Source of the DNA: Pedobacter sp.
GTDB taxonomy: Bacteria > Bacteroidota > Bacteroidia > Sphingobacteriales > Sphingobacteriaceae
Reading direction: 5' to 3'
Assembly (NCBI RefSeq): GCF_031119335.1
Contig: NZ_JAVHXT010000007.1
Coordinates: 1 to 64,000 of the forward strand
Length of the DNA stretch: 64,000 nt
This document shows, piece after piece, positions 1 to 64,000 of the stretch. Made by a program: the position numbers and the translations under genes. Within the stretch, counting starts at the first letter, position 1. Each line of letters opens with the position of its first letter. Under the pieces are notes generated by a model. It searched no databases. It saw only the letters and a list, made by a program, of their open reading frames with translations, and was not told the origin of the DNA.

Positions 1-1231
1 TAACGCCAGAGTTTACTAAGTAAGTTTTAACAGAGTTAGCTCTGTCTTTAGATAACTTCATGTTGTATGCAGCAGTACCTTCACTAGATGCATGACCTGC
101 AACTGTTACTTTACCACCGTTTTCACGCAATACTGAAGATAATTTATCTAAAGTTGGATAAGATTCTGTTTTTAATACTGAGCTATTGAATTCAAAACCG
201 ATAGTTTCGAAACCAGTAACACCTGAATTAGGAGCAGTTACTGCAGCTTGCTCAGGGAATTTGATTGTACGACCTGAACCATCAACTACAGCACCTGGAG
301 CTGAATTAGGTTCTTTGTCAAACATATCAGCTACACCGTCACCATCGCTATCTTTTTTCAAATCATCAACTGATTTTTCAACGTTAGCAACACGGTTTTT
401 CAAAGCCTCAACTTCTTGACGTAATGAAGGATCTTTCAATTCATCATACATCATTGCTAATGGGTTAACCCAATCCAAGTTTGGTTTAGATTTAGAACCT
501 AATGAGAATTCTAAACCAGCTGAAGTATAAGAGAATTTATCTTTAGAACCAGTAGTAGAGTAAACTCCGTTTAAGTTATCACCATCAACAAAGTTCATTG
601 TATAAGCTAAGTTGAAAGATACGCGATCAGAAACTTTGAACTTAATACCAGCACCTACAGGAACGTAAGCTTCTTTGATATATTTTTTGTCTCCATTATC
701 ACCATAAACTTCAGCTAAATTTTTAGGATCAGCACCGTTCAAGGCAGCTCTGTAAGCAGCAACACCGTAACCAGCAGTCACGAAGAAGTTAACAGAGTTC
801 TCACGACGTAAGAAATCTACAGTAGCTACATTTACAACACCTCTTAAGTCTGTTGAGTAAGCAATCTCTGTTTCAAATTCTCTGATACCAGCTTTAGCAC
901 CACCTGGAGCTTTTTCATTGTTGCCAGAAAGCTTTCCACGGAAAACGTTACCTTCTAAACCGAAAGCGTGACCTAATTGCTTGCGTAACGAGATACCGTA
1001 ACCTAAGTTAACGTCCCAGTTAGTGAAGTCGTTTGATCCGCCAGTTACAACAACAGGAGCCAATACACCTGCGTTAACACCTAGTGACCAAGTTCTGTAC
1101 TGTGCTCTACCACCAAATACCTTGGCAGAAGAGTTGGTTGCAGGTGCATCTTGAGCGCTAGCTAGAGAAGAAACTCCTACTAATGCTACTAAAGAAGCTG
1201 CAACGCCCTTTTTTAAAGTAGAATAATTCAT
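1..1231 (-). CDS. OmpA-family outer-membrane porin, 3' end cut by the window
   Basis: The gene reads leftwards from an ATG at 1231 and is still open at base 1, so about 410 residues are visible and the C-terminus is missing. A signal peptide ends near SSLASA. A beta-barrel-like region with alternating aromatic and glycine residues covers roughly residues 27-250. A short coiled-coil linker (LRQEVEALKNRVANVEKSV) and a calcium-binding type motif (DSDGDGVADMFDKEPNS, about residue 291-307) follow, then the start of an OmpA-like peptidoglycan-binding domain (ending with TVAGHASSEGTAAYN and DRANSVKTYLVNSGV). It is likely an abundant outer-membrane protein that anchors the membrane to the wall. A good Bacteroidota promoter lies upstream at 1285-1315. 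The family call is secure; the exact role is not. Confidence 0.9.
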   Translation of the reverse strand, partial: MNYSTLKKGVAASLVALVGVSSLASAQDAPATNSSAKVFGGRAQYRTWSLGVNAGVLAPVVVTGGSNDFTNWDVNLGYGISLRKQLGHAFGLEGNVFRGKLSGNNEKAPGGAKAGIREFETEIAYSTDLRGVVNVATVDFLRRENSVNFFVTAGYGVAAYRAALNGADPKNLAEVYGDNGDKKYIKEAYVPVGAGIKFKVSDRVSFNLAYTMNFVDGDNLNGVYSTTGSKDKFSYTSAGLEFSLGSKSKPNLDWVNPLAMMYDELKDPSLRQEVEALKNRVANVEKSVDDLKKDSDGDGVADMFDKEPNSAPGAVVDGSGRTIKFPEQAAVTAPNSGVTGFETIGFEFNSSVLKTESYPTLDKLSSVLRENGGKVTVAGHASSEGTAAYNMKLSKDRANSVKTYLVNSGV

Positions 1232-1284
1232 AATTTTCTTTTTAAGGTTAAACAAAATATTTTATTGTATAATTTTTTGTCTTA

Positions 1285-1315
1285 CAAAATTAAACAAATT
1301 TTTATAATCTCAAAA
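1285..1315 (-). promoter_or_regulatory. Promoter of the OmpA-family gene
   Basis: On the minus strand a TTTG (-33 type) is followed after 18 nt by TAATTTTG, which fits the Bacteroidota -7 consensus TAnnTTTG. It would give a leader of about 50 nt before the ATG at 1231. The rest of the 281-bp gap up to 1512 is very AT-rich and shows nothing else clear. Confidence 0.6.
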
Positions 1316-1512
1316 CCTTTATACAAACTCCGTTCCAAACAACCATAGTTTTAGTATTTATTCTTAAAACCTATAGTTTTAATCTGAAAATCAACACTTT
1401 GAAACACAACAGTGAGATATTAATATTTAATACAAAATAGGTTAAAGTGCTGTATTGTACAAAACACACTATGTAGTATAAGTCCTAAAATATATACATT
1501 TGCAACAACACA

Positions 1513-2418
1513 TTAAATCCATTTTTCTATAAAACCATACAGGTTAAAACCGTCTTCCAACCTACTCCTACTAATTTCCTTTAACAATTCTCCTTTATCG
1601 ACACCAAACATTCTCCTGGTTTGGATTAGCCTATAGGCATGCTCTGCAAAGAGATAATCTTTAGCCATTCTACTCTTATTAGTTTCTATATTTTCAATCC
1701 ATTCGCAAAGCACATCAACTCCCAACTGTTTATCAGCTACCGTTTTAAATACGGGTGTTTCCTGGTGTTGTTCATCCACCATCTTTTTCAACCTATTTGC
1801 AAAAACATCAGCACCTTCTCTATCTGCCTTGTTGACCACAAAAGCTTGTGCAACTTCCATCAGGCCCGATTTGATATGTTGTATTTCATCTCCGGCTTCG
1901 GGGACCAAAACCAAAATTGTTTGATCGGCTAAACCTGCAACTTCAATTTCAGACTGCCCTACACCAACTGTTTCAATAATGATAAGATCGAAATTAGCTG
2001 ATCTGAGCACATCTGTCATTTCTATAGTTTTTGCTGACATCCCTCCTAGAGAACCTCTTGTAGCAACTGAACGGATGAACACATGTTCATTGTTGAAGTG
2101 TTTAGTCATACGGATTCTATCGCCCAATAGCGAACCAAAATTGAACGGAGAAGTAGGATCTACTGCCAATACAGCAACCTTTTTATTTTTCTTAGAGAAC
2201 TCTGCTATTATGGCATTTACTAAGGTGCTCTTTCCGGCGCCTGGAGGACCAGTAATCCCTATTACAGGAATTTCACTGTTTATATCAAGACTTTTTAACA
2301 AGTCTTCGGCAGGTTGGATATTGTTTTCTACCAAGGTTAATGCCCTAGCTACCGATAGAAAATTACCTGCTTTAATTTCTTTCCTTAATTTCTCGATATC
2401 AATCTTTCTAGAAATCAT
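1513..2418 (-). CDS. meaB: Methylmalonyl-CoA mutase-associated GTPase MeaB (ArgK family)
   Basis: This is a G3E-type P-loop GTPase that protects and reloads the B12-dependent methylmalonyl-CoA mutase. Seen in the protein: Walker A GPPGAGKST at about residue 57-65, VDPTSPF, the switch segment FIRSVATRGSLGGMSAKT, IIETVGVGQSE, and a guanine-specificity motif NKAD. Length is about 301 residues, normal for the family. I chose the ATG at 2418; an in-frame TTG at 2436 would add six residues, but that stretch resembles promoter-like DNA also found before the fucosyltransferase gene. The mutase subunits are not in this window. The gene diverges from the ABC exporter. Confidence 0.93.
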   Translation of the reverse strand: MISRKIDIEKLRKEIKAGNFLSVARALTLVENNIQPAEDLLKSLDINSEIPVIGITGPPGAGKSTLVNAIIAEFSKKNKKVAVLAVDPTSPFNFGSLLGDRIRMTKHFNNEHVFIRSVATRGSLGGMSAKTIEMTDVLRSANFDLIIIETVGVGQSEIEVAGLADQTILVLVPEAGDEIQHIKSGLMEVAQAFVVNKADREGADVFANRLKKMVDEQHQETPVFKTVADKQLGVDVLCEWIENIETNKSRMAKDYLFAEHAYRLIQTRRMFGVDKGELLKEISRSRLEDGFNLYGFIEKWI

Positions 2419-2501
2419 ATTGGCAAATAAACACAATTAATCAGTTATATGTAATAGAATACCTTAATATATTATAATGACAGAAGATTTTTTAAAAACT
2501 G

Positions 2502-2509
2502 TAACTTTG
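2502..2509 (+). promoter_or_regulatory. Candidate -7 element for the ABC exporter
   Basis: TAACTTTG matches the Bacteroidota -7 consensus TAnnTTTG and lies 18 nt before the ATG at 2528. No convincing -33 TTTG is seen at the expected distance. Confidence 0.4.
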
Positions 2510-2527
2510 TTTTCTTATGCATTTTAA

Positions 2528-4360
2528 ATGAAAATATATTTTAGATTATTATCATTCGCCAAACCAATTGAAAAATTTGCGATACCTTATGTCATTGCTA
2601 CGCTATTGTCTGTTTTTTTTGGCACTTTAAATCTAGCACTCTTATCTCCTCTGTTTGAGACATTATTGAAGACAAAGCAATCCGCTATCAGCAGTAATAT
2701 TGATCAAGAAAATTCTTCTAGTTTTGATATTTTGGGAACATTCAGGGAGTTTGTTAACGATTCTATCGATGCTGTTGGCGCAGAAAGAACACTAGTTTAT
2801 GTTTGTATTGTTATTGTTTCTTCTGTTTTACTTTCTAATGTATTCAGGTATCTGTCTCAAAGAATAATGGAAGACCTTAGGGTACACACACTCTTAAATT
2901 TCCGTAGAACAGTATTTAACAACGTGATGAATTTGCACGTAGGGTACTTTAACAATGAACGCAAGGGCGATATTATTTCTAAAGTAGCTTCTGATGTTCA
3001 AGTAGTGCAGTTCACAGTAACCAATACGCTTCAGGTTGTTTTTAAGGAACCACTACAACTCATTTTTTATATCGTAGTTCTGCTTAATATATCCGTTAAA
3101 CTAACTTTGCTTTCATTAATTGTAATTCCTATTGCCGGTTTTATCATTAGTAAAATTGTAAAGCGATTAAAAAGACAAGCCAAAGAAGCTCATGAATCTT
3201 TTGCAAAAATGATTGGATTTTTGGATGAAGCTCTTGGCGGAATTAAGATTATCAAGGCCTTTAATGCCACTGAAAGGACCAAAGAAAAGTTCAATGAAGA
3301 GAATGTTTTTTATTCCAATCTAAACCGAAAAATGGTGCGCCGCCAACAATTGGCTTCGCCTGTTTCAGAATTTCTAGGCGTTTTAATGGTTGCATTTATT
3401 GTATGGTATGGAGGTACATTGATTTTAACTAATGATGAGAACGCTTTGGCTGCGGCTGATTTCATTACCTATATCGGCATTTTCTCTCAAGTAATGCGCC
3501 CAGCAAAAGCAATAGGAAACTCTTTTAGTGGAATCCATTCTGGTATCGCCGCTGGAGAAAGAGTGCTGGACTTGATAGACACCAAACCTGAATTTGCAAA
3601 CAAAACCGAAGCACAACCTTTGGGAAATTTTAGTCAAAGTATCGCCTTACAAAACGTTAGCTTCTCTTACGCGGAAAAGGAAGTACTTAAGAGCATCAAC
3701 ATAGAGATTAAAAAAGGCACAACAGTAGCACTTGTTGGGCCTTCGGGAGGAGGGAAAAGCACACTGATGGATTTACTTCCTCGTTTTCACGACCCCCAAA
3801 ATGGCACTATTAAAATTGATGGGCACGACTATAGAGATTTAACCGTTGAAAGTCTTCGAAGCCAGATGGGCATCGTAAACCAAGAATCGTTTTTGTTTAA
3901 CGACACCATCTTTAACAATATCGCCTATGGCAAGCCCGATGCCACGGAAGAAGAAGTAATTAATGCCGCTAAAATAGCTAACGCCCATGAGTTCATTGTT
4001 AACGCTGAAGACGGTTATCAAACTTTCGTAGGCGACAGGGGTAACAAGTTATCTGGCGGACAAAGACAGCGTGTTTGTATTGCAAGGGCTGTACTTGCTA
4101 ATCCGCCAATTATGTTATTAGACGAAGCTACTTCGGCTTTAGATACAGAATCAGAAAAGTTAGTTCAGCATGCGCTCAATAATTTAATGCAAAACAGAAC
4201 TTCTATTGTAATTGCGCATAGGTTAAGTACTATTCAACATGCAGACACTATTGTTGTAATCGACAAGGGAGAAGTAGTAGAAGAGGGCAGCCATAGTGAG
4301 CTTTTAGCAAAAAAGGGGCTATACCATCGCTTAATTGAAATGCAAACTTTTAGTGAATAA
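2528..4360 (+). CDS. ABC exporter, MsbA-like (fused membrane and ATPase domains)
   Basis: A 610-residue half-transporter: an N-terminal six-helix exporter domain (about residues 1-340) and a C-terminal ATPase. The ATPase shows Walker A GPSGGGKST near residue 404, the signature LSGGQRQR near 508, Walker B IMLLDEATSALD near 527 and an H-loop IVIAHRLST near 563. Such proteins work as homodimers and flip lipids, often lipid A or glycolipids, across the inner membrane. Glycosyltransferases follow directly downstream, which suggests export of a lipid-linked glycan, but general MsbA-type lipid flipping is equally possible. The substrate cannot be read from the sequence. Confidence 0.9.
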   Translation: MKIYFRLLSFAKPIEKFAIPYVIATLLSVFFGTLNLALLSPLFETLLKTKQSAISSNIDQENSSSFDILGTFREFVNDSIDAVGAERTLVYVCIVIVSSVLLSNVFRYLSQRIMEDLRVHTLLNFRRTVFNNVMNLHVGYFNNERKGDIISKVASDVQVVQFTVTNTLQVVFKEPLQLIFYIVVLLNISVKLTLLSLIVIPIAGFIISKIVKRLKRQAKEAHESFAKMIGFLDEALGGIKIIKAFNATERTKEKFNEENVFYSNLNRKMVRRQQLASPVSEFLGVLMVAFIVWYGGTLILTNDENALAAADFITYIGIFSQVMRPAKAIGNSFSGIHSGIAAGERVLDLIDTKPEFANKTEAQPLGNFSQSIALQNVSFSYAEKEVLKSINIEIKKGTTVALVGPSGGGKSTLMDLLPRFHDPQNGTIKIDGHDYRDLTVESLRSQMGIVNQESFLFNDTIFNNIAYGKPDATEEEVINAAKIANAHEFIVNAEDGYQTFVGDRGNKLSGGQRQRVCIARAVLANPPIMLLDEATSALDTESEKLVQHALNNLMQNRTSIVIAHRLSTIQHADTIVVIDKGEVVEEGSHSELLAKKGLYHRLIEMQTFSE

Positions 4361-4570
4361 AAATATTTATACTAATATGATGTAGTAGTAGAAATGTGCT
4401 TCAGTAAACATAGCTTATTTGCTTAATTAGTCTACCGTAAGACTCTAAGACAGTATATTTCCTATTGTTTAAAATGACTCAAAAAAATCACCTCATACTT
4501 GTTCTTAAGGATTTCAACGAAGAATTAATCCTATTTTTAGAGATAACTTTAGCTAAGCATTAAATCAAAA

Positions 4571-5500
4571 GTGAAAAGTATAGAAGACAGCTTTCCTAAC
4601 ACGCCGAAAAAGCCATTAATTTCAGTAGCGCTTTGTACTTATAACGCTGGTGAATATTTAGAGAAACAACTTCTTTCGATTTTTGCACAGACTTATAAAA
4701 ACATCGAAATCGTTGTTGTTGACGACCGCTCCAATGATGGAACCTACGAGTATTTGATAAAATTACAAGAGCAGAATAAACAACTAAAAGTTTTTAGAAA
4801 TGAGTTTAATTTGGGCTTTAATAAAAATTTTGAAAAAGCTATAAGTTTATGTACCGGCGATTTTATTGCAATTAGTGATCAAGATGATATTTGGATTCCA
4901 GAAAAACTGTCGGTGCTAAGTGATAATATTGGTAATAATTGGTTAGCTTTTTCGAATTCAGATTTAATAGATAAAAATGACCAGCCGTTAGGAAAAACGC
5001 TATTAAATATTGATTTCAATATTAGCGAAAGAACTTTCAAAAGTATCATACTAAATAATTATGTAACGGGACACACAACGCTATTCTCAAAAAACTTTGT
5101 AAAATATTTTTCACCAATTCCAGCAGTCGGTTACTACGATTGGTGGATGGGCTTCATAGCGCATTATCACGACAAGATCACTTACGTTAATCGGTGTCTT
5201 ACTTTATATCGCGTACATCATAAATCGGTGATTGGGAGTATTAGCAGCATGGATAAAAAAAAGCTAAAAAAAGCAATTTGTAGCGACCTAACAACTCAAC
5301 TGATATCGTTTAAATCTTATAAAAATCTTACATCAAAAGATCGAGATTTAATCCGAAAAATTGCTACCGCTTATCAGAGACGCTTTAGTTTGTATTTCGT
5401 TTGGATAATTATTTCAAGATATAACAGCTATTTACCTGACCAAAAGCCTAGAAGTCTTTTGGCGAGATTCTTTTACGCCTTAAAATTTAAAGTAAAGTAA
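4571..5500 (+). CDS. Family 2 glycosyltransferase (rhamnosyltransferase-like)
   Basis: A 309-residue cytoplasmic GT-A enzyme. The nucleotide-sugar fold is clear from SVALCTYNAGEYLEKQLLS, VVVDDRSNDGT and ISDQDDIW (the DxD-like metal site), followed by a DWWMGFIAHYHDK segment typical of this subgroup. The start is a GTG at 4571, since no ATG lies between the upstream stop at 4550 and the first conserved strand. Its 3' end overlaps the oppositely oriented glycosyltransferase at 5487-6440 by 14 bp. It probably adds a sugar to a surface polysaccharide or O-antigen; donor and acceptor are unknown. Confidence 0.88.
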   Translation: MKSIEDSFPNTPKKPLISVALCTYNAGEYLEKQLLSIFAQTYKNIEIVVVDDRSNDGTYEYLIKLQEQNKQLKVFRNEFNLGFNKNFEKAISLCTGDFIAISDQDDIWIPEKLSVLSDNIGNNWLAFSNSDLIDKNDQPLGKTLLNIDFNISERTFKSIILNNYVTGHTTLFSKNFVKYFSPIPAVGYYDWWMGFIAHYHDKITYVNRCLTLYRVHHKSVIGSISSMDKKKLKKAICSDLTTQLISFKSYKNLTSKDRDLIRKIATAYQRRFSLYFVWIIISRYNSYLPDQKPRSLLARFFYALKFKVK

Positions 5501-6440
5501 CATTTTTAAGCGATGATTTCTTTCTATACTCATTGATAGCTTTAAAATATCCTCGCAAAAAGTTTTTGAAGCCTATTTTTTTAACTAGCCCCCCAAACGA
5601 GGCAAAATCAAACAAACCGAGGTTACTAATTTCCCTCGCTAATAAGTTTTTAATTTTTTTTGCATTTTGAGCTAGTAATTTCTTTGAATCTTTACGATTT
5701 AATGGTAAGCTATTAATTAAATCTTGTATATATCCTCGCAAGTCTATCTCTAGGCTTAGCATACGAGCTTTGTTCTGGCTCATACTGTTATCGTGCACTC
5801 TAATCATAGCAAAAGCCTCTACATTATCTACAAAAGTAACTTTGCCAACAACAGAGCACCTCAACCAATATTCCCAATCTTCAAGGCTCCTTAACTCTTC
5901 ATTAAAGAATCCCGTTTTATCTATAATGCTTCTCTTTACAAGCGCTGCGTTAACTGGCATAATATTATAGTCAATTAGAGCCTTCCAAGTTGAAAATTTA
6001 TCCCCTACTAGTTTAGGCATCCAATCTCTATTTGTAAGTTCTAATGTTTTGTAAAATGTTTTTGGGTCTTCATTCGAGAAATAAACTGCATTTGTATACG
6101 AAATGTCTAAAGTATGGTCTCTCAAAAAATGCTGTAGTTGAATTTCCAGCTTTCTCTCAGACAAAAGATCATCTGCATCTAGGAACTGTATGAATTGCCC
6201 CTTAGAGTGTCTTAATCCTGTATTTCTTGCGGCAGAAAGCCCTTTATTGTTTTGGTAAATATATTTTATGCGTTTGTCCTTCTCGGCCAAATTCAATACG
6301 ATCTCTTTGGTATTGTCCACCGACCCATCATCCACAACCAATACCTCTATATTGCTGTAGGTCTGCAACGTTACATTTCCTAGCGTATGCGCAATAAACT
6401 TTCCGTAATTAAAACTAGGTATGATTATAGTAATCAACAT
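5487..6440 (-). CDS. Family 2 glycosyltransferase, reverse orientation
   Basis: A 317-residue GT2 enzyme with the core ITIIIPSFNYGKFIAHTL, VLVVDDGSVDNT, NKGLSAARNTGLRHSKGQF and FLDADDLL (DxD site), then LEDWEYWLRC, a conserved acceptor-side motif of the family. The C-terminal third is basic (SKKLLAQNAKKIKNLLA) and may lie against the membrane. It is the only gene of the glycan block on the minus strand, converging on and overlapping the gene at 4571-5500 by 14 bp. Start is an ATG at 6440. Sugar specificity cannot be assigned. Confidence 0.88.
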   Translation of the reverse strand: MLITIIIPSFNYGKFIAHTLGNVTLQTYSNIEVLVVDDGSVDNTKEIVLNLAEKDKRIKYIYQNNKGLSAARNTGLRHSKGQFIQFLDADDLLSERKLEIQLQHFLRDHTLDISYTNAVYFSNEDPKTFYKTLELTNRDWMPKLVGDKFSTWKALIDYNIMPVNAALVKRSIIDKTGFFNEELRSLEDWEYWLRCSVVGKVTFVDNVEAFAMIRVHDNSMSQNKARMLSLEIDLRGYIQDLINSLPLNRKDSKKLLAQNAKKIKNLLAREISNLGLFDFASFGGLVKKIGFKNFLRGYFKAINEYRKKSSLKNVTLL

Positions 6441-6502
6441 TTTGATCTAAAGTTCTATCAAATATTTAAGTTCGTAAATTTATGTGTTTATTTGTAAACA
6501 GT

Positions 6503-7351
6503 ATGAAAATTGTGCGGTTTTTAGGCGGTCTAGGAAATCAGATGTTCCAGTATGCTTTCTACAAGAGTTTAGAATATCAAAATATAAAGGTATATGCAGA
6601 CCTGTCTCATTTTGGCAATTATGACAAACATAACGGGTATGAACTTTCAAGAATTTTTGGAATACGGCTTAAGCATGCGCCAAATCTATTTTTAGAGCTG
6701 TTAAAACCACAACAAGAAAAATGGATTTATAGGAAAGCGAGAAGAGTGCTCGGTTTGAGAAAAAGTTATCAGGAGGAAAAAATAGAATTTTCTTATGATC
6801 CCAATGTCTATTCTAAAGGAAATAATTACTTGTGGGGCTATTGGCAAAACGAAAGCTATTTTAATAATATCAGAGTAAATCTCTTACATGACTTTAATTT
6901 TCCTAAGCCCGAAGACAAGAGAAACGAAAGTGTATTGAAAGACATAATGGACAGTGTTAGTGTAAGTTTGCACGTGAGAAGGGGCGACTATCTAAAGGAC
7001 CAAAATTTAGGCGAAATATGCACCTCCGAATACTATAATTTAGCTATAACCTACATAAAAAACAAAGTAACTGCTCCAAAATTTTATATTTTTTCTGATG
7101 ATATAACTTGGTGTAAAAATCATCTTTCTGATGAAGAAAACATGATATTTGTTGATTGGAATACTGGGATGGATAGTTATAATGACATGTACCTGATGAG
7201 TAATTGCAAACACAATATTATCGCAAATAGCTCCTTTAGTTGGTGGGGCGCATGGCTTAACAGCAACCCTACTAAAATTGTAATAAGCCCGTCTCAATGG
7301 ATAAAGAATTCTGAGCTTACCTTATCATTAAATGATTGGATAAAACTATAA
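6503..7351 (+). CDS. Family 11 glycosyltransferase (alpha-1,2-fucosyltransferase type)
   Basis: The protein starts MKIVRFLGGLGNQMFQYAFY, the classic N-terminus of GT11, and carries the HVRRGDY motif near residue 157 that binds GDP-fucose, plus SFSWWGAWLN and PSQWIKN near the end. Family members transfer fucose from GDP-fucose in alpha-1,2 linkage to galactose or related sugars, so the product of this block may be fucosylated. I prefer the ATG at 6503. An in-frame ATG at 6482 would add seven residues not seen in the family and lies in promoter-like sequence. The next glycosyltransferase starts 2 nt after its stop. Confidence 0.9.
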   Translation: MKIVRFLGGLGNQMFQYAFYKSLEYQNIKVYADLSHFGNYDKHNGYELSRIFGIRLKHAPNLFLELLKPQQEKWIYRKARRVLGLRKSYQEEKIEFSYDPNVYSKGNNYLWGYWQNESYFNNIRVNLLHDFNFPKPEDKRNESVLKDIMDSVSVSLHVRRGDYLKDQNLGEICTSEYYNLAITYIKNKVTAPKFYIFSDDITWCKNHLSDEENMIFVDWNTGMDSYNDMYLMSNCKHNIIANSSFSWWGAWLNSNPTKIVISPSQWIKNSELTLSLNDWIKL

Positions 7352-7353
7352 AA

Positions 7354-8361
7354 ATGCCAGAAGTATCAGTATTTATAGCAGCTTATAATGCCGAGAGATA
7401 TTTGGCCGAAGCGATCATTAGTATTCTTAGGCAAACCTTTACTGATTTTGAAATCATTATTGTTAATGATGGATCCACGGATCAAACTAGCAAAGTAGTA
7501 CAGAAATTTTCTGATAACAGAATTCGTTATTATGAGAATGAAAAAAACATGGGGCTAGTATTTACCCGAAATAGATTAAAAACACTTGCTGAAGGCAAAT
7601 ATATTGCCATATTAGATAGTGACGATATTGCTCACATCGATAGAATTAAGTTGCAACACGATTATCTGTCAGCAAATCCTGATGTTGTTTTATGTGGCGG
7701 TCATGGGCGGCAAATCGATGAAAATGGCAATTTTGAAGGAAAACTCATTGAAGTGATTAGCGGGGTAGACCTAGGCCCGTACTTGTTACTTAGAAATCCG
7801 TTTATAAATTCATCCACCATGTTTAGACGGGATACCTTTATGTCGATTGGGGGTTATAGAGATTTCCCTATAGCCGAAGATTACGACTGTTTTGTAAGAA
7901 TGTCGGAAATGGGAGTGGTAACTAATTTAGACAGCATTCTGGTTGATTATCGTATTCATGGAACTAATACCACTACGATTTACGCTGACAATCTGGTTGT
8001 CTACCAAAAAAGAGTGATCGAATATATACTGTCGTCTATTGGACTTACAGAAATAGAGACAAAAACAAATCTATATTACGAGATTTTTTCTAATCAATTA
8101 TCTCAAGCCAATCTGGAATATTATAATCGGTTGCTAGCCGAAATTAAATCAGCCAATGATAAAATCAAAAAATACCACATCCAAGAATTTAAAGATATCT
8201 TACATCGCTTATGGTATTCCATCGTCATGGATCAAAATATTAAAGTAAACGCCCTAAAAGTTTTTATGGCGTCCGAAGTTTTCAATTTAAACTCTTTTAC
8301 AGCTAAACAATTTAGAAAAGTATTTAAAAAATCGGTAAAACACATTTTTAATTATGCTTAA
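7354..8361 (+). CDS. Family 2 glycosyltransferase
   Basis: About 335 residues. The GT-A core is clear: VSVFIAAYNAERYLAEAI, IIVNDGSTDQT, FTRNRLKTLAEGKYIAILD and SDDIAHIDR, followed by FINSSTMFRRDTF and AEDYDCFVRM. The ATG at 7354 lies 2 nt after the fucosyltransferase stop; an in-frame TTG at 7336 would overlap the previous gene and is less likely. The C-terminal part is helical, without clear membrane segments. The 3' end overlaps the DUF268 gene by 8 nt, so the two are probably co-translated. Substrate unknown. Confidence 0.88.
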   Translation: MPEVSVFIAAYNAERYLAEAIISILRQTFTDFEIIIVNDGSTDQTSKVVQKFSDNRIRYYENEKNMGLVFTRNRLKTLAEGKYIAILDSDDIAHIDRIKLQHDYLSANPDVVLCGGHGRQIDENGNFEGKLIEVISGVDLGPYLLLRNPFINSSTMFRRDTFMSIGGYRDFPIAEDYDCFVRMSEMGVVTNLDSILVDYRIHGTNTTTIYADNLVVYQKRVIEYILSSIGLTEIETKTNLYYEIFSNQLSQANLEYYNRLLAEIKSANDKIKKYHIQEFKDILHRLWYSIVMDQNIKVNALKVFMASEVFNLNSFTAKQFRKVFKKSVKHIFNYA

Positions 8362-9094
8362 AAAAATAAAAAACTTTTTTAAACACTCGAAATCAGCATC
8401 AAAACTTTTTATAAAACAATTTAAGATTTTAAAGGAGCAAGAGAAATCAACCCTAAAAAGGTTTGATCTAAATGAAGTTGATTTGTACCCATGTTTAGAT
8501 GATGCAACATCTAATACTGGTTTCGATAGACATTATATTTACCACCCGGCTTGGGCCACTAGGATAGTTAAGTCTTACAATCCGGACAAACATATTGACA
8601 TCTCTTCTACGTTACATTTTTGTTCTATTTTATCGGCATTTATTCCAGTTGAATTTTATGATTATAGGCCCGCGAATCTTTCACTGCCTAACTTAAAATC
8701 TTTGCCAGGGGATTTATTAAATCTTCCTTTTCCGGATAGAAGCGTGGCATCTATCTCATGTATGCACACGGTTGAGCATGTTGGCCTAGGAAGGTACAAT
8801 GAGCCTCTGGATTATGATGGCGATTTAAAAGCTATAGCTGAACTGAAACGAGTGTTAGTCGAAGGAGGAAATTTATTATTCGTTGTTCCCTTGGGAAATC
8901 AAAGCAAGATAATGTTTAATGCTCATAGAATATATACGAAAGAAAGTGTATTGTCTTTGTTTGCCGACCTAACCCTCCAAGAGTTTACTCTTATTCCCGA
9001 GGATGAAAAAGATGGCGGCCTAATAGCAGACCCAAGCGAAGGCTTATTGGAAAAACAGGCGTACGGATGCGGTTGTTTTTGGTTTAAAAAATAA
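8354..9094 (+). CDS. DUF268 protein, class I SAM-methyltransferase-like
   Basis: A 246-residue protein with a very basic N-terminus (LKKIKNFFKHSKSASK) and a region matching my memory of the DUF268 family: HIDISSTLHFCSILSAF, FYDYRPANL, PFPDRSVASISCMHTVEHVG, ELKRVLVEGGNLLFVVPLG and FNAHRIYT. The order of strands and the LPF-D-SV-S-HTVEH segment resemble a class I methyltransferase of the UbiE/Methyltransf_11 type, although the glycine loop is weak. DUF268 genes often sit in polysaccharide loci, so it may methylate or cap the glycan made by the neighbouring transferases; that role is inferred. It is the last gene of the run and ends at a strong hairpin (9093-9120). Confidence 0.78.
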   Translation: MLKKIKNFFKHSKSASKLFIKQFKILKEQEKSTLKRFDLNEVDLYPCLDDATSNTGFDRHYIYHPAWATRIVKSYNPDKHIDISSTLHFCSILSAFIPVEFYDYRPANLSLPNLKSLPGDLLNLPFPDRSVASISCMHTVEHVGLGRYNEPLDYDGDLKAIAELKRVLVEGGNLLFVVPLGNQSKIMFNAHRIYTKESVLSLFADLTLQEFTLIPEDEKDGGLIADPSEGLLEKQAYGCGCFWFKK

Positions 9095-9120
9095 AAGGAG
9101 CGACTGCCCGCTCCTTTTTT
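9093..9120 (+). terminator. Hairpin terminator between the glycan block and infB
   Basis: Arms AAAAGGAGC and GCTCCTTTT enclose an 8-nt loop and end in a run of T. It closes the DUF268 gene. With T-rich flanks on both sides it can also stop infB transcription from the other strand (infB ends at 9144). Confidence 0.85.
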
Positions 9121-9143
9121 ATATCAATTAAACGCAAGCAAGC

Positions 9144-12131
9144 CTATAACTTACGTTTTACCTCTACTTGTTCGTAAGCTTCTACGATATCTCCAACTTC
9201 AATGTTATTAAAGTTTTGGATATTCAATCCACACTCGTAACCTTTAGAAACTTCTTTAACATCATCTTTATAACGTTTCAATGAAGCCAATTCACCTGTG
9301 TAAATTACAACACCATCACGTACGATACGGATTTTGCTATTTCTGGTAATCTTACCATCTAATACCATACATCCAGCAATTGTACCAACTTTAGTGATTT
9401 TGAAAGTCTCACGGATTTCTACGTTAGCCACAATCTTCTCTTCGAATTCTGGTGCCAACATGCCTTCCATAGCCGCCTTAATCTCATTGATTGCATCGTA
9501 GATAATAGAGTACAAACGAATATCGATTTGCTCTGCCTCAGCTAACTTACGTGCACCTGTTGATGGACGTACTTGGAAACCGATAATGATCGCATCTGAT
9601 GCCGAAGCTAACAATACGTCACTTTCAGAAATTTGACCTACTGCTTTGCTGATCACATTGATTTGTATCTCTGGCGTAGAAAGTTTCAACAATGAATCTG
9701 CTAATGCCTCAATAGAACCATCCACGTCACCTTTGATGATCAAGTTCAACTCTTTAAAGTTACCAATCGCCAAACGACGACCAATCTCTGCCAAAGTGAT
9801 GTGTTTCTGGGTACGCAATCCTTGCTCACGCATTAATTGCAAACGCTTATTCGCGATATCTCTTGCTTCAGTTTCACTTTCTAACGCATTAAATCTATCT
9901 CCTGCAGTTGGTGCACCTTGCATACCCAATACCTGTACCGGTACAGATGGACCTGCTTCGTTTACCTTAGCTCCACGTTCGTTAAACAATGCTTTTACTC
10001 TACCACTGTAGCTACCTGCTAAAATTGGATCTCCAACTCTTAAAGTACCACCTTGTACTAAAACCGTAGTTACAATACCACGTCCTTTATCCAAAGTAGC
10101 CTCAATAACAGTACCTGTGGCACGTTTATTAGGATTAGCTTTTAACTCTAATAACTCAGCTTCTAATAATACTTTATCTAATAGTAAGTCTACGTTTAAA
10201 CCGCTCTTACCTGAGATTTCTTGTGATTGATATTTACCACCCCAATCCTCAACCAAGATATTCATTACAGATAACTGTTCACGAATTCTATCTGAGTTTG
10301 CACCTGGCTTATCGATCTTAGTAAATGCAAATACCAAAGGAACACCTGCCGCTTGTGCGTGGTTAATTGCTTCTTTAGTTTGTGGCATCACCGCATCGTC
10401 CGCAGCTACTACAATAATTGCAATATCTGCAACTTTAGCACCACGAGCACGCATCGCTGTAAAGGCCTCGTGACCCGGAGTATCTAAGAAAGTGATTTCT
10501 TTGCCAGCGCTGGTAGTAACTTTATATGCACCAATGTGCTGCGTAATACCGCCGGCTTCTCCAGCTACCACATTTGCTTTACGGATATAATCTAATAACG
10601 AAGTTTTACCATGATCCACGTGACCCATAATGGTAACCACAGGAACTCTTGGCAGTAAATTCTCTTCCGAATCTTCCTCTTCGATATTGATATCTTCCTC
10701 TTCATCTGGTTTTACGAATTGGATTTCGTAACCAAACTCATCAGCAACAATGGTTAAGGTTTCTGCATCTAAACGTTGGTTAATTGACACGAACATACCT
10801 AAGCTCATACAGGTACCAATAATTTTGGTTACCGGTACGTCTATCATGTTCGCTAATTCGTTGGCAGTAACAAACTCTGTTACTTTCAACACTTTCGATT
10901 GCAATTCTTCCTCTAATGCTGCTTCTTCTGCAGAAAGTGCCACATCATCACGTTTTTGACGACGAAGTTTAGCTCTCTGTGCAAATTTACCAGATTTACC
11001 AGCACCACTTAAACGAGCAAGTGTTGCCTTGATTTGATCTTGGATTTCCTTTTCTGTTGGTTCCTCTTTTGGAGTATTACCACCAGCAGCATTTCTATTT
11101 CCTTGATAGCCTGGACGGTTATTATTTCTGTTACCTTGATAGCCACCACCTTGACCACCGCCAGGACGGTTACCTTGATAAGGCGTTCTTTGACCGCCTC
11201 CTTGTTGGTTACCACCGCCTTGCGCACCAGTTCCAGGCTGACCTTGTTGTTGTCCGCCAGCACCAGGAGCGCCCGGTGTTTTCTTACGTTTACGCTTACG
11301 TCTAGCATCAGCGTCGCTAGAAGACGATGCCACAGGCTGGTTTCTTCTATCTGGTGTAGTTGGCAATTCAATTTTACCAATAATATTTGGACCAGATAAT
11401 TTCACCGAACGAGCTTTGATTACTTCGTCTTTTGGTGCCTCTACAGGTTTTGCAGCAGGCGTTTCCACAGGTTTAGCTGCCTCTACAGGCTTGCTTTCAA
11501 CTTTTTCTTCTGCTTTTACAGGCTCTACAGGCTTAGCAACAGGTTGTTCTACCACTTTAGGCGCTTCTGCAACCGGTTTCTCCTCTTTCACAACAGGAGC
11601 AGGTGCTGGAGCTTCTTCTTTTTTAGCCGCAGGGCGTGTCTTAGGATTTAAATCACTAAGATTGATTTTGCCTACCACTTTAACTCCAGGGCGAGAAGAG
11701 TCTTCCGTTGTTTCAACAGGCTTAGTTTCTTCCACCTTTGGAGCTTCCTTAACTGGCTCTGCAGGCTTTTCTGCCACTGGTTTTTCAACTACAGGCTTTT
11801 CTGCAGGTGTAAATTGATTAAGGTTCTTAATTAGAACACCCTCACTTTCAAAATCCTGATTTTTCTTCGCAGGTTCAGGAGTTTTTTCTATTGTTACTTC
11901 AGGTTCATCGCGACGAATTTTGCCAATAACTATTTGGTTAGCCTCTTCTTTAACAATTTTATCTCCTTGAAACTCTCTCAACAAGACATTGTATTGCTCG
12001 CCCGAAAGCTTGGTATTAGGCTTATTATCCACAGCATAGCCCTTCTTACCAAGGAATTCTACCGCGGTAGCGAGTCCTATGTTAAGCTCCTTTGCTGCTT
12101 TTAATAACATTATGGTTTTGTCGTCTGACAT
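9144..12131 (-). CDS. infB: Translation initiation factor IF-2
   Basis: A 995-residue GTPase that places fMet-tRNA on the 30S subunit. An IF2 N-terminal domain (MSDDKTIMLLKAAKELNIGL) is followed by a long low-complexity region (about 70-360) of Lys/Pro/Glu/Ala repeats and then a Gln/Gly/Asn/Arg-rich stretch with three YQGNR units. The G domain begins near residue 501 with GHVDHGKTS, then GITQHIGA, DTPGHEAF near 547 and TKID near 604; domains II-IV follow (GTVIEATLDKGRG, IIKGDVDGSIEAL). The order rimP-nusA-infB is the classical operon. A separate promoter lies before it at 12160-12189. Confidence 0.98.
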   Translation of the reverse strand: MSDDKTIMLLKAAKELNIGLATAVEFLGKKGYAVDNKPNTKLSGEQYNVLLREFQGDKIVKEEANQIVIGKIRRDEPEVTIEKTPEPAKKNQDFESEGVLIKNLNQFTPAEKPVVEKPVAEKPAEPVKEAPKVEETKPVETTEDSSRPGVKVVGKINLSDLNPKTRPAAKKEEAPAPAPVVKEEKPVAEAPKVVEQPVAKPVEPVKAEEKVESKPVEAAKPVETPAAKPVEAPKDEVIKARSVKLSGPNIIGKIELPTTPDRRNQPVASSSSDADARRKRKRKKTPGAPGAGGQQQGQPGTGAQGGGNQQGGGQRTPYQGNRPGGGQGGGYQGNRNNNRPGYQGNRNAAGGNTPKEEPTEKEIQDQIKATLARLSGAGKSGKFAQRAKLRRQKRDDVALSAEEAALEEELQSKVLKVTEFVTANELANMIDVPVTKIIGTCMSLGMFVSINQRLDAETLTIVADEFGYEIQFVKPDEEEDINIEEEDSEENLLPRVPVVTIMGHVDHGKTSLLDYIRKANVVAGEAGGITQHIGAYKVTTSAGKEITFLDTPGHEAFTAMRARGAKVADIAIIVVAADDAVMPQTKEAINHAQAAGVPLVFAFTKIDKPGANSDRIREQLSVMNILVEDWGGKYQSQEISGKSGLNVDLLLDKVLLEAELLELKANPNKRATGTVIEATLDKGRGIVTTVLVQGGTLRVGDPILAGSYSGRVKALFNERGAKVNEAGPSVPVQVLGMQGAPTAGDRFNALESETEARDIANKRLQLMREQGLRTQKHITLAEIGRRLAIGNFKELNLIIKGDVDGSIEALADSLLKLSTPEIQINVISKAVGQISESDVLLASASDAIIIGFQVRPSTGARKLAEAEQIDIRLYSIIYDAINEIKAAMEGMLAPEFEEKIVANVEIRETFKITKVGTIAGCMVLDGKITRNSKIRIVRDGVVIYTGELASLKRYKDDVKEVSKGYECGLNIQNFNNIEVGDIVEAYEQVEVKRKL

Positions 12132-12159
12132 TGATTATCCTCTATTTTTTCTAATTATA

Positions 12160-12189
12160 CAAAAGTAACGTTTATTCTTATTAATTCAA
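12160..12189 (-). promoter_or_regulatory. Internal promoter before infB
   Basis: On the minus strand TTG, 19 nt, then TACTTTTG fits the Bacteroidota promoter pattern. It lies in the 69-bp gap between nusA and infB, so infB can probably be transcribed on its own as well as from the operon. Confidence 0.55.
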
Positions 12190-12200
12190 GTATCTAGCTC

Positions 12201-13436
12201 TTATTCAAATTCAGACTGTAAAATAGCGACTACCTCTTTAATCGTTTCTTCTTCCAAATCGGTACGTTTTACCAATTCATCTAAAGAAAGAGCTAATACA
12301 CTTTTCGCTGTATCTAATCCAATAGCCTTCAACTCGTCAATAATCCAGCTTTCAATTTCGTCTGAGAATTCTTCCAAATCCACATCCTCATCTTCTTCAT
12401 CAGCTTCGCGATATACATCAATTTCATAACCGGTTAACTTACCAGCTAATTTAATGTTGTGGCCACCACGACCAATTGCCAATGATACTTGATCTGGCTT
12501 TAAGTAAACCGCAGCACGCTTAGTTTCATCATCTAATTTAATAGATGTGATTTTTGCCGGACTTAAAGCACGTTGTATATATAACGAAATATTGTTCGTA
12601 AAGTTGATTACATCTATATTTTCGTTCTTTAACTCTCTAACGATACCGTGAATACGAGAACCTTTCATACCCACACAAGCACCTACTGGGTCAATTCTGT
12701 CATCATAAGATTCTACAGCAACTTTAGCACGCTCTCCTGGTTCGCGAACAATTTTCTTGATGGTAATTAAACCATCGAAAATTTCTGGCACCTCCAATTC
12801 GAATAAACGTTGTAAAAATTCTGGAGCTACTCTAGAAATGATAATTTTCGGCGTAGCATTGATCATGTCTACTTTAGAAATTACCGCTTTAACTGAATCG
12901 CCTTTTTTGAAATAATCTGCAGGAATTTGTTCTGTTTTAGGCATTAACAACTCGTTTCCTTCGTCGTCTAATACCAAAGTTTCTTTTTTCCAAACTTGGT
13001 AAACCTCTCCAGTAACAATCTCACCAACTCTATCTTTATATTTCTTGAAGATTTCGTCTTTTTCTAGTTCTAAAACCTTCGAAACCAATGTTTGGCGAGC
13101 GGCTAATATCGCTCTGCGACCAAAACTTTCTAAGGTAATTTGCTCGATATAGTCATCGCCAACTTCTAAATCAGCATCGTACTGATGTACTTCTGCCAAT
13201 TCAATTTCTAGATCATCATCTTCAGAGAAACCATCTTCCATTACCTTTCTGGTTCTCCAGATCTCCAAATCTCCATTATCTGGGTTCACAATCACGTCGC
13301 AGTTTTCATCTGTTCCGTATTTTTTACGCAACATACTACGAAACACCTCTTCCAACACGCTAATTACCGTAGGGCGGTCGATGTTCTTAAAGTCTTTAAA
13401 CTCTTGAAAAGAATCGATTAAATTAATATTGTTCAT
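12201..13436 (-). CDS. nusA: Transcription termination/antitermination factor NusA
   Basis: A 411-residue RNA-polymerase-binding protein. Seen: the N-terminal polymerase-binding domain (MNNINLIDSFQEFKDFKNI), an S1 domain from about residue 137 (GEIVTGEVYQVWKKE), the KH1 signature GACVGMKGSRIHGI near 252 and KH2 VSLAIGRGGHNIKLAGKL near 325. The C-terminus is acidic, with one helix-hairpin-helix-like segment (IDELKAIGLDTAKSVLALS), and lacks the two long acidic repeats of the E. coli protein. It starts one base after the rimP stop, so translation is probably coupled. Confidence 0.97.
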   Translation of the reverse strand: MNNINLIDSFQEFKDFKNIDRPTVISVLEEVFRSMLRKKYGTDENCDVIVNPDNGDLEIWRTRKVMEDGFSEDDDLEIELAEVHQYDADLEVGDDYIEQITLESFGRRAILAARQTLVSKVLELEKDEIFKKYKDRVGEIVTGEVYQVWKKETLVLDDEGNELLMPKTEQIPADYFKKGDSVKAVISKVDMINATPKIIISRVAPEFLQRLFELEVPEIFDGLITIKKIVREPGERAKVAVESYDDRIDPVGACVGMKGSRIHGIVRELKNENIDVINFTNNISLYIQRALSPAKITSIKLDDETKRAAVYLKPDQVSLAIGRGGHNIKLAGKLTGYEIDVYREADEEDEDVDLEEFSDEIESWIIDELKAIGLDTAKSVLALSLDELVKRTDLEEETIKEVVAILQSEFE

Positions 13437-13437
13437 T

Positions 13438-13902
13438 CTATTTAAATGAAATTAAAACCTTTGTTTCTGTTATATCATTCAATGCAATTTGGCTATTTAC
13501 CAATTGCACTTTTTTACCTTTTTCCTTTATTGCTTCTTCGATGGTGATGTTGTTATCCGTCACCTCGATAAGCTTGCCTTCTTTCGTATCACCATTTGCC
13601 AATTTTACAGCCAAGGTTCTACCTGTATTTTTTGCGTACTGCCTATTTAACACTAAAGGCTCGCCAACGCCAGGAGAAGAAACTTCTAAATTATAAGCAG
13701 TTTCAATTGCGTTTTCTTCTTCTAAATGGAAGCCAACATGCCTGCTAATTGCCACGCAATCTTGTATGCTTATCCCCTGATCGCCATCTACATGGATGAT
13801 CAATTTATTGTTGGGCAACATTTTTACGGCTACCAAAAACAGTTCTGGTCTGTCCGCAATTTTTTCTTCTACCAGCGCTCTAACTCTCTTTTCTACCTGC
13901 AT
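13438..13902 (-). CDS. rimP: Ribosome maturation factor RimP
   Basis: A 154-residue protein needed for 30S subunit maturation. Typical motifs are IHVDGDQGISIQDCVAISRHV and YNLEVSSPGVGEPL, followed by a small SH3-like C-terminal domain. It is the first gene of the rimP-nusA-infB operon. A promoter-like -7 element (13967-13974) and a strong hairpin (13923-13952) lie just upstream, so the hairpin may be part of the operon leader. Confidence 0.96.
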   Translation of the reverse strand: MQVEKRVRALVEEKIADRPELFLVAVKMLPNNKLIIHVDGDQGISIQDCVAISRHVGFHLEEENAIETAYNLEVSSPGVGEPLVLNRQYAKNTGRTLAVKLANGDTKEGKLIEVTDNNITIEEAIKEKGKKVQLVNSQIALNDITETKVLISFK

Positions 13903-13922
13903 CGTATTAAATTATTGCTAAA

Positions 13923-13952
13923 TAAAAAGAGGGGACACTCGTCCCCTCTTTT
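13923..13952 (-). terminator. Strong GC-rich hairpin before rimP (terminator or leader attenuator)
   Basis: Arms AAAAGAGGGGA and TCCCCTCTTTT flank a short loop. On the minus strand the right arm runs into T-rich DNA, as in an intrinsic terminator. It can end the upstream barrel-protein gene (stop at 14023), but the only promoter-like motif for rimP (13967-13974) lies upstream of it, so it may also sit in the rimP-nusA-infB leader. Confidence 0.8.
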
Positions 13953-13966
13953 CTTGTTTTGCCCTG

Positions 13967-13974
13967 CAAAGGTA
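13967..13974 (-). promoter_or_regulatory. Candidate -7 element for the rimP-nusA-infB operon
   Basis: TACCTTTG on the minus strand matches TAnnTTTG. The predicted start near 13961 would give a leader of about 60 nt that contains the hairpin at 13923-13952. The -33 region is a run of A/T without a clear TTTG. Confidence 0.45.
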
Positions 13975-14022
13975 AAAAAATATTTTTAATTTAAAAAATC
14001 GATTTGGCTTAGCTTGAATGTT

Positions 14023-14697
14023 TTAGAAACTAAATCTAGCGCCGAAAGATATATCCATTCTTGCCATACTCTCTCTGTTGTTTTTATCAAGCTTTTCATT
14101 AACCGAACCATTTGCGCTTGTATAGGTAATATTGCTCAAAGTTCCTCCTACAAAAGAAATCTGGGTGCCTATTGCGAATTGTTTGGTAATGTTATAGTCG
14201 TAGCCCAAATCTAAAGCAGAGCCTACAGTATCGCCAGTAGTTTTTACAAAACCATTATGGCTCCAAAAACCCATATAACCTAGAGCAGAGGTAAAAACAA
14301 ATAAGTGTTTATTGTCTGCACTTCCAAATTTTGTTCCAAAAGTAGGGCCAATAAATGTGTGAACCTGATCTGTTTTTATATTAGCATTTGCCCCTGGCCC
14401 AACCGTTAAAAGTCCTTCATGCGAACTACGAAATTGGTTAAACTTTAAGCCTACACCTATGATATTAGAAACGAAATATGCTCCATCTACCCCATAGTTG
14501 ATACCTGATTTTAAAGCCGAAACATAGTCTTTATTCTCAGCACCAACGCTTTCGGCGGTTTTTGCCAACAGCCTACTGAAACCGCCATTAAGCGCTATCC
14601 TGAATTTTCCTCCTTCTAGCTTTTTGGTTTTAGTTTCTTCTTGTGCACTGGCATTCATAGCGCAGGCTACTAGAAGTGCAAAAAATAATTTCTTCAT
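14023..14697 (-). CDS. Small outer-membrane beta-barrel protein, function unknown
   Basis: A 224-residue exported protein: a signal peptide ends at AMNASA|QEE, and the rest alternates polar and hydrophobic residues as in eight-stranded barrels (FRIALNGGFSRLL, IIGVGLKFNQF, FIGPTFGTKF, FVFTSALGYMGFW, FAIGTQISFVGG) and ends with an aromatic residue (DISFGARFSF), as outer-membrane barrels do. It resembles the porin family of Bacteroidota outer-membrane proteins; no specific function can be given. A hairpin at 13923-13952 can act as its terminator. Confidence 0.75.
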   Translation of the reverse strand: MKKLFFALLVACAMNASAQEETKTKKLEGGKFRIALNGGFSRLLAKTAESVGAENKDYVSALKSGINYGVDGAYFVSNIIGVGLKFNQFRSSHEGLLTVGPGANANIKTDQVHTFIGPTFGTKFGSADNKHLFVFTSALGYMGFWSHNGFVKTTGDTVGSALDLGYDYNITKQFAIGTQISFVGGTLSNITYTSANGSVNEKLDKNNRESMARMDISFGARFSF

Positions 14698-14761
14698 GAT
14701 TATTTAGATGGTTTTAAATAGTTGATGTGAAGATAGAGAATACGTTTATTGCAAACAAAAA

Positions 14762-16024
14762 TTAATGCTCCAAAACCGGCGCACTGCTTGCCAATTTAGT
14801 TCCCTTAGCTTTTACAATTTTACTTACCCTGCTCATTAACCAAATACTGATGATGGTAATGACAACGATGATGTAAGCGACTATATCGTAATGTTGTAGT
14901 GGCTGACCTTTGCCCGCCTGCGTTACAATTAAGCCCGATACTGCCGCAGCAACACCTCCAGCAATTTGCTGCAACGAAGAGTTGATGCTCATGAAAGCTC
15001 CACGATCTTCTGGCTCTGGAATAGCACTGGTTAACGCTTGCGAAGGGATCATCCTACTCATAATACCAGCCATCATTAGTACATTGAGCACAACCACCCA
15101 AATGAAAGGTGTAACTGAAAGATTGGTATAAATGACGCACATCACCATCATCCAGATAGAGGCCACAGCAAATATTTTCAGCTTGCTTATTTTATCGCTA
15201 AGTCTGCCTATCATTGGCAAGATAAGTAGCGAACTGACGCCAGAAACCATAAATAACATTGGTAACTGACTTTCGGTAATCCCTAAATTATTGATAGCAA
15301 ACGCACTGCCGAAAGGCATCATCATAAAGCCACCAATAGAAAGTAGTGCAGTTGATGTAAAACCAATTCTGTGTTTTTTCTGGATTACCGTATGCCACAA
15401 ATGCGCAATTGCAGATTTATTTCTTTGGATCAACAGGTGTTCTTTTACAGGTTTTAACTGAAGGGCAATGAGCACTGCAATTACGATAGCTATACCCACT
15501 ACTAACCAAAAAGGTGCTTCCCAGCCCCAAATGTTGGCAAGATAAAGTCCGATGGGCACACCCAAAACCTGACTGGCACCAAAAGCCATTTGTACGAACC
15601 CCATCACTCTACCACGTTGTTGCAAACTGAATAAATCGGTAACTATGGCCATAGAAATAGAACTGATGACCCCACCGAAAAGTCCGGTGATAATTCTGGC
15701 AGCCACCAACTGAACGTAGGTATGGGCCAAACCACAGAAAGCTGTACCTAAAATGAAACCGACATAGAAGAAAAGTAGCAGTTTTTTTCTGTCGAATTTA
15801 TCTGCAAAACCTGCGGTTAGCAATCCAGACAGACCAGCACTAAAGGCATAAGCAGACACAGCTATACCAAAATCTGTTGGACTTAAGCTCAGCGATTTCA
15901 TTAAAATATCGCCCAATGGCGACATCACCATAAAATCTAAGATGACGGTAAATTGGGTAACGGCCAGTAAAAAGATAACCAGTTTTTGATAGGCAGAAAA
16001 AGTGCTCGATTGCTTTGTTGACAT
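14762..16024 (-). CDS. MFS transporter (drug/sugar exporter type)
   Basis: A 420-residue protein with about twelve hydrophobic segments. The first loop carries the MFS signature AGFADKFDRKKLL, and helix 5 is rich in glycine and serine (GFVQMAFGASQVLGVPIGL), as in H+-coupled exporters of the DHA1/AraJ group. It probably exports a small toxic or metabolic compound in exchange for protons; the substrate is unknown. The gene sits 28 bp after the small lipoprotein gene on the same strand and has its own -7-like motif (16043-16050). Confidence 0.85.
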   Translation of the reverse strand: MSTKQSSTFSAYQKLVIFLLAVTQFTVILDFMVMSPLGDILMKSLSLSPTDFGIAVSAYAFSAGLSGLLTAGFADKFDRKKLLLFFYVGFILGTAFCGLAHTYVQLVAARIITGLFGGVISSISMAIVTDLFSLQQRGRVMGFVQMAFGASQVLGVPIGLYLANIWGWEAPFWLVVGIAIVIAVLIALQLKPVKEHLLIQRNKSAIAHLWHTVIQKKHRIGFTSTALLSIGGFMMMPFGSAFAINNLGITESQLPMLFMVSGVSSLLILPMIGRLSDKISKLKIFAVASIWMMVMCVIYTNLSVTPFIWVVVLNVLMMAGIMSRMIPSQALTSAIPEPEDRGAFMSINSSLQQIAGGVAAAVSGLIVTQAGKGQPLQHYDIVAYIIVVITIISIWLMSRVSKIVKAKGTKLASSAPVLEH

Positions 16025-16042
16025 TTATTGGGGATTGCAGCA

Positions 16043-16050
16043 CAAAGATA
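16043..16050 (-). promoter_or_regulatory. Candidate -7 element for the MFS transporter
   Basis: TATCTTTG on the minus strand fits TAnnTTTG and lies 18 nt before the ATG at 16024, in the short gap after the lipoprotein gene. No -33 element is obvious. Confidence 0.35.
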
Positions 16051-16052
16051 GC

Positions 16053-16472
16053 CTATCGCTGCAATATTTTTTCTTTCCACTTAATGTTGTGCCCCAAATC
16101 TGATTTTAGGATATCACTCGTTTTACCAAAAGATGATTGTAGCACAGTTCTGATTAGATATTTGCGGCCCTTAACTAAAGCGCTGTCTGGCATAAAAAGC
16201 AAATCGTTTCCAACTACCGACAGCTTTCCATCGATATCTTTATCCTTATCAGGAAAATCGTCATCAATTTGAACGATATTGACTAAATTAGCACTAACAG
16301 TTTTGTTGGTAAGCGCTTGCTTTAGCTGGAATAAATTGGCTTCTTCAATTCCTGCGAAAACAATCTTACTGCTATCGTTGGAAAAGGCGATGCTTAAATC
16401 CTTTTCCTTGTTAAAACTACAGGAAGTAAAAAATAAACAACAAGCTGCGAATAATGTTATCTTGCTAAACAT
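16053..16472 (-). CDS. Small lipoprotein, unrecognised
   Basis: A 139-residue protein with a type II signal peptide (LFAACCLFFTSC|SF). The mature part reads like a single small beta domain: LSIAFSNDSSKIVFAGIEEAN, TVSANLVNIVQIDDDF, GKLSVVGNDLLFMPD and GRKYLIRTVL. I do not recognise a family, though the pattern recalls Ig-like domains at bacterial surfaces. It diverges from the phage-holin-family gene with only 14 bp between them. Confidence 0.65.
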   Translation of the reverse strand: MFSKITLFAACCLFFTSCSFNKEKDLSIAFSNDSSKIVFAGIEEANLFQLKQALTNKTVSANLVNIVQIDDDFPDKDKDIDGKLSVVGNDLLFMPDSALVKGRKYLIRTVLQSSFGKTSDILKSDLGHNIKWKEKILQR

Positions 16473-16486
16473 TTAACTAAGTTACT

Positions 16487-16837
16487 ATGATTAAACTAAT
16501 TTTTGAAGTACTATTAATGGGCTTGGCCATGATGATTGGCGCATTTTTAGTCCCTGGTGTTTCTGTAGATGGTTACGGAAGCGCTATTATTGCCGCCATT
16601 TTAGTTGCTATTGCCAATGCTACCATCGGTTTGGTATTGAGGTTTTTCACCTTTCCGTTAAACATTCTTACGCTTGGCTTGGTCTCTTTTATTATCTCTG
16701 TATTGATGATTTTATTGGTAGATAGCTGGATGAAGGGGTTTAATACCTCTGGATTTTTATCGGCAGCAATTTTAGCTATTGTGGTTACCGTTATTAAAAT
16801 GATATTGGATGCTGCTTTTGGGATGGAGAAATCTTAA
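16487..16837 (+). CDS. Phage-holin family 4 (PF04020-type) inner-membrane protein
   Basis: A 116-residue protein made almost entirely of four hydrophobic helices, with FLVPGVSVDGYGSAIIAAILVAIANATIGLVL style motifs split over helices 1-2 and NILTLGLVSFIISVLMI in helix 3. This is the pattern of the four-helix phage holin superfamily IV, which is common as a chromosomal membrane protein of unknown role. No lysis genes or other phage genes are near, so a phage function is unlikely here. Confidence 0.8.
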   Translation: MIKLIFEVLLMGLAMMIGAFLVPGVSVDGYGSAIIAAILVAIANATIGLVLRFFTFPLNILTLGLVSFIISVLMILLVDSWMKGFNTSGFLSAAILAIVVTVIKMILDAAFGMEKS

Positions 16838-16852
16838 GCTTCTATAAAATGA

Positions 16853-16918
16853 AACCACATAGGCACAATAGGAGTATAACTGAGAAAATCTGTAAAAAAC
16901 CTATGTGTCTATGTGGTT
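16853..16918. repeat. REP-like palindrome A between convergent genes
   Basis: The left arm (16853-16872, starting AACCACATAGGCAC) and right arm (16900-16918, ending GTCTATGTGGTT) are inverted copies with few mismatches around a 27-nt loop. Each arm holds two short related units (CACATAGG, CACAATAGG). It lies between two convergent genes, so it may act as a bidirectional terminator. Related palindromes occur at 20514-20572 and 30554-30609. Confidence 0.7.
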
Positions 16919-16928
16919 CAAAAGAAAT

Positions 16929-18068
16929 TTAAGCCAAAATACTCCTACTAATCACCATTTTCTGTATTTCAGAAGTTCCCTCATAAATCTGGGTAATCTT
17001 AGCGTCACGCATTAATCGTTCTACGTGATATTCTTTTACGAAACCGTAACCACCGTGAATTTGAACAGCTTCTACAGTAACATCCATAGCTACTTTACTG
17101 GCATAGAGTTTAGCCATAGAACCCTCTAAAGTATAAGGCAAACCTTGATCTTTTAGCCAAGCCGCTCTATGAACCAACAATCTGGCTGCTTCTATTTGGG
17201 TAGCCATGTCTGCCAGTTTAAAAGCAATGGCTTGATGATCTGCAATGGGTTTACCGAAAGCTTTACGCTCTTGTGCATAAGCCAAGGCCAATTCGTAAGC
17301 GCCTGCAGCAATACCTAACGCCTGAGCTGCAATGCCAATTCTTCCACCTTCTAAGGTTTTCATGGCGAATTTAAAACCAAAACCATCTTCGCCAATGCGG
17401 TTTTCCTTAGGCACTCTCACATCGTTGAACATCAGCGAGTGCGTATCTGAACCTCTAATGCCAAGCTTATTTTCTTTAGGACCAACGGTAAAGCCAGACA
17501 TTCCCTTTTCTACAATAAATACGTTGATGCCTTTATGCTTTAATTCTTTATGAGTTTGTGCAATTACTAAATAAGTACTTGCTGTACTACCATTGGTAAT
17601 CCAGTTTTTGGTGCCATTTAGTAGATAATAGTCGCCTTTGTCTTCTGCTGTGGTTTGCTGCGAAGTTGCATCAGAACCAGCTTCGGGTTCAGAGAGGCAA
17701 AATGCGCCGATTTTTTCACCAGAAGCTAAGGGTTTAAGATATTTTTCCTTTTGCTCTTCAGAGCCGTATTTTTCCAAACCATAGCAAACCAATGAGTTGT
17801 TTACCGATACCACTACCGACGCAGACGCATCTATTTTAGAAAGCTCTTCCATTACCAGCACATAAGAAATGGTATCCATTCCGCCCCCGTTGTATTTTGG
17901 GTCAACCATCATTCCCAAGAAGCCCAGCTCGCCCATTGTTTTTACTTGCTCGGCAGGAAATTTCTGATGTTCGTCTCTTTCTATTACTCCTGGTTTCAGT
18001 TCATTTTGGGCAAAATCCCTAGCAGCTTGCCTAATCATTTGCTGCTCTTCGCTCAGTTCAAAATGCAT
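16929..18068 (-). CDS. Acyl-CoA dehydrogenase, short-chain type
   Basis: A 379-residue FAD enzyme that makes the first double bond in fatty acyl-CoA breakdown, handing electrons to ETF. Motifs: AFCLSEPEAGSDA and YLLNGTKNWITNG (flavin-binding strands), ERKAFGKPIADHQAIAFKLA, QIHGGYGFVKEYHVERLMRD, and IYEGTSEIQKMVISR near the C-terminus, where the Glu is the catalytic base of butyryl-CoA-type members. The butyryl/short-chain preference is inferred from that Glu position. A promoter-like pair lies at 18095-18127. Confidence 0.93.
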   Translation of the reverse strand: MHFELSEEQQMIRQAARDFAQNELKPGVIERDEHQKFPAEQVKTMGELGFLGMMVDPKYNGGGMDTISYVLVMEELSKIDASASVVVSVNNSLVCYGLEKYGSEEQKEKYLKPLASGEKIGAFCLSEPEAGSDATSQQTTAEDKGDYYLLNGTKNWITNGSTASTYLVIAQTHKELKHKGINVFIVEKGMSGFTVGPKENKLGIRGSDTHSLMFNDVRVPKENRIGEDGFGFKFAMKTLEGGRIGIAAQALGIAAGAYELALAYAQERKAFGKPIADHQAIAFKLADMATQIEAARLLVHRAAWLKDQGLPYTLEGSMAKLYASKVAMDVTVEAVQIHGGYGFVKEYHVERLMRDAKITQIYEGTSEIQKMVISRSILA

Positions 18069-18094
18069 AGTATTTAAGGTATATTGGTTAATGC

Positions 18095-18127
18095 CAAATA
18101 TAGTATTTTTAAATAATACTATGCAAA
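18095..18127 (-). promoter_or_regulatory. Promoter of the acyl-CoA dehydrogenase gene
   Basis: On the minus strand TTTG, 21 nt, then TATATTTG fits the Bacteroidota promoter form. It would give a leader of about 20 nt before the ATG at 18068. Confidence 0.45.
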
Positions 18128-18152
18128 CATAATAATTTTATCAGCCTCGCAA

Positions 18153-19931
18153 CTAGAAAGAAGCCACATAAGTATCTATATAGTTAGCCCTGTTTGTTAG
18201 GTATTGCTTAAGCTTGGCCACATCATTGGTAAAATTGACATCGCCCTTTTTCCAAAGCACATAATCCGCATCTTTAGACAATTTGATCTGCTTCGCATAA
18301 TTATCAACAAAGGTTAATAGCACTGGCAACTGATTGGTTTTAAATGCTTGCCATTTTTGTTTGTACAAAGCTTTAATCGTTGGGTCGCTTAGCAGCCTCA
18401 TAAAAAACTTATAGCCAGGCCTGGTAGACACGCTACTGCTAAACAACGGTCTTGTTGCCGACGAGAAATGTACACCGCTTCCCTCGTAGCCATAAGCCCA
18501 ATCGAAATCCCACAACGGCCCCATACAATACTTGCCATTTTTGGGCTTATATAAATAGGTGCTCTTAGGATGGCTTAACTCTTCATTATCTGTTAAATTG
18601 GCCACAATTAAAAAATTCACCAAAATATCTTTGTCCATATAATCGAGGTAGTTATTATTAGGAAAGCTAGTTGCAAAAACTAAATTCTCTAAGGTTTGAA
18701 AGGCCATTTGGTGAGCCGCAACTTCGCTTTGCGCCGTTAATTCTGGATATTTAATATTTACAGGTAATTGATAATTTGTAGATTTGAACTTATACGTTTC
18801 ATCGTAATATGAGTCCAACTCCAATAAAGTACCTCCATCAGCAATATTAACCCTATTTTCATCTACTTCTACCTGCTCTGTAAACAAATAGCTCCCCATA
18901 TAGGTGTTATTAATGGTCACATCTACCGGCACAAAATGATTGGTATATGGAATATTTAGCAATTGTCCGGCTTTTAATGCTACTGCATTTAACATTAACG
19001 TGCCATCTAAATAATTTGCCAGAAGCACCCAATTTTTAGCCTTAGGCAAACCAAAAATAGAAGTTTTGCTATCTAGTTTTAACCGATACGGTTTTTTTGC
19101 ATAAAGCCATGTTGAGTTTCCTCTGCCCTTAATACTTGTAGTAGTATTTACATCGGCATAAATTCCTTTGCCATCTATATTTACGGTTGCTTTTAGATAG
19201 TTATCTTTTGAAACAATAGGGCTATTGCCGTCTGTTACAATGTAGATATGTGGCGTAGCCGATACCCATTTTACTTTTATATTTACATCTTTTCGATATC
19301 CTTTGCTAGATATTAATGACACCACATTGTTTGCTGAAAAATCAACAGTAGTTTGCCCGCTAATAAGCTTTACGTTATTTATTAAAACTTCTTTTGCTTT
19401 GGTAACAAAAGTTGGTTTCAGTTGCTTGTTGTCTAATGTCGTTGTTGTTGCCAGAACAGAATCTCCCTTAAACTGAAAGCCTACATCCTGCTGTAAATCG
19501 CTGTTTTTTGCCTTTTCTAATATAAACGATTCGAAAACTAGCTCATCATCGGTAATAGCGTTTATTTTTAAGGTGTATTTAACTGCTGCCCCATCTTCTC
19601 CGGCAATTTCATAAACAATAACATTTGCAAAATTATTAGATGTAAAGTCTGTTTTTTGCGCAACGCCATTAATGGTAATACTTGTTCCTTCATAGCTAAA
19701 CGATGCCACCATTTTAGACAAGTTCATTCCTTCTGACAATGTAACAAGAATGTCGTTGCCTTTTATTTCTGCAATAATATCGTTTGATAAAACGGTTGGG
19801 TTATTTTCCTTCTTAAGTGTGTATGAAACTAATTTAGCCGTAGCCAACGCTGGCTTACTGGCTTTTTTTTTACAAGAAAAAGATGCGATCAGCAAAAACA
19901 AAACGCATAGCACACGTAAGGATATTCTCAT
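18153..19931 (-). CDS. CotH kinase-family lipoprotein
   Basis: A 592-residue lipoprotein (LIASFSC|KKK). Residues about 25-220 look like two small beta domains of the kind found in Bacteroidota surface proteins (VSYTLKKENNPTVLSNDI, FVLE-type strands). The rest carries CotH-family motifs: GRGNSTW and KKPYRLKLDSKTSIFGLP, KNWVLLANYLDGTLMLN, FTEQVEVDENRVNI and LWDFDWAYGYEG, the last holding the acidic metal-binding residues. CotH proteins are atypical kinases that phosphorylate spore-coat proteins in Bacillus; in Bacteroidota they are mostly secreted and of unknown target. It is a stand-alone gene. Confidence 0.82.
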   Translation of the reverse strand: MRISLRVLCVLFLLIASFSCKKKASKPALATAKLVSYTLKKENNPTVLSNDIIAEIKGNDILVTLSEGMNLSKMVASFSYEGTSITINGVAQKTDFTSNNFANVIVYEIAGEDGAAVKYTLKINAITDDELVFESFILEKAKNSDLQQDVGFQFKGDSVLATTTTLDNKQLKPTFVTKAKEVLINNVKLISGQTTVDFSANNVVSLISSKGYRKDVNIKVKWVSATPHIYIVTDGNSPIVSKDNYLKATVNIDGKGIYADVNTTTSIKGRGNSTWLYAKKPYRLKLDSKTSIFGLPKAKNWVLLANYLDGTLMLNAVALKAGQLLNIPYTNHFVPVDVTINNTYMGSYLFTEQVEVDENRVNIADGGTLLELDSYYDETYKFKSTNYQLPVNIKYPELTAQSEVAAHQMAFQTLENLVFATSFPNNNYLDYMDKDILVNFLIVANLTDNEELSHPKSTYLYKPKNGKYCMGPLWDFDWAYGYEGSGVHFSSATRPLFSSSVSTRPGYKFFMRLLSDPTIKALYKQKWQAFKTNQLPVLLTFVDNYAKQIKLSKDADYVLWKKGDVNFTNDVAKLKQYLTNRANYIDTYVASF

Positions 19932-20035
19932 TAGGTTAGTGGTTAGTATTTAACCCTAAGATACCCTTTGCCATCGTTCTTTAGGCACAGGAAACAAACG
20001 TTTGTGCAGTGAAATATCTGAACAAGAAAGATTTT

Positions 20036-20386
20036 CTATTTCAACAACCTATTGTTGTCGTCTGGGAAAACCAAGATTGGCTCATATTTCTTAGCCTCTT
20101 CTATCGGTAACGAACCGTAAGATATAATGATTAGAATATCGCCAATTTGCACCCTTCTTGCCGCTGCGCCGTTTAAACATATAGCACCCGAACCTCTCTC
20201 GCCTTTTATTACATAGGTTTCAAAACGCTCGCCGTTGTTGTTATTAACGATTTGCACTTTCTCATTTGCAATAATGTTGGCTGCATCCATCAAATCTTCA
20301 TCAATGGTTATACTTCCTACATAATTCAACTCGGCCTGGGTTACCCTTACTCGGTGTATTTTCGATTTTAGAATCTCGATAATCAT
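20036..20386 (-). CDS. panD: Aspartate 1-decarboxylase
   Basis: A 116-residue pyruvoyl-dependent enzyme that makes beta-alanine from aspartate for pantothenate synthesis. The self-cleavage site is Gly24-Ser25 in NYVGSITID; the proenzyme splits there and the Ser becomes the pyruvoyl group. Further hallmarks are [16 protein letters not shown] and [10 protein letters not shown]. It follows panC on the same strand, 198 bp away, with palindrome B between. A -7-like TAACTTTG ends 4 nt before the ATG, suggesting a leaderless message. Confidence 0.96.
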
Positions 20387-20390
20387 GCGG

Positions 20391-20398
20391 CAAAGTTA
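20391..20398 (-). promoter_or_regulatory. Candidate -7 element directly before panD
   Basis: TAACTTTG on the minus strand fits TAnnTTTG and ends four bases before the panD ATG, so transcription would start at or next to the start codon. The -33 part is weak. Confidence 0.4.
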
Positions 20399-20513
20399 GT
20401 GATTAAGTTTTACAGTTTACATCAAACAGTTTTCAGCTTAAAGTCACAAAAGTTAACGAAAATAAATAACATCGCTATTACTTTGCAGCTAAATTATAGA
20501 ACCAATTAATTTA

Positions 20514-20572
20514 ACCACCTAAGGCACCTTAGTACATTTAAGTCTTAGATTTTCTTAGATATCTAAGATGGT
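20514..20572. repeat. REP-like palindrome B between panC and panD
   Basis: Arms ACCACCTAAGGCACCTTAG (20514-20532) and CTTAGATATCTAAGATGGT (20554-20572) are a degenerate inverted repeat (13 of 19 positions pair) with the same ACCA-nCTnAG-layout as palindromes A and C. It is the main content of the 198-bp panC-panD gap. Confidence 0.5.
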
Positions 20573-20584
20573 AAAAAAATAATG

Positions 20585-21469
20585 CTAATTAATAATTACG
20601 TTGTCTATCAGCCTGGTTTCGCCAACTTTTGCAGCCACCAAAGCCACTGTATTTTGATTTGCTTTTTCTGTAATGGGCAAAAGTGTATCGCCATCTGTAA
20701 TGGTCAAATAATCTAAAGCTACCCCCGGAATAGCGTTGATAATCTGCTTTGCTTGCGCCAACAAATCTGCTAATGGATATTTATTGTAGTTCGCTTCTAT
20801 AAAAAACAGGGCTTTGCTCAAAACCAGCGAGTGTTCCCTATCAGATTTACTAAGATGGATATTCCTAGAGCTCATGGCCAAACCATCGGCCTCCCTAATT
20901 ATAGGACAAGTAACAATTTGCACATCAAGATTTAGCGCTGTCACCATATTCTTAATCATCAGCACCTGCTGGAAATCCTTCTGACCAAAAAATGCAATAT
21001 CCGGCTTTACGGCATCGAACAACTTAAACACAATTTGGGTAACCCCTTGGTAATGTCCTTTTCTGAACTCGCCTTCCAATACAAATTCCGCTTTGCCTAA
21101 ATCAATTGACCAACTTTCTGGTGTTGGATAGTTAGGGTACATCTCTTTAACCGTCGGCATGAAAACAAAATTGCAGCCAGCTTCGGTCAACATTTTAATA
21201 TCATGCTCCAACGGACGTGGATATTTCTCTAAATCTTTTGGGTCGGTAAATTGTGTTGGGTTCACAAAAATGCTGCAAACTACAATATCTGCCTGTTTTT
21301 GCGCTTCTGCAATTAACGAAAGGTGTCCGTTATGCAAAGCACCCATGGTGGGCACCAAGGCTATTTTTAATCCTTTTACCTTCAAAGGCTTTAATGAGCT
21401 TTCGAGTTGGGCAACAGTGGTTATTACTTCCAATATCTTGTGGTGTTTTGAAACCGCTAAATTGTACAT
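20585..21469 (-). CDS. panC: Pantothenate synthetase
   Basis: A 294-residue enzyme that joins pantoate and beta-alanine with ATP. The nucleotide-binding motifs are PTMGALHNGH (HIGH-like) near residue 40 and MSSRN (KMSKS-like) near 198; FVNPTQF, FFGQKDFQQ and GEFRKGHYQGV are also typical. The N-terminus carries about 14 extra residues before the usual ITTVAQLE start, but no internal ATG offers a better choice. It is the partner of panD downstream and diverges from the glycogen-synthase-like gene. Confidence 0.96.
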   Translation of the reverse strand: MYNLAVSKHHKILEVITTVAQLESSLKPLKVKGLKIALVPTMGALHNGHLSLIAEAQKQADIVVCSIFVNPTQFTDPKDLEKYPRPLEHDIKMLTEAGCNFVFMPTVKEMYPNYPTPESWSIDLGKAEFVLEGEFRKGHYQGVTQIVFKLFDAVKPDIAFFGQKDFQQVLMIKNMVTALNLDVQIVTCPIIREADGLAMSSRNIHLSKSDREHSLVLSKALFFIEANYNKYPLADLLAQAKQIINAIPGVALDYLTITDGDTLLPITEKANQNTVALVAAKVGETRLIDNVIIN

Positions 21470-21504
21470 TTCTGCATAACTTACAAAGCGGCAATAGCAA
21501 GATA

Positions 21505-21535
21505 TTGATAAATATTAATATTTTCCGTACCTTTG
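21505..21535 (+). promoter_or_regulatory. Promoter of the glycogen-synthase-like gene
   Basis: TTG, 20 nt, then TACCTTTG matches the Bacteroidota promoter form and gives a leader of about 40 nt before the ATG at 21576. Confidence 0.5.
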
Positions 21536-21575
21536 CCCCTTGATAATCTTTAAATTAACAGTAATTTAATAATAT

Positions 21576-22406
21576 ATGGAGATGGCAAAAACGAAGCTAC
21601 TGATTATTACCCATGAGATGTCGCCTTTCCTCGAACTCACTAAAATTTCTGAAATTACCCGCCAATTACCGCAGGCTATGCAAGAAAAAGGATTTGAAAT
21701 CCGCATCTTGATGCCTAAGTTTGGCAACATTAACGAAAGAAGAAATAGGTTGCACGAGGTGATCCGATTATCAGGGATGAACATCATTATTGATGACAAT
21801 GACAATCCTTTAATCATCAAAGTGGCGTCTATACCAGCGGCTCGTATGCAAGTGTATTTCTTGGACAATGAAGATTATTTCCACAGAAAGTACGTGTTTA
21901 GGGATAAAGAAAATAAGTTCTACGCAGATAACGACGAGAGAACAATTTTCTTCTGTAAAGGAGCTTTAGAAACAGTTAAGAAATTAGGCTGGTCGCCTGA
22001 TGTGGTACACTGCCACGGTTGGATGACTGCTTTAGTTCCTGCTTATATCAAAACTACCTACAAAAACGACCCAACGTTTAAAAATTCAAAAGTTGTTTAT
22101 TCGGTTTATGAGAACTGCTTCGGTGAAAAACTGAATGCCGACTTTCACAAGAAGGCCGTTATGAACCACATGACAGCTGATGATACTAAAGCTTTTGCCG
22201 AAGGCGATTGCAATAGTTTACATATTGGTGCTATAACCCATTCAGATGCAGTAGTTTTTGCTGACGAGAAGGTTGATGATGCGGTGTTAAAATTTGTTAA
22301 AGATTCTAATAAGCCAACTTTAGCCTTTAATTTAACCGAAAATTACGACAACTTCTATTCTTTTTATGAAGAAGTTACTAGTGATGAATTGGTTTCTATA
22401 GCATAA
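21576..22406 (+). CDS. Glycogen/starch synthase N-terminal domain protein (GT5, one domain only)
   Basis: A 276-residue protein with the N-terminal half of a GT5 glycogen synthase: LLIITHEMSPFLELTKISEI (in place of the usual KTGGL loop), GFEIRILMPKFGNI, VYFLDNEDYF and PDVVHCHGWMTALVPAYIK. The C-terminal GT1-type half that binds much of the ADP-glucose is absent, and no remnant of it follows. The KxGG loop is changed to ELTKIS, so synthase activity is doubtful; a binding or regulatory role is possible. An alternative start two codons on (21582) is possible. The DUF4270 lipoprotein gene follows 25 bp on. Confidence 0.8.
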   Translation: MEMAKTKLLIITHEMSPFLELTKISEITRQLPQAMQEKGFEIRILMPKFGNINERRNRLHEVIRLSGMNIIIDDNDNPLIIKVASIPAARMQVYFLDNEDYFHRKYVFRDKENKFYADNDERTIFFCKGALETVKKLGWSPDVVHCHGWMTALVPAYIKTTYKNDPTFKNSKVVYSVYENCFGEKLNADFHKKAVMNHMTADDTKAFAEGDCNSLHIGAITHSDAVVFADEKVDDAVLKFVKDSNKPTLAFNLTENYDNFYSFYEEVTSDELVSIA

Positions 22407-22431
22407 TAAAAAGCTTTATTTAAGAATAAAT

Positions 22432-23874
22432 ATGAGATTTTTAAAATTAGACTTATTAACCCTGTTGATAAGTCTTTTTCTTTTCGCCTCGTGCGAAAGT
22501 ACTTCTACCATAGGTTTGGAAGTTGACCCTGGCAGTGCCATACAGGGCAACCTAATTGATACTGCAACCGTCTCTTCTAGAACAGTACAAGAAGATGCTG
22601 CCGCAACAGCAGGACTTGCTCGTTACCCATTTGGTTACGCTAACGACCCCATATTGGGCTCTACTAACGTTAGCTTAGCGCTTGCGGTAAACCTACCAAA
22701 TGACGCTTACGACTTTGGAACAAATCCTGTTCTTGATTCGGCGGTTTTGATTATGAATTTCAGCACTGATTTTTATGGTGATAGTACCGTAAATTACAAT
22801 ATCGACGTTCATCAGCTAAGCAACAATTTGGCTAAGGAAACCTCATTTCTAAGCTCAAGAACTTACGCAAAAGAAAATACATTGTTGGCAACCTACAACG
22901 GAAAGGTTTTTCCTACTACACCTTTTAAAGTTACCAACGTGCTAACTGGCGCACCAGATACATTAATGACGGTTACACCTCAGTTGCGCCTTAAGCTTAA
23001 CAATAGTTTTATAACCGATAATGTGGTTGCTTTGCCAGCGGCAACCAAGAAGTACAATTCTTATTTCCAACAAGCATTTAAAGGCTTGCATGTACAAATT
23101 AGACCAAGTTCTACAGGAGCAATGGGTAATGGAGGAGTAATGTTCTTTAATTTCTCGAATACTTCAGCCAGTCCTTCAACTTCTGGTTTGGTATTGTATT
23201 ACAGAAAGCAAAATGCTACTACAACTACACTAACAGATACCGTCTCTGTAAACTTTCCTATCAGCAATACATTGGCTCCGGTGGCAAGCACTGTTGCACA
23301 CACTTATTCTGCAGAAGTTCAAACACAATTAAGTGCTCCAACAACTCAGCAGTTTGGTTTTACCTACCTTAAACCTCTAGGTGGCTTAAGAAACAAGCTT
23401 AGCTTTCCTTATTTGAAAAAGCTAAAAGCTGAAGTTGGTAAAATGGTAGTAAACAAAGCGGAACTTATTATTGACTTAAGAAGTGGGACGGATGTCGCTC
23501 CGTTTAGAGCGGCACCTCGTTTAGCGCTTTATAGGTTCGATATTGCGGGCCAAAGACAGAACTTGCCCGACAATGATACCGGAAATGGACAAACTTACTT
23601 TGGCGATCCAAGAGCAAATCCTACAACGTTCGGTGGATACTTCGACTCGGTTAATAAACGTTATGTGTTTTCGGTTACTGCTTATATACAAGATTTGTTA
23701 GATGGAAAGACCGAAGATTATGGCACTTACCTAGCGGTAACTCCCGCATCGGCACTTCAAGTTACGCCGTCATTTAGCACAGCATCAAGAGCAATAATCG
23801 GCAGCTTCAAGAAAAATCCCGCAGCCGGAGATAACCTTTTGAAACTCAATATCTACTACACGAAATCGAATTAG
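22432..23874 (+). CDS. DUF4270 lipoprotein
   Basis: A 480-residue outer-surface lipoprotein (lipobox LFLFASC|EST). It has the opening and core of the DUF4270 family: STIGLEVDPGSAIQGNLIDT, GYANDPILGSTNVSLALAV and DSAVLIMNFSTDFYGDS, then two jelly-roll-like halves. In Bacteroidota this gene commonly follows the one-domain glycogen synthase protein, as here. The function is unknown; cell-envelope or adhesion roles are guesses. It ends at a strong terminator (23901-23940). Confidence 0.82.
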   Translation: MRFLKLDLLTLLISLFLFASCESTSTIGLEVDPGSAIQGNLIDTATVSSRTVQEDAAATAGLARYPFGYANDPILGSTNVSLALAVNLPNDAYDFGTNPVLDSAVLIMNFSTDFYGDSTVNYNIDVHQLSNNLAKETSFLSSRTYAKENTLLATYNGKVFPTTPFKVTNVLTGAPDTLMTVTPQLRLKLNNSFITDNVVALPAATKKYNSYFQQAFKGLHVQIRPSSTGAMGNGGVMFFNFSNTSASPSTSGLVLYYRKQNATTTTLTDTVSVNFPISNTLAPVASTVAHTYSAEVQTQLSAPTTQQFGFTYLKPLGGLRNKLSFPYLKKLKAEVGKMVVNKAELIIDLRSGTDVAPFRAAPRLALYRFDIAGQRQNLPDNDTGNGQTYFGDPRANPTTFGGYFDSVNKRYVFSVTAYIQDLLDGKTEDYGTYLAVTPASALQVTPSFSTASRAIIGSFKKNPAAGDNLLKLNIYYTKSN

Positions 23875-23900
23875 ATTAAATTTCACGCAAACGTTTGATT

Positions 23901-23940
23901 AAATCACCCTAAAGAGATATTTTAGGGTGATTTATTTTTT
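23901..23940 (+). terminator. Terminator between the DUF4270 gene and glmS
   Basis: Arms AAATCACCCTAAA and TTTAGGGTGATTT pair over a short loop and are followed by a run of T (TTTATTTTTT). It stands 15 bp before the glmS ATG. Confidence 0.85.
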
Positions 23941-23955
23941 AACCCCCGAAATTTT

Positions 23956-25794
23956 ATGTGTGGAATTGTAGGCTACATAGGCTTTAGAGAGGCCTGGCCG
24001 ATAGTATTAAAAGGTCTAAAAAGGCTGGAGTATAGAGGTTATGACAGCGCTGGAATTGCGTTGATTAACAACGAAAATTTAAACATTTATAAGAAAGCAG
24101 GAAAGGTAAAAGAGCTCGAAGATTTCTCTAAGGGAAAAGATCTTTCAGGCTCAATTGGCATGGGACACACCCGCTGGGCCACTCACGGTGCACCTTCCGA
24201 CAGAAATTCCCATCCGCATACTTCGCAAAAAGGAAACCTTAGTATCATCCATAATGGTATCATAGAAAACTATGCAACCCTAAAAGAAGAGCTCATTTCT
24301 AGAGGTCATTCTTTTAGCAGCGACACCGACACAGAAGTGCTGATCCACCTGATCGAAGACATCTACCAAAACAACAACACTGACCTGACTGAAGCGGTAC
24401 GTTTGGCCTTAAATGAGGTGACCGGCGCTTACGCTATCGTCATTATGGACGAAGAAAATCCAAACCAGCTAATTGCCGCAAGAAAAGGTAGCCCGATGGT
24501 AATTGGTGTTGGTCAAGGCGAGTACTTTATTGCTTCGGATGCTACACCAATTGTAGAGTATACCAAAAACGTAATTTATCTAAACGATAATGAGATTGCT
24601 TTTTTAAAAAGAGATGAGCTAGAAATAAAACGTCTGGATAATGTAGTTCAAACCCCATACATCCAAGAATTAGAATTGAAGCTGGAGATGCTGGAGAAAG
24701 GTGGCTACGAACACTTCATGCTGAAAGAGATTTACGAACAACCTCGTTCTATCCGCGATTGCATGAGAGGACGCATATATCCAGAAGAAGGCAAAGTACA
24801 ACTTGGTGGCATTAAGGAATTTGCAGATAAGCTGAAGAACATCGATAGAATTATCATTGTAGCTTGCGGAACTTCATGGCATGCAGGCTTGGTTGGCGAA
24901 TATCTAATCGAAGAATATGCTCGTATACCGGTAGAAGTAGAGTATGCTTCGGAATTTAGATACAGAAACCCAATTATTACTGAAAAGGATGTGGTAATTG
25001 CTATTTCGCAATCTGGCGAAACTGCCGATACTATGGCCGCTATTGAGATGGCAAAGGAAAAAGGAGCAACCATTTTCGGAATTTGTAACGTAGTTGGCGC
25101 TTCCATTCCTCGTATTACACATGCTGGCGTTTACACACATGCAGGCCCAGAAATTGGCGTTGCTTCTACCAAAGCATTTACTGCACAAGTTACCGTACTT
25201 ACGTTGATGGCTTTTTACATGGCGCAACAAAAAGGCACACTTACCAATTCTAAATTAACAGAACTACTTACCGAGTTAGATTGTATTCCAGAGAAAATAC
25301 AAACGGCACTTCAATCTAACGAGATCATTAAAGAGGTTTCGGCTAAGTTTAAGGATGCAAGCAACTGCTTGTTCTTAGGTCGGGGTAGTGGTTTCCCTGT
25401 AGCGTTAGAAGGCGCATTAAAGCTAAAGGAGATATCTTATATCCATGCCGAGGGATATCCGGCAGCAGAAATGAAACACGGACCAATTGCTTTGATAGAT
25501 GAAGAAATGCCGGTGGTGTTTATTGCTACCAAAAATTCGTCTTACGAGAAAGTAATTAGCAATATCCAAGAAGTAAAAGCAAGAAAAGGACAAGTAATTG
25601 CCATTGTAACCGAAGGTGATACAGACGTTAAAAAGATGGCAGATTATTGCATTGAAATACCTGATGCTAGCGAAGCATTTTTACCTCTGTTGGCGACTAT
25701 TCCCTTGCAGTTATTATCTTACCACATAGCGGTAATGAGAGGTTGCAATGTAGATCAGCCTAGAAACTTGGCAAAATCTGTAACGGTTGAATAA
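23956..25794 (+). CDS. glmS: Glutamine-fructose-6-phosphate aminotransferase (isomerizing)
   Basis: A 612-residue enzyme that makes glucosamine-6-phosphate, the entry to UDP-GlcNAc, peptidoglycan and LPS. After Met1 removal Cys2 (MCGIVGYIG) is the glutaminase nucleophile; GHTRWATHG and SDTDTEVLIHLI belong to the same domain. Two SIS domains follow (CGTSWHAGLVGEYLIEEYA, SQSGETADTMAAI, LGRGSGFPVALEGALKLKE), ending PRNLAKSVTVE. No glmS ribozyme or riboswitch is visible in the short leader. A terminator follows at 25819-25858. Confidence 0.98.
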   Translation: MCGIVGYIGFREAWPIVLKGLKRLEYRGYDSAGIALINNENLNIYKKAGKVKELEDFSKGKDLSGSIGMGHTRWATHGAPSDRNSHPHTSQKGNLSIIHNGIIENYATLKEELISRGHSFSSDTDTEVLIHLIEDIYQNNNTDLTEAVRLALNEVTGAYAIVIMDEENPNQLIAARKGSPMVIGVGQGEYFIASDATPIVEYTKNVIYLNDNEIAFLKRDELEIKRLDNVVQTPYIQELELKLEMLEKGGYEHFMLKEIYEQPRSIRDCMRGRIYPEEGKVQLGGIKEFADKLKNIDRIIIVACGTSWHAGLVGEYLIEEYARIPVEVEYASEFRYRNPIITEKDVVIAISQSGETADTMAAIEMAKEKGATIFGICNVVGASIPRITHAGVYTHAGPEIGVASTKAFTAQVTVLTLMAFYMAQQKGTLTNSKLTELLTELDCIPEKIQTALQSNEIIKEVSAKFKDASNCLFLGRGSGFPVALEGALKLKEISYIHAEGYPAAEMKHGPIALIDEEMPVVFIATKNSSYEKVISNIQEVKARKGQVIAIVTEGDTDVKKMADYCIEIPDASEAFLPLLATIPLQLLSYHIAVMRGCNVDQPRNLAKSVTVE

Positions 25795-25818
25795 GTACAC
25801 CAAACCCATATACAATAA

Positions 25819-25858
25819 CGCAGAAGCCCCGAACAGCAATTGTTCGGGGCTTCTGCGT
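25819..25858 (+). terminator. Strong terminator after glmS
   Basis: A 17-bp perfect stem (CGCAGAAGCCCCGAACA / TGTTCGGGGCTTCTGCG) with a short loop. It lies between convergent glmS and ssb and can serve both strands. Confidence 0.85.
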
Positions 25859-25890
25859 TTGTTATTTAAGTTAGTTGGTTGTAAGAACGA

Positions 25891-26319
25891 TTAGAAAGGT
25901 AAATCTCCCGTTTCGTCTATAGATGTAGAGAAATCATCCTCTATTTTATTGTTTGTTGTATTACCATTGTTCTGCGTAGGTTCAAAATCACTTTTTCTAC
26001 CTAACATGGTGAAATTCTCTGCAACAACTTCTGTAACATATTTCTTTACCTTTTCTTTGTCTTCAAAAGAACGGGTCCTCAATTTGCCTTCAATGTAAAC
26101 TAGCTTGCCCTTCTGTAAATATTTAGATGCTACTTCGGCCAAACCTCTCCATAACACAATATTGTGCCATTCTGTTTGTTCAACCCTTTTTCCGTCTTTG
26201 TTAAATGTCTCTGAGGTGGCTAATGGAAAACTCGCTACGGTAACACCTCCTTCTAAGTGCCTAACTTCGGGGTCCTTTCCCAAGTGGCCCACTAAGATTA
26301 CTTTGTTAATACCTGACAT
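25891..26319 (-). CDS. ssb: Single-stranded DNA-binding protein
   Basis: A 142-residue protein with the OB fold (NKVILVGHLGKDPEVRHLEGG, FPLATSETF, TEWHNIVLWRGLAEVASKYL, GKLVYIEGKLRTRSF), a short Asn/Thr-rich linker and the acidic tail GDLPF that recruits repair and replication proteins. It starts 12 bp after mutY on the same strand, so the two are probably co-transcribed. This is likely the main or a secondary SSB of the cell. Confidence 0.96.
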   Translation of the reverse strand: MSGINKVILVGHLGKDPEVRHLEGGVTVASFPLATSETFNKDGKRVEQTEWHNIVLWRGLAEVASKYLQKGKLVYIEGKLRTRSFEDKEKVKKYVTEVVAENFTMLGRKSDFEPTQNNGNTTNNKIEDDFSTSIDETGDLPF

Positions 26320-26331
26320 AAATATATTTGA

Positions 26332-27378
26332 TTAGTCTATATGTTTTTCAATAAAATCCCCAATAATTTTTGGGTGAGGTAATTGTTTAAAAGCTTCAAT
26401 TTTCACCGATTTAATGTCGGTGTGTTGATTAAAGTTAACAATATAATTATCTATTGCAAAAAATTGAACATATATTATTTGGTGGGTTAGCACGTGCTTT
26501 CTACTCTCTAAAACCCTTAGCTCTAAACCCTTGCCAAATAGCTTTTCGATTTCCAATAAAAACTCAGCGTTTACAATAGGCGTTTCTTCCTGTGTTTCTA
26601 TCAAAGGAAAATCATATAAGTGCTGCCAAACATCTCCAGGTTGGCGCTGCTTAGCGAGTATTTCACCATCAGTTATACCAACAAAATAATTAAACCATCG
26701 TTTTCTAATTTTTACCTTTTTTAGCTTGATAGGTAGCTGGTCTATTTTGTTGTTTTTATAAGCATAGCATGTTGTCTGTAATGGGCAAACACCACAATTT
26801 GGAGATTTTGGTTTGCATTGCAGGGCACCAAATTCCATTATTGCCTGATTGTAAATGGATGGCTGTTGATCTGCAATTAATTCTTGTGCCAGATTTGCAA
26901 ATTGTTTAATCCCAGCATTTGAATTGATGGGCTCTTCAATTCCAAAATATCTTGCCAAGACACGGTAAACATTACCATCTACCACTGCACGACTTTCATT
27001 GCTTGAAAAGGAAGATATCGCGGCGGCTGTATAATTGCCAATCCCTTTCAATTTAACTAATTCATTGTAACTGGAAGGAAAAATGCCTCCATAATTTGAG
27101 ACCACGTGCCTTGCCGTATGCAGCATGTTCCTGCCTCTAGAATAATAACCCAAACCTTGCCAGAGCTTTAACACGCGTTCCTCGGGTGCGTTTGCGAAGT
27201 CCCTTACGTGTGGGAAATTTTCCAAAAACTTAAGAAAGTAGGGCATTCCCTGCTCTACTCTTGTTTGTTGTAGAATAATTTCCGATAACCAAATCACGTA
27301 AGGATCTGTAATGCCTCGCCAAGGCAAATCTCTCTTGTTTTTTAGATACCAAGCAACTATTTCCGACTGAAAAGACAT
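26332..27378 (-). CDS. mutY: A/G-specific adenine glycosylase MutY
   Basis: A 348-residue base-excision repair enzyme that removes adenine paired with 8-oxo-guanine. Present: the helix-hairpin-helix LKGIGNYTAAAISS, the catalytic-Asp segment AVVDGNVYRVLAR, and a 4Fe-4S cluster motif C-x6-C-x2-C-x5-C (CKPKSPNCGVCPLQTTC). The C-terminal part is a NUDIX-like 8-oxoG recognition domain. I start at the ATG at 27378 (MSFQSEIVAWYLKNKR). The 26 extra codons upstream contain promoter sequence and are not like the family. ssb follows. Confidence 0.95.
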   Translation of the reverse strand: MSFQSEIVAWYLKNKRDLPWRGITDPYVIWLSEIILQQTRVEQGMPYFLKFLENFPHVRDFANAPEERVLKLWQGLGYYSRGRNMLHTARHVVSNYGGIFPSSYNELVKLKGIGNYTAAAISSFSSNESRAVVDGNVYRVLARYFGIEEPINSNAGIKQFANLAQELIADQQPSIYNQAIMEFGALQCKPKSPNCGVCPLQTTCYAYKNNKIDQLPIKLKKVKIRKRWFNYFVGITDGEILAKQRQPGDVWQHLYDFPLIETQEETPIVNAEFLLEIEKLFGKGLELRVLESRKHVLTHQIIYVQFFAIDNYIVNFNQHTDIKSVKIEAFKQLPHPKIIGDFIEKHID

Positions 27379-27383
27379 TGTAA

Positions 27384-27416
27384 CAAAAGTACAACAAATG
27401 CGTTTAAAAAGGCAAA
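27384..27416 (-). promoter_or_regulatory. Promoter of mutY-ssb
   Basis: On the minus strand TTTG, 21 nt, then TACTTTTG. The -7 element ends five bases before the chosen ATG at 27378, which supports that start and implies an almost leaderless transcript. Confidence 0.45.
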
Positions 27417-27486
27417 AGTTGCAGTAAGATGATGGTGGACGGTACAAATAAATCATCTTTTATTTTCCTATCTCACTAAAAAGCAA

Positions 27487-27494
27487 TACTTTTG
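27487..27494 (+). promoter_or_regulatory. Candidate -7 element for the HU gene
   Basis: TACTTTTG fits TAnnTTTG and gives a leader of about 55 nt before the ATG at 27553. The -33 region is AT-rich without a clear TTTG. Confidence 0.4.
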
Positions 27495-27552
27495 CAACCC
27501 CAAATTACATGTAATTAAAAAACACACACAATAATTAATTAATTTTAGAAAT

Positions 27553-27855
27553 ATGACTAAGGCAGATATTATTGCTGAAATATCAACAAAGACAGGGATC
27601 GAGAAAGTTGACGTTCAAGAAACAGTAGAAGCGTTTTTTAAAGTAATCAAAAACAACATGATTGCTGGCGAAAATGTATACGTAAGAGGTTTTGGCAGTT
27701 TTGTAGTGAAAAAAAGAGCTCAAAAAACTGCTAGAAATATCTCTAAAAACACAGCCATCATTATTCCAGAGCATTTTGTTCCTAGCTTTAAACCAGCAAA
27801 AGTATTTGTTGACAAAGTGAAAAACAACACTAAAAAAGCTAAAGCTGAGGCTTAA
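27553..27855 (+). CDS. HU-family DNA-binding protein
   Basis: A 100-residue basic protein with the HU/IHF pattern: TKADIIAEISTKTGIEKVDV, VRGFGSFVVKKRAQKTARNI and the arm ending IPEHFVPSFKPAKVFVDKV. The usual Pro at the arm tip (RNPxTGE) is altered to RNISKNTAIIIPEH. It bends DNA as a dimer and acts in nucleoid packing. The TPR gene starts 11 bp after it, so they likely form an operon with the small basic protein that follows. Confidence 0.95.
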   Translation: MTKADIIAEISTKTGIEKVDVQETVEAFFKVIKNNMIAGENVYVRGFGSFVVKKRAQKTARNISKNTAIIIPEHFVPSFKPAKVFVDKVKNNTKKAKAEA

Positions 27856-27866
27856 TATTGATTGTT

Positions 27867-28712
27867 ATGAAAAGCCCACGCACAACACAAATTGTAATTA
27901 TTGCAGGCATTGTATTGCTTGTGGGCTTTTTATTTAGCCAAGATATTAAAGGCTTAAAGCCCAAAGAAGAAGCAACCGCCGAAATGCCACAAGAGGCACA
28001 AGCACCTAGCTTAAGTATAGAAGAAGTATCTGCAACTGCCAAAAACCTTATTAGTAACGCTGCTGCTAAAGAACTTACTTCTCTAGAAGCTGCTTATCTA
28101 AAAGCGAAAGGCGAAGAAAAGGTAATTCAAGCTAAGTCTTTGGCTCAAAGATGGGATGATTTAGGACAATCGGTTCCTAGTGCTTTTTATTTGGAAGATG
28201 CTGCTTTAGGCGAATCTTCTTTAAAAAACTGGTTGAAAGCAGGCGATAAATTTCTGGAAGTATTTGATATTACTAGAGATAGCTTGGTTAAACCTGTGAT
28301 GTTGCAAAAAGCAAATCATGCTTATGAAAAAGCCATTGCTATTGATTCTACAGACCTTGATGCAAAAACAGGAATGGGAATTACAATGGTAAATGGTAGC
28401 GGCGCACCAATGGCAGGTATTACCATGCTATTAGATGTGGTTAAAAAAGACCCGAAAAACTTTAAAGCCAACATGAACTTAGGTATGTTCGCTATAAAAT
28501 CTGGTCAATTTGACAAGGCGATTACTCGTTTTCAAGACATCATTAAAAACATTAAAGCAACTCCAGACGCTTATTTTAACTTAGCTTTCGCCTATGAAAG
28601 CCTAGGAAAAAACCAAGAAGCTATTGATGCTTACTTACAAAGCAAAAAACTTGCGGCTAACCCAACTTTATCTAGTTTCGTAGATAAAAAGGTAGCTGAG
28701 TTGAAAAAATAA
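27867..28712 (+). CDS. TPR protein with an N-terminal membrane anchor
   Basis: About 281 residues from the ATG at 27867; a TTG three codons earlier is less likely. One N-terminal hydrophobic helix (IVIIAGIVLLVGFLFSQ) is followed by a Pro/Glu-rich linker and helical repeats: KPVMLQKANHAYEKAIAID, FKANMNLGMFAIKSGQFDK and YFNLAFAYESLGKNQEAIDA, which are TPR motifs. It is probably exposed to the periplasm and serves as a protein-protein scaffold. The exact role is unknown; it sits between HU and the AURKAIP1-type protein. Confidence 0.8.
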   Translation: MKSPRTTQIVIIAGIVLLVGFLFSQDIKGLKPKEEATAEMPQEAQAPSLSIEEVSATAKNLISNAAAKELTSLEAAYLKAKGEEKVIQAKSLAQRWDDLGQSVPSAFYLEDAALGESSLKNWLKAGDKFLEVFDITRDSLVKPVMLQKANHAYEKAIAIDSTDLDAKTGMGITMVNGSGAPMAGITMLLDVVKKDPKNFKANMNLGMFAIKSGQFDKAITRFQDIIKNIKATPDAYFNLAFAYESLGKNQEAIDAYLQSKKLAANPTLSSFVDKKVAELKK

Positions 28713-28744
28713 AAAAGAATTAACAACATTTAAATTTTAAAATT

Positions 28745-28834
28745 ATGCCAAGCGGTAAAAAAAGAAAAAGACATAAAATGGCTACCCACAAACGCAAAAA
28801 ACGTTTAAGAAAAAACAGACACAAGAAAAAATAA
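28745..28834 (+). CDS. Small basic AURKAIP1/COX24-domain protein (29 residues)
   Basis: A 29-residue protein, MPSGKKRKRHKMATHKRKK, continuing RLRKNRHKKK. It consists almost only of Lys, Arg and His. From memory this matches the short AURKAIP1/COX24-domain proteins of Bacteroidota, related to mitochondrial ribosomal protein mS38, so it may bind the small ribosomal subunit. That role is inferred. It lies 32 bp after the TPR gene and before RNase G. Confidence 0.75.
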   Translation: MPSGKKRKRHKMATHKRKKRLRKNRHKKK

Positions 28835-28948
28835 TTTTTCTTGATAGTATGGCCGAAAGTAAATGCTTTTTTAAAGGTGTTTACTTTTGGATTCTAAGTT
28901 TTTTGGTCCATGTGTTAATAAGGCGTAAAAGCCTTAAAATCTGTAGCT

Positions 28949-30496
28949 TTGGTAAAAGAATTAATAATAGATTCTACTCCTACGGGGGTAACCATAGCTT
29001 TAATTGAAGACAAACAACTTGTTGAACTTCACAAAGAACACGTTAACAACAACTACGCTGTAGGCGATATTTATTTAGGCCGCATTAAGAAAATTATGCC
29101 CGGCCTAAACGCTGCGTTTGTGGATGTTGGTTACGAAAAAGATGCATTTTTGCATTACTTTGATTTAGGTCCACAGGTGCAATCTTTGATAAAGCTAACG
29201 AAGATTAGACGTAACGGCACACCGGGCACTTTACTAGATAACTTTAAATTAGAAGCCGACATCAACAAAGCGGGAAAAATCTCGGAAGTTGTTAGCAAAA
29301 ATTTATTGGTACCTGTACAGATTGCCAAAGAACCCATTTCTACTAAAGGTCCAAGACTAAGTTCAGATCTTTCTATTGCAGGAAGATACACTGTACTTGT
29401 TCCTTTTTCTAATGTAATTTCCATCTCTAAAAAGATAAAAAGCAATACCGAACGTAATCGTTTAAAAAAGATTATCGAAAGTATTAAGCCTAAAAATTTT
29501 GGGGTAATCATTAGAACAGTTTCTGAGGGAAAAGGCGTTGCCGAGTTACAAAAAGACTTACTTGATTCTATTTCTAAATGGGAAAGCTTTATGAAAAAGC
29601 TTCCGGAAACAGAGCCTGCTAAGCGTGTTTGGGGTGAAATGGATAGAACATCAACGCTTATCCGCGATATTTTAAGTACCGATTTCACCAACGTATATGT
29701 AAACGACCAAGCATTATTTGAAGACATTCGTTCTTATGTGCACGAAATTTCTCCAGAAATGGAGCGTATTGTAAAACATTACAAGCACAAAGAACCAATT
29801 TTTGACCACTTTGGGGTTGAAAAGCAAATTAAAAACGGTTTTGGAAAAACTGTAAACTTGGCCGGTGGCGCCTACTTAGTGGTAGAACACACCGAAGCTT
29901 TGCACGTTATAGACGTAAATAGTGGTAATAGAACCGCTAGCAAAGAGAACCAAGAAGAAAATGCGCTGCAGGTTAACAAAGAAGCAGCAAAAGAAATTGC
30001 CCGCCAGTTGAGGCTAAGAGATATGGGCGGTATTGTGGTGATCGATTTTATTGATATGCACAAACCAGCCAACAGAAAAGTACTGTTTGACCACTTAAGA
30101 GAGCTGATGCTTTTGGATAGAGCTAAACATACCATTCTGCCTCCTAGTAAATTCGGTTTGGTACAGATAACCCGTCAAAGGGTAAGACCAGAAATGAACA
30201 TTGTAACGGTAGAAAAATGTCCTACCTGCGATGGAACTGGCGAGATAAAGGCAAGTATTGTATTAATGGATGACATTGAAAGCAATATGACCTATATCCT
30301 GCGTGAGCAGAACGAAAAAAATATTACGCTATGTGTACATCCTTACATAGCAGCCTTTATTAAAAAAGGATTGATTTCCTTACAATGGAAATGGTACTTT
30401 AAATTTGGGCAATGGGTAAAGGTGAGAGAGTCTTCTTCTTATCACTTAACAGAGTTTCACTTCTTGTCTGCTAAAGACGAAGAGATTAAGCTCTAA
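28949..30496 (+). CDS. rng: Ribonuclease G/E family protein
   Basis: A 515-residue endonuclease that processes rRNA and mRNA 5' ends. Seen: an S1-like domain (YLGRIKKIMPGLNAAFVDVG), GGAYLVVEHTEALHVIDVNSGN (metal-binding Asp cluster), GGIVVIDFIDMHKPANRK, and the Zn-link motif CPTCDGTG near residue 425. No ATG fits the conserved start VKELIIDSTPTGVTIAL, so a TTG at 28949 is used. It is the short RNase G form, without the C-terminal scaffold of RNase E. A terminator follows at 30509-30538. Confidence 0.94.
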   Translation: MVKELIIDSTPTGVTIALIEDKQLVELHKEHVNNNYAVGDIYLGRIKKIMPGLNAAFVDVGYEKDAFLHYFDLGPQVQSLIKLTKIRRNGTPGTLLDNFKLEADINKAGKISEVVSKNLLVPVQIAKEPISTKGPRLSSDLSIAGRYTVLVPFSNVISISKKIKSNTERNRLKKIIESIKPKNFGVIIRTVSEGKGVAELQKDLLDSISKWESFMKKLPETEPAKRVWGEMDRTSTLIRDILSTDFTNVYVNDQALFEDIRSYVHEISPEMERIVKHYKHKEPIFDHFGVEKQIKNGFGKTVNLAGGAYLVVEHTEALHVIDVNSGNRTASKENQEENALQVNKEAAKEIARQLRLRDMGGIVVIDFIDMHKPANRKVLFDHLRELMLLDRAKHTILPPSKFGLVQITRQRVRPEMNIVTVEKCPTCDGTGEIKASIVLMDDIESNMTYILREQNEKNITLCVHPYIAAFIKKGLISLQWKWYFKFGQWVKVRESSSYHLTEFHFLSAKDEEIKL

Positions 30497-30508
30497 CCCT
30501 TAAGCAAT

Positions 30509-30538
30509 AAAAAGTCTCGATGAAAATCGGGACTTTTT
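30509..30538 (+). terminator. Terminator after RNase G
   Basis: Arms AAAAAGTCTCGAT and ATCGGGACTTTTT (one G-U pair) enclose a GAAA loop, with T residues at the end. Confidence 0.8.
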
Positions 30539-30553
30539 CGTTTACGGTACTCT

Positions 30554-30609
30554 AAATCTTATATGCCTTATATGGTCAATATTTTAACCATATAAGGCAT
30601 ATAAGATTT
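30554..30609. repeat. REP-like palindrome C, perfect 23-bp arms
   Basis: The left arm (30554-30576) and right arm (30587-30609) are perfect inverted copies of 23 bp around a 10-nt loop. Each arm contains two near-identical units (ATATAAGGC, ATATAAGA). It fills most of the 200-bp gap between RNase G and radA and shares its design with palindromes A and B. Confidence 0.8.
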
Positions 30610-30696
30610 TTTAAACTTGCTGGTGCTTTTAAAGCGATTAAACTTAAATTCGCAAGGTAAAAAATCGTAACTCGTACATCTAAAATCATAAATCCC

Positions 30697-32079
30697 TTGG
30701 CTAAAATCAAATCAGCATATTTCTGTCAGAGTTGTGGGTATGAATCTGCAAAATGGTTGGGTAAATGCCCTTCTTGCAACCAATGGAATACTTTTGTAGA
30801 AGAAGTAGTAGAAAAACCATCTGCTGGCAATGCGGCCGTATGGAAAACTACTGTTGGCGGAACACAAAGAGTAAATAAGCCAAGCAAGCTTGAAGAAATT
30901 CAAAGCGCCACCGAAGAAAGAATTTTAACTGGAGATATTGAATTAGACAGAGTTTTAGGAGGAGGCTTAGTTCCTGGATCTGTTACCTTAATTGGCGGCG
31001 AACCAGGCATAGGAAAGTCTACGTTGATGTTACAACTGGCATTGAACATTAAGAAAAAACGTGTGCTGTATGTTTCGGGGGAAGAAAGCGAACAACAGAT
31101 CAAGATGAGAGCTGAGCGCATTACCAAAACCCCACAAGCTGAATGCTTTATCCTTACAGAAACATCAACCCAAAATATATTTAAGCAGTTAGAACAGTTA
31201 GAACCAGAAATTTTGGTGATCGATTCGATACAAACCCTACATTCTGCACACATCGAATCTACGCCAGGAAGTGTATCTCAAGTTAGGGAATGTACTGCCG
31301 AGCTACTTCGTTTTGCCAAAGAAACCGCCACGCCAGTTTTTCTGATTGGTCATATTACCAAAGATGGCGCTATTGCTGGGCCGAAAATTTTAGAGCACAT
31401 GGTAGATACCGTACTGCAATTTGAGGGAGATCGACATCATATTTATCGCATTTTACGCTCTATTAAAAATAGGTTCGGCGCAGCTGCAGAATTAGGAATT
31501 TATGCCATGCATGGCAATGGGCTGAGAGAGGTTTCCAATCCATCGGAAGTGTTGCTTTCACAACGTGATGAAGAACTGAGCGGCATTTCCATTGGTGCAA
31601 CTATTGAAGGCGCCAGACCAATGGTGATAGAAACACAAGCTTTGGTAAGTATTTCTGCCTATGGTACTCCGCAACGTTCGGCCACAGGCTTTGACACCAA
31701 AAGAATGAATATGCTACTGGCCGTACTTGAGAAGCGATGCGGTTTCCGTTTAAGTGCCAAAGATGTTTTCTTAAATATTGCTGGAGGAATTAAAGTAGAA
31801 GATCCAGCTATAGATTTGTCTATTGTTGCGGCCATCATTTCTTCACATGAGGATATTCCGGTTTCTTCAAAAATTTGCTTTGCTGCCGAAGTTGGTCTAT
31901 CTGGAGAAATTAGAGCAGTTAACCGAGTTGAGCAACGTATTTCGGAAGCAGAAAAGCTAGGATTTGAAAAAATATTTATCTCAAGTTATAACCTAAAAGG
32001 GATTAACAAGGATAAGTTTAAAATTGAACTGGTTACTGTTGCTAAAATTGAAGAAGTTTTTTCTGCACTGTTTGGATAG
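30697..32079 (+). CDS. radA: DNA repair protein RadA
   Basis: A 460-residue ATPase that helps branch migration in recombination. An N-terminal zinc ribbon (CQSCGYESAKWLGKCPSC), a RecA-like core with Walker A GGEPGIGKST near residue 105, the RadA-specific motif KNRFGAAAELGIY, and a Lon-protease-like C-terminal domain (DPAIDLSIVAAIISSHEDI, SGEIRAVNRVEQRISEAEK) are all present. The start is a TTG at 30697, because the conserved start AKIKSAYFCQSCG lies directly behind it. Confidence 0.96.
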   Translation: MAKIKSAYFCQSCGYESAKWLGKCPSCNQWNTFVEEVVEKPSAGNAAVWKTTVGGTQRVNKPSKLEEIQSATEERILTGDIELDRVLGGGLVPGSVTLIGGEPGIGKSTLMLQLALNIKKKRVLYVSGEESEQQIKMRAERITKTPQAECFILTETSTQNIFKQLEQLEPEILVIDSIQTLHSAHIESTPGSVSQVRECTAELLRFAKETATPVFLIGHITKDGAIAGPKILEHMVDTVLQFEGDRHHIYRILRSIKNRFGAAAELGIYAMHGNGLREVSNPSEVLLSQRDEELSGISIGATIEGARPMVIETQALVSISAYGTPQRSATGFDTKRMNMLLAVLEKRCGFRLSAKDVFLNIAGGIKVEDPAIDLSIVAAIISSHEDIPVSSKICFAAEVGLSGEIRAVNRVEQRISEAEKLGFEKIFISSYNLKGINKDKFKIELVTVAKIEEVFSALFG

Positions 32080-32190
32080 CCGTGAAGCATCATTCTCAAA
32101 ACGAGTAAAACATTCCCTGCCAACAATCAAAAACATCGTTTATTTCAAGACATAAACCAAAATAATCTGCTGATTTTAAGCAAAATAACT

Positions 32191-32219
32191 TTGAGCCTTA
32201 CACTTTTTCATTAAATTTG
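32191..32219 (+). promoter_or_regulatory. Promoter of the beta-propeller lipoprotein gene
   Basis: TTG, 18 nt, then TAAATTTG is a close match to the Bacteroidota promoter. A second TAACTTTG overlaps its upstream part (32186-32193). The leader is about 25 nt. Confidence 0.55.
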
Positions 32220-32248
32220 CTTTACTCTAAAAAAGAATATACAGCAGT

Positions 32249-34066
32249 ATGAAAAAACATTACTTAGTAAAGGCTTGTATAATAGCGCTAACTGTAGCCA
32301 CAATTGGTTGTAAAAAATCAACACCAAAAGATGGTGATGAACCAATCTTAGATAAAAAAGGTCCTGAAGTTGTTTTAAATAATAATGAAAGTGCTCTAAA
32401 TGCGAGGATAAGCTATCCAAATACTGCGGTTTCCTTAATGAGCGTGGGTACAAAAGGTGTAGAATTTAGAGAAGATTTTAGTCAGTACAATTTACAGCTT
32501 ATAGCCGAGGTTGCCGCCCCAACGCACCAAGGGAAAACCCTGCAAGCTACCCATATTGATTTCTCTGGCAACAAAGTCTACGTATCTTACAATACCCGTG
32601 GCGAAACCTATTTAGGCGGTGTTGATGTTTTTGATGTAAGCAATGAGGCGCAACCAAGATTAATTTCTCAGGCGATCATGCCCAATACCGACATTTCATC
32701 GGTTGTTTTCAACAACAACTTCGTTTACTTGGCCTCAGCTACTGATGTTGATAAAGACGCTTCGTTAACAGCTCCAGCAGTGTTAGATAGAATTGCCTTG
32801 AGCAATGGCGTACTGACAAGCACAAGCGGGCGTGTACAGCTCAAAGGTTTTGTAGGAAAAAACATCTTAGCTAAAAACAACAAGATTTATGTAGTTTCGA
32901 GCACACAAGGCGGATTAAGTGTTATTAACCCAACCGATTTCAAGGAAGAAAAATCTGTAGCTATTACTGGTTCTAGTGCCTTGGCAAGTAATGCAAGTGG
33001 AAGTAATATATTCGTATTAAAAGATAAGCCCGGTCAAATACTAGGTTTAAACGCTAGCGATTTGAGCGTAGCAAAAACTATCAATTTAGCAGCAGACTTA
33101 CCAGAAACGGCCTCGCACATAGAAACTATAAATGACAACTTTCTACATGCTGCAGGAAAGGCTGGATTGAATTATTTGAGCAGCACAGGCTCTTTAATTG
33201 ACAACATCCCTGTTCCAGTTATTGCAGGCGTAGATCCGGAAGATATTGTAACCAACAATGTTTCTATCAATAATAACCTCATCTACATTGCTAATGGGGC
33301 GGCTGGTTTGTATGTAGCCAAGCTTGAAGGCAGTACATTGGTACTTTTAGGTAAAGTTAGCTTAGGTGCATCAACCAACTACGTTAAATCTAGTGGCAAT
33401 TTAATTTTTGTGGCTACGGGTACTGGTGGTTTAAAAATTTTAAAGATGACCGCAATTGCCAATAGTAGCTCTACTGTAGCTTGCGATGGCAGAGCTACGC
33501 TAGCTTCGGACGCAAATGGTTGGAGAAATTTAAACACTGGTGTTAAAGAATACTTTACTGGAACCACTACTTTAGGTGGTTTAAACGTAAATACGAATGC
33601 TATTTTTGATTTCTGTGGAAGTCTTACTTTAAACTACAGTTCTAACATTAATACTGGAGGTGCATTTTTAGTGAACGGAGCCTTCGTATCTAACCAGCAA
33701 TTTAACATCAATGCTTTTACAGAGGTAGTGGGCAGTGCAAATTTCAAGAATACGCTTACAGTTAATAGCAATGGCAAACTGAAATTACTACCAAAAGTAA
33801 ATGGCGAAATTTATCCTGTTACAGGCGACTTCAACGTTAACGGATTGGCCGAAATCAACAACGGCAGTTTACAGATCAGCAATAAACTAAGTATTAACAG
33901 CAGTGGTCGTCTTCGCTTGGTAAATACAAACTTAGTTGTTAATGGCGATTTCGATTTAAATGGAACGATAGAATTTGTTGGTACTTGCAATGTCATAATC
34001 AACGGAAGATATACCAGAAACTCTAGTGGAAACGTTATTGGGACAAACACCGGAAAAGTGTTATAA
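32249..34066 (+). CDS. Surface lipoprotein with LVIVD-like propeller and beta-solenoid end
   Basis: A 605-residue lipoprotein (VATIGC|KKS). Residues about 75-390 repeat blades such as VSYNTRGETYLGGVDVFDVS, NNFVYLASAT, NKIYVVSSTQGGLSVIN, LIYIANGAAGLYVAKL and LIFVATGTGGLKILKM, which fit the LVIVD beta-propeller pattern. From about 410 on, short Asn/Gly-rich rungs (GGLNVNTNAIFDFCGSL, GAFLVNGAFVSNQ, GDFNVNGLAEINNG) suggest a right-handed solenoid. It is probably surface-exposed; no ligand or enzyme activity can be assigned. DUF4920 follows. Confidence 0.7.
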   Translation: MKKHYLVKACIIALTVATIGCKKSTPKDGDEPILDKKGPEVVLNNNESALNARISYPNTAVSLMSVGTKGVEFREDFSQYNLQLIAEVAAPTHQGKTLQATHIDFSGNKVYVSYNTRGETYLGGVDVFDVSNEAQPRLISQAIMPNTDISSVVFNNNFVYLASATDVDKDASLTAPAVLDRIALSNGVLTSTSGRVQLKGFVGKNILAKNNKIYVVSSTQGGLSVINPTDFKEEKSVAITGSSALASNASGSNIFVLKDKPGQILGLNASDLSVAKTINLAADLPETASHIETINDNFLHAAGKAGLNYLSSTGSLIDNIPVPVIAGVDPEDIVTNNVSINNNLIYIANGAAGLYVAKLEGSTLVLLGKVSLGASTNYVKSSGNLIFVATGTGGLKILKMTAIANSSSTVACDGRATLASDANGWRNLNTGVKEYFTGTTTLGGLNVNTNAIFDFCGSLTLNYSSNINTGGAFLVNGAFVSNQQFNINAFTEVVGSANFKNTLTVNSNGKLKLLPKVNGEIYPVTGDFNVNGLAEINNGSLQISNKLSINSSGRLRLVNTNLVVNGDFDLNGTIEFVGTCNVIINGRYTRNSSGNVIGTNTGKVL

Positions 34067-34107
34067 GAGATTGATGAAGAACACATTTTATTTAGAAAGA
34101 TTTTAAA

Positions 34108-34115
34108 TATCTTTG
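34108..34115 (+). promoter_or_regulatory. Candidate -7 element for the DUF4920 gene
   Basis: TATCTTTG fits TAnnTTTG, 31 nt before the ATG at 34147; no -33 element is clear. Confidence 0.35.
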
Positions 34116-34146
34116 TGCACAACATCAACTAGATAAAATTATAAGT

Positions 34147-34611
34147 ATGAAAAAATTAATATTAAGTTTAGCGTTTTGTGCATTGGCAACTATGGGCTTT
34201 GCACAAGAAAAAGTAGAAGGTCAATCGTTTGGCGAAGGCGTTACTAAAGGAAATATCATTTCAGCTAATGAAGTTAATGCTAAATTAGGCAAAGAAACTA
34301 AGGCAGACATGAAGGTTGAAGGAGAAGTAGTTAGCGTTTGCAAGAAAAAAGGTTGTTTCATGAACGTTAAAATTTCTGATAAAGAAACCATGTTCGTAAA
34401 ATTTAAAGATTACGGATTTTTCATGCCAAAAGATATGGCACCTGGTACAAAAGTAGTAATTGATGGTTTTGCAGAAAGAAAAGTTACTTCGGTTGAAGAC
34501 CTACAACACTACGCCAAAGACGCCAAAAAATCTCCAGAAGAAATAGCTAAAATTACTGAGCCTAAAAAAGAAATCGTTTTTGAAGCAAAAGGCGCTGTAA
34601 TTGTAAAGTAA
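34147..34611 (+). CDS. DUF4920 secreted protein
   Basis: A 154-residue exported protein: the signal peptide ends at MGFA|QEK. The mature part has the DUF4920 core, an OB-like fold around VEGEVVSVCKKKGCFMNV and KDYGFFMPKD, with two Cys in CKKKGC that could bind a metal or form a disulphide. The C-terminus is Lys/Glu-rich (DAKKSPEEIAKITEPKKEI). Family function is unknown. A strong terminator follows at 34648-34683. Confidence 0.8.
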   Translation: MKKLILSLAFCALATMGFAQEKVEGQSFGEGVTKGNIISANEVNAKLGKETKADMKVEGEVVSVCKKKGCFMNVKISDKETMFVKFKDYGFFMPKDMAPGTKVVIDGFAERKVTSVEDLQHYAKDAKKSPEEIAKITEPKKEIVFEAKGAVIVK

Positions 34612-34647
34612 TTAGAAAGGTTCTCCTTTTTAATATTGATTGATTGA

Positions 34648-34683
34648 AAAGCCTTCCCTTAATTGGGAAGGCTTTATTTTTTT
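34648..34683 (+). terminator. Terminator after the DUF4920 gene
   Basis: Arms AAAGCCTTCCC and GGGAAGGCTTT with a 6-nt loop, followed by a long T run (ATTTTTTT). The rest of the gap to 34829 is AT-rich with no clear motif. Confidence 0.88.
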
Positions 34684-34829
34684 AACGACAAGTTTAAGTG
34701 TAATGGTTAAAGCTGAAATATTAAAGCTGTTTGTAATATTTTTATTTAACCAATATTTAGTTATTAAATTTTTTTAATTACTGTTTTTTATTATCTTCAC
34801 TCCATTAACAAATGAAACCATAATATAAA

Positions 34830-36020
34830 ATGATGAAACTGACCAAGATTACACTATTCGTTGCGGGCATTTGCTTTGTTGGCTCGAATGGTTATGCACA
34901 ACAGCTTACTAAAGCCCAAAATGATGAGTTGCTAAAAGCAAAACAAGGAGCAATAGTTAGGTTAGATGGATTTTTAACAGAAAAAACCGCTCAAATTGCT
35001 TATCAGAAATACCCTACTCCGGGCCCACAATATATCATCTCCGACGATCCTGAATATATCAGGGTACCTGAAGCCATTGCGCTAAAAGAAAGTGTTGTTC
35101 CAGGCGCAGTTCGCTTCTACCTATATAATGTTAATGGCATTAAAGAGCCTCAAAAGATTGATAGAAAAATCATCGCCATGATTAAAAACACGGGCAAAGC
35201 TCCAATGCGCATCAAGATGTTGAAATACGTTACACAAAAGCCTAGCACGAATTACTTCAAGCTAGGAAAAGAAGGCTTAGCATCGTTTTTAGCTGCGCAA
35301 CCAAGCGAAGAGGTACGTGTAGTAAAACCTGGTGAAGCTGTGCCTATAGACGAAAAACTAGAACAATATGTGGTGAAGTATGATGAGCTTGTACACGGAT
35401 TTTACGAGTTTTTGGTAGATCAGCCTGCAGAAATTACAGTACTACAAACAGATCTCAAAACTAGCGGTAAAGATGCTTTGAAAAGAATTACAAATGTATT
35501 GCCTCCGAAAACAAAGAGTGGTGCTGGCAGAGGTCTTTACGGCGTAAGCAATTATCACGTAGCCAATACTTCGGTAATAGATACAAAAAACGGAACTTCT
35601 GCTTTAGTTGTTGCTGACGGCGCAAGTGACCCTTGGATTATCGGTCGTGAGGGCACTACTGGCCAAATCGCTAAATTAGCGGGCAATTACGGAGTAATGT
35701 ACGATATCGAACTGAAGTGGAAAAGTACAGACGGCAAGGGTTTAGCTTTAATCACTTGGAACTCACGCTCGGCAGACAACCAATGGTGCAGCGGAATGGC
35801 AGCAGCAATGAAAGTTAGCGGTGGAAAGTTTAACGAAGGAATTATTCAACTGCCAAAAGACCAATTGGTAACTAAAGCCGCACCAGAAGCGGTGTTGATA
35901 CAAGTTTTTAAACCAACTGGAAATGGCGAAGAACAAACCATCAAGTTAACGTATTCACCTCCGGGAGCTTCATGTTTGCCAACTCCTTTAATTTTCGTCC
36001 CAGTTGACTTAAATCCATAA
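34830..36020 (+). CDS. Secreted protein of unknown family, first gene of the esterase-GH20 operon
   Basis: A 396-residue exported protein; the signal peptide ends at SNGYA|QQL. I do not recognise a family. Features: a helical start (LTKAQNDELLKAKQGAIVRL), a beta-rich middle (AVRFYLYNVNGIKEPQKID, GKAPMRIKMLKYVTQKP), a Gly-rich turn GAGRGLYGVSNYHVANTS and a C-terminal domain with two Cys (NQWCSGMAA, GASCLPTP) that may pair. The two Met codons at 34830 and 34833 are both possible starts. Its stop overlaps the esterase start (TAATG), so it likely works with that enzyme and the GH20, perhaps as a glycan-binding or surface protein. Confidence 0.7.
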   Translation: MMKLTKITLFVAGICFVGSNGYAQQLTKAQNDELLKAKQGAIVRLDGFLTEKTAQIAYQKYPTPGPQYIISDDPEYIRVPEAIALKESVVPGAVRFYLYNVNGIKEPQKIDRKIIAMIKNTGKAPMRIKMLKYVTQKPSTNYFKLGKEGLASFLAAQPSEEVRVVKPGEAVPIDEKLEQYVVKYDELVHGFYEFLVDQPAEITVLQTDLKTSGKDALKRITNVLPPKTKSGAGRGLYGVSNYHVANTSVIDTKNGTSALVVADGASDPWIIGREGTTGQIAKLAGNYGVMYDIELKWKSTDGKGLALITWNSRSADNQWCSGMAAAMKVSGGKFNEGIIQLPKDQLVTKAAPEAVLIQVFKPTGNGEEQTIKLTYSPPGASCLPTPLIFVPVDLNP

Positions 36021-36823
36021 TGATGAGGCTTATCAAACTCATCTTAACGATACTGATCTTGAGCGTGTGCAATTTACATGCTCAAGATCTTTTGACCATA
36101 TCCTCCCCAAAAAACCTGAAGCAAACAGACTCGGTTTTAGTTTATAAACCGCAGCAAAGTTTCTTAGAAAAACTACCTGTTGTTTACCTTTTGCACGGGC
36201 ATAATGCCAACTACAAAAGCTGGAGCAAACTAGCCGATTTGCAAAAGTTGGCCAATCAATATCAGTTTATTGTGGTTTGCCCCGATGGTTTAAAGAAGAG
36301 CTGGTATCTAAACTCGCCAAACAAAGATAGTTTACAATACGAGTCTTTCTTTTTAGAGGAGTTGATGCCCACCATCAATCGAAAATACAACGTAGATCAA
36401 AACAACATATTCGTAACGGGAGCCAGCATGGGCGGTTTTGGAGCGATGTACATGATGATTAAACATCCGCAGCTATTTGCTGGCGCAGGAAGTACATCTG
36501 GGGTATTAAACCTTCATTATTCGGCCTTTAGGAAAACAACCATTGCTTACCTAATTGGCTCTTACGATGAAAAGAACAAACTATACGACGAGTATTCTCC
36601 AGTGAACAATTTACAGTCGCTCCAAGGTTTAAACAAGGCGCTCATTTTCGATACCGGAACAGAAGATTATTTATACATCACCAGTAAACAGTTTAGACAA
36701 AAATGTGATGATCTTAAAATAAAAGCCACCTATGTTGCACAACCAGGAGGTCACACAGGAGGTTATTGGAGCAAATCTATTTTAAAACATTTCGAATTCT
36801 TTTCGGAACATCTAAAGAAATAA
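36020..36823 (+). CDS. Secreted alpha/beta-hydrolase esterase (esterase D type)
   Basis: A 267-residue exported enzyme; the signal peptide ends at CNLHA|QDL. It is a serine hydrolase of the tributyrin/feruloyl/S-formylglutathione esterase group: VVYLLHGHNANYKSWSK near residue 55, the nucleophile elbow GASMGGFGAMYM near 138, FDTGTEDYLY (acid) and PGGHTGGYWSKS (catalytic His). Its place between a secreted protein and a GH20 hexosaminidase suggests removal of acyl groups from a glycan; the substrate is not known. Start overlaps the previous stop (TAATG). Confidence 0.85.
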   Translation: MMRLIKLILTILILSVCNLHAQDLLTISSPKNLKQTDSVLVYKPQQSFLEKLPVVYLLHGHNANYKSWSKLADLQKLANQYQFIVVCPDGLKKSWYLNSPNKDSLQYESFFLEELMPTINRKYNVDQNNIFVTGASMGGFGAMYMMIKHPQLFAGAGSTSGVLNLHYSAFRKTTIAYLIGSYDEKNKLYDEYSPVNNLQSLQGLNKALIFDTGTEDYLYITSKQFRQKCDDLKIKATYVAQPGGHTGGYWSKSILKHFEFFSEHLKK

Positions 36824-36828
36824 ATACC

Positions 36829-38697
36829 ATGAAAATATTTGTAAAAACGCTCACTAAAGCCCTGTTTTTGCTAGTTACATCCATTTCATTCGCAAAAGCT
36901 CAGCAAAAAAATGAGTTGACTTTAATACCACAGCCATCATCCGTAACGTGGGGTACAGCTACTTTTAAATTTGATAAGCAAACTACTTTATTGCTGCCAA
37001 AAGGCGATGAGCATACTGCATTAATCAAAAACTTTAGCGAACAGCTTTCGGGAATTTTAAAACAACAAGTTAAGACTAACACTAAAACAAGCGGTAAAAA
37101 TTTTATTCAGTTTTCTATAAATAAAGATTTAGGGAACGAAGCTTATAAGCTACAAGTTACCAAGCAAAAAATTGAAATAAGTGCTGCTAAGCCTTCTGGT
37201 TGGTTTTATGGTTGGCAAACACTTATGCAAATTGCTAGGTTAAATCTACTAAACGGAAATAGTCATCAAATTCCAGAGGTAACGATTACTGATGAACCGA
37301 AATTTGCTTGGCGTGGTTTAATGATCGATGTAAGCAGACACTTTTTTGACACGGCTGTGCTGAAAAGATACATCGACCAGATGTCGAAATACAAGCTCAA
37401 TGTTTTGCATTTACATTTAACGGATAACCAAGGCTGGCGGATTGAAATAAAGCAATTGCCTAAATTAACCAGTGTTGGCGCATGGCGTGTGCCTAGAACT
37501 GGCTATTGGAGCGGAATGCCAGCTCCCGAACCCGGCGAAGCTACCACTTACGGAGGTTTTTACTCTCAAGACGACATCAAGGAGCTAGTTCGATACGCCA
37601 GTACACGCTTTGTGGATATTGTACCAGAGGTAGATTTACCGGGACATAGTTTGGCTTTCGTAGCATCCTATCCAGAAGTTTCGTGTACTAAAACGCCGCA
37701 GCAGGTTTTGGCTGGCGACCCATGGAATGCGAAAAGAACCAACGTGGTTTGCGTAGGCAACGACTCTACCTACACCAAAATAGATCAAATTATCGGCGAG
37801 CTAGCTGAGATTTTCCCTTCTAAATACATCCACATTGGTGGAGATGAGGTGACCAGGAACTATTGGAGCAACTGCAAAGTTTGTCAAAAACGCATACAAG
37901 ACGAAGGTCTTAAAAATGTAGATGAGCTGCAAAGCTACTTCATTAATAGAGTTGCCAAAATCGTAAAGGCTAAAGGCAAAACACCAATTGGCTGGTACGA
38001 AACATTAGAAAAAGGTTTGGATACCGGAATTGTGCAAATGAGCTGGAAAGATGAAAAAGGCGCTGTAAAATCTTCGAATGAAGGTCACAAAGTAATTTTA
38101 ACACCTGCTTTTTTAACCTATTTAGATTTTTATCAAGGAGATCCTTATTTGGAAAATGCGCCATTTACAGTAAACCGATTGAGCAACAGCTATAAATTTA
38201 ATCCACTGCCAGAAGGGATTAACGTTAAAAACGTATTAGGCGGACAAGGAAGTTTATGGACAGAGCAAGTGCCAAATGAGCGTAAACTGCAATTTATGAC
38301 TTGGCCAAGGGGACTAACCTTGGCAGAAAACCTGTGGTCTGCAGCTCCAAAACCGACCTGGCCGATTTTCCTTAAAAAAATTGAAAGCCATTTGCCTTTA
38401 TTGACTTTAGATAGTACAAATTATAGTGCTTATTTCTACGATCCAATTGTATTTGCTAAAAAGGGTGATAACGGAGATATTGTGTTAACCATTGATACTG
38501 AAGTTCCTAATATCGCTGTACATTATGCTTTTGACGATACCGATCCGGATCAGTTTTACCCAAAATATAAAGGACAAGCAATTGCTATACCCAAAGGAGC
38601 TAAAAATATAAGAATGGTTAGCTATCGTGGCGACACGCAGAAAAGCAGGATAGTAAAGCTTCCAATTGCAGAACTTAAAAGAAGAGCAAAACTTTAG
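36829..38697 (+). CDS. Beta-N-acetylhexosaminidase, GH20
   Basis: A 622-residue exported enzyme; the signal peptide ends near SFAKA|QQK. Domain 1 (LTLIPQPSSVTWG) is the GH20b alpha/beta domain; the TIM barrel carries FAWRGLMIDVSRHFF, HLTDNQGWRIEIK, PEVDLPGHSLAF and the catalytic pair D339-E340 in HIGGDEV, where the substrate N-acetyl group assists. LGGQGSLWTEQV and MTWPRGLTLAENLWS lie near the end. It removes terminal GlcNAc or GalNAc from oligosaccharides, in the periplasm or outside. I start at the ATG at 36829, 5 nt after the esterase stop. Confidence 0.95.
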   Translation: MKIFVKTLTKALFLLVTSISFAKAQQKNELTLIPQPSSVTWGTATFKFDKQTTLLLPKGDEHTALIKNFSEQLSGILKQQVKTNTKTSGKNFIQFSINKDLGNEAYKLQVTKQKIEISAAKPSGWFYGWQTLMQIARLNLLNGNSHQIPEVTITDEPKFAWRGLMIDVSRHFFDTAVLKRYIDQMSKYKLNVLHLHLTDNQGWRIEIKQLPKLTSVGAWRVPRTGYWSGMPAPEPGEATTYGGFYSQDDIKELVRYASTRFVDIVPEVDLPGHSLAFVASYPEVSCTKTPQQVLAGDPWNAKRTNVVCVGNDSTYTKIDQIIGELAEIFPSKYIHIGGDEVTRNYWSNCKVCQKRIQDEGLKNVDELQSYFINRVAKIVKAKGKTPIGWYETLEKGLDTGIVQMSWKDEKGAVKSSNEGHKVILTPAFLTYLDFYQGDPYLENAPFTVNRLSNSYKFNPLPEGINVKNVLGGQGSLWTEQVPNERKLQFMTWPRGLTLAENLWSAAPKPTWPIFLKKIESHLPLLTLDSTNYSAYFYDPIVFAKKGDNGDIVLTIDTEVPNIAVHYAFDDTDPDQFYPKYKGQAIAIPKGAKNIRMVSYRGDTQKSRIVKLPIAELKRRAKL

Positions 38698-38727
38698 CAA
38701 CGTTTTAAGCTGGCGGCCAAAGTAGTA

Positions 38728-38773
38728 ATTAACATAGGAAATTTGTCATCCAGAGCGCAGCGAAGGATCTATT
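38728..38773 (+). repeat. Direct repeat, copy 1 (46 bp)
   Basis: Begins ATTAACATAGGAAATTTGTC and ends GCGAAGGATCTATT. It matches copy 2 at 39145-39190 with two mismatches. The core CATCCAGAGCGCAGCGAAG resembles widespread short Bacteroidota intergenic repeats. Confidence 0.85.
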
Positions 38774-39144
38774 TTAATCTACAATTTAGATCTTTCGCTA
38801 CTTGAATATAAATCGATTATCCACGTCATATCTACCGCAGCAGAGATATCTTTAAATTTAACTTGATCTTCAACTTTTTCTTGATAAAAAGTTGGCAAAA
38901 ATCAAGGCTGCTTAGCCTAGCTTGTTACAGCTCGATAAAACTTTAATTGCGCTGGCTGAAACGTGTGAACGTATGAAAAAACTCGAAAGTGACAAAACAC
39001 TTCTGCACCCAGCTTGTACTGTAAATGCTTTGCGTGACTGCTTACGTTTTATCGGCTTTCACGGCGCTATGCTAAGAGGCCGATATTCGTTCTTAGCAAT
39101 GTATCATCTATATTTAAAGGACACTTGTTTACTGCGACAGTACC
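38774..39144. other. Non-coding segment between the 46-bp direct repeats
   Basis: This 371-bp segment lies between GH20 and the ROK regulator and holds no convincing gene. It contains CTTTTTCTTGATAAAAAGTT with a following ATCAAGG, a motif that from memory recurs in Sphingobacteriaceae intergenic DNA, and two related stretches (CGATAAAACTTTAATTGC and its partial inverse GCTTACGTTTTATCGG). A 75-codon frame with a TTG start (38922-39149) runs into the repeat and looks spurious. The whole gap 38698-39250 appears to be a repeat cluster. Confidence 0.5.
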
Positions 39145-39190
39145 ATTAACTTAGGAAATTTGTCATCCAGAGCGTAGCGAAGGATCTATT
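39145..39190 (+). repeat. Direct repeat, copy 2 (46 bp)
   Basis: Copy 2 of the repeat at 38728-38773 in the same direction, with two base changes (CTTA for CATA; GCGTAG for GCGCAG). Confidence 0.85.
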
Positions 39191-39250
39191 AAATATACCT
39201 CGACCGAGCTAAAATAGCATTAGAGCATGCGCTCCCATGAGCTACAATTT

Positions 39251-40465
39251 CTAAACCAACCCGAGTAATCGGTTCCTAACCAATAAACAGGCACCGATTA
39301 CTCCTGCTTTTTCACCTAATTTCGACATTTTAAGCTGCGTATCATTATTAACCAAGCTTAACGAGTACTTGTTCAAAGCACTTTTAATAGGTAAACGGAT
39401 ATACTCTCCCGTTTCCGCCAAACTACCTCCTAAAATCACCATTTCTGGATTAAAGATATTGATCAACACCGCAATACCTTTACCTAGGCGCTCTCCAACT
39501 TCAGCTACTAATTCTATTGCCAATACATCGTCTTTCATCGCAGCTTCAATAATATCATTTAGTTTAATGTCATCTACAGGCATATTTGAAAGAACCGAAG
39601 TAGATCCCTCTGCAAGCTTCTCCTTAAACTTGCGTACCAAAGCCCAACCCGAAGCCTCTGTTTCTAAGCAGCCTTTTTTACCGCAGCTACAAAGAATTTC
39701 ATTGTTAAAGAATGGAATATGTCCAAACTCTCCGGCAAAGCCAGACTTACCGTAATAGAGCTGACTGTTAATCATGATACCAATACCCATTCCGTAGTCC
39801 ATATTTAAGAAAAGTACATTCTCTTCTTCGTGAACTACGCCTGCTGAAAACTCGCCGAAGGCCATTGCCCTCGAATCGTTTTCTAAAAATATGCGCATTC
39901 CGATATTTCTTTCTATCACGCGGCTAAGCGGCTCCTCATTAAAATGGAAGAAACTGTAACTATAGCCTGTAGAATAATTGATACGTCCTGATAAATTCAA
40001 CCCAGCTCCTAAAATCTTTTCTCTTTTTACAGGCGCTTCTTTTATAAAATTATTAATAAGCTCACAAAGCTGATTTAGGGATTCTTCACTATTATTTAAA
40101 CTGTAAGGGATATTAGCTTTAACGTGTACTAGGTTCTTCTGTAAATCGGTTAGGCCAATATTAATGTGCGACTTCTTTACATCTACCCCAAGAAAGTAAC
40201 CAGACTCCATTACCAGGCCGTAAATATTTGGCTTTCTACCACCTCTAGACTGCAGTTTGCCAAAATCCTTAACCAAACCTTCGTTGATTAATTCGTTCAA
40301 TATGTTATTGATTTTAGGCGTACTTAAGCCTAGCTCTGCGCACAAATCTGCAATAGTACAATTGCCATTTTTGCTAAAGTAAGCAACAATGGCCTTCTTT
40401 AGTGTGAGGTTCTTATAGGCAACACCAGAGGTGTTTTCGTTGCTTAATTCGGCAAAAAATGTCAT
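39251..40465 (-). CDS. ROK-family transcriptional repressor (NagC/XylR type)
   Basis: A 404-residue protein with an N-terminal winged-helix domain (KKAIVAYFSKNGNCTIADL, GLSTPKINNILNELINEGL) and a ROK sugar-binding domain: LENDSRAMAFGEF, LFLNMDYGMGIGIMI, and the zinc motif GHIPFF-CSCGKKGCLE near residue 250-275. Such regulators release DNA when they bind a sugar, often GlcNAc-6-P, glucose or xylose derivatives. It faces the FAD oxidoreductase gene with 211 bp between, so it is the likely local regulator of the utilisation locus. The kinase activity of some ROK proteins is not expected with an HTH domain present. Confidence 0.88.
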   Translation of the reverse strand: MTFFAELSNENTSGVAYKNLTLKKAIVAYFSKNGNCTIADLCAELGLSTPKINNILNELINEGLVKDFGKLQSRGGRKPNIYGLVMESGYFLGVDVKKSHINIGLTDLQKNLVHVKANIPYSLNNSEESLNQLCELINNFIKEAPVKREKILGAGLNLSGRINYSTGYSYSFFHFNEEPLSRVIERNIGMRIFLENDSRAMAFGEFSAGVVHEEENVLFLNMDYGMGIGIMINSQLYYGKSGFAGEFGHIPFFNNEILCSCGKKGCLETEASGWALVRKFKEKLAEGSTSVLSNMPVDDIKLNDIIEAAMKDDVLAIELVAEVGERLGKGIAVLINIFNPEMVILGGSLAETGEYIRLPIKSALNKYSLSLVNNDTQLKMSKLGEKAGVIGACLLVRNRLLGLV

Positions 40466-40676
40466 CTTCTTAAGAAATTTTAAAAATCAAAAATAAAATA
40501 ATATCTGATTTAACCTACTATAACGTAGTTATTTTATCGATTTAGCCAATTCATAAACACAAAAAATTAAAAAACTAATTCAACTTATTAATTTTTTTAA
40601 AAAAGTTTTTATATTTACCGTGCAACTAACTTACAGATAGTAGAGAGATTCGTACCTCTCCAAAAAACAACCGAGT
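40466..40676. promoter_or_regulatory. Divergent control region of the ROK gene and the utilisation operon
   Basis: This 211-bp AT-rich gap must hold promoters for both directions. Weak symmetry is seen (AAAAACT at 40569 with AGTTTTT at 40604; TTAATTTTTTTAAAAAAG), and a -7-like TATATTTAC lies near 40610. These could be ROK operator half-sites of the A/T-rich NagC kind, but the match is not strong. Confidence 0.35.
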
Positions 40677-42536
40677 ATGAATTTGAATTTTACCAAACTT
40701 CTTCTTTTTTCCTTATTAATTACCTGCGCTCAAGCATTTGCACAAGTTGCCCATAAAACAGATGTGCTGATTATTGGCGGCGGTGCAAGCGGCACAACTG
40801 CAGCAATTCAAGCTGCTCGAATGGGTGTTAAAGTGCTTATTGTAGAAGAAACAGAATGGCTGGGCGGCATGCTTACTTCGGCGGGCGTTTCGGCTATAGA
40901 CGGCAACCACAATATGCCTTCTGGCTTGTGGGGCGAGTTTAGACAACATCTTTACGATTATTATGGCGGACCTAAAGCTGTAGAAACAGGCTGGGTAAGC
41001 AACACCCTATTTGAACCATCGTTTGGAAACAAGACGTTGAAAACCATGGCAAACCACCCAAACATCACCATTTGGTATAAAAGTGGTTTAACCAACATTG
41101 CTAAAAATGGTATGCTTTGGGCAGCCGAAGTGAGCAGTAAAGGCAAAAAACAAAACGTAGAAGCCAAGATTTTAATTGATGCTACTGAGCTTGGCGATGT
41201 GATGGCAAAGCTGAAAGTTCCTTACCGTGTGGGCATGGACAGTCGCCACGATACCGGCGAAAGCTTTGCACCAGAGAAAGCAAATAACATTGTACAGGAC
41301 TTAACTTATGTAGTGGTATTAAAGGATTTCGGCGCAAAAGCAAACAAAACCATTAAAAAACCAGAGGGATATGACCCTAAAGAATTTGATTGCTGCTGCG
41401 ATGTTCAAGATCCTGCTTCGCATGACAATACCCCAAAAATTGATTGTAGCCAGATGATTACCTACGGCAAATTGCCAAACGGAAAATACATGATTAACTG
41501 GCCAAAATGTGGTAACGACATCTATATGAACGTTATTGAGATGAGCGATGCTGAGCGCAAAGAAGCTTTGAAAAAAGCAAAACTACATAGTTTACGTTTC
41601 ATCTATCATTTACAAACGAAGCTTGGTTTTAAAAACTTGGGCATAGCTGATGATGAATTTCCGACGGCAGATAAACTACCAATGATTGCTTATCACAGAG
41701 AATCGCGTCGTTTAGATGGAAAAGTGACCTTAACGTTGAATGATGTAAGCGCTCCTTATACTCAGAAAACTTCGCTTTATAGAACTGGTGTTGCCGTGGG
41801 CGATTACACAATAGATCATCACCACCTTAAAAATCCGGAAGCACCACAAATTGATTTCGTAAAAATAAAAGTGCCTTCTTACAATATCCCTCTGGGTGCT
41901 TTGGTACCTAAAGATACCGAAGGGCTAATTGTTGCAGAGAAAAGTATTAGCGTAACCAATATCGTAAATGGTGCTAGCAGATTGCAGCCTGTAGTTTTAG
42001 GAATTGGGCAAGCAGCCGGAGCTTTAGCTGCAACTGCGGTGTTAAGCAATACCGATCCTTCCAAAATCAACATCAGAGCAGTACAAAATGCCTTACTAGA
42101 AAGCAACGCTTATTTGATGCCTTTTATTGATGTTAAACCTAGCGATGCTTCTTTCAAAGTAATCCAAAGAATTGGTGCTACAGGAATTTTAAAAGGAACG
42201 GGCTTGTCTTACAAATGGGCAAATCAAACTTGGTTTTATCCAGACCTGCTAGTTAGCGAGTGGGATTTGGTAAATGGATTGAAATCTCTTTACCCTTCAT
42301 TTGGCGAACTACATCCATCAGGAAATTTAGTTACTGCTAGCTATTTAGCTGGCACAATTAAAGAAATCGGCAAAAAAGAGGTGAGCGAAAACCAAGTGAT
42401 CGATTTTCTGAAGCAAAACAATTTCAAAAATATAACTCCAGAAAGCATGCTAACAAGAAGAATGGTAGCACACGCTTTAGATCATTTCTTAAATCCATTT
42501 AAAATGGAGATAGATTTTACTGGAAAAACAAAATAA
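40677..42536 (+). CDS. Exported FAD-dependent oxidoreductase (PF12831 type)
   Basis: A 619-residue protein with a signal peptide (TCAQAFA|QVA) and directly after it a Rossmann FAD site: TDVLIIGGGASGTTAAIQAAR, then EETEWLGGMLTSAGVSAIDG. A Cys cluster C239-C241 (FDCCCDVQD) and later Cys residues could hold a metal or form disulphides. The second half has NIPLGALVPKDTEGLIVAEK and GIGQAAGALAATA, which complete the FAD fold, and an added C-terminal domain of about 120 residues. The family is frequent in Bacteroidota glycan loci, but its reaction is unknown. It is the first gene of the run that leads to SusC/SusD. Confidence 0.88.
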   Translation: MNLNFTKLLLFSLLITCAQAFAQVAHKTDVLIIGGGASGTTAAIQAARMGVKVLIVEETEWLGGMLTSAGVSAIDGNHNMPSGLWGEFRQHLYDYYGGPKAVETGWVSNTLFEPSFGNKTLKTMANHPNITIWYKSGLTNIAKNGMLWAAEVSSKGKKQNVEAKILIDATELGDVMAKLKVPYRVGMDSRHDTGESFAPEKANNIVQDLTYVVVLKDFGAKANKTIKKPEGYDPKEFDCCCDVQDPASHDNTPKIDCSQMITYGKLPNGKYMINWPKCGNDIYMNVIEMSDAERKEALKKAKLHSLRFIYHLQTKLGFKNLGIADDEFPTADKLPMIAYHRESRRLDGKVTLTLNDVSAPYTQKTSLYRTGVAVGDYTIDHHHLKNPEAPQIDFVKIKVPSYNIPLGALVPKDTEGLIVAEKSISVTNIVNGASRLQPVVLGIGQAAGALAATAVLSNTDPSKINIRAVQNALLESNAYLMPFIDVKPSDASFKVIQRIGATGILKGTGLSYKWANQTWFYPDLLVSEWDLVNGLKSLYPSFGELHPSGNLVTASYLAGTIKEIGKKEVSENQVIDFLKQNNFKNITPESMLTRRMVAHALDHFLNPFKMEIDFTGKTK

Positions 42537-42571
42537 GAATTAAACAACCTAACAATTAATATTTTTTAACC

Positions 42572-45500
42572 ATGAAGAAACGATTTCAAAAAAAGAGAAG
42601 TTGGTTTTTCCCTTTGTTGGTTTTCTTGCTTTCCTTGTCTGTGTCTGCTATGGCACAAACAAGGGTAGTCGGAATAACAACCGATGAACAAGGAGAAATT
42701 CTAACTGGCGTAAGCGTAACAGTTAAAGGAACCAAGCAGGTTTCCATTTCAGACAAGGATGGCAAATACCAAATTGTGTTACCTTCCGCCTCCTCGACCT
42801 TAGTTTTTACCTATGTAGGTTACGAGACTCGGGAAGTACAAACTTCTGCCGGAACGCTAAATATTTCTCTAAAGGCAAATGTTTCCACCTTAAATAGCGT
42901 AGTAGTTGTGGGTTATGGAACAGTTGCTAGAAAAGACTTGACAGGATCTGTAGGGAGCGTAAGCGTAACGGATATGCAAAAAGCACCAGTAAGATCACTA
43001 GAAGAAGCCTTAGCAGGTAGGGTAGCTGGGGTGCAGGTTTCATCTTCAGAAGGTGGCCCAGGCGCTTCGGTAGATATTGTTATTAGAGGAGGTAACTCAA
43101 TTACCCAAAGCAACTACCCTTTATATGTTATTGATGGTTTCCCAATGGAAGATCTAAACAACTCTGGACTAAATGCCTCAAACCCTTTAAGCTCTATAGA
43201 TATTAACGATATCGAATCTATAGACATATTAAAAGATGCATCGGCAACTGCTATTTATGGTGCTCGTGCTGCAAATGGTGTAGTAGTAGTTACTACAAAA
43301 CGAGGTAAAGTGGGAAATCCAACCATTACCTACAATACATATTACGGATTGCAGAATAGTAATAAACGCATGGAACTATTAAATCCTTATGAGTTTGTGA
43401 AGTTACAAAATGAGTTGGACCCTATTCAAACTAGAAACTTATACCTCACTAAGGTTGAAGGAACAGAAACGACTATACTACCCCTAGATTATTACAAAAA
43501 CGTAAGAGGAATTGACTGGGAAGATCAAATTATGCGAACAGCAGGTATGCAAAGTCATTATGTAAGTATGTCTGGCGGTACTCAAAAAACCAAATACAGC
43601 GGTTCTTTATCCTATTTTGATCAAGATGGTGTAATCATCAACTCCGGGTTTAATCGTCTACAAGGAAGATTAACCCTTGATCAAGAAATTTCTAGTAAGG
43701 CAAAGTTTGGTATGAATGTGAACTATTCTGGCACCAAAAACTTTGGTACGCCTCCATCGCAATCTACCTATCAAAACCAACTTAACCTTCTTTACAGCGT
43801 TTGGTCATACAGACCTGTTACTAGATTAAATTCAACTGTTGATTTGATAGAAGTGCCAGTAGATCCAGAGATAGATGGTGGTGCTTTTGAATTTCGATAC
43901 AATCCGATCTTAACAACACAGAATGAGCTTAGGGAAAATCGCGGTGAAAACTTAATTACTAATGCTTTTTTAGAATACGAAATCATTAAAGATTTAAAAC
44001 TTAGAATATCAGGAGGTATAACTAAAGGTACTACGCAATACGATACTTTTAACAATTCACTTACCCGCTCTGGAAACCCAGGAACGAACAATAAAGTTAA
44101 TGGAGGTATCAACATCTTTAATTCTACTACCTGGCTAAATGAAAATACGTTAAGCTATCGTAAAAGGTTATCAAAAGACCACTTGATTAATGTTGTTGGT
44201 GGTTTTACATCTCAAAAAGGCACATCAAGGGTATTTGGAGCTTACGCCAAACTAATGCCTAACGAAGGCTTAGGGCTAAGCGGTTTAGATGAAGGCGTGC
44301 CATTATCTATCACCTCTAGCTCATCTCACTACACCCTTTCTTCTTTTTTATCTAGGGTAAATTACGATTATAAATCGAAGTACTTATTTACAGCATCATT
44401 TAGAGCTGATGGATCTTCAAGATTTATCAATAATAAATGGGGATATTTCCCATCGGCGGCTTTTGCTTGGAAAATAAGTGAGGAGCCTTTTATGAAGCAA
44501 CTTAAGGCTATCTCATCTGCTAAATTGAGAACAAGTTTTGGTTACACAGGAAATAATGGCGTTGGTAACTTCTCTGCTTATCCAAGCTTTGTACTTCCAC
44601 TATCTGCTGGATACTCTTTCGGAAACCAGCTTATTAATGGGAGTTATGCTTCTAGCATAGGAAATTCTGACTTAAAATGGGAGACTACACAACAAATAGA
44701 TTTGGGGCTTAATGTCGGTTTCTTTAAAGAGCGATTAACCTTAGAAATAGACGCTTATAGAAAAACTACAGACGATCTTTTGCTAAACGCAAACCTTCCC
44801 GCTAGTACCGGCTATACCAGACAATTCATGAATGTAGGTAAGGTACGTAACCAAGGCTTGGAATTTACTTTAAACTTTGCTCCATTAAACAAAGGCGACT
44901 TTAAATGGAACAGTAGTTTTAATATTGCTTTTAACCGTAACAAGGTACTTGAGCTAGCTCAAAATGAATTGTCGATGCTAACCTCTCAATACTGGGGAGA
45001 TGATTGGGCTTTGATACCTGGCTATATTGCTAAAGTTGGCAAACCTGTCGCTCAGTTTTATGGTTATGTTTGGGATGGTGTTTACAACTATGACGATTTT
45101 ATAAAACTTGGTCCAAATAGCTATAAGTTAAAAGATAATATTACTGCAAACGGTACTGTTAGAGAGAATATTAAACCAGGAGACGTTAAGTATAAAGATG
45201 TAAATGGCGATTTAGTTATAGATCAAAATGATAGGGTCGTAATAGGAAATCCTATTCCTAAGCATACTGGTGGTTTTTCAAATAATTTCAGCTACAAGAA
45301 TTTCGATTTAAGTATTTTCTTTCAATGGTCTTATGGTAATGATATTTACAATGCCAATAGGTTAATGTTAGAAACAGGACCTAGATTTAACGTCAACCAG
45401 TTCGCCTCTTATGCTAACCGCTGGTCGCCTGAAAATCCAACATCTAATATTCCAGGCGTAAGGGGCACATTAACCAGCGCCTATTCCACCCGAATAGTTG

Positions 45501-45748
45501 AAGACGGTTCTTTCTTACGTTTAAAAACTGTACAGCTTTCTTATTCGCTTCCTAAAGCATTCTTAAATAAGGTGAAACTGAAAAATGCTAGAGTATACAC
45601 TTCGGCACAGAACATTCTTACATGGTCTAACTATTCTGGCTACGATCCAGAAGTTTCAGTTAGAAGAACTGCATTAACTCCTGGATTTGATTATTCAGCT
45701 TATCCTAGATCTTTTGTAGCCACATTAGGGTTAAATGTTAACTTTTAA
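42572..45748 (+). CDS. SusC-type TonB-dependent outer-membrane transporter
   Basis: A 1058-residue protein. Signal peptide (SLSVSAMA|QTR), a carboxypeptidase-regulatory-like domain (GITTDEQGEILTGVSVTVKG, DKDGKYQIVLPS, about 28-115), the plug (VVVVGYGTVARKDLTGSV, LAGRVAGVQV, IVIRGGNSI, YPLYVIDGFPM, SIDILKDASATAIYGARAAN) and a C-terminal 22-strand barrel. No N-terminal STN signalling domain is present, so it does not use an anti-sigma/sigma switch. It takes up oligosaccharides with the SusD partner encoded 11 bp downstream. Confidence 0.95.
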   Translation: MKKRFQKKRSWFFPLLVFLLSLSVSAMAQTRVVGITTDEQGEILTGVSVTVKGTKQVSISDKDGKYQIVLPSASSTLVFTYVGYETREVQTSAGTLNISLKANVSTLNSVVVVGYGTVARKDLTGSVGSVSVTDMQKAPVRSLEEALAGRVAGVQVSSSEGGPGASVDIVIRGGNSITQSNYPLYVIDGFPMEDLNNSGLNASNPLSSIDINDIESIDILKDASATAIYGARAANGVVVVTTKRGKVGNPTITYNTYYGLQNSNKRMELLNPYEFVKLQNELDPIQTRNLYLTKVEGTETTILPLDYYKNVRGIDWEDQIMRTAGMQSHYVSMSGGTQKTKYSGSLSYFDQDGVIINSGFNRLQGRLTLDQEISSKAKFGMNVNYSGTKNFGTPPSQSTYQNQLNLLYSVWSYRPVTRLNSTVDLIEVPVDPEIDGGAFEFRYNPILTTQNELRENRGENLITNAFLEYEIIKDLKLRISGGITKGTTQYDTFNNSLTRSGNPGTNNKVNGGINIFNSTTWLNENTLSYRKRLSKDHLINVVGGFTSQKGTSRVFGAYAKLMPNEGLGLSGLDEGVPLSITSSSSHYTLSSFLSRVNYDYKSKYLFTASFRADGSSRFINNKWGYFPSAAFAWKISEEPFMKQLKAISSAKLRTSFGYTGNNGVGNFSAYPSFVLPLSAGYSFGNQLINGSYASSIGNSDLKWETTQQIDLGLNVGFFKERLTLEIDAYRKTTDDLLLNANLPASTGYTRQFMNVGKVRNQGLEFTLNFAPLNKGDFKWNSSFNIAFNRNKVLELAQNELSMLTSQYWGDDWALIPGYIAKVGKPVAQFYGYVWDGVYNYDDFIKLGPNSYKLKDNITANGTVRENIKPGDVKYKDVNGDLVIDQNDRVVIGNPIPKHTGGFSNNFSYKNFDLSIFFQWSYGNDIYNANRLMLETGPRFNVNQFASYANRWSPENPTSNIPGVRGTLTSAYSTRIVEDGSFLRLKTVQLSYSLPKAFLNKVKLKNARVYTSAQNILTWSNYSGYDPEVSVRRTALTPGFDYSAYPRSFVATLGLNVNF

Positions 45749-45759
45749 AAAAGTATATT

Positions 45760-47562
45760 ATGAAGAAATTATATATATTATTGGCTTTAGGCTTACTCTT
45801 TTCTTCTTGTAAGAAGTTTTTAGACACGAAGCCTACTGATTTTGTTTCGCCAGGAAACTATTTCAAAACAGAGACCGATATCAATACCGCGTTGGCGGGT
45901 GTCTATGATATCCTCGGAAAAACGGGCACTTATGGTAGATCATTCTATGTAGAGTTCGACTTGAATGACCAATGGTTTGATTCGAGAAGTAATGTGATTA
46001 CAGGAATGACCGTGAACAATTATACCATATCGGATAATACAATCAACACCACATGGGAATTATTGTATGACGGTGTAAAGCGAGCAAATATCTTTTTAGA
46101 AAATGTAGATAGAGCAGAGATAGAAACAAAAAAGAAAAATTTTGCTAAAGGCGAAGCTATGTTCTTACGTGCTTACTATTATTTCCTGCTTTGTAACTAT
46201 TGGGGCGATGTTCCTTTGAGAACTACTTCAGTAACTAGTGCTAAAGAAGTTAACTTCAAGAACACACCATCTGCTCAAATTTACGACTTTGTAGCTGCCG
46301 AAATGGAAAAAGCAGCCGATCTTGTTGACGTAAGCACTTCTTTCCAATATAACAGCAGAATAACAAAAACAGTTGTTTGGGGCATTTTGGCAAGGGTAAA
46401 TCTTAAAATGGCTGGAGCACCACTAAACAAAACCGAACGTTATGCTGAAGCAAGAAAATGGGCTAAAATGGTAATCGATGATGGCAAACATTCTTTAAAT
46501 CCTGATTACGAGAACGTGTTCATTAAGATGTGCCGAGACGAATATGATACCCAATATCGTGAAAGTATGTGGGAAGTTGAGTTCAACAAAATATCTACAG
46601 GTGGGCAGGAAGAAGAAGGATCTGTTGGTTCTATCAATGGGATAGCAAATTCAGATAGAGTTTTTGGCTATAGCTATGGCGTGCCCCGTGTTACCCAAAA
46701 ATACTTTGATTCTTTTGAACCAACAGATGCTAGAAGAGATTGGAACATCGGTCCATACAGTTATGGAACAGTAAATGGAATTGCTAATTCGAGAGTTTAT
46801 TTTAATTCCACACAAATCTATAACAGGAATACTGCAAAATGGAGAAGAGAGTATGAAACAGCACAGCCTAAAAACTTAGGGACAACTCCAATTAACTTCC
46901 CTATTTTACGTTATGCTGACGTGCTTTTAATGTTTGCTGAAGCTGACAATGAAATTAATGGCCCAACCCAAGAAGCTATTGAATATGTAGAGCTGGTTCG
47001 TAAAAGAGGTTATGCGATTGACTTTAAAGGGCGCATCATCAAAACTATCAATGTTACTTCGGGAGGCGCTGGTTATACCGCAGCTCCAACAGTGAGTATT
47101 TCTGGCGGTGGCGGCTCTGGAGCATCGGCTGTAGCAACAATAAGCAATGGCAGCGTTAATGCTATCAACATCATTTTAAGAGGTTCTAAGTTTACTTCAA
47201 TACCAACCATCTCTCTTACGGGAGGTGCAGGTACAGGGGCAACCGCCACTGCAGCATTAACTGACTTAACCGATGCGGATGTAAATAGAAGCATTAATAA
47301 AGTTGATTTTAAAGAGCTTATTAGAGAAGAGCGTAGCAAAGAATTAGGCTATGAGGGTTTGAGAAAGTTTGATCTTGTAAGATGGGGCGAGTATGTTAGT
47401 ACAATGCAGAATCTCGCTACCGAAATCAGATTAGGCGCTCCTACTAATTACAGATTTGCAGCAACTGGGGCCTCAAATGTTACAGATAGGGATGTTTTAA
47501 ATCCGATTCCTTCTAGAGAAGTTATGCTTAATAAAGCAATTAGTCAAAATAAAGGTTGGTAA
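45760..47562 (+). CDS. SusD/RagB-type glycan-binding lipoprotein with a Gly-rich insertion
   Basis: A 600-residue surface lipoprotein (LLFSSC|KKF) with SusD/RagB features: FLDTKPTDFVSPGNYFKTE, GEAMFLRAYYYFLLCNYWGD, FPILRYADVLLMFAEADNE, IREERSKELGYEGLRKFDLVRW and PIPSREVML. Between about residues 428 and 505, within the C-terminal part, an unusual Gly/Ala/Thr-rich insert carries two related units (GGAGYTAAPTVSISGGGG and FTSIPTISLTGGAGTGA). This is not normal for SusD. It lids the SusC transporter upstream. Confidence 0.93.
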   Translation: MKKLYILLALGLLFSSCKKFLDTKPTDFVSPGNYFKTETDINTALAGVYDILGKTGTYGRSFYVEFDLNDQWFDSRSNVITGMTVNNYTISDNTINTTWELLYDGVKRANIFLENVDRAEIETKKKNFAKGEAMFLRAYYYFLLCNYWGDVPLRTTSVTSAKEVNFKNTPSAQIYDFVAAEMEKAADLVDVSTSFQYNSRITKTVVWGILARVNLKMAGAPLNKTERYAEARKWAKMVIDDGKHSLNPDYENVFIKMCRDEYDTQYRESMWEVEFNKISTGGQEEEGSVGSINGIANSDRVFGYSYGVPRVTQKYFDSFEPTDARRDWNIGPYSYGTVNGIANSRVYFNSTQIYNRNTAKWRREYETAQPKNLGTTPINFPILRYADVLLMFAEADNEINGPTQEAIEYVELVRKRGYAIDFKGRIIKTINVTSGGAGYTAAPTVSISGGGGSGASAVATISNGSVNAINIILRGSKFTSIPTISLTGGAGTGATATAALTDLTDADVNRSINKVDFKELIREERSKELGYEGLRKFDLVRWGEYVSTMQNLATEIRLGAPTNYRFAATGASNVTDRDVLNPIPSREVMLNKAISQNKGW

Positions 47563-47576
47563 TTAATTATTAAATC

Positions 47577-48506
47577 ATGAAAAATTTAATTTATTCACTG
47601 GCATTAATCTCTGCGCTGTTCCTTTCGGCGTGCAATAAAGATGATGTTGTTACGCCAGATTTTAATGTCGATGTAAATAAAAAGGAGGTAAAAGTAAACG
47701 ATTCTATCACCTTTACTTTCGCTGGCACCCCAGATGTTATTACTTTTTATTCTGGAGAAAAGAACCGCGAATACCAGCACAAAGATAGAACCAAATTGGA
47801 AGGAGGAAAAAAAGAATTAACTATAAAAAGTCAAGTTACCTATGGTCGTCAAACTGATAACCTTAGACTAATGGTTTCTTCTAACTTTGATGGAAATTAT
47901 ACCGTCGAATCTCTAAAGGCGGCAACGTGGACAGATATTACTAGTAGATTTACATGGTCCGTGTCTCCTGCGGGTGTACTTGGTCCACAAACAACCTCTC
48001 CAACAGTAGATGTATCAGACCTTTTTGTTGAGGGCAAACCTTTGTTCTTTGGTTTTAAATACCAAGGGGAAGCTACCACAACCGGTACAACTACCACACA
48101 AAGAGGGTGGAGAATATACGATTTTAACCTCAACAATACATTCCCAGATGGAACAGTAGCCGCAATAGCTACCCGTGCCACCGGCGGTTGGCAACCTATC
48201 AATGTTACCGATGCTGTACTAGCTAATGGCAATAGCAAATGGGTTTATATCAGTACCATGTTTTACTATGACCCTGCTTCAAGTCTTTTAGCTTCTGAAG
48301 GCTGGTACGTAACAAAAGCGCTTTTGGCAGATGGCGTTTCTCCAGACAAGGGCGTTCCAATAAAAGAATATAGCCAGCGTAGAGAAAGCTACAACTATGC
48401 ATTTAGCACTCCCGGAACTTACAAAGTTACTTTCGTTGCGTCTAATGTAAACTACACCGGCCAGAAACAAGTAGTTAAAGAAGTAGAAATTAAAGTGGTG
48501 CCTTAG
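47577..48506 (+). CDS. DUF5017 surface lipoprotein (SusE/F position)
   Basis: A 309-residue lipoprotein (ALFLSAC|NKD). An N-terminal Ig-like part (VDVNKKEVKVNDSITFTFAG, FYSGEKNREYQHKDRT) and a C-terminal part (WTDITSRFTWSV, LFFGFKYQGEATTTG, RGWRIYDFNLNNTF, YAFSTPGTYKVTFVASNV) fit the DUF5017 family from memory. Proteins at this place beside SusC/SusD usually bind glycans at the cell surface. Its ligand is not known. Confidence 0.78.
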   Translation: MKNLIYSLALISALFLSACNKDDVVTPDFNVDVNKKEVKVNDSITFTFAGTPDVITFYSGEKNREYQHKDRTKLEGGKKELTIKSQVTYGRQTDNLRLMVSSNFDGNYTVESLKAATWTDITSRFTWSVSPAGVLGPQTTSPTVDVSDLFVEGKPLFFGFKYQGEATTTGTTTTQRGWRIYDFNLNNTFPDGTVAAIATRATGGWQPINVTDAVLANGNSKWVYISTMFYYDPASSLLASEGWYVTKALLADGVSPDKGVPIKEYSQRRESYNYAFSTPGTYKVTFVASNVNYTGQKQVVKEVEIKVVP

Positions 48507-48516
48507 GCTGTACTTA

Positions 48517-49902
48517 ATGAACAAACGTTTAAATAGTCTCGATGCTTTTAGAGGGCTTGCCATACTTTGTATGGTGCTCTCTAGTAGCATTGCTTTTGGC
48601 GAAATGATGCCGGCTTGGATGTTTCATGCCCAGGTTCCTCCGCCAAACCATGTATTTAATCCCAACTTACCGGGCATTACATGGGTCGATTTGGTATTTC
48701 CGTTTTTCTTGTTTTCTATGGGGGCGGCCATTCCTTTGGCATTAAATAAAAAGGCTGAGGCGGAACCATTCTATAAGATATTCATACAACTATTTACACG
48801 ATTAGCACTTTTGGTGCTTTTCGCAATTTTCACCTTCCATGCTAGGGCTTGGGTAATGGAAAAAACACCAAGCACATTTACACATCTAATTTCTATTGCG
48901 GCGTTTGCCTGTCTGTTCCTTATTTACGGAAATTGGAACGTTTTTGTAAACACCAAACTTGCCGCAGCTTTAAAAATTATCGGTATTAGCTTAGCTGTTG
49001 CTTTCTTAGCTTTTTATGCTTTTGCCTACGGCGATTTCAGTTTGGCAAAGAGCGATATCATTATCATCGTATTAGCTAATATGGCTTTCTTCGGTGGCTT
49101 GATTTGGTACTTCACTCGTAAGCAACCACTTTGGCGAATTGCGATTTTACCTTTTGTGATGGCGGTATTTTTAGCTTCCAAAGAAGATGGCAGCATTAAT
49201 GAATTGATTTTTAACAGCACTCCTGCCGACTGGATTTACAAGTTCTACTACCTTAAATATTTGTTCATTATTATTCCGGGCACTTTTGCTGGAGAATGGT
49301 TTATTAAAGAAAGTAAGAACGAAAATTCCGAGGCCACCCCTAAAAAAGTATTGTCGCTTATTGCGTTAATTGCTATTATCATCGTTTTTGTAAACCTATG
49401 GGGATTATTTACCAGAAACTTAGAAGCAAACCTTTTGCTTAATATTTTAGGATGCACATGCTTATTACTTCTAGCAAGAGATGTAAAAAAGAGCGACCTC
49501 GTTAAGAATATGATTTCAGCTGGAGCATATCTACTTTTATTAGGCTTATTTTTCGAAGCTTACGAAGGCGGTATCAAGAAAGATTTTTCTACCTACAGCT
49601 ATTATTTTGTTTGCTCTGGATTATCGTTCTTAACCTTATTAGCTTTCAGCTTAATTGAGAAATTGGGCTATCTAAAATCAGTAACAAACTTTTTAGCCAG
49701 CAATGGTAAAAACCCAATGATTGCCTACACTGCAGGAAATTTATTGCTTATCCCATTATTAAAAATTACTACGCTCTCTACTTTTTTAGATGCAATGAAT
49801 ACCAGTGCCTTTATCGGCTTTGCCAGAGGTGTTATATTTACAGGTATTGTTGCATTAATTACCGTTCTATTTACACGCCTCAAATTTTTCTGGAAAACCT
49901 AA
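48517..49902 (+). CDS. DUF5009 membrane protein (heparan-alpha-glucosaminide N-acetyltransferase-like)
   Basis: A 461-residue protein with about eleven membrane helices. The start RLNSLDAFRGLAILCMVLSS and WVDLVFPFFLFSMGAAIPLAL are the family hallmark, shared with human HGSNAT and the bacterial NagX proteins, which sit in GlcNAc pathways. HGSNAT moves an acetyl group from cytosolic acetyl-CoA to a glucosamine residue on the other side of the membrane. By analogy this protein may acetylate or export an amino-sugar intermediate; that is inferred. It sits 10 bp after the DUF5017 gene. Confidence 0.82.
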   Translation: MNKRLNSLDAFRGLAILCMVLSSSIAFGEMMPAWMFHAQVPPPNHVFNPNLPGITWVDLVFPFFLFSMGAAIPLALNKKAEAEPFYKIFIQLFTRLALLVLFAIFTFHARAWVMEKTPSTFTHLISIAAFACLFLIYGNWNVFVNTKLAAALKIIGISLAVAFLAFYAFAYGDFSLAKSDIIIIVLANMAFFGGLIWYFTRKQPLWRIAILPFVMAVFLASKEDGSINELIFNSTPADWIYKFYYLKYLFIIIPGTFAGEWFIKESKNENSEATPKKVLSLIALIAIIIVFVNLWGLFTRNLEANLLLNILGCTCLLLLARDVKKSDLVKNMISAGAYLLLLGLFFEAYEGGIKKDFSTYSYYFVCSGLSFLTLLAFSLIEKLGYLKSVTNFLASNGKNPMIAYTAGNLLLIPLLKITTLSTFLDAMNTSAFIGFARGVIFTGIVALITVLFTRLKFFWKT

Positions 49903-49913
49903 CAAACACACAA

Positions 49914-51209
49914 TTGGAACAAAATAAAAATATCAACCCCATAAAATGGATACCGAGCACATGGTTTGCTATGGGTTTACCCAACTTGGTACTGGGCGGT
50001 ACATTGCTATCGCTTTTGTACAAAAACATGGGTTTTTCAGATACTGAGATTACCGTTTACACGGGTATCATCATTTTACCTTGGAGCTTTAAACCACTTT
50101 GGGGGCCGTTTATGGAGCTGTACAAAACCAAAAAGTTCTACATCTACGGTTCTCAAATATTAGCAGGGCTATTGTTCGCCGTTGCCGCTGGTTTATTGTT
50201 TCTAGATAATTTCTTCGCCGCTTCTGTAGTTGTCTTTTTACTGATTGCCTTTTTAGGTGCTACGCAAGATATCGCTGCCGATGGTCTGTACCTACAATCG
50301 TTAAGTAATAAAGACCAAGCTAAATACGTAGGTTGGCAAGGAACGTTCTATAACTTCGCCAAACTTTTCTCTAACGGAGGAATGGTGTTTTTAGTAGGCG
50401 TACTTATTCCGCTTTACGGCAACACCAAAGCTTGGGCGATTATTTTATTGGTTTACGCCGCAGTAATGTTTTTGTTGGGTTTGTACAACAAAAAAGCTTT
50501 ACCTCAAACACAAACCCAAGTTCAAGTGCAAACTACGGCACAAGTTTGGCAAACGCTAAGTGACGTAATCACCAGCTTTTTCAGAAAGAAACACATTTGG
50601 TTCGGTATTTTATTCATCGTTTTATATCGCTTTGCGGAGGGACAAGCCATTAAAATTATGCCGCTGTTTTTTAAAGCCGCGAAAGATGTTGGTGGTTTGG
50701 GGCTTAGTGAAGCCACTTTAGGTATGCTCACCGGTATTTATGGCACCATTGCTTTCGTACTGGGCTCATTAACTGCCGGATATTTTGTATCAAACAAAGG
50801 CTTGAACCGTAAAACTTTACTGTTGCTTTGTGCTTGTTTTAACCTGCCGTTTATTACTTACGCTTACTTGGCATTTACACAAACATCAAACTTATTTATC
50901 ATTGGAAGTTCGGTTGCTATCGAGCATTTCGGTTACGGTTTCGGTTTTATCGGTATCATATTGTTTATCATGCAGCAAATTGCACCAGGCAAATATCAAA
51001 TGGCACATTATGCTTTTGGTAGCGCTATCACTTATTTCGGCTATACGTTGGCCAGTATGATTAGCGGTCCAATTAGCGATTATTTAGGTTACAAAGACTT
51101 TTTTATATGGGTGCTAATTGCAACTATCCCAGCTTTTATTGCCACTTGGATTGTGCCTTTAAAGAAATCTGAAGAAGAGAAGAACCAAGGGGAATTGATT
51201 AACGAATAA
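49914..51209 (+). CDS. AmpG-like MFS permease
   Basis: A 431-residue protein with about twelve helices. MGLPNLVLGGTLLSLLY, PWSFKPLWGPFMELY and ATQDIAADGLYLQSLS agree with the AmpG/SLC33 branch of MFS, whose best known member imports GlcNAc-anhydromuropeptides. The substrate here is probably an N-acetylhexosamine-containing mono- or disaccharide, as suggested by the neighbours. The start is a TTG at 49914; the next ATG (49971) would remove the first part of helix 1. The SGNH esterase gene starts one base after its stop. Confidence 0.85.
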   Translation: MEQNKNINPIKWIPSTWFAMGLPNLVLGGTLLSLLYKNMGFSDTEITVYTGIIILPWSFKPLWGPFMELYKTKKFYIYGSQILAGLLFAVAAGLLFLDNFFAASVVVFLLIAFLGATQDIAADGLYLQSLSNKDQAKYVGWQGTFYNFAKLFSNGGMVFLVGVLIPLYGNTKAWAIILLVYAAVMFLLGLYNKKALPQTQTQVQVQTTAQVWQTLSDVITSFFRKKHIWFGILFIVLYRFAEGQAIKIMPLFFKAAKDVGGLGLSEATLGMLTGIYGTIAFVLGSLTAGYFVSNKGLNRKTLLLLCACFNLPFITYAYLAFTQTSNLFIIGSSVAIEHFGYGFGFIGIILFIMQQIAPGKYQMAHYAFGSAITYFGYTLASMISGPISDYLGYKDFFIWVLIATIPAFIATWIVPLKKSEEEKNQGELINE

Positions 51210-51210
51210 C

Positions 51211-51888
51211 ATGAAGAAATTAATATACACCTTTTACTTTATCGTTGCTGCTCATTCGTTGAATGCGCAAGAAACCGTTGCTGTAGATAGTGGCTATGTA
51301 AACAGCCACTATACGCAACGATTGGATTTTTTTAGAAAGATGCCCAACCGCAAAGGAGAAATTGCTTTTGTAGGCAACAGCTTAACCGAGGGCGGAAAAT
51401 GGCAGGAACTTATTCGCAAGAAAAACATCATTAACAGAGGCATTAGTGGCGATGTAACTTATGGTATTTTGGCTCGTTTGGATGAAGTTTTAGAGTCGAA
51501 ACCTGCAAAAATATTTTTGTTGAGCGGCGTAAATGATATGAAACGTGGCACTCCAAATGATGTGATTTTAGCCAATTTCAAACGCATGATTGTGATGGTA
51601 AAAACGCAATCGCCGAAAACCAAACTGTATATGCAAAGCTTACTGCCAGTTAATGAAGCGATGTTACCAGCGACTTATGCCCAAGTGAAGAACAGCAAAA
51701 TCAATGATTTGAACCAAAAGCTGGAAGCACTTTGTAAAGAAATGGGTGTGTTTTACATCAACCTACATCCAGCGTTAGCTGATGAAAAAGGGAATTTGAA
51801 AAAGGAATTGAGCCTAGACGGCTTGCACTTGCGCCACGCTTCTTATGTGTATTGGGCTGAGGAATTAAAAAGATTAAAGGTTATTTAA
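51211..51888 (+). CDS. Secreted SGNH/GDSL esterase, copy 1
   Basis: A 225-residue exported hydrolase; the signal peptide ends at HSLNA|QET. Catalytic blocks: I, AFVGNSLTEGG with nucleophile S57; II, RGISGDVTYGI (Gly); III, LLSGVNDMKRG (Asn); V, SLDGLHLRHASY (Asp and His). It belongs to the group of platelet-activating-factor-acetylhydrolase/sialate O-acetylesterase-like lipases and probably deacetylates a sugar. A paralogue is next to it (52038-52724). Confidence 0.88.
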   Translation: MKKLIYTFYFIVAAHSLNAQETVAVDSGYVNSHYTQRLDFFRKMPNRKGEIAFVGNSLTEGGKWQELIRKKNIINRGISGDVTYGILARLDEVLESKPAKIFLLSGVNDMKRGTPNDVILANFKRMIVMVKTQSPKTKLYMQSLLPVNEAMLPATYAQVKNSKINDLNQKLEALCKEMGVFYINLHPALADEKGNLKKELSLDGLHLRHASYVYWAEELKRLKVI

Positions 51889-51917
51889 GGATGAGGAATA
51901 CAAAAAATAAATTAAAT

Positions 51918-52043
51918 CGTCATTGCGAGAGTTTACTCCGATATGTCGGAAAGGAACGACGAAGCAATCTTTCAAATATGATAACCTCTCGCTTTAAGAT
52001 TGCTTTCCCGAAGCGTCGGGATAAACTGTGCCTCGCAATGACG
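51918..52043. mobile_element. MITE-like element with 12-bp terminal inverted repeats
   Basis: The ends CGTCATTGCGAG (51918-51929) and CTCGCAATGACG (52032-52043) are perfect inverted repeats. Inside are a second inverted pair (GAAGCAATCTT at 51961, AAGATTGCTTT at 51996) and two hairpins (TCCGATATGTCGGA, TCCCGAAGCGTCGGGA). It has no gene of its own. It lies between two paralogous esterase genes, and its right end supplies the ATG at 52038. The sequence resembles small dispersed repeats common in Bacteroidota genomes. Confidence 0.7.
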
Positions 52044-52724
52044 GCAGGGTGCACAAGTCTGCTTATCATAGCAACCGTATTCTTTAGCGCCGCCCAAGCA
52101 CAAACCGTAAAAATCGATAGCAATTACGCCAATTGGTACTATCAACAACGCATGGAGTATTTTGCCAAAACGCCCATCCCTAAAAATGCGATTATCTTTT
52201 TAGGAAACAGCATTACCGAGAGAGCGGAGTGGCAAGAATTATTGGCAGATAGCAAATATCCGGTAGTAAACAGAGGCATTGGTGGCGATAACTCTTTCGG
52301 CATTTTAGCTAGAATGGACGAAATTGTAGCCGCAAAACCTAAAGCCATTTACTTAATGGATGGCATTAACGACCAGTTCCGCAAGCTGCCTCATGATGTA
52401 AGTGTGTACAACTACAAACGCATCATCAGAAAGATTAAACAGCAGTCGCCAAACACGAAAATTTACGTGGAAAGCTGTTTGCCTATTAACGAAAGCATGA
52501 CCAAAGAGGCTTACACCAAAGACCGCAATGTTTTGGTGCCAGCACTCAATAAAAAAATTAAGGCATTGGCCGAAGAAGAAGGCGTGACTTACATCGATAT
52601 CTGTCCGCTATTTCAGGATGATAAAGGTGTATTAAAGCAAGAATTTACGATGGATGGCGTGCATTTAAAAGCCGCAGCCTATATCGATTGGGTAAAATTT
52701 TTAAAGGATAATAAGTATTTGTAA
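52038..52724 (+). CDS. Secreted SGNH/GDSL esterase, copy 2, start inside a repeat element
   Basis: A 228-residue exported hydrolase. Blocks I-V are present: IIFLGNSITERAEW (nucleophile S58), RGIGGDNSFGI, LMDGINDQFR and TMDGVHLKAAAY. The ATG at 52038 gives a normal signal peptide (LLIIATVFFSAAQA|QTV) and places the catalytic Ser at 58, against 57 in copy 1, which supports this start. The frame is open upstream to 51891, but those 49 codons are the translated repeat element, with a very basic unusual product. Role as for copy 1. Confidence 0.85.
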   Translation: MTAGCTSLLIIATVFFSAAQAQTVKIDSNYANWYYQQRMEYFAKTPIPKNAIIFLGNSITERAEWQELLADSKYPVVNRGIGGDNSFGILARMDEIVAAKPKAIYLMDGINDQFRKLPHDVSVYNYKRIIRKIKQQSPNTKIYVESCLPINESMTKEAYTKDRNVLVPALNKKIKALAEEEGVTYIDICPLFQDDKGVLKQEFTMDGVHLKAAAYIDWVKFLKDNKYL

Positions 52725-52768
52725 GGTTGGTTAAAAACCTTTCATCAACATAATTAAGAAGAAAAAGA

Positions 52769-53701
52769 ATGAGAATAACGGGAACTTTTATTGATGAGAT
52801 TTCTCACGATATCCCACACCAAAACTGGGGAAGAGAAGAATGGGCAAAGGATTTTGCGCACATGAAAGCAATGGGGATTGATACAGTAATTCTCATTAGG
52901 AGCGGTTATCGCAGGTTTATTACCTATCCATCGGTTTACCTAAAAAATAAATTTGGCTGCTACGAACCGCCTATCGATTTGGTAGAACTGTATTTAGAAC
53001 TGGCGGATGAACACGACATGAAATTCTATTTCGGTTTGTACGACAGTGGCCATTACTGGGATACAGGAAATTTACAGCACGAAATTGATGCTAACCGCTA
53101 CGTTATCGATGAAGTTTGGGCCAAGTACGGACACCACAAAAGTTTCGGTGGTTGGTACCTGAGCATGGAAATCAGTCGCCGCACCAAAGGAGCTACCGAA
53201 GCTTTTAACACTTTGGGCTTGCAGTGCAAAGGCGTAAGCAATGGTTTGCCAACTTTCATCTCCCCATGGATTGATGGTAAAAAAGCGGTAATGGCTGCGG
53301 AAGCGACCTTGACCAAAGAAAACGCAGTATCGCTGAAAGAACACGAAGATGAGTGGTCGGAGATTTTTGCTGGCTTAAAAGGTTCTATCGATGCAGTTGC
53401 TTTTCAGGATGGCCACGTAGATTACCACGAGCTGCAAGATTTCTTTGAAGTGAACAAGAAAATGGCTGATAAATTCGGTTTGCAATGCTGGACCAACGCC
53501 GAAAGTTTCGACCGCGATATGCCCATCAAATTCCTTCCTATCAAATTCGAAAAACTAAGATTAAAACTAGAAGCGGCAAGAAAAGCAGGTTACGATAAAG
53601 CCATCACTTTCGAGTTTTCACACTTTATGAGCCCACAATCGGCTTACTTACAAGCGCAACACCTTTATAATAGATACCAAGAATACGCAAAGACTTTATA
53701 A
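52769..53701 (+). CDS. DUF4434 protein, cytoplasmic TIM-barrel-like
   Basis: A 310-residue protein without a signal peptide or membrane segment. The opening RITGTFIDEISHDIPHQNWG, HMKAMGIDTVILIRSGYRR, FYFGLYDSGHYW, GGWYLSMEISRR, PTFISPWIDG, AVAFQDGHVD and QCWTNAESFD alternate as in a TIM barrel with acidic residues at strand ends (E in YLSMEIS, D in AFQDGH, E in NAESFD), the pattern of a retaining glycosidase. It fits DUF4434 from memory, whose substrate is not established. It is followed 1 bp on by the GlcNAc 2-epimerase, so a cytosolic step on an amino sugar is plausible. Confidence 0.78.
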   Translation: MRITGTFIDEISHDIPHQNWGREEWAKDFAHMKAMGIDTVILIRSGYRRFITYPSVYLKNKFGCYEPPIDLVELYLELADEHDMKFYFGLYDSGHYWDTGNLQHEIDANRYVIDEVWAKYGHHKSFGGWYLSMEISRRTKGATEAFNTLGLQCKGVSNGLPTFISPWIDGKKAVMAAEATLTKENAVSLKEHEDEWSEIFAGLKGSIDAVAFQDGHVDYHELQDFFEVNKKMADKFGLQCWTNAESFDRDMPIKFLPIKFEKLRLKLEAARKAGYDKAITFEFSHFMSPQSAYLQAQHLYNRYQEYAKTL

Positions 53702-53702
53702 G

Positions 53703-54875
53703 ATGAACAAGTACATAGATATATACAAGAACGAATTGCTAAACGAGATTGTTCCCTTTTGGAGCAAAAACTCTTTAGATAGAGATGCAGGGGGATATTT
53801 TACCTGTTTAGATGCCAAAGGAAATGTCTACGATACCGATAAATTTGCTTGGTTGCAAGGCCGTCAAATCTGGACATATTCGATGCTTTTTGATAAAGTA
53901 GAAGCCAAACAAGAATGGAAAGATATTGCAGAATTGGGTGCTTCTTTCATGAGAAAACATGGTAGAGATGCCAATGGCGATTGGTATTTTTCTTTTACCA
54001 AAGAGGGGAAACCTTTAGTGCAACCTTACAACATTTTCTCTGATTGCTTTGCTACAATGGGCTTTGGCGCACTTTGTAAAATCAACAACAGCAATGAAGA
54101 TGCCGACATCGCATTAAAGACTTTCAACAGAATTTTAGAGAGAAGAAACAATCCAAAAGGTAAATACAGTAAAGGCTTTCTCGGTACCAGAGATTTAAAG
54201 AACTTCTCGTTACCGATGATTTTGTGCAATCTATCTTTAGAGTTAGAGCACTTGTTAGATAAATCTACCGTAGATGGTTTAATTGACGAGGTTTTACACG
54301 AAGTGATGTCTGTGTTTTATCAACCACAATCGGGATTGATTTTGGAGAACGTTTATCAGGATGGTAGCTTCTCAAATTCTTATGAAGGAAGAGTAGTAAA
54401 CCCTGGTCACATTATCGAAGCCATGTGGTTTATCATGGATTTGGCCGTAAGGAAAAACGACAAAGCGTTAGTAGACAAAGCTCTTGAAATTGCATTTACA
54501 GCATTAGAATTTGGTTGGGATGATAAACATGATGGTATTTTGTACTTCAAAGATATCAAAGGGCATCCGGTACAACAATTAGAGTGGGACCAAAAGCTTT
54601 GGTGGGTACACGTAGAGGCTTTGGTAACTATGGCAAAAGGCTACGCCATTACCCAAAATGAAAAGTGTGCAGTGTGGTTCGAAAAACTTCACGATTACAC
54701 TTGGAAGAACTTTAGAGATGCAGAAAATGGTGGCGAGTGGTACGGTTATTTAAATCGCAGAGGCGAAGTTTCTATTCCTGCAAAGGGTGGTAAATGGAAG
54801 GGTTGTTTCCACATTCCAAGAGCATTATATCAGGTTTATCATACTTTAGAAACAGTGGCTGTACCTGCGATATGA
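53703..54875 (+). CDS. N-acylglucosamine 2-epimerase (AGE family)
   Basis: A 390-residue (alpha/alpha)6-barrel enzyme that interconverts GlcNAc and ManNAc. It closely follows the renin-binding-protein/GlcNAc 2-epimerase pattern: KFAWLQGRQIWTYSMLF, NIFSDCFATMGFGAL, VNPGHIIEAMWFIMDLA, QQLEWDQKLWWVHVEAL and KGGKWKGCFHIPRALYQ. The His in GHIIEAMW and in HVEAL are the expected catalytic bases. It is cytoplasmic and would feed imported ManNAc into GlcNAc use. The GH97 gene overlaps its stop (ATGA). Confidence 0.92.
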   Translation: MNKYIDIYKNELLNEIVPFWSKNSLDRDAGGYFTCLDAKGNVYDTDKFAWLQGRQIWTYSMLFDKVEAKQEWKDIAELGASFMRKHGRDANGDWYFSFTKEGKPLVQPYNIFSDCFATMGFGALCKINNSNEDADIALKTFNRILERRNNPKGKYSKGFLGTRDLKNFSLPMILCNLSLELEHLLDKSTVDGLIDEVLHEVMSVFYQPQSGLILENVYQDGSFSNSYEGRVVNPGHIIEAMWFIMDLAVRKNDKALVDKALEIAFTALEFGWDDKHDGILYFKDIKGHPVQQLEWDQKLWWVHVEALVTMAKGYAITQNEKCAVWFEKLHDYTWKNFRDAENGGEWYGYLNRRGEVSIPAKGGKWKGCFHIPRALYQVYHTLETVAVPAI

Positions 54876-56881
54876 GACAGAAGATTTTCCTAATAATTTT
54901 TCTTTTAGCCAATAGTGCATGGGCACAAAAAGGCAGCTTCACACTAGCTTCTCCAGACGGAAGGCTTAAAGCATTAATTAATACAGATAAACGTATTGAT
55001 ATTTGCGTGCTTCAAGAAAAAGATACCGTTCTAAGGCCTTCAACAATTAAAATGGATATTGTTGGAAAACCTTCTTTTGGAACTAATCCGAAAGTTGTAA
55101 AGAGCATTTTTTCGAAAAATAAACGACAAAAAATAGAAAGCCCTTTTTATAAGAAAAGTACTATTTCGGACACTTATAATGAAGTAAGCCTTTCATTTAA
55201 AGGAAACTATAGCCTAACCGTTAGAGCTTATAATGAGGGGGTAGCTTATCATTTTTCGAGCTCTTTAAAAGAACCTTTTTTAGTTAAAAATGAAACTGCC
55301 GATTTTATTTTCCCCGACGATGCTAATGCCTATATCCCCTATGTAAAAGTGAGAGGTGCTGAACTAACGATGGAACGTCAGTTTAACAACTCTTTCGAAA
55401 ACACTTATACCTATGGGAAACTAACGGCTATGGATACGAATAGGCTTGCCTTTTTGCCTTTACTTATAGAAACAAAGAGCAAGAGAAAAGTACTGATTAC
55501 AGAAGCTGACCTAGAAGCATATCCAGGGATGTACCTCAGGAACATTGATAGAAAAAATAAGCTTTCGGCTGTATTTGCGCCCTATCCTAAAACTTTAGAA
55601 CACGGCGGCTATAACAAATTACAGTTATTAGTTAAAGAAAGAGAGCCTTACATTGCTAAAGTTTCGTCTCCTAGAAATTTTCCTTGGAGAATTATTTCCG
55701 TAGTAAAAAATGATGCAGAACTTCTAGATAATGATATGGTCTATAAATTGGCTTCTCCATCTAAAATTGATGATGTTTCATGGATAAAACCAGGAAAAGC
55801 AGCTTGGGATTGGTGGAATGCATGGAACTTATACGGCGTAGATTTTAGAGCCGGAATAAATACTGAAACCTATAAATACTATATTGATTTTGCATCAAAA
55901 AAAGGATTGGAATATGTAGTGATTGATGAAGGTTGGGCTGTAAACTTAAAGTTCGACCTCAAGCAAGTTGTATCAGCTATCAACCTACCAGAGCTAATCA
56001 ATTATGCTAAGCAAAAAAATGTGGGTATCATTTTATGGGCAGGATATTATGCTTTCGAAAAGGATATGGAAGAAGTTTGCAGGCATTACTCGGCTTTGGG
56101 AGTAAAGGGATTTAAAGTAGATTTTATGGATAGAGACGACCAGTTGATGGTGGATTTCTATTATAAAGCGGCAAAAACAGCAGCAAAGTATAAACTAATC
56201 CTTAACCTTCATGGTGCTTACAAACCTACCGGACTACAGAGAACGTATCCAAATGTGCTTAATTTTGAAGGCATACATGGTATGGAGCAAATGAAATGGG
56301 TAGATATCAAAACTGACCAAGTTACTTACGATGTTACTTTTCCATTTATCAGAATGGTAGCGGGGCCTGTAGATTATACACAAGGCGCAATGAGAAATGC
56401 ATCTAAGAACAACTACAGAGCAGTTAGTCAAGAAGCCATGAGCCAAGGTACCAGATGTAGACAATTAGCTTCCTATATCGTGTTTGATGCGCCACTAGCT
56501 ATGCTATGTGATAATCCAGTAAATTATGAGAAGGAAGAAGAAAGCATCTCATTTATTTCTAAAATACCAACCTTTTGGGACCAAACCTTTCCTTTAGAAA
56601 GTAAAATTGGAGAATACATTGTTATCGCCAGAAAAAAAGGTGATGACTGGTTTATAGGCGGCTTAAACAATTGGAACAAAAGAAGTATTAATTTGGACCT
56701 TTCGTTTCTAAATAAAGACGCTAAAGAAGTGGAAATTTTTGTTGATGGAATTAATGCTGACAGGGTTGCGAGAGACTACAAAAGAAAAAAAATCCAACTT
56801 TCAGAAAATAGAACTTTAAAAGTAGATATGGCACCAGGGGGTGGATTTGCCATAAAAATATCTACACTTAAGGTGAATTAA
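54872..56881 (+). CDS. GH97 glycoside hydrolase (retaining-type, alpha-galactosidase-like)
   Basis: A 669-residue exported enzyme; the signal peptide ends at ANSAWA|QKG. Domains: an N-terminal beta-sandwich (SFTLASPDGRLKALINTDK, about 22-290), a TIM barrel (KAAWDWWNAWNLYGVDF, YVVIDEGWA, GVKGFKVDFMDRDDQ) and a C-terminal beta domain. The Asp D417 in KVDFMDRDD fits the nucleophile of the retaining GH97 group (BtGH97b-type alpha-galactosidase), unlike the inverting SusB glucosidases that use Glu. The start overlaps the epimerase stop. Activity on alpha-galactosides is inferred from that residue. Confidence 0.9.
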   Translation: MRQKIFLIIFLLANSAWAQKGSFTLASPDGRLKALINTDKRIDICVLQEKDTVLRPSTIKMDIVGKPSFGTNPKVVKSIFSKNKRQKIESPFYKKSTISDTYNEVSLSFKGNYSLTVRAYNEGVAYHFSSSLKEPFLVKNETADFIFPDDANAYIPYVKVRGAELTMERQFNNSFENTYTYGKLTAMDTNRLAFLPLLIETKSKRKVLITEADLEAYPGMYLRNIDRKNKLSAVFAPYPKTLEHGGYNKLQLLVKEREPYIAKVSSPRNFPWRIISVVKNDAELLDNDMVYKLASPSKIDDVSWIKPGKAAWDWWNAWNLYGVDFRAGINTETYKYYIDFASKKGLEYVVIDEGWAVNLKFDLKQVVSAINLPELINYAKQKNVGIILWAGYYAFEKDMEEVCRHYSALGVKGFKVDFMDRDDQLMVDFYYKAAKTAAKYKLILNLHGAYKPTGLQRTYPNVLNFEGIHGMEQMKWVDIKTDQVTYDVTFPFIRMVAGPVDYTQGAMRNASKNNYRAVSQEAMSQGTRCRQLASYIVFDAPLAMLCDNPVNYEKEEESISFISKIPTFWDQTFPLESKIGEYIVIARKKGDDWFIGGLNNWNKRSINLDLSFLNKDAKEVEIFVDGINADRVARDYKRKKIQLSENRTLKVDMAPGGGFAIKISTLKVN

Positions 56882-57037
56882 CAATGATTATTTTTATCGC
56901 GGGGGGAAAATATTAAAACTCCTCTCGTGATAAATTTAATTTGAGATACACCTATATAATGCTGTTTAAATGACGTCCTAGTCTTCTACGCCGAAATATT
57001 GCATGCATTTACTTCTCTTAAGATACGGCAAAAAAAC

Positions 57038-57068
57038 AAAGGGATGTTCAAATTGAACATCCCTTTTC
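57038..57068 (+). terminator. Terminator after the GH97 gene (stem GGGATGTTCA)
   Basis: Arms AAAGGGATGTTCAA and TTGAACATCCCTTT are perfect inverted repeats followed by T residues. The same GGGATGTTCA stem occurs again at 57229-57260. Confidence 0.8.
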
Positions 57069-57228
57069 CTTTTCTAACTGACCCTGAAATAAATTTATTA
57101 CATAGCTTTCCGCTTCGCTACAGGTCAGCGTGACGAGATATTTGCGGTTCGTCTCCCGAAATAAACGGGACTAGCTTTTAGGAGCCTGTTGTAGTCGATT
57201 TATTTAATCGAAGTTGGGTTAGTAGCAG
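57069..57228. other. Intergenic repeat-like DNA between twin hairpins
   Basis: The 394-bp gap 56882-57275 has no gene. Between the two hairpins it holds a stem TCCCG-AAATAAA-CGGGA (about 57154-57170), like one inside the element at 51918-52043, and a CTGACCCTGAAATAAAT / CAGGTCAGCGTGACG stretch typical of small dispersed repeats. A stem around GTCGATTTATTTAATCGA is near 57193. Confidence 0.4.
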
Positions 57229-57260
57229 AAACGGGATGTTCATCTGAACATCCCGTTTTT
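57229..57260 (+). terminator. Second hairpin with the GGGATGTTCA stem
   Basis: Arms AAACGGGATGTTCA and TGAACATCCCGTTT with a TC loop, then a T run on the plus strand. It lies just beyond the stop of the minus-strand gene at 57276 and can probably work in both directions. Confidence 0.7.
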
Positions 57261-57275
57261 ATAATAAAACTCGTT

Positions 57276-58655
57276 TTAATTAACCCTCAAAGTTGCCGAG
57301 TTATACCTCACGCTTACTTTCACATTAGAAGCACCACCTCTACCAATTGTTCCAGTGTAATCTTTTCTAGAGCTGCTACCTCTATCATCGTCATCTCCCA
57401 CTCTTCTAGCATTTATACCCTCTCCTACTTTTAAACTTCCATATTGGGTATCTACATTTAAGCTGCCTCCATAGTTTGAGGCAAAACCTAACATTACGCT
57501 TAAATATTGTGCATCTATATTTACTATTTTACTACTTGCCTCTACCTTCTCTACAGACAACCTGCTGCCATATTGACCTTTGGCAGTCATGTTTCCAGTT
57601 AATCTTCCAACTCTAACTGCCGCATATTGAGCGGTAAGGCTTAAGTTATCAACTTGCTCAATATTTAAACCGCTACCATATTGTATCTTAATCCCTGCAT
57701 CTCCTTTAATCGCTCCTACTTTTACCGAAGCGTACTGTGCATCTAAATCTAAGTTACCACCTACTGAAGCAATAGTTAAACCACTGCCATATTGTTGTCT
57801 AATGCTTGCGTTTCTTTTCACATCACCAATACGTACAGTAGCGTATTGAGCGTTAAGGTTCAAATCTCCAATAGAGGCGATGGTTAATCCGCTACCATAT
57901 TGCTGTTTGATAGTTGCTTTATTCACATCTTGCAAATCAACACTAGTGTATTGTGCCGAAATAAAGTTATTGATATTGCTTAAATTTCCTGTAATTAGTT
58001 TTCCGTACTGTACCCTAAGCGATGTTGGTCCCGAAAAATCTGGTAATTCTACATTTCCGTATTGCTGCGAAGCAGTGAGTGCAGCGCTTGAAGGCAAATA
58101 GACGGTCATAAATATTTTCACTTCTCTACGCCATCTTTTACCGTTTCTGCTGCCATTTCCCCAATTACCATTTCTATCTTCCATTTGGGTTTTGAAAACA
58201 GCCTCATCACCATTCTTCGAACTCGAGATAGAAACATTGTCGATTAGCTTTTGGGCTTCATCTTCCGAGTTAGCAAATGCTCTAATGTCAGCATCAACTT
58301 TTACTTCATTTTTATCCCAGGTTTTAACAATAAGATTTCCATAGATATTAGAAATATTCACTTTCTCTCCCCTGCCCAAACCATAAGATTTTGAAAAAGA
58401 TTTTGTTCTTTGAGGATCATCGTACTGACCCTGTTGTGGAGTGGAAGTCGTATAGGTTTCCGTAAATGTTTCCGTCTTACCGTTTTTGGTTGATCTATGA
58501 CGGGTAGTGGTGGTTGACCTTGAAGTACTGTTACTATACGACTCAACTTGTGGTGTTGGAGGTGTTGGTGGCGTAGGCAGTGTACCGCCTACTTGTGCAC
58601 TTGCTTGCATAAGAACCCCAAAGAAGGTCGATATGCTAAATATGATTTTTTTCAT
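57276..58655 (-). CDS. Secreted QYG-repeat protein, DUF4097-like
   Basis: A 459-residue exported protein; signal peptide up to MQASA|QVG, then a Pro/Thr/Ser-rich low-complexity stretch (about 25-85). From residue 95 on (SKSYGLGRGEKVNISNIYGN) it looks like the beta-solenoid of DUF4097/DUF2807 proteins. Four to five units of about 36-37 residues repeat QYGSGLTIASIGDLNLNAQY style motifs in register, with alternating QYG and AQY. The C-terminal part is Arg/Asp/Ser-rich, then NVKVSVRYNSATLRVN. It is the last gene of the sigma factor operon, after a 93-bp gap. It could be a cell-surface target of that sigma factor. Confidence 0.75.
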   Translation of the reverse strand: MKKIIFSISTFFGVLMQASAQVGGTLPTPPTPPTPQVESYSNSTSRSTTTTRHRSTKNGKTETFTETYTTSTPQQGQYDDPQRTKSFSKSYGLGRGEKVNISNIYGNLIVKTWDKNEVKVDADIRAFANSEDEAQKLIDNVSISSSKNGDEAVFKTQMEDRNGNWGNGSRNGKRWRREVKIFMTVYLPSSAALTASQQYGNVELPDFSGPTSLRVQYGKLITGNLSNINNFISAQYTSVDLQDVNKATIKQQYGSGLTIASIGDLNLNAQYATVRIGDVKRNASIRQQYGSGLTIASVGGNLDLDAQYASVKVGAIKGDAGIKIQYGSGLNIEQVDNLSLTAQYAAVRVGRLTGNMTAKGQYGSRLSVEKVEASSKIVNIDAQYLSVMLGFASNYGGSLNVDTQYGSLKVGEGINARRVGDDDDRGSSSRKDYTGTIGRGGASNVKVSVRYNSATLRVN

Positions 58656-58748
58656 TTGCTTTAAATTGTTTTGAGTTTATTACTCGTTTGTTTGTTTAGA
58701 GCAAACCTGTTTCAAATACATTATAACCGACGTCGAACGAAATAAGTA

Positions 58749-59282
58749 TTAGATGGTTTTCTCCTCTTTTTTATATTGATTGACTTGATTGATAATATAT
58801 AATTGCTGACTAATCATCTGCAATTGTATCTCTAGATTTTTCATCATCGCTTTGCCCACCAAACCTTTATTAGGGCTTGTTTGTAATTGTTTTTTCAGTT
58901 CCTGATAGTCGTTATCTAACTTTCCCATATCAGCTATAAACTGTTTATAAAGTTCAGGATCTGCTCCCGCTAAAGTTTGCAGACTGTCTCTTTTTTCTTC
59001 GATTAAACTAGTGAACCTTACTTCCTTTTTACCCATCCCAGGGTTAACATCTGCAACCAAAATCTCAGCACTTGTTCTTTGGTATTGGTAGCCAAAATAA
59101 ACCCCTACTGTAAGCACCAACATTGCAGCAATACTCATCCATTGATACATTCCAAAGGTCTTTTTAACTGGCTTTTTTTTATCCAATTCGGCTTCTATTT
59201 TGCTCCACAGCACATCCGATGGACCTTTTACCTCAAATTCTCTTTTGTTGTCTTTTACAAACCCCTCTAATTTATTGCTCAT
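58749..59282 (-). CDS. Membrane-anchored partner of the ECF sigma factor (probable anti-sigma)
   Basis: A 177-residue protein: a cytoplasmic start (LEGFVKDNKREFEVKGPSD, LWSKIEAELDKKKPVKK), one membrane helix (WMSIAAMLVLTVGVYFGY, about 48-66) and a periplasmic helical tail rich in Gln and Lys. No zinc-binding anti-sigma motif is seen. Its start overlaps the sigma gene stop (ATGA), the usual arrangement of sigma and anti-sigma. Its role is therefore inferred from position and topology. Confidence 0.7.
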   Translation of the reverse strand: MSNKLEGFVKDNKREFEVKGPSDVLWSKIEAELDKKKPVKKTFGMYQWMSIAAMLVLTVGVYFGYQYQRTSAEILVADVNPGMGKKEVRFTSLIEEKRDSLQTLAGADPELYKQFIADMGKLDNDYQELKKQLQTSPNKGLVGKAMMKNLEIQLQMISQQLYIINQVNQYKKEEKTI

Positions 59283-59830
59283 CTTGCTACTCCTTTCGTT
59301 ACTAATAAACTATTCAACTTTCTTTTTGCTCGCATATACTGTGTACGCGATGTATTTTCTGTTATTTTTAAAATATGTGCAATTTCTTCGTGGTCGTACC
59401 CTTCAAAAAGGTATAAACTTAACACCACTCTATAGCCATCAGGTAGTTCAGCCATTGCACTCTTTATAGCTTCTACCTTTAAATGTGTTTCTTCAAAATC
59501 TGGCGTTGGTTCATCTGGCACATCTACCTCATCTACACTAACGGTTTCCATTTTTCGCTTACGCAAATAATTAATAGACCTGTTAATCACGATTTGTTTT
59601 AACCACAACCCAAAAGTTGTTTCCTGTCTAAAATCCGCAATGCGATTAAAAGCATCTAAAAAAGCTTCCTGCAAAACATCTTCAGCTTCGGCATCGTCAT
59701 TCACAATTCGCAGTGCCACGTTGTACATAGCCGTAGCATACAGCTTGTAAATTTCAAATTGTGCTTTCCGACTGCCGTTGCGGCATTCGTTTACTAAATC
59801 TGCATGCTTGTCTATGTAAACTGTTTCCAA
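59279..59830 (-). CDS. ECF-type RNA polymerase sigma factor
   Basis: A 183-residue sigma-70 family protein with region 2 (AMYNVALRIVNDDAEAEDVL, QEAFLDAFNRI, FGLWLKQIVINRSINYLRKR) and region 4 (MAELPDGYRVVLSLYLFEGY, HEEIAHILKITENTSRTQYM). No ATG is available before region 2, and a TTG at 59830 is the best start. It probably directs its own operon, including the QYG-repeat protein. The signal is unknown. The gap 59831-60144 (314 bp) upstream shows a -7 element for the next gene and otherwise nothing. Confidence 0.92.
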   Translation of the reverse strand: METVYIDKHADLVNECRNGSRKAQFEIYKLYATAMYNVALRIVNDDAEAEDVLQEAFLDAFNRIADFRQETTFGLWLKQIVINRSINYLRKRKMETVSVDEVDVPDEPTPDFEETHLKVEAIKSAMAELPDGYRVVLSLYLFEGYDHEEIAHILKITENTSRTQYMRAKRKLNSLLVTKGVAR

Positions 59831-60117
59831 ATTTTAAACATTCTCTAAAGCGTTCTAATCAAAAGACAACGTGGTTTTCAAAACGTTGCACCGTGCTACA
59901 AAAATATTTTATTTGTTTTAGGAAAAGCAGTTTCATTGTTACTATTTTCGGAGTTCTGCTTTACGCTGTAATCCTTGTATCCCTCTCCCGCTAGTTCAAA
60001 TGTAGATAAACTGAAAGATAAATCTCACCATTATAAATTTCTCATTCACCTTCAATAACGTAACCCAGACTCTCTCATATTTTACCTTCCTGAGACTAAG
60101 CTTTTTCTGCTAACATC

Positions 60118-60125
60118 TACCTTTG
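60118..60125 (+). promoter_or_regulatory. Candidate -7 element for the FrnE-like gene
   Basis: TACCTTTG fits TAnnTTTG and ends 19 nt before the ATG at 60145. A -33 TTTG is not evident. It lies in the 314-bp gap 59831-60144, in which no other feature is supported. Confidence 0.4.
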
Positions 60126-60144
60126 TGTAATTAAATAGAAAGAA

Positions 60145-60861
60145 ATGAAAATAGAAATATGGTCTGATGTGATGTGTCCTTTCTGCTACATAGGCAAAAG
60201 ACATTTAGAACAAGCATTGGCAGATCTTCCTTTTCAAAAAGATATCGAGATTGATTGGAAAAGTTACCAACTTAACCCAGCATATAAAAACGAGAATAGC
60301 GAAAGTTTGTACGATTACCTTTCAACCAACAAAGGCATCAGTTTAGCGCAAGCCAAGCAAATGACAACCCAAGTTGCAGAAATGGCTAATAATGTGGGTT
60401 TAAAACTTGATTTTGAGAAGAGTATTCCAGCTAATTCTTTTAATGCACATCGGTTAATACATTTTGCTGCAAGCAAAGGCAAGCAAGATTTAGCAGAAGA
60501 AGAATTATTTAAAGCTCATTTTGAAGATGCGAAGAATATTGACGATGTAAATGCGCTTTTAGATATAGCTACTAACTTAGGTTTAGATAGAAATGAAACA
60601 AAATCTGTTTTAGAAAGCAATGCTTTTGAAGAAGAAGTGAGGTACGATATTTACGAAAGCCAGCAATTAGGTGTTAGAGGCGTCCCATTTTTTGTGATGG
60701 ACAGAAAGTATGCACTATCAGGAGCGCAGCCTGTAGATGCGTTTAAACAAACGATTACGCAAAGTTATAACGAATGGAAAGTAGCACAAGAAAATTCATC
60801 CTTAAAAAGTTTAAATACAACGGATGCTAATAGTTGCGATGAGAATGGTTGTGAGGTATAG
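60145..60861 (+). CDS. DsbA-family oxidoreductase, FrnE-like
   Basis: A 238-residue cytoplasmic thioredoxin-fold protein. The active site CPFC is at residues 11-14 (IEIWSDVMCPFCYIGKRHLE); FNAHRLIHFAASKGKQ, the helical insert and RGVPFFVMDRKYALSGAQP are typical of the FrnE/2-hydroxychromene isomerase-like group. The C-terminal tail has two more Cys (NSCDENGCEV), as in some FrnE proteins. It probably acts as a disulphide isomerase or reductase in stress. It converges with prc, with a terminator between. Confidence 0.88.
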   Translation: MKIEIWSDVMCPFCYIGKRHLEQALADLPFQKDIEIDWKSYQLNPAYKNENSESLYDYLSTNKGISLAQAKQMTTQVAEMANNVGLKLDFEKSIPANSFNAHRLIHFAASKGKQDLAEEELFKAHFEDAKNIDDVNALLDIATNLGLDRNETKSVLESNAFEEEVRYDIYESQQLGVRGVPFFVMDRKYALSGAQPVDAFKQTITQSYNEWKVAQENSSLKSLNTTDANSCDENGCEV

Positions 60862-60881
60862 AGACCGACGTTAATGATTCA

Positions 60882-60899
60882 TGCCTCGCAATGAAGGCA
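60882..60899. repeat. Fragment matching the right end of the MITE-like element
   Basis: TGCCTCGCAATGAAGGCA matches 52029-52046 (right end of the element and flank) at 17 of 18 positions. No left end is present, so it is an isolated end or chance remnant. Confidence 0.45.
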
Positions 60900-60905
60900 A
60901 ATTAT

Positions 60906-60943
60906 AAAAAAAAGGCGATTAGAAATTCTAATCGCCTTTTTTT
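60906..60943. terminator. Bidirectional terminator between the FrnE-like gene and prc
   Basis: Stem AAAAAAAGGCGATTAGAA / TTCTAATCGCCTTTTTTT with A and T runs on either side, suited to stop both convergent genes. Confidence 0.85.
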
Positions 60944-60959
60944 AATTTGTTGCTTACTA

Positions 60960-63191
60960 TTATTTATTCAAAGGAGCCAACTTATTTGTGTTTTTGCTCA
61001 GCTTCGAGCTTTCGGTTTGCTTCATGAAATCAACCATGATATTCATGCTTTCATCCTCAATAAAATCAGAAGCTTCTTGTTTCGGTGTTTTCTCTCCTTT
61101 TTTAAGTGGAGCTAATCCTTTTTCTGCTCTAACTTGGTTTAACCTTGCCAAAGATTTAGCTTCCAGCGCCTCACGTTCTGCTTTTAATTTCGTTTCATTT
61201 AAAGTTACCGAAGTTTCGTTTTCTCTTTTCTTGCTTTCAGCGATGTCTTCTTTCAGCATTTTGTAATCTAGCGATTTCGTCATACGTTTTTCGTGTAACT
61301 TATTCAGATTAACCTTAATCGCATTCAAATCATAAACAGTGTTATAAGTTGATGGATTTACCACATCGAAAGGCAAAGCAGAAGGCTCGGTGTCTTCTCC
61401 AATTTTATCTAACGGATAGATAGATGGGAAATTCACATCAGGGATTACACCTTTATGCTGTGTACTGTTTCCGCTTACACGGTAAAACTTAGCCATAGTT
61501 AAGTTAATTTGACCTAACTGAGGCACACCATTTTTATCTACAATAGTTACTGTTGGAGAGTTAAGATCTTTCTTCGCTGCTTTTTTCTCGTCTTCGTTCT
61601 TTTTAAACAATGCCGCCAACTTTTGCAGCATCGAAGAGTTCATTAAAGAGTTTAGATCGATAGAAGACTGAACCGTTCCTTTTCCATAAGATTGGGTTCC
61701 CATTACAATGCCACGTCCATAATCTTGTATCGCACCAGCGAAAATTTCAGAAGCAGAAGCACTTAATCTGTCAATCATTACCCCAAGAGGTCCATCCCAA
61801 GTAATGGCATTGTCTTCATCTTTATAAACTTTTACACTATTTCTGTAATCCTTAACCTGCACTACAGGGCCTTTGCCAATAAATAAACCAGAAAGTTCAA
61901 TCGCTTCGTTTAAAGAACCACCACCGTTTGCCCTAAGGTCAACCACAATAGCATCAACCTTGTCCATGTTTTTAAGTGTGTCAATCAATAAACGAACATC
62001 TCTAGTGGTGCTCTTATAGTTCGGATCTCCGGCATTTGCAGCTTTAAAATCTGCATAAAAAGCAGGAATTTTAATCACCCCAATTTTGTAAGGTTTGCCA
62101 TCATTCTCTACAGTTTTTACAATCTTTTTAGCCGATTGCTCAGCTAAGATGATCTTCTCTCTTACCAAGGTAATAATTTGCGGCTTAGATGAAAGTTCTT
62201 GTCCCGAAGGAATAACTTTTAAACGAACTGTGGTACCTTTTGGCCCCTTGATTTTAGATACTGCGTTATCAATTCTCCATCCAATAATATCCTCAAATTC
62301 ACCATCGGTACCTTGCGCAACAGCAATGATTTTATCGCCAGCGTTAAGCTTTTTGCTTTTAAAAGCAGGACCACCAGGCATTACAGAGGCAATTTTGGTC
62401 ACTTCATTTTCAGATTGTAAAACAGCGCCAATACCTTCCAACGAACGCGACATTTCTTGGTTAAAGGCTTCAGCATTACGTGGGTTAAAATAGTTGGTAT
62501 GCGGATCAATAGCTTCGGTAAATGAGTCCATCAAGATTTGAAATACATCCTGATTGTTGAATTTTGCCGCTTGAGATTTTAGGTTGGTATAACGTTTAGT
62601 TAACGTTTCCACATTTTTCGCTTCGTCTGTACCAGCAATCTTAAGGTTTACCAGCTCATATTTCACACGTTTTTTCCAAATTTCGTCTAGCTCAGCTTTG
62701 CTTTTGGTCCAGGGAAGTTTTTCCCTATCGTAAACATAAGTGTCGTTTTGACTAAAATCGTACTTGTTCTTAATCTGAGAAACGGAATAATCTACACGCT
62801 CATTATATCGCTTTAAATAAACATTAAAAATGTAGAAAGGCGTACTAAGATCCCCAATTCTTAAATCGTCATCTAAGCTGTGTCTGTTAGCTTCAAATTC
62901 TTTGATATCACTTTCTAAGAAGTAATATTTAGACGGGTCTAAGGCTTTGATGTATCTATCAAAAATAATCGATGAGATCGAATCGTTTAGCTTTATCTTC
63001 TTGTAGTTATAATTCTCAATTAACCCCACTACTTCTTTAGCTACCAAACTTTGTTGCTCGTCTGGTTTTATGTTCGAAATACCATCTACCGGTTTTTGGG
63101 CCTTTGGCGAGGCTGTGCAGGCTAAAACTGCAGCGGTAAAGGTAATGGCAAATATTCTTTTCAGCATTTCTCTAACTGTTTTAAAATCCAT
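60960..63191 (-). CDS. prc: Carboxy-terminal processing protease Prc/Tsp
   Basis: A 743-residue exported serine protease of the S41 family. An N-terminal helical domain (DRYIKALDPSKYYFLESDI), a PDZ domain (about 240-325; EGIGAVLQSENEVTKIASVM, PGGPAFKSKKLNAGDKIIAV) and the protease core (VVDLRANGGGSLNEAIELSG, LSASASEIFAGAIQDYGRG, QSYGKGTVQS) give a Ser/Lys dyad near residues 478 and 502. A lipobox-like VLACTAS ends the signal sequence. I chose the ATG at 63191; one at 63167 (MLKRIFAITF) is also possible. It degrades or trims periplasmic proteins at their C-termini. Confidence 0.94.
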   Translation of the reverse strand: MDFKTVREMLKRIFAITFTAAVLACTASPKAQKPVDGISNIKPDEQQSLVAKEVVGLIENYNYKKIKLNDSISSIIFDRYIKALDPSKYYFLESDIKEFEANRHSLDDDLRIGDLSTPFYIFNVYLKRYNERVDYSVSQIKNKYDFSQNDTYVYDREKLPWTKSKAELDEIWKKRVKYELVNLKIAGTDEAKNVETLTKRYTNLKSQAAKFNNQDVFQILMDSFTEAIDPHTNYFNPRNAEAFNQEMSRSLEGIGAVLQSENEVTKIASVMPGGPAFKSKKLNAGDKIIAVAQGTDGEFEDIIGWRIDNAVSKIKGPKGTTVRLKVIPSGQELSSKPQIITLVREKIILAEQSAKKIVKTVENDGKPYKIGVIKIPAFYADFKAANAGDPNYKSTTRDVRLLIDTLKNMDKVDAIVVDLRANGGGSLNEAIELSGLFIGKGPVVQVKDYRNSVKVYKDEDNAITWDGPLGVMIDRLSASASEIFAGAIQDYGRGIVMGTQSYGKGTVQSSIDLNSLMNSSMLQKLAALFKKNEDEKKAAKKDLNSPTVTIVDKNGVPQLGQINLTMAKFYRVSGNSTQHKGVIPDVNFPSIYPLDKIGEDTEPSALPFDVVNPSTYNTVYDLNAIKVNLNKLHEKRMTKSLDYKMLKEDIAESKKRENETSVTLNETKLKAEREALEAKSLARLNQVRAEKGLAPLKKGEKTPKQEASDFIEDESMNIMVDFMKQTESSKLSKNTNKLAPLNK

Positions 63192-63237
63192 TCTTATAAA
63201 ATCATTATCCAATATGATACCAATTTCTTAAATAAAC

Positions 63238-63270
63238 AAAAAAGATACAGTTTTAGTCTGTATCTTTTTT
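63238..63270 (-). terminator. Terminator after the LuxR-type gene
   Basis: Stem AAAAAAGATACAG / CTGTATCTTTTTT with a 7-nt loop, in the gap between the LuxR-type gene (stop 63296) and prc. Confidence 0.8.
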
Positions 63271-63295
63271 GTAAAGATTGTAAAAAGAACGGGAT

Positions 63296-63514
63296 CTATC
63301 TTACTAAATTGTTTTTCATTGCCAAAACAACCAGCCCCACAATACTTTTCACTTTTGTTTTCTTGAAGATATTCTTTCGATGCGTTTCTACCGTTCTCTT
63401 ACTGATGCTCAGATGTGCGGCAATATCTTCGTTACTATACTCTTGTGTAATTAAACGAATAATTTCTAGTTCGCGAGCACTTAACAGCGCCGCAAGGTTT
63501 GTTTTAGGTTTCAT
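63296..63514 (-). CDS. Short LuxR-type DNA-binding protein
   Basis: A 72-residue protein consisting almost only of a LuxR/GerE helix-turn-helix domain: LSARELEIIRLITQEYSNEDI, AAHLSISKRTVETHRKNIFK, KTKVKSIVGLVVLA. It lacks a receiver or sensor domain, so it may be a stand-alone regulator or the split-off output part of a TPR sensor. The TPR gene lies just upstream on the same strand (82 bp gap). Confidence 0.85.
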   Translation of the reverse strand: MKPKTNLAALLSARELEIIRLITQEYSNEDIAAHLSISKRTVETHRKNIFKKTKVKSIVGLVVLAMKNNLVR

Positions 63515-63596
63515 GAGAGAGGGCTTTATTTAGATAAAATTAGAGAACAAGAAAATCAGGTTAATACCCAGAAATAGGTATTTTACGTAAATTCGA

Positions 63597-64000
63597 TTAT
63601 CCCTTTTTTAAAGTTCTTTCGGCTATTATAGCTCTAGAGCTTTTAATAAGCTGATTGTATTGTACGGTATTGTTGTTCTTGGAAAGAAGCTCTGCGGTAT
63701 TTAGATCTTTAACAGCCAGTTGGTAGTCTTTCTTTTTGATTTTAACAGAAGCAATACCTAGAACAGATTCGATGTAGGCGTTGTTATCCTTCAACTGCTG
63801 AGCTAATATTCCTTGTTGGGTGTAAAACCACAAAGATTGCGGAAGTTTATTTGCCGCATAGTAGATTTTGCCCAGCTGTTGGTAGGCCGACATTTGTCCC
63901 ACTTTGCTACCTATTCTGCTGTAATTTTTTAAGACCTGCTTTAAAACAATTTGCTCAGCTTCGCTATAGTTAGAAAGTAGTACATGAATGTTACTTAAGC
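63597..64000 (-). CDS. TPR-repeat protein, N-terminal part outside the window
   Basis: The frame is open through the right window edge; only the last 133 residues or so are seen. Repeats such as GQMSAYQQLGKIYYAANKLP and AYIESVLGIASVKIKKKDYQ, LAVKDLNTAELLSKNNN fit TPR motifs, and the end is KSSRAIIAERTLKKG. In Bacteroidota such proteins often carry a histidine kinase or LuxR domain; here the LuxR-type DNA-binding gene lies directly downstream, so both could form one sensing pathway. A GTG at 63902 is in frame but not the true start. Confidence 0.7.
   Translation of the reverse strand, partial: LSNIHVLLSNYSEAEQIVLKQVLKNYSRIGSKVGQMSAYQQLGKIYYAANKLPQSLWFYTQQGILAQQLKDNNAYIESVLGIASVKIKKKDYQLAVKDLNTAELLSKNNNTVQYNQLIKSSRAIIAERTLKKG

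Follow-up and report, generated by a model that had tools for sequence, protein, structure and literature searches.

The window, i.e., the 64,000 nucleotides of Pedobacter sp. DNA analyzed here, carries 15 genes at positions 34830–56881, 14 of which match a Pfam family in the profile search. Every family named by the first-pass annotation was found in its place with Pfam or NCBIfam profiles, and two further genes in this range were absent from it. These two belong to a separate group on the forward strand (34830–38697): orfA (34830–36020; 396 amino acids), which has no family and is predicted to be exported (signal judged by eye), and an alpha/beta-hydrolase esterase (36020–36823; PF00756) with a putative signal peptide, likewise judged by eye. 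The group is completed by a GH20 beta-hexosaminidase (36832–38697; PF00728, E = 4e-109) with an HIGGDE motif in its translation; its open reading frame is listed from 36766, and a start at the ATG at 36832 yields a putative signal peptide (by eye). A ROK-family transcription regulator with an N-terminal HTH (39251–40465, reverse strand; PF00480) lies divergent from the main operon. Between the upstream regions 34612–34829 and 40466–40676, we found no common operator, only A/T-rich, chance-like matches.

The remaining 11 genes (40677–56881, forward strand) follow each other head to tail with intergenic gaps of at most 44 bases, and therefore look like a single operon. It begins with an FAD-dependent oxidoreductase that is predicted to be exported, again from a signal judged by eye (40677–42536; PF12831, E = 9e-101). 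Next come a SusC-type TonB-dependent transporter (42572–45748; TIGR04056, 915 bits), a SusD-type lipoprotein with a Pfam match (45760–47562), a DUF5017 lipoprotein (47577–48506; Pfam, E = 1e-60), an HGSNAT/NagX-like DUF5009 membrane protein of the transmembrane acyltransferase superfamily (48517–49902; PF16401, E = 2e-110, 369 bits, cut-off 25) and an AmpG-like MFS permease (49914–51209; PF07690). Two SGNH esterases (both PF13472) occupy 51211–51888, with a putative signal peptide (by eye), and 51891–52724; the true start of the second probably lies further inside, since 16–24% of its open reading frame could not be matched at the DNA level in the relatives examined. The operon ends with a DUF4434 protein, a predicted cytoplasmic GH-A-like glycosidase (52769–53701; PF14488, E = 4e-85, 286 bits, cut-off 30), an N-acylglucosamine 2-epimerase (AGE; 53703–54875; NF052547, 636 bits, cut-off 600; PDB 6f04 and 2gz6) and a GH97 retaining alpha-galactosidase (54872–56881; NF053844, 1052 bits, cut-off 800; PDB 3a24 and 5e1q), the last two genes overlapping by 4 bases. 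DUF4434 had been assigned no role in the first-pass annotation. Judged by gene content, with SusC and SusD adjacent and the glycan enzymes co-directional, this is a genuine SusC/SusD utilization locus (PUL) for glycans. As for orfA, no Pfam or NCBIfam family and no PDB sequence match were found. Its cluster occurs in 25 of 107 related loci, plus the window, 24 full-length homologs align at 51–86% identity, and its confident structure model (pLDDT 86) has no credible match among PDB folds (TM ≤ 0.25).

Across the 151 genomes of the host family, AGE exceeds its cut-off in 27 of the 27 genomes with DUF4434 above cut-off and in only 17 of the 124 without it (hypergeometric p = 1.3e-18, uncorrected for kinship). 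The presence of DUF4434 implies AGE, while the converse does not hold. The family contains 31 DUF4434 genes above the cut-off; 26 sit within 3 kb of AGE, and the other five are divergent or extra copies. This distance test took 28 of the 31 genes; the omitted ones (two extra copies in genome G117, one in G057) do not lie within 3 kb of AGE either, and their genomes have no NAGPA entry. We also compared 108 neighborhoods, i.e., 107 loci of 3.7 to 20.9 kb and the window. DUF4434 itself was clustered in 99 of the 107 loci, plus the window, and AGE was clustered near it in only 66 of the 108 neighborhoods, the loci being of unequal length. The missing DUF4434 entries are divergent copies (L057–L060) or cases where a longer opposite-strand frame seems to have displaced the gene (L106, L157, L167, L175). 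Cluster names derive from one representative apiece, L056 and L057 overlap, and four same-species pairs have identical DUF4434 (L045/L097, L043/L105, L049/L128, L051/L130), so that the loci are not independent. DUF4434 is usually the best-conserved protein among the compared family loci, with 71–96% identity in the best 80 named loci, which span Pedobacter, Tannerella and Prevotella.

The flanking genes behave differently. SusC is 58–59% identical in the same-genus loci L040 and L046, where its neighboring genes reach 82–99%; SusD falls to 51–53% and DUF5017 to 43–44%, the latter with no DNA match. GH97 is absent after AGE in L040, L045, L046 and L096, again with no DNA match, and represents a lineage-specific addition. 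Conservation of the entire locus is therefore rejected. The first-pass annotation had taken the locus as the unit of interest and proposed conserved gene order in relatives as a check; what recurs is the DUF4434–AGE core. The annotation's reading as an amino-sugar locus survives in part: N-acetylhexosamine use without NanA and a cytosolic AGE are supported, but the unit is the core. By sequence comparison, the conserved unit is DUF4434 plus AGE, recurring in many Bacteroidota, with exchangeable receptor and glycosidase genes. Frequent partners of the core are SGNH esterases, DUF5009 (50 of the 108 neighborhoods), the exported FAD oxidoreductase (48), the ROK regulator, found in many relatives, and a transporter, with the AmpG-like MFS cluster in 31. 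A NagB-PIG-L cluster lies near the core in 10 neighborhoods, and GH20, SGNH, GH92 and GHL10 genes recur in related loci.

The DUF4434 protein is 72% identical over the structure to BT_0435 of Bacteroides thetaiotaomicron (PDB 4h41), an entry named as a putative alpha-L-fucosidase. Its model is an eight-stranded barrel with E134 directly past strand 4 and E245 directly past strand 7; both are invariant in 35 rows, one of which is just 20% identical, and the only further acidic residues conserved throughout are D70 and E115. A (beta/alpha)8 barrel with glutamates following strands 4 and 7 in the model secondary structure is the arrangement of retaining GH-A enzymes, and E134 and E245 are likely the catalytic pair. 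A fold search with the model ranks BT_0435 first (Z = 44.8), followed by the GHL10 enzyme Cwp19 (21.2), beta-mannanases (19–20) and a GH164 beta-mannosidase (19.9), where rows within 1 Z unit count as tied. Since a GH42 enzyme, beta-galactosidases and beta-amylases also score 18–19, the mannosidase likeness is no proof of specificity. We know of no tested activity for any DUF4434 protein: a crystal structure exists, but as far as we found a function for none. Within open-licence PubMed Central, we found no paper naming DUF4434 and none holding the word 'mannosaminidase'; among the matches listed, with the epimerase and GHL10/NAGPA literature covered through titles and abstract openings, there was no functional study of the DUF4434–AGE core. 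The first-pass annotation had not recognized the gene combination as characterized; nevertheless, the structure of BT_0435 is solved, and 12 genes of the BT0438–BT0454 region appear in a published iron transcriptome.

A twin-arginine-like signal precedes DUF4434 in 25 of 98 rows. Among these, 23 have a recognized transporter nearby, in all cases a sugar porter, whereas 56 of the 73 signal-less rows have a recognized transporter and none a sugar porter. Two rows without the core pattern used for trimming (L142 and the second open reading frame of L160) also have the RR signal, and a sugar porter is present in the locus of each. BT_0435, with about 57 residues ahead of the core, resembles the signal-bearing forms. 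Such pairing is expected if the molecule carried by the transporter is also the substrate of DUF4434, whether the enzyme meets it ahead of import or following it. The tree shows a single change (independent-pairs test: one pair, p = 1), so repeated independent evolution of the pairing is rejected and the pairing gives no statistical proof.

Our preferred reading, to which we assign a probability of roughly 0.4, is a PUL built around a conserved Bacteroidota amino-sugar module in which DUF4434 releases N-acetylmannosamine (ManNAc) and AGE converts it to GlcNAc. The substrate would be a polymer that contains mannosamine and may come from other bacteria; the NAGPA genes linked to the core hint at a bacterial polymer with phosphodiesters. 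SusC, SusD and DUF5017 would bind and import glycan fragments, which the esterases and GH20 (in the window also GH97) would trim outside the cytoplasm, and free amino groups probably receive acetyl from DUF5009, enabling N-acetyl-dependent glycosidases. Through the AmpG-like permease, a small oligosaccharide of amino sugars would reach the cytoplasm, where DUF4434, as a retaining GH-A-type glycosidase, would free ManNAc; after epimerization by AGE, the GlcNAc would enter the GlcNAc-6-P route, in support of which the host genome encodes three proteins of the glucosamine-6-P isomerase family as well as NagA (302 bits, cut-off 226). ROK would regulate the locus, and the FAD oxidoreductase may also have a role in the module. 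The dependence of DUF4434 on AGE favors ManNAc, as the release of GlcNAc would not need AGE while that of ManNAc would; the conversion of ManNAc to GlcNAc by a GlcNAc 2-epimerase in Bacteroidota sialic-acid catabolism also speaks for it. Against this, AGE catalyzes its reaction in both directions, and its relatives include enzymes acting on other sugars. Because DUF4434 is paired with the epimerase, it is predicted to be a glycosidase that releases ManNAc, which can be tested directly. If correct, DUF4434 could serve as a reagent for ManNAc glycans, and a catabolic module of soil and gut Bacteroidota would be explained; should the polymer prove bacterial, Bacteroidota would feed on their neighbors' wall or capsule polymers.

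A general locus for N-acetylhexosamine glycans such as chitin, N-glycans or mucin-like glycans, in which DUF4434 cuts another small oligosaccharide and AGE makes ManNAc from GlcNAc or just balances pools, appears rather unlikely. The AGE reaction is reversible, and the recurrent GH20, SGNH, GH92 and GHL10 genes would suit such a diet, as would the GH89 alpha-N-acetylglucosaminidase BT0438 near BT_0435, which stands in place of the GH20 and GH97 of our locus. Excerpts of PMC10434189 describe the BT0438–BT0454 region with SusC/D and DUF5009, as here, together with a calcineurin-like phosphoesterase, two family-10-like hydrolases and, where our locus has the AmpG-like permease, a sugar porter; the 12 genes are listed there as lowered under iron limitation, some of BT0451–54 with p up to 0.154. 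Such a general locus leaves unexplained why DUF4434 depends on AGE and not the other way round, and the accessory glycosidases are too varied for any single host glycan.

Salvage of peptidoglycan is improbable. It would resemble AmpG–NagZ muropeptide recycling, which employs a permease and then a cytosolic glycosidase: GHL10 would produce anhydro-muropeptides, the AmpG-like permease would import them and DUF4434 would replace NagZ. The frequency of the AmpG-like MFS cluster and the two GHL10 clusters (37 and 20 of the 108 neighborhoods) are consistent with this, as is the GHL10 of Cwp19, the top-ranked fold after BT_0435, which is a lytic transglycosylase (excerpts of PMC6016235). However, the window has no GHL10 and the locus no GH3 (NagZ), the permease scores 117 bits against an AmpG cut-off of 350 (TIGR00901), and other loci use SSF or sugar porters. 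Moreover, this pathway offers no step for AGE, and no clearly muramic-acid-specific gene occurs among the families found in the part of the neighbors scanned. The human lysosomal pair of HGSNAT and NAGLU and bacterial NagX offer another comparison, from which the locus differs in lacking GH89 and in a DUF5009 score of 43.6 bits on the NagX model NF046061 (cut-off 480). The likeness lies in the grouping of DUF5009 with HGSNAT in excerpts of PMC12423673, where function is confirmed for no DUF5009 protein.

Bacteroidota sialic-acid catabolism also includes a GlcNAc 2-epimerase (NanE-II) converting ManNAc to GlcNAc (excerpts of PMC5583593 and PMC3969230). As excerpts of the latter describe, the nan operons of Tannerella forsythia and Bacteroides fragilis share with our locus SusC/SusD-like NanOU, a hexosaminidase, an epimerase (NanE in those operons) and a sialate-O-acetylesterase; DUF4434, the FAD oxidoreductase and DUF5009 are extras of our locus. 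The absence of a sialic-acid lyase, claimed in the first-pass annotation, was borne out, as the NanA (NanL) model TIGR00683 exceeds its cut-off in none of the 151 genomes (only host match: 117 bits, cut-off 382). By profile search, no sialidase domain was found among the proteins of the locus; in the host genome, sialidase-superfamily BNR_2 genes, which are candidate sialidases, occur only on another contig (C15). A nan locus with lyase and sialidase encoded elsewhere is close to refuted, because NanA stays below its cut-off, the SusD reaches only 63 bits on the NanU model (cut-off 425), the BNR_2 genes neighbor a different SusD-like gene and the best of their products only weakly resembles solved sialidases (33 bits).

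The ManNAc-releasing reading can be carried further, to the distinctly unlikely proposal that DUF4434 is a new GH family and the first N-acetylmannosaminidase, in a Bacteroidota module eating other bacteria's surface polymers. Candidates are the linkage units of wall teichoic acid (ManNAc-beta1,4-GlcNAc-alpha1-P), secondary wall polymers with ManNAc and capsules of O-acetylated ManNAc. Opening the phosphate links would fall to NAGPA-type phosphodiester glycosidases together with phosphoesterases and a GDPD enzyme; esterases would remove O-acetyl groups, DUF5009 would re-acetylate free amines, and the swapped SusC/SusD/DUF5017 cassette would track the polymer's variable outer portion. The enrichment of NAGPA genes near the core may in part reflect a general clustering of glycan genes. 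MetallophosC lies within about 13 kb of five of the 31 DUF4434 genes (read off lists by eye), and linkage to a GDPD enzyme was seen for 2 of the 62 neighbors scanned among 117 unclassified ones.

The locus at 34830-56881 is a PUL of a known kind, and the amino-sugar core that it bears is widely conserved and apparently uncharacterised; this core is composed of a predicted glycosidase gene (DUF4434) and an N-acylglucosamine 2-epimerase gene (AGE). It lies on contig C26 of a 4.36 Mb genome in 26 contigs that is close to Pedobacter and Nubsella. All families named in the first-pass annotation were recovered in place by Pfam or NCBIfam matches; these observations stand, whereas the reading drawn from them, an N-acetylhexosamine glycan with ManNAc converted to GlcNAc in the cytosol, is only partly upheld. 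Two genes were missing from its list, namely orfA (34830-36020), which belongs to no Pfam or NCBIfam family, and a PF00756 esterase (36020-36823). Homologues of orfA share 51-86% identity across 24 related loci, and its confident structure model has no credible fold match in the PDB. An operon-like run of 11 consecutive genes with gaps of at most 44 bases spans 40677-56881, the ROK gene (39251-40465) is divergently oriented, and 34830-38697 forms a gene group apart from the main run. Upstream of the locus, a protein of 605 amino acids (32249-34066) matches neither Pfam nor NCBIfam.

DUF4434 exceeds its Pfam cut-off in 27 of the 151 genomes sampled from the window's family, probably Sphingobacteriaceae, and AGE exceeds the NF052547 cut-off in 44. 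All 27 DUF4434 genomes also carry AGE; among the remaining 124 genomes, 17 do (hypergeometric p = 1.3e-18, kinship ignored). The distance test took 28 of the 31 DUF4434 genes over cut-off, the three omitted being extra copies with no AGE within 3 kb; AGE lies within 3 kb of 26 of these 28, and the two exceptions are divergent (161 and 88 bits). Scanning the genome collection with a DUF4434 alignment yielded 596 stretches, 576 of which encode relatives; among the best 80 of these 576, which were used here, are Pedobacter, Sphingobacterium, Chitinophaga, Rufibacter, Flavobacterium, Parabacteroides, Tannerella, Prevotella and others. The DUF4434 core sequence of Nubsella zeaxanthinifaciens (L097) is identical to that of G130, a genome from the window's own genus. 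One region of genome G117 (contig C1, L056/L057) holds three DUF4434 genes within 20 kb (270, 149 and 125 bits), together with MetallophosC and SusC/D genes.

Neighbourhoods were clustered for 108 loci (the best 80 of the 576 scan loci, 27 further loci and the window), each cluster being named after a single representative. DUF4434 occurs in 100 and AGE in 66 of them, followed by SGNH (n = 62), DUF5009 (n = 50), FAD oxidoreductase (n = 48), ROK (n = 41), GHL10 with DUF4985 (n = 37) and a second GHL10 group (n = 20). Transporters are AmpG-like (n = 31), SSF symporters (n = 24) or sugar porters (n = 24). Further clusters are orfA (n = 26), NAGPA (n = 18), GH92 (n = 17), MetallophosC and the window-type SusC (n = 16 each), DUF5017 (n = 15), GH20 (n = 14) and a NagB-PIG-L protein (n = 10).

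The DUF4434 protein (310 amino acids) is 72% identical to BT_0435 of B. thetaiotaomicron (PDB 4h41, named a putative alpha-L-fucosidase), which its structure model (35 sequences, pLDDT 87) matches at Z 44.8. Counting Z differences under 1 as ties, the next folds are Cwp19 (21.2), beta-mannanases (19-20) and the B. salyersiae GH164 beta-mannosidase (19.9). Beta-galactosidases, beta-amylases and a GH42 enzyme score 18-19. Clan GH-A enzymes carry their acid/base and nucleophile at glutamate positions after strands 4 and 7. In the model, residues 126-130 form strand 4, which precedes E134, and residues 239-243 form strand 7, which precedes E245. Both glutamates, as well as D70 and E115, are invariant across 35 rows whose most distant member has 20% identity. 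The GHL10 domain of Cwp19 is described as a lytic transglycosylase (PMC6016235). For B. thetaiotaomicron, PMC10434189 lists reduced expression under iron limitation for 12 genes of BT0438-BT0454, including GH89, SusC/D, DUF4855, DUF5009, two family-10-like hydrolases, a calcineurin-like phosphoesterase and a sugar porter, with p up to 0.154 for part of BT0451-54. BT_0435 does not appear in the iron-limitation gene passages of PMC10434189, and BT0438 is one of the GH89 enzymes studied in PMC8225759. The open-licence PubMed Central papers searched mention neither DUF4434 nor the word 'mannosaminidase'.

AGE enzymes interconvert GlcNAc and ManNAc. Within the family sample, AGE occurs without DUF4434 and DUF4434 over cut-off never without AGE, a one-way dependence that one would expect of a DUF4434 enzyme that supplies AGE with its substrate. 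We infer from these sequence patterns that DUF4434 may yield ManNAc for AGE. In the sialic-acid catabolism described for Bacteroidota, the GlcNAc 2-epimerase NanE-II acts once ManNAc has been made (PMC5583593, PMC3969230). The rest of the GlcNAc route after AGE is present in the window's genome, with NagA over cut-off and three glucosamine-6-P isomerase-family genes.

Transporter choice fits an action of DUF4434 on the transported molecule. A twin-arginine-like signal, RRxF(L/I/M/F), precedes DUF4434 in 25 of 98 rows; 23 of these 25 have a recognised transporter nearby, in all 23 cases a sugar porter. Among the 73 signal-less rows, a transporter was recognised in 56 and was never a sugar porter (30 AmpG-like, 19 SSF, four SSF with CstA and three another MFS). 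The window's DUF4434 starts with MRITGTF and lacks a signal. Action of DUF4434 before import would go with a monosaccharide porter, and action after import with an oligosaccharide permease. On the DUF4434 tree the pairing changes once, so that it reflects one swap in the past and does not count as repeated support; L172, a locus with neither signal nor recognised transporter, falls with the signal group at a fork that is not resolved.

NAGPA proteins are homologous to the enzyme that splits GlcNAc-1-phosphate diesters. Of the 28 DUF4434 genes tested, 10 have NAGPA genes within 20 kb, whereas NAGPA number and genome sizes alone predict 0.59 (Poisson p = 8e-10); genomes lacking DUF4434 contain 17 AGE genes, and a reading by eye places NAGPA within 20 kb of one of them (G103). 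In another locus (L061), a two-domain GDPD and metallophosphatase protein adjoins DUF4434. This linkage of NAGPA and GDPD points to phosphodiester-linked glycans as candidate substrates, a class that includes wall teichoic acid linkage units, secondary wall polymers and phosphorylated capsules. The window's own locus contains no NAGPA, and its genome has two NAGPA genes elsewhere. One of the two, of 516 amino acids, adjoins two genes homologous to clusters c55 and c21, which neighbour the core in relatives; in this genome the three genes lie apart from the core, at 5509-8738 of L184 (contig C10). As both copies lie outside the locus, a bacterial polymer is kept as the bold case only.

A sialic-acid locus is very unlikely: the lyase absence noted in the first-pass annotation extends to the family, the NanA model TIGR00683 exceeding its cut-off in none of the 151 genomes (one match in the window's genome, 117 bits versus 382), and the window SusD scores far under the NanU cut-off (63 versus 425 bits). 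The three BNR_2 genes of this genome adjoin a SusD-like gene in a separate locus (L181, contig C15:86001-106000) that comprises SusD-like_2, DUF5689 and an AraC-type regulator; the best BNR_2 protein shows a weak likeness (33 bits) to solved sialidases.

Conservation in relatives covers the core and the other shared genes of 34830-54875, but not the SusC/SusD/DUF5017 receptor cassette and GH97. Compared with the same-genus loci L040/L064 and L046/L065, the shared non-cassette proteins of 34830-54875 are 82-99% identical, e.g., DUF4434 (99 and 96%), AGE and AmpG (95 and 93% each), FAD oxidoreductase (87 and 85%) and one piece of GH20 (86 and 85%; locus-border piece 64 and 60%), versus 58-59% for SusC, 51-53% for SusD and 43-44% for DUF5017. 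DUF5017 and GH97 have no DNA-level match in these loci, the Nubsella locus of G130 (L045) has no cassette between FAD oxidoreductase and DUF5009, and GH97 is unmatched in all four relatives compared. Cassette and GH97 therefore look like add-ons to the core, and the cassette (42572-48506), far more diverged than its neighbours in two same-genus loci, looks like a replaced or fast-evolving receptor.

A gap of 553 bases (38698-39250) separates GH20 from ROK; it contains no ORF of at least 100 amino acids and has no DNA match among the relatives compared. The element GTCATCCAGAGCG(C/T)AGCGAAGGATCT occurs in it twice (38745 and 39162; 0 expected) and looks like a repetitive palindromic element. 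At the start of the SGNH2 ORF (51891-52050), 16-24% of the ORF is without DNA match in relatives, and its N-terminal peptide presumably resembles a translated repeat element; the true start is therefore probably the Met of MTAGCTSLL.
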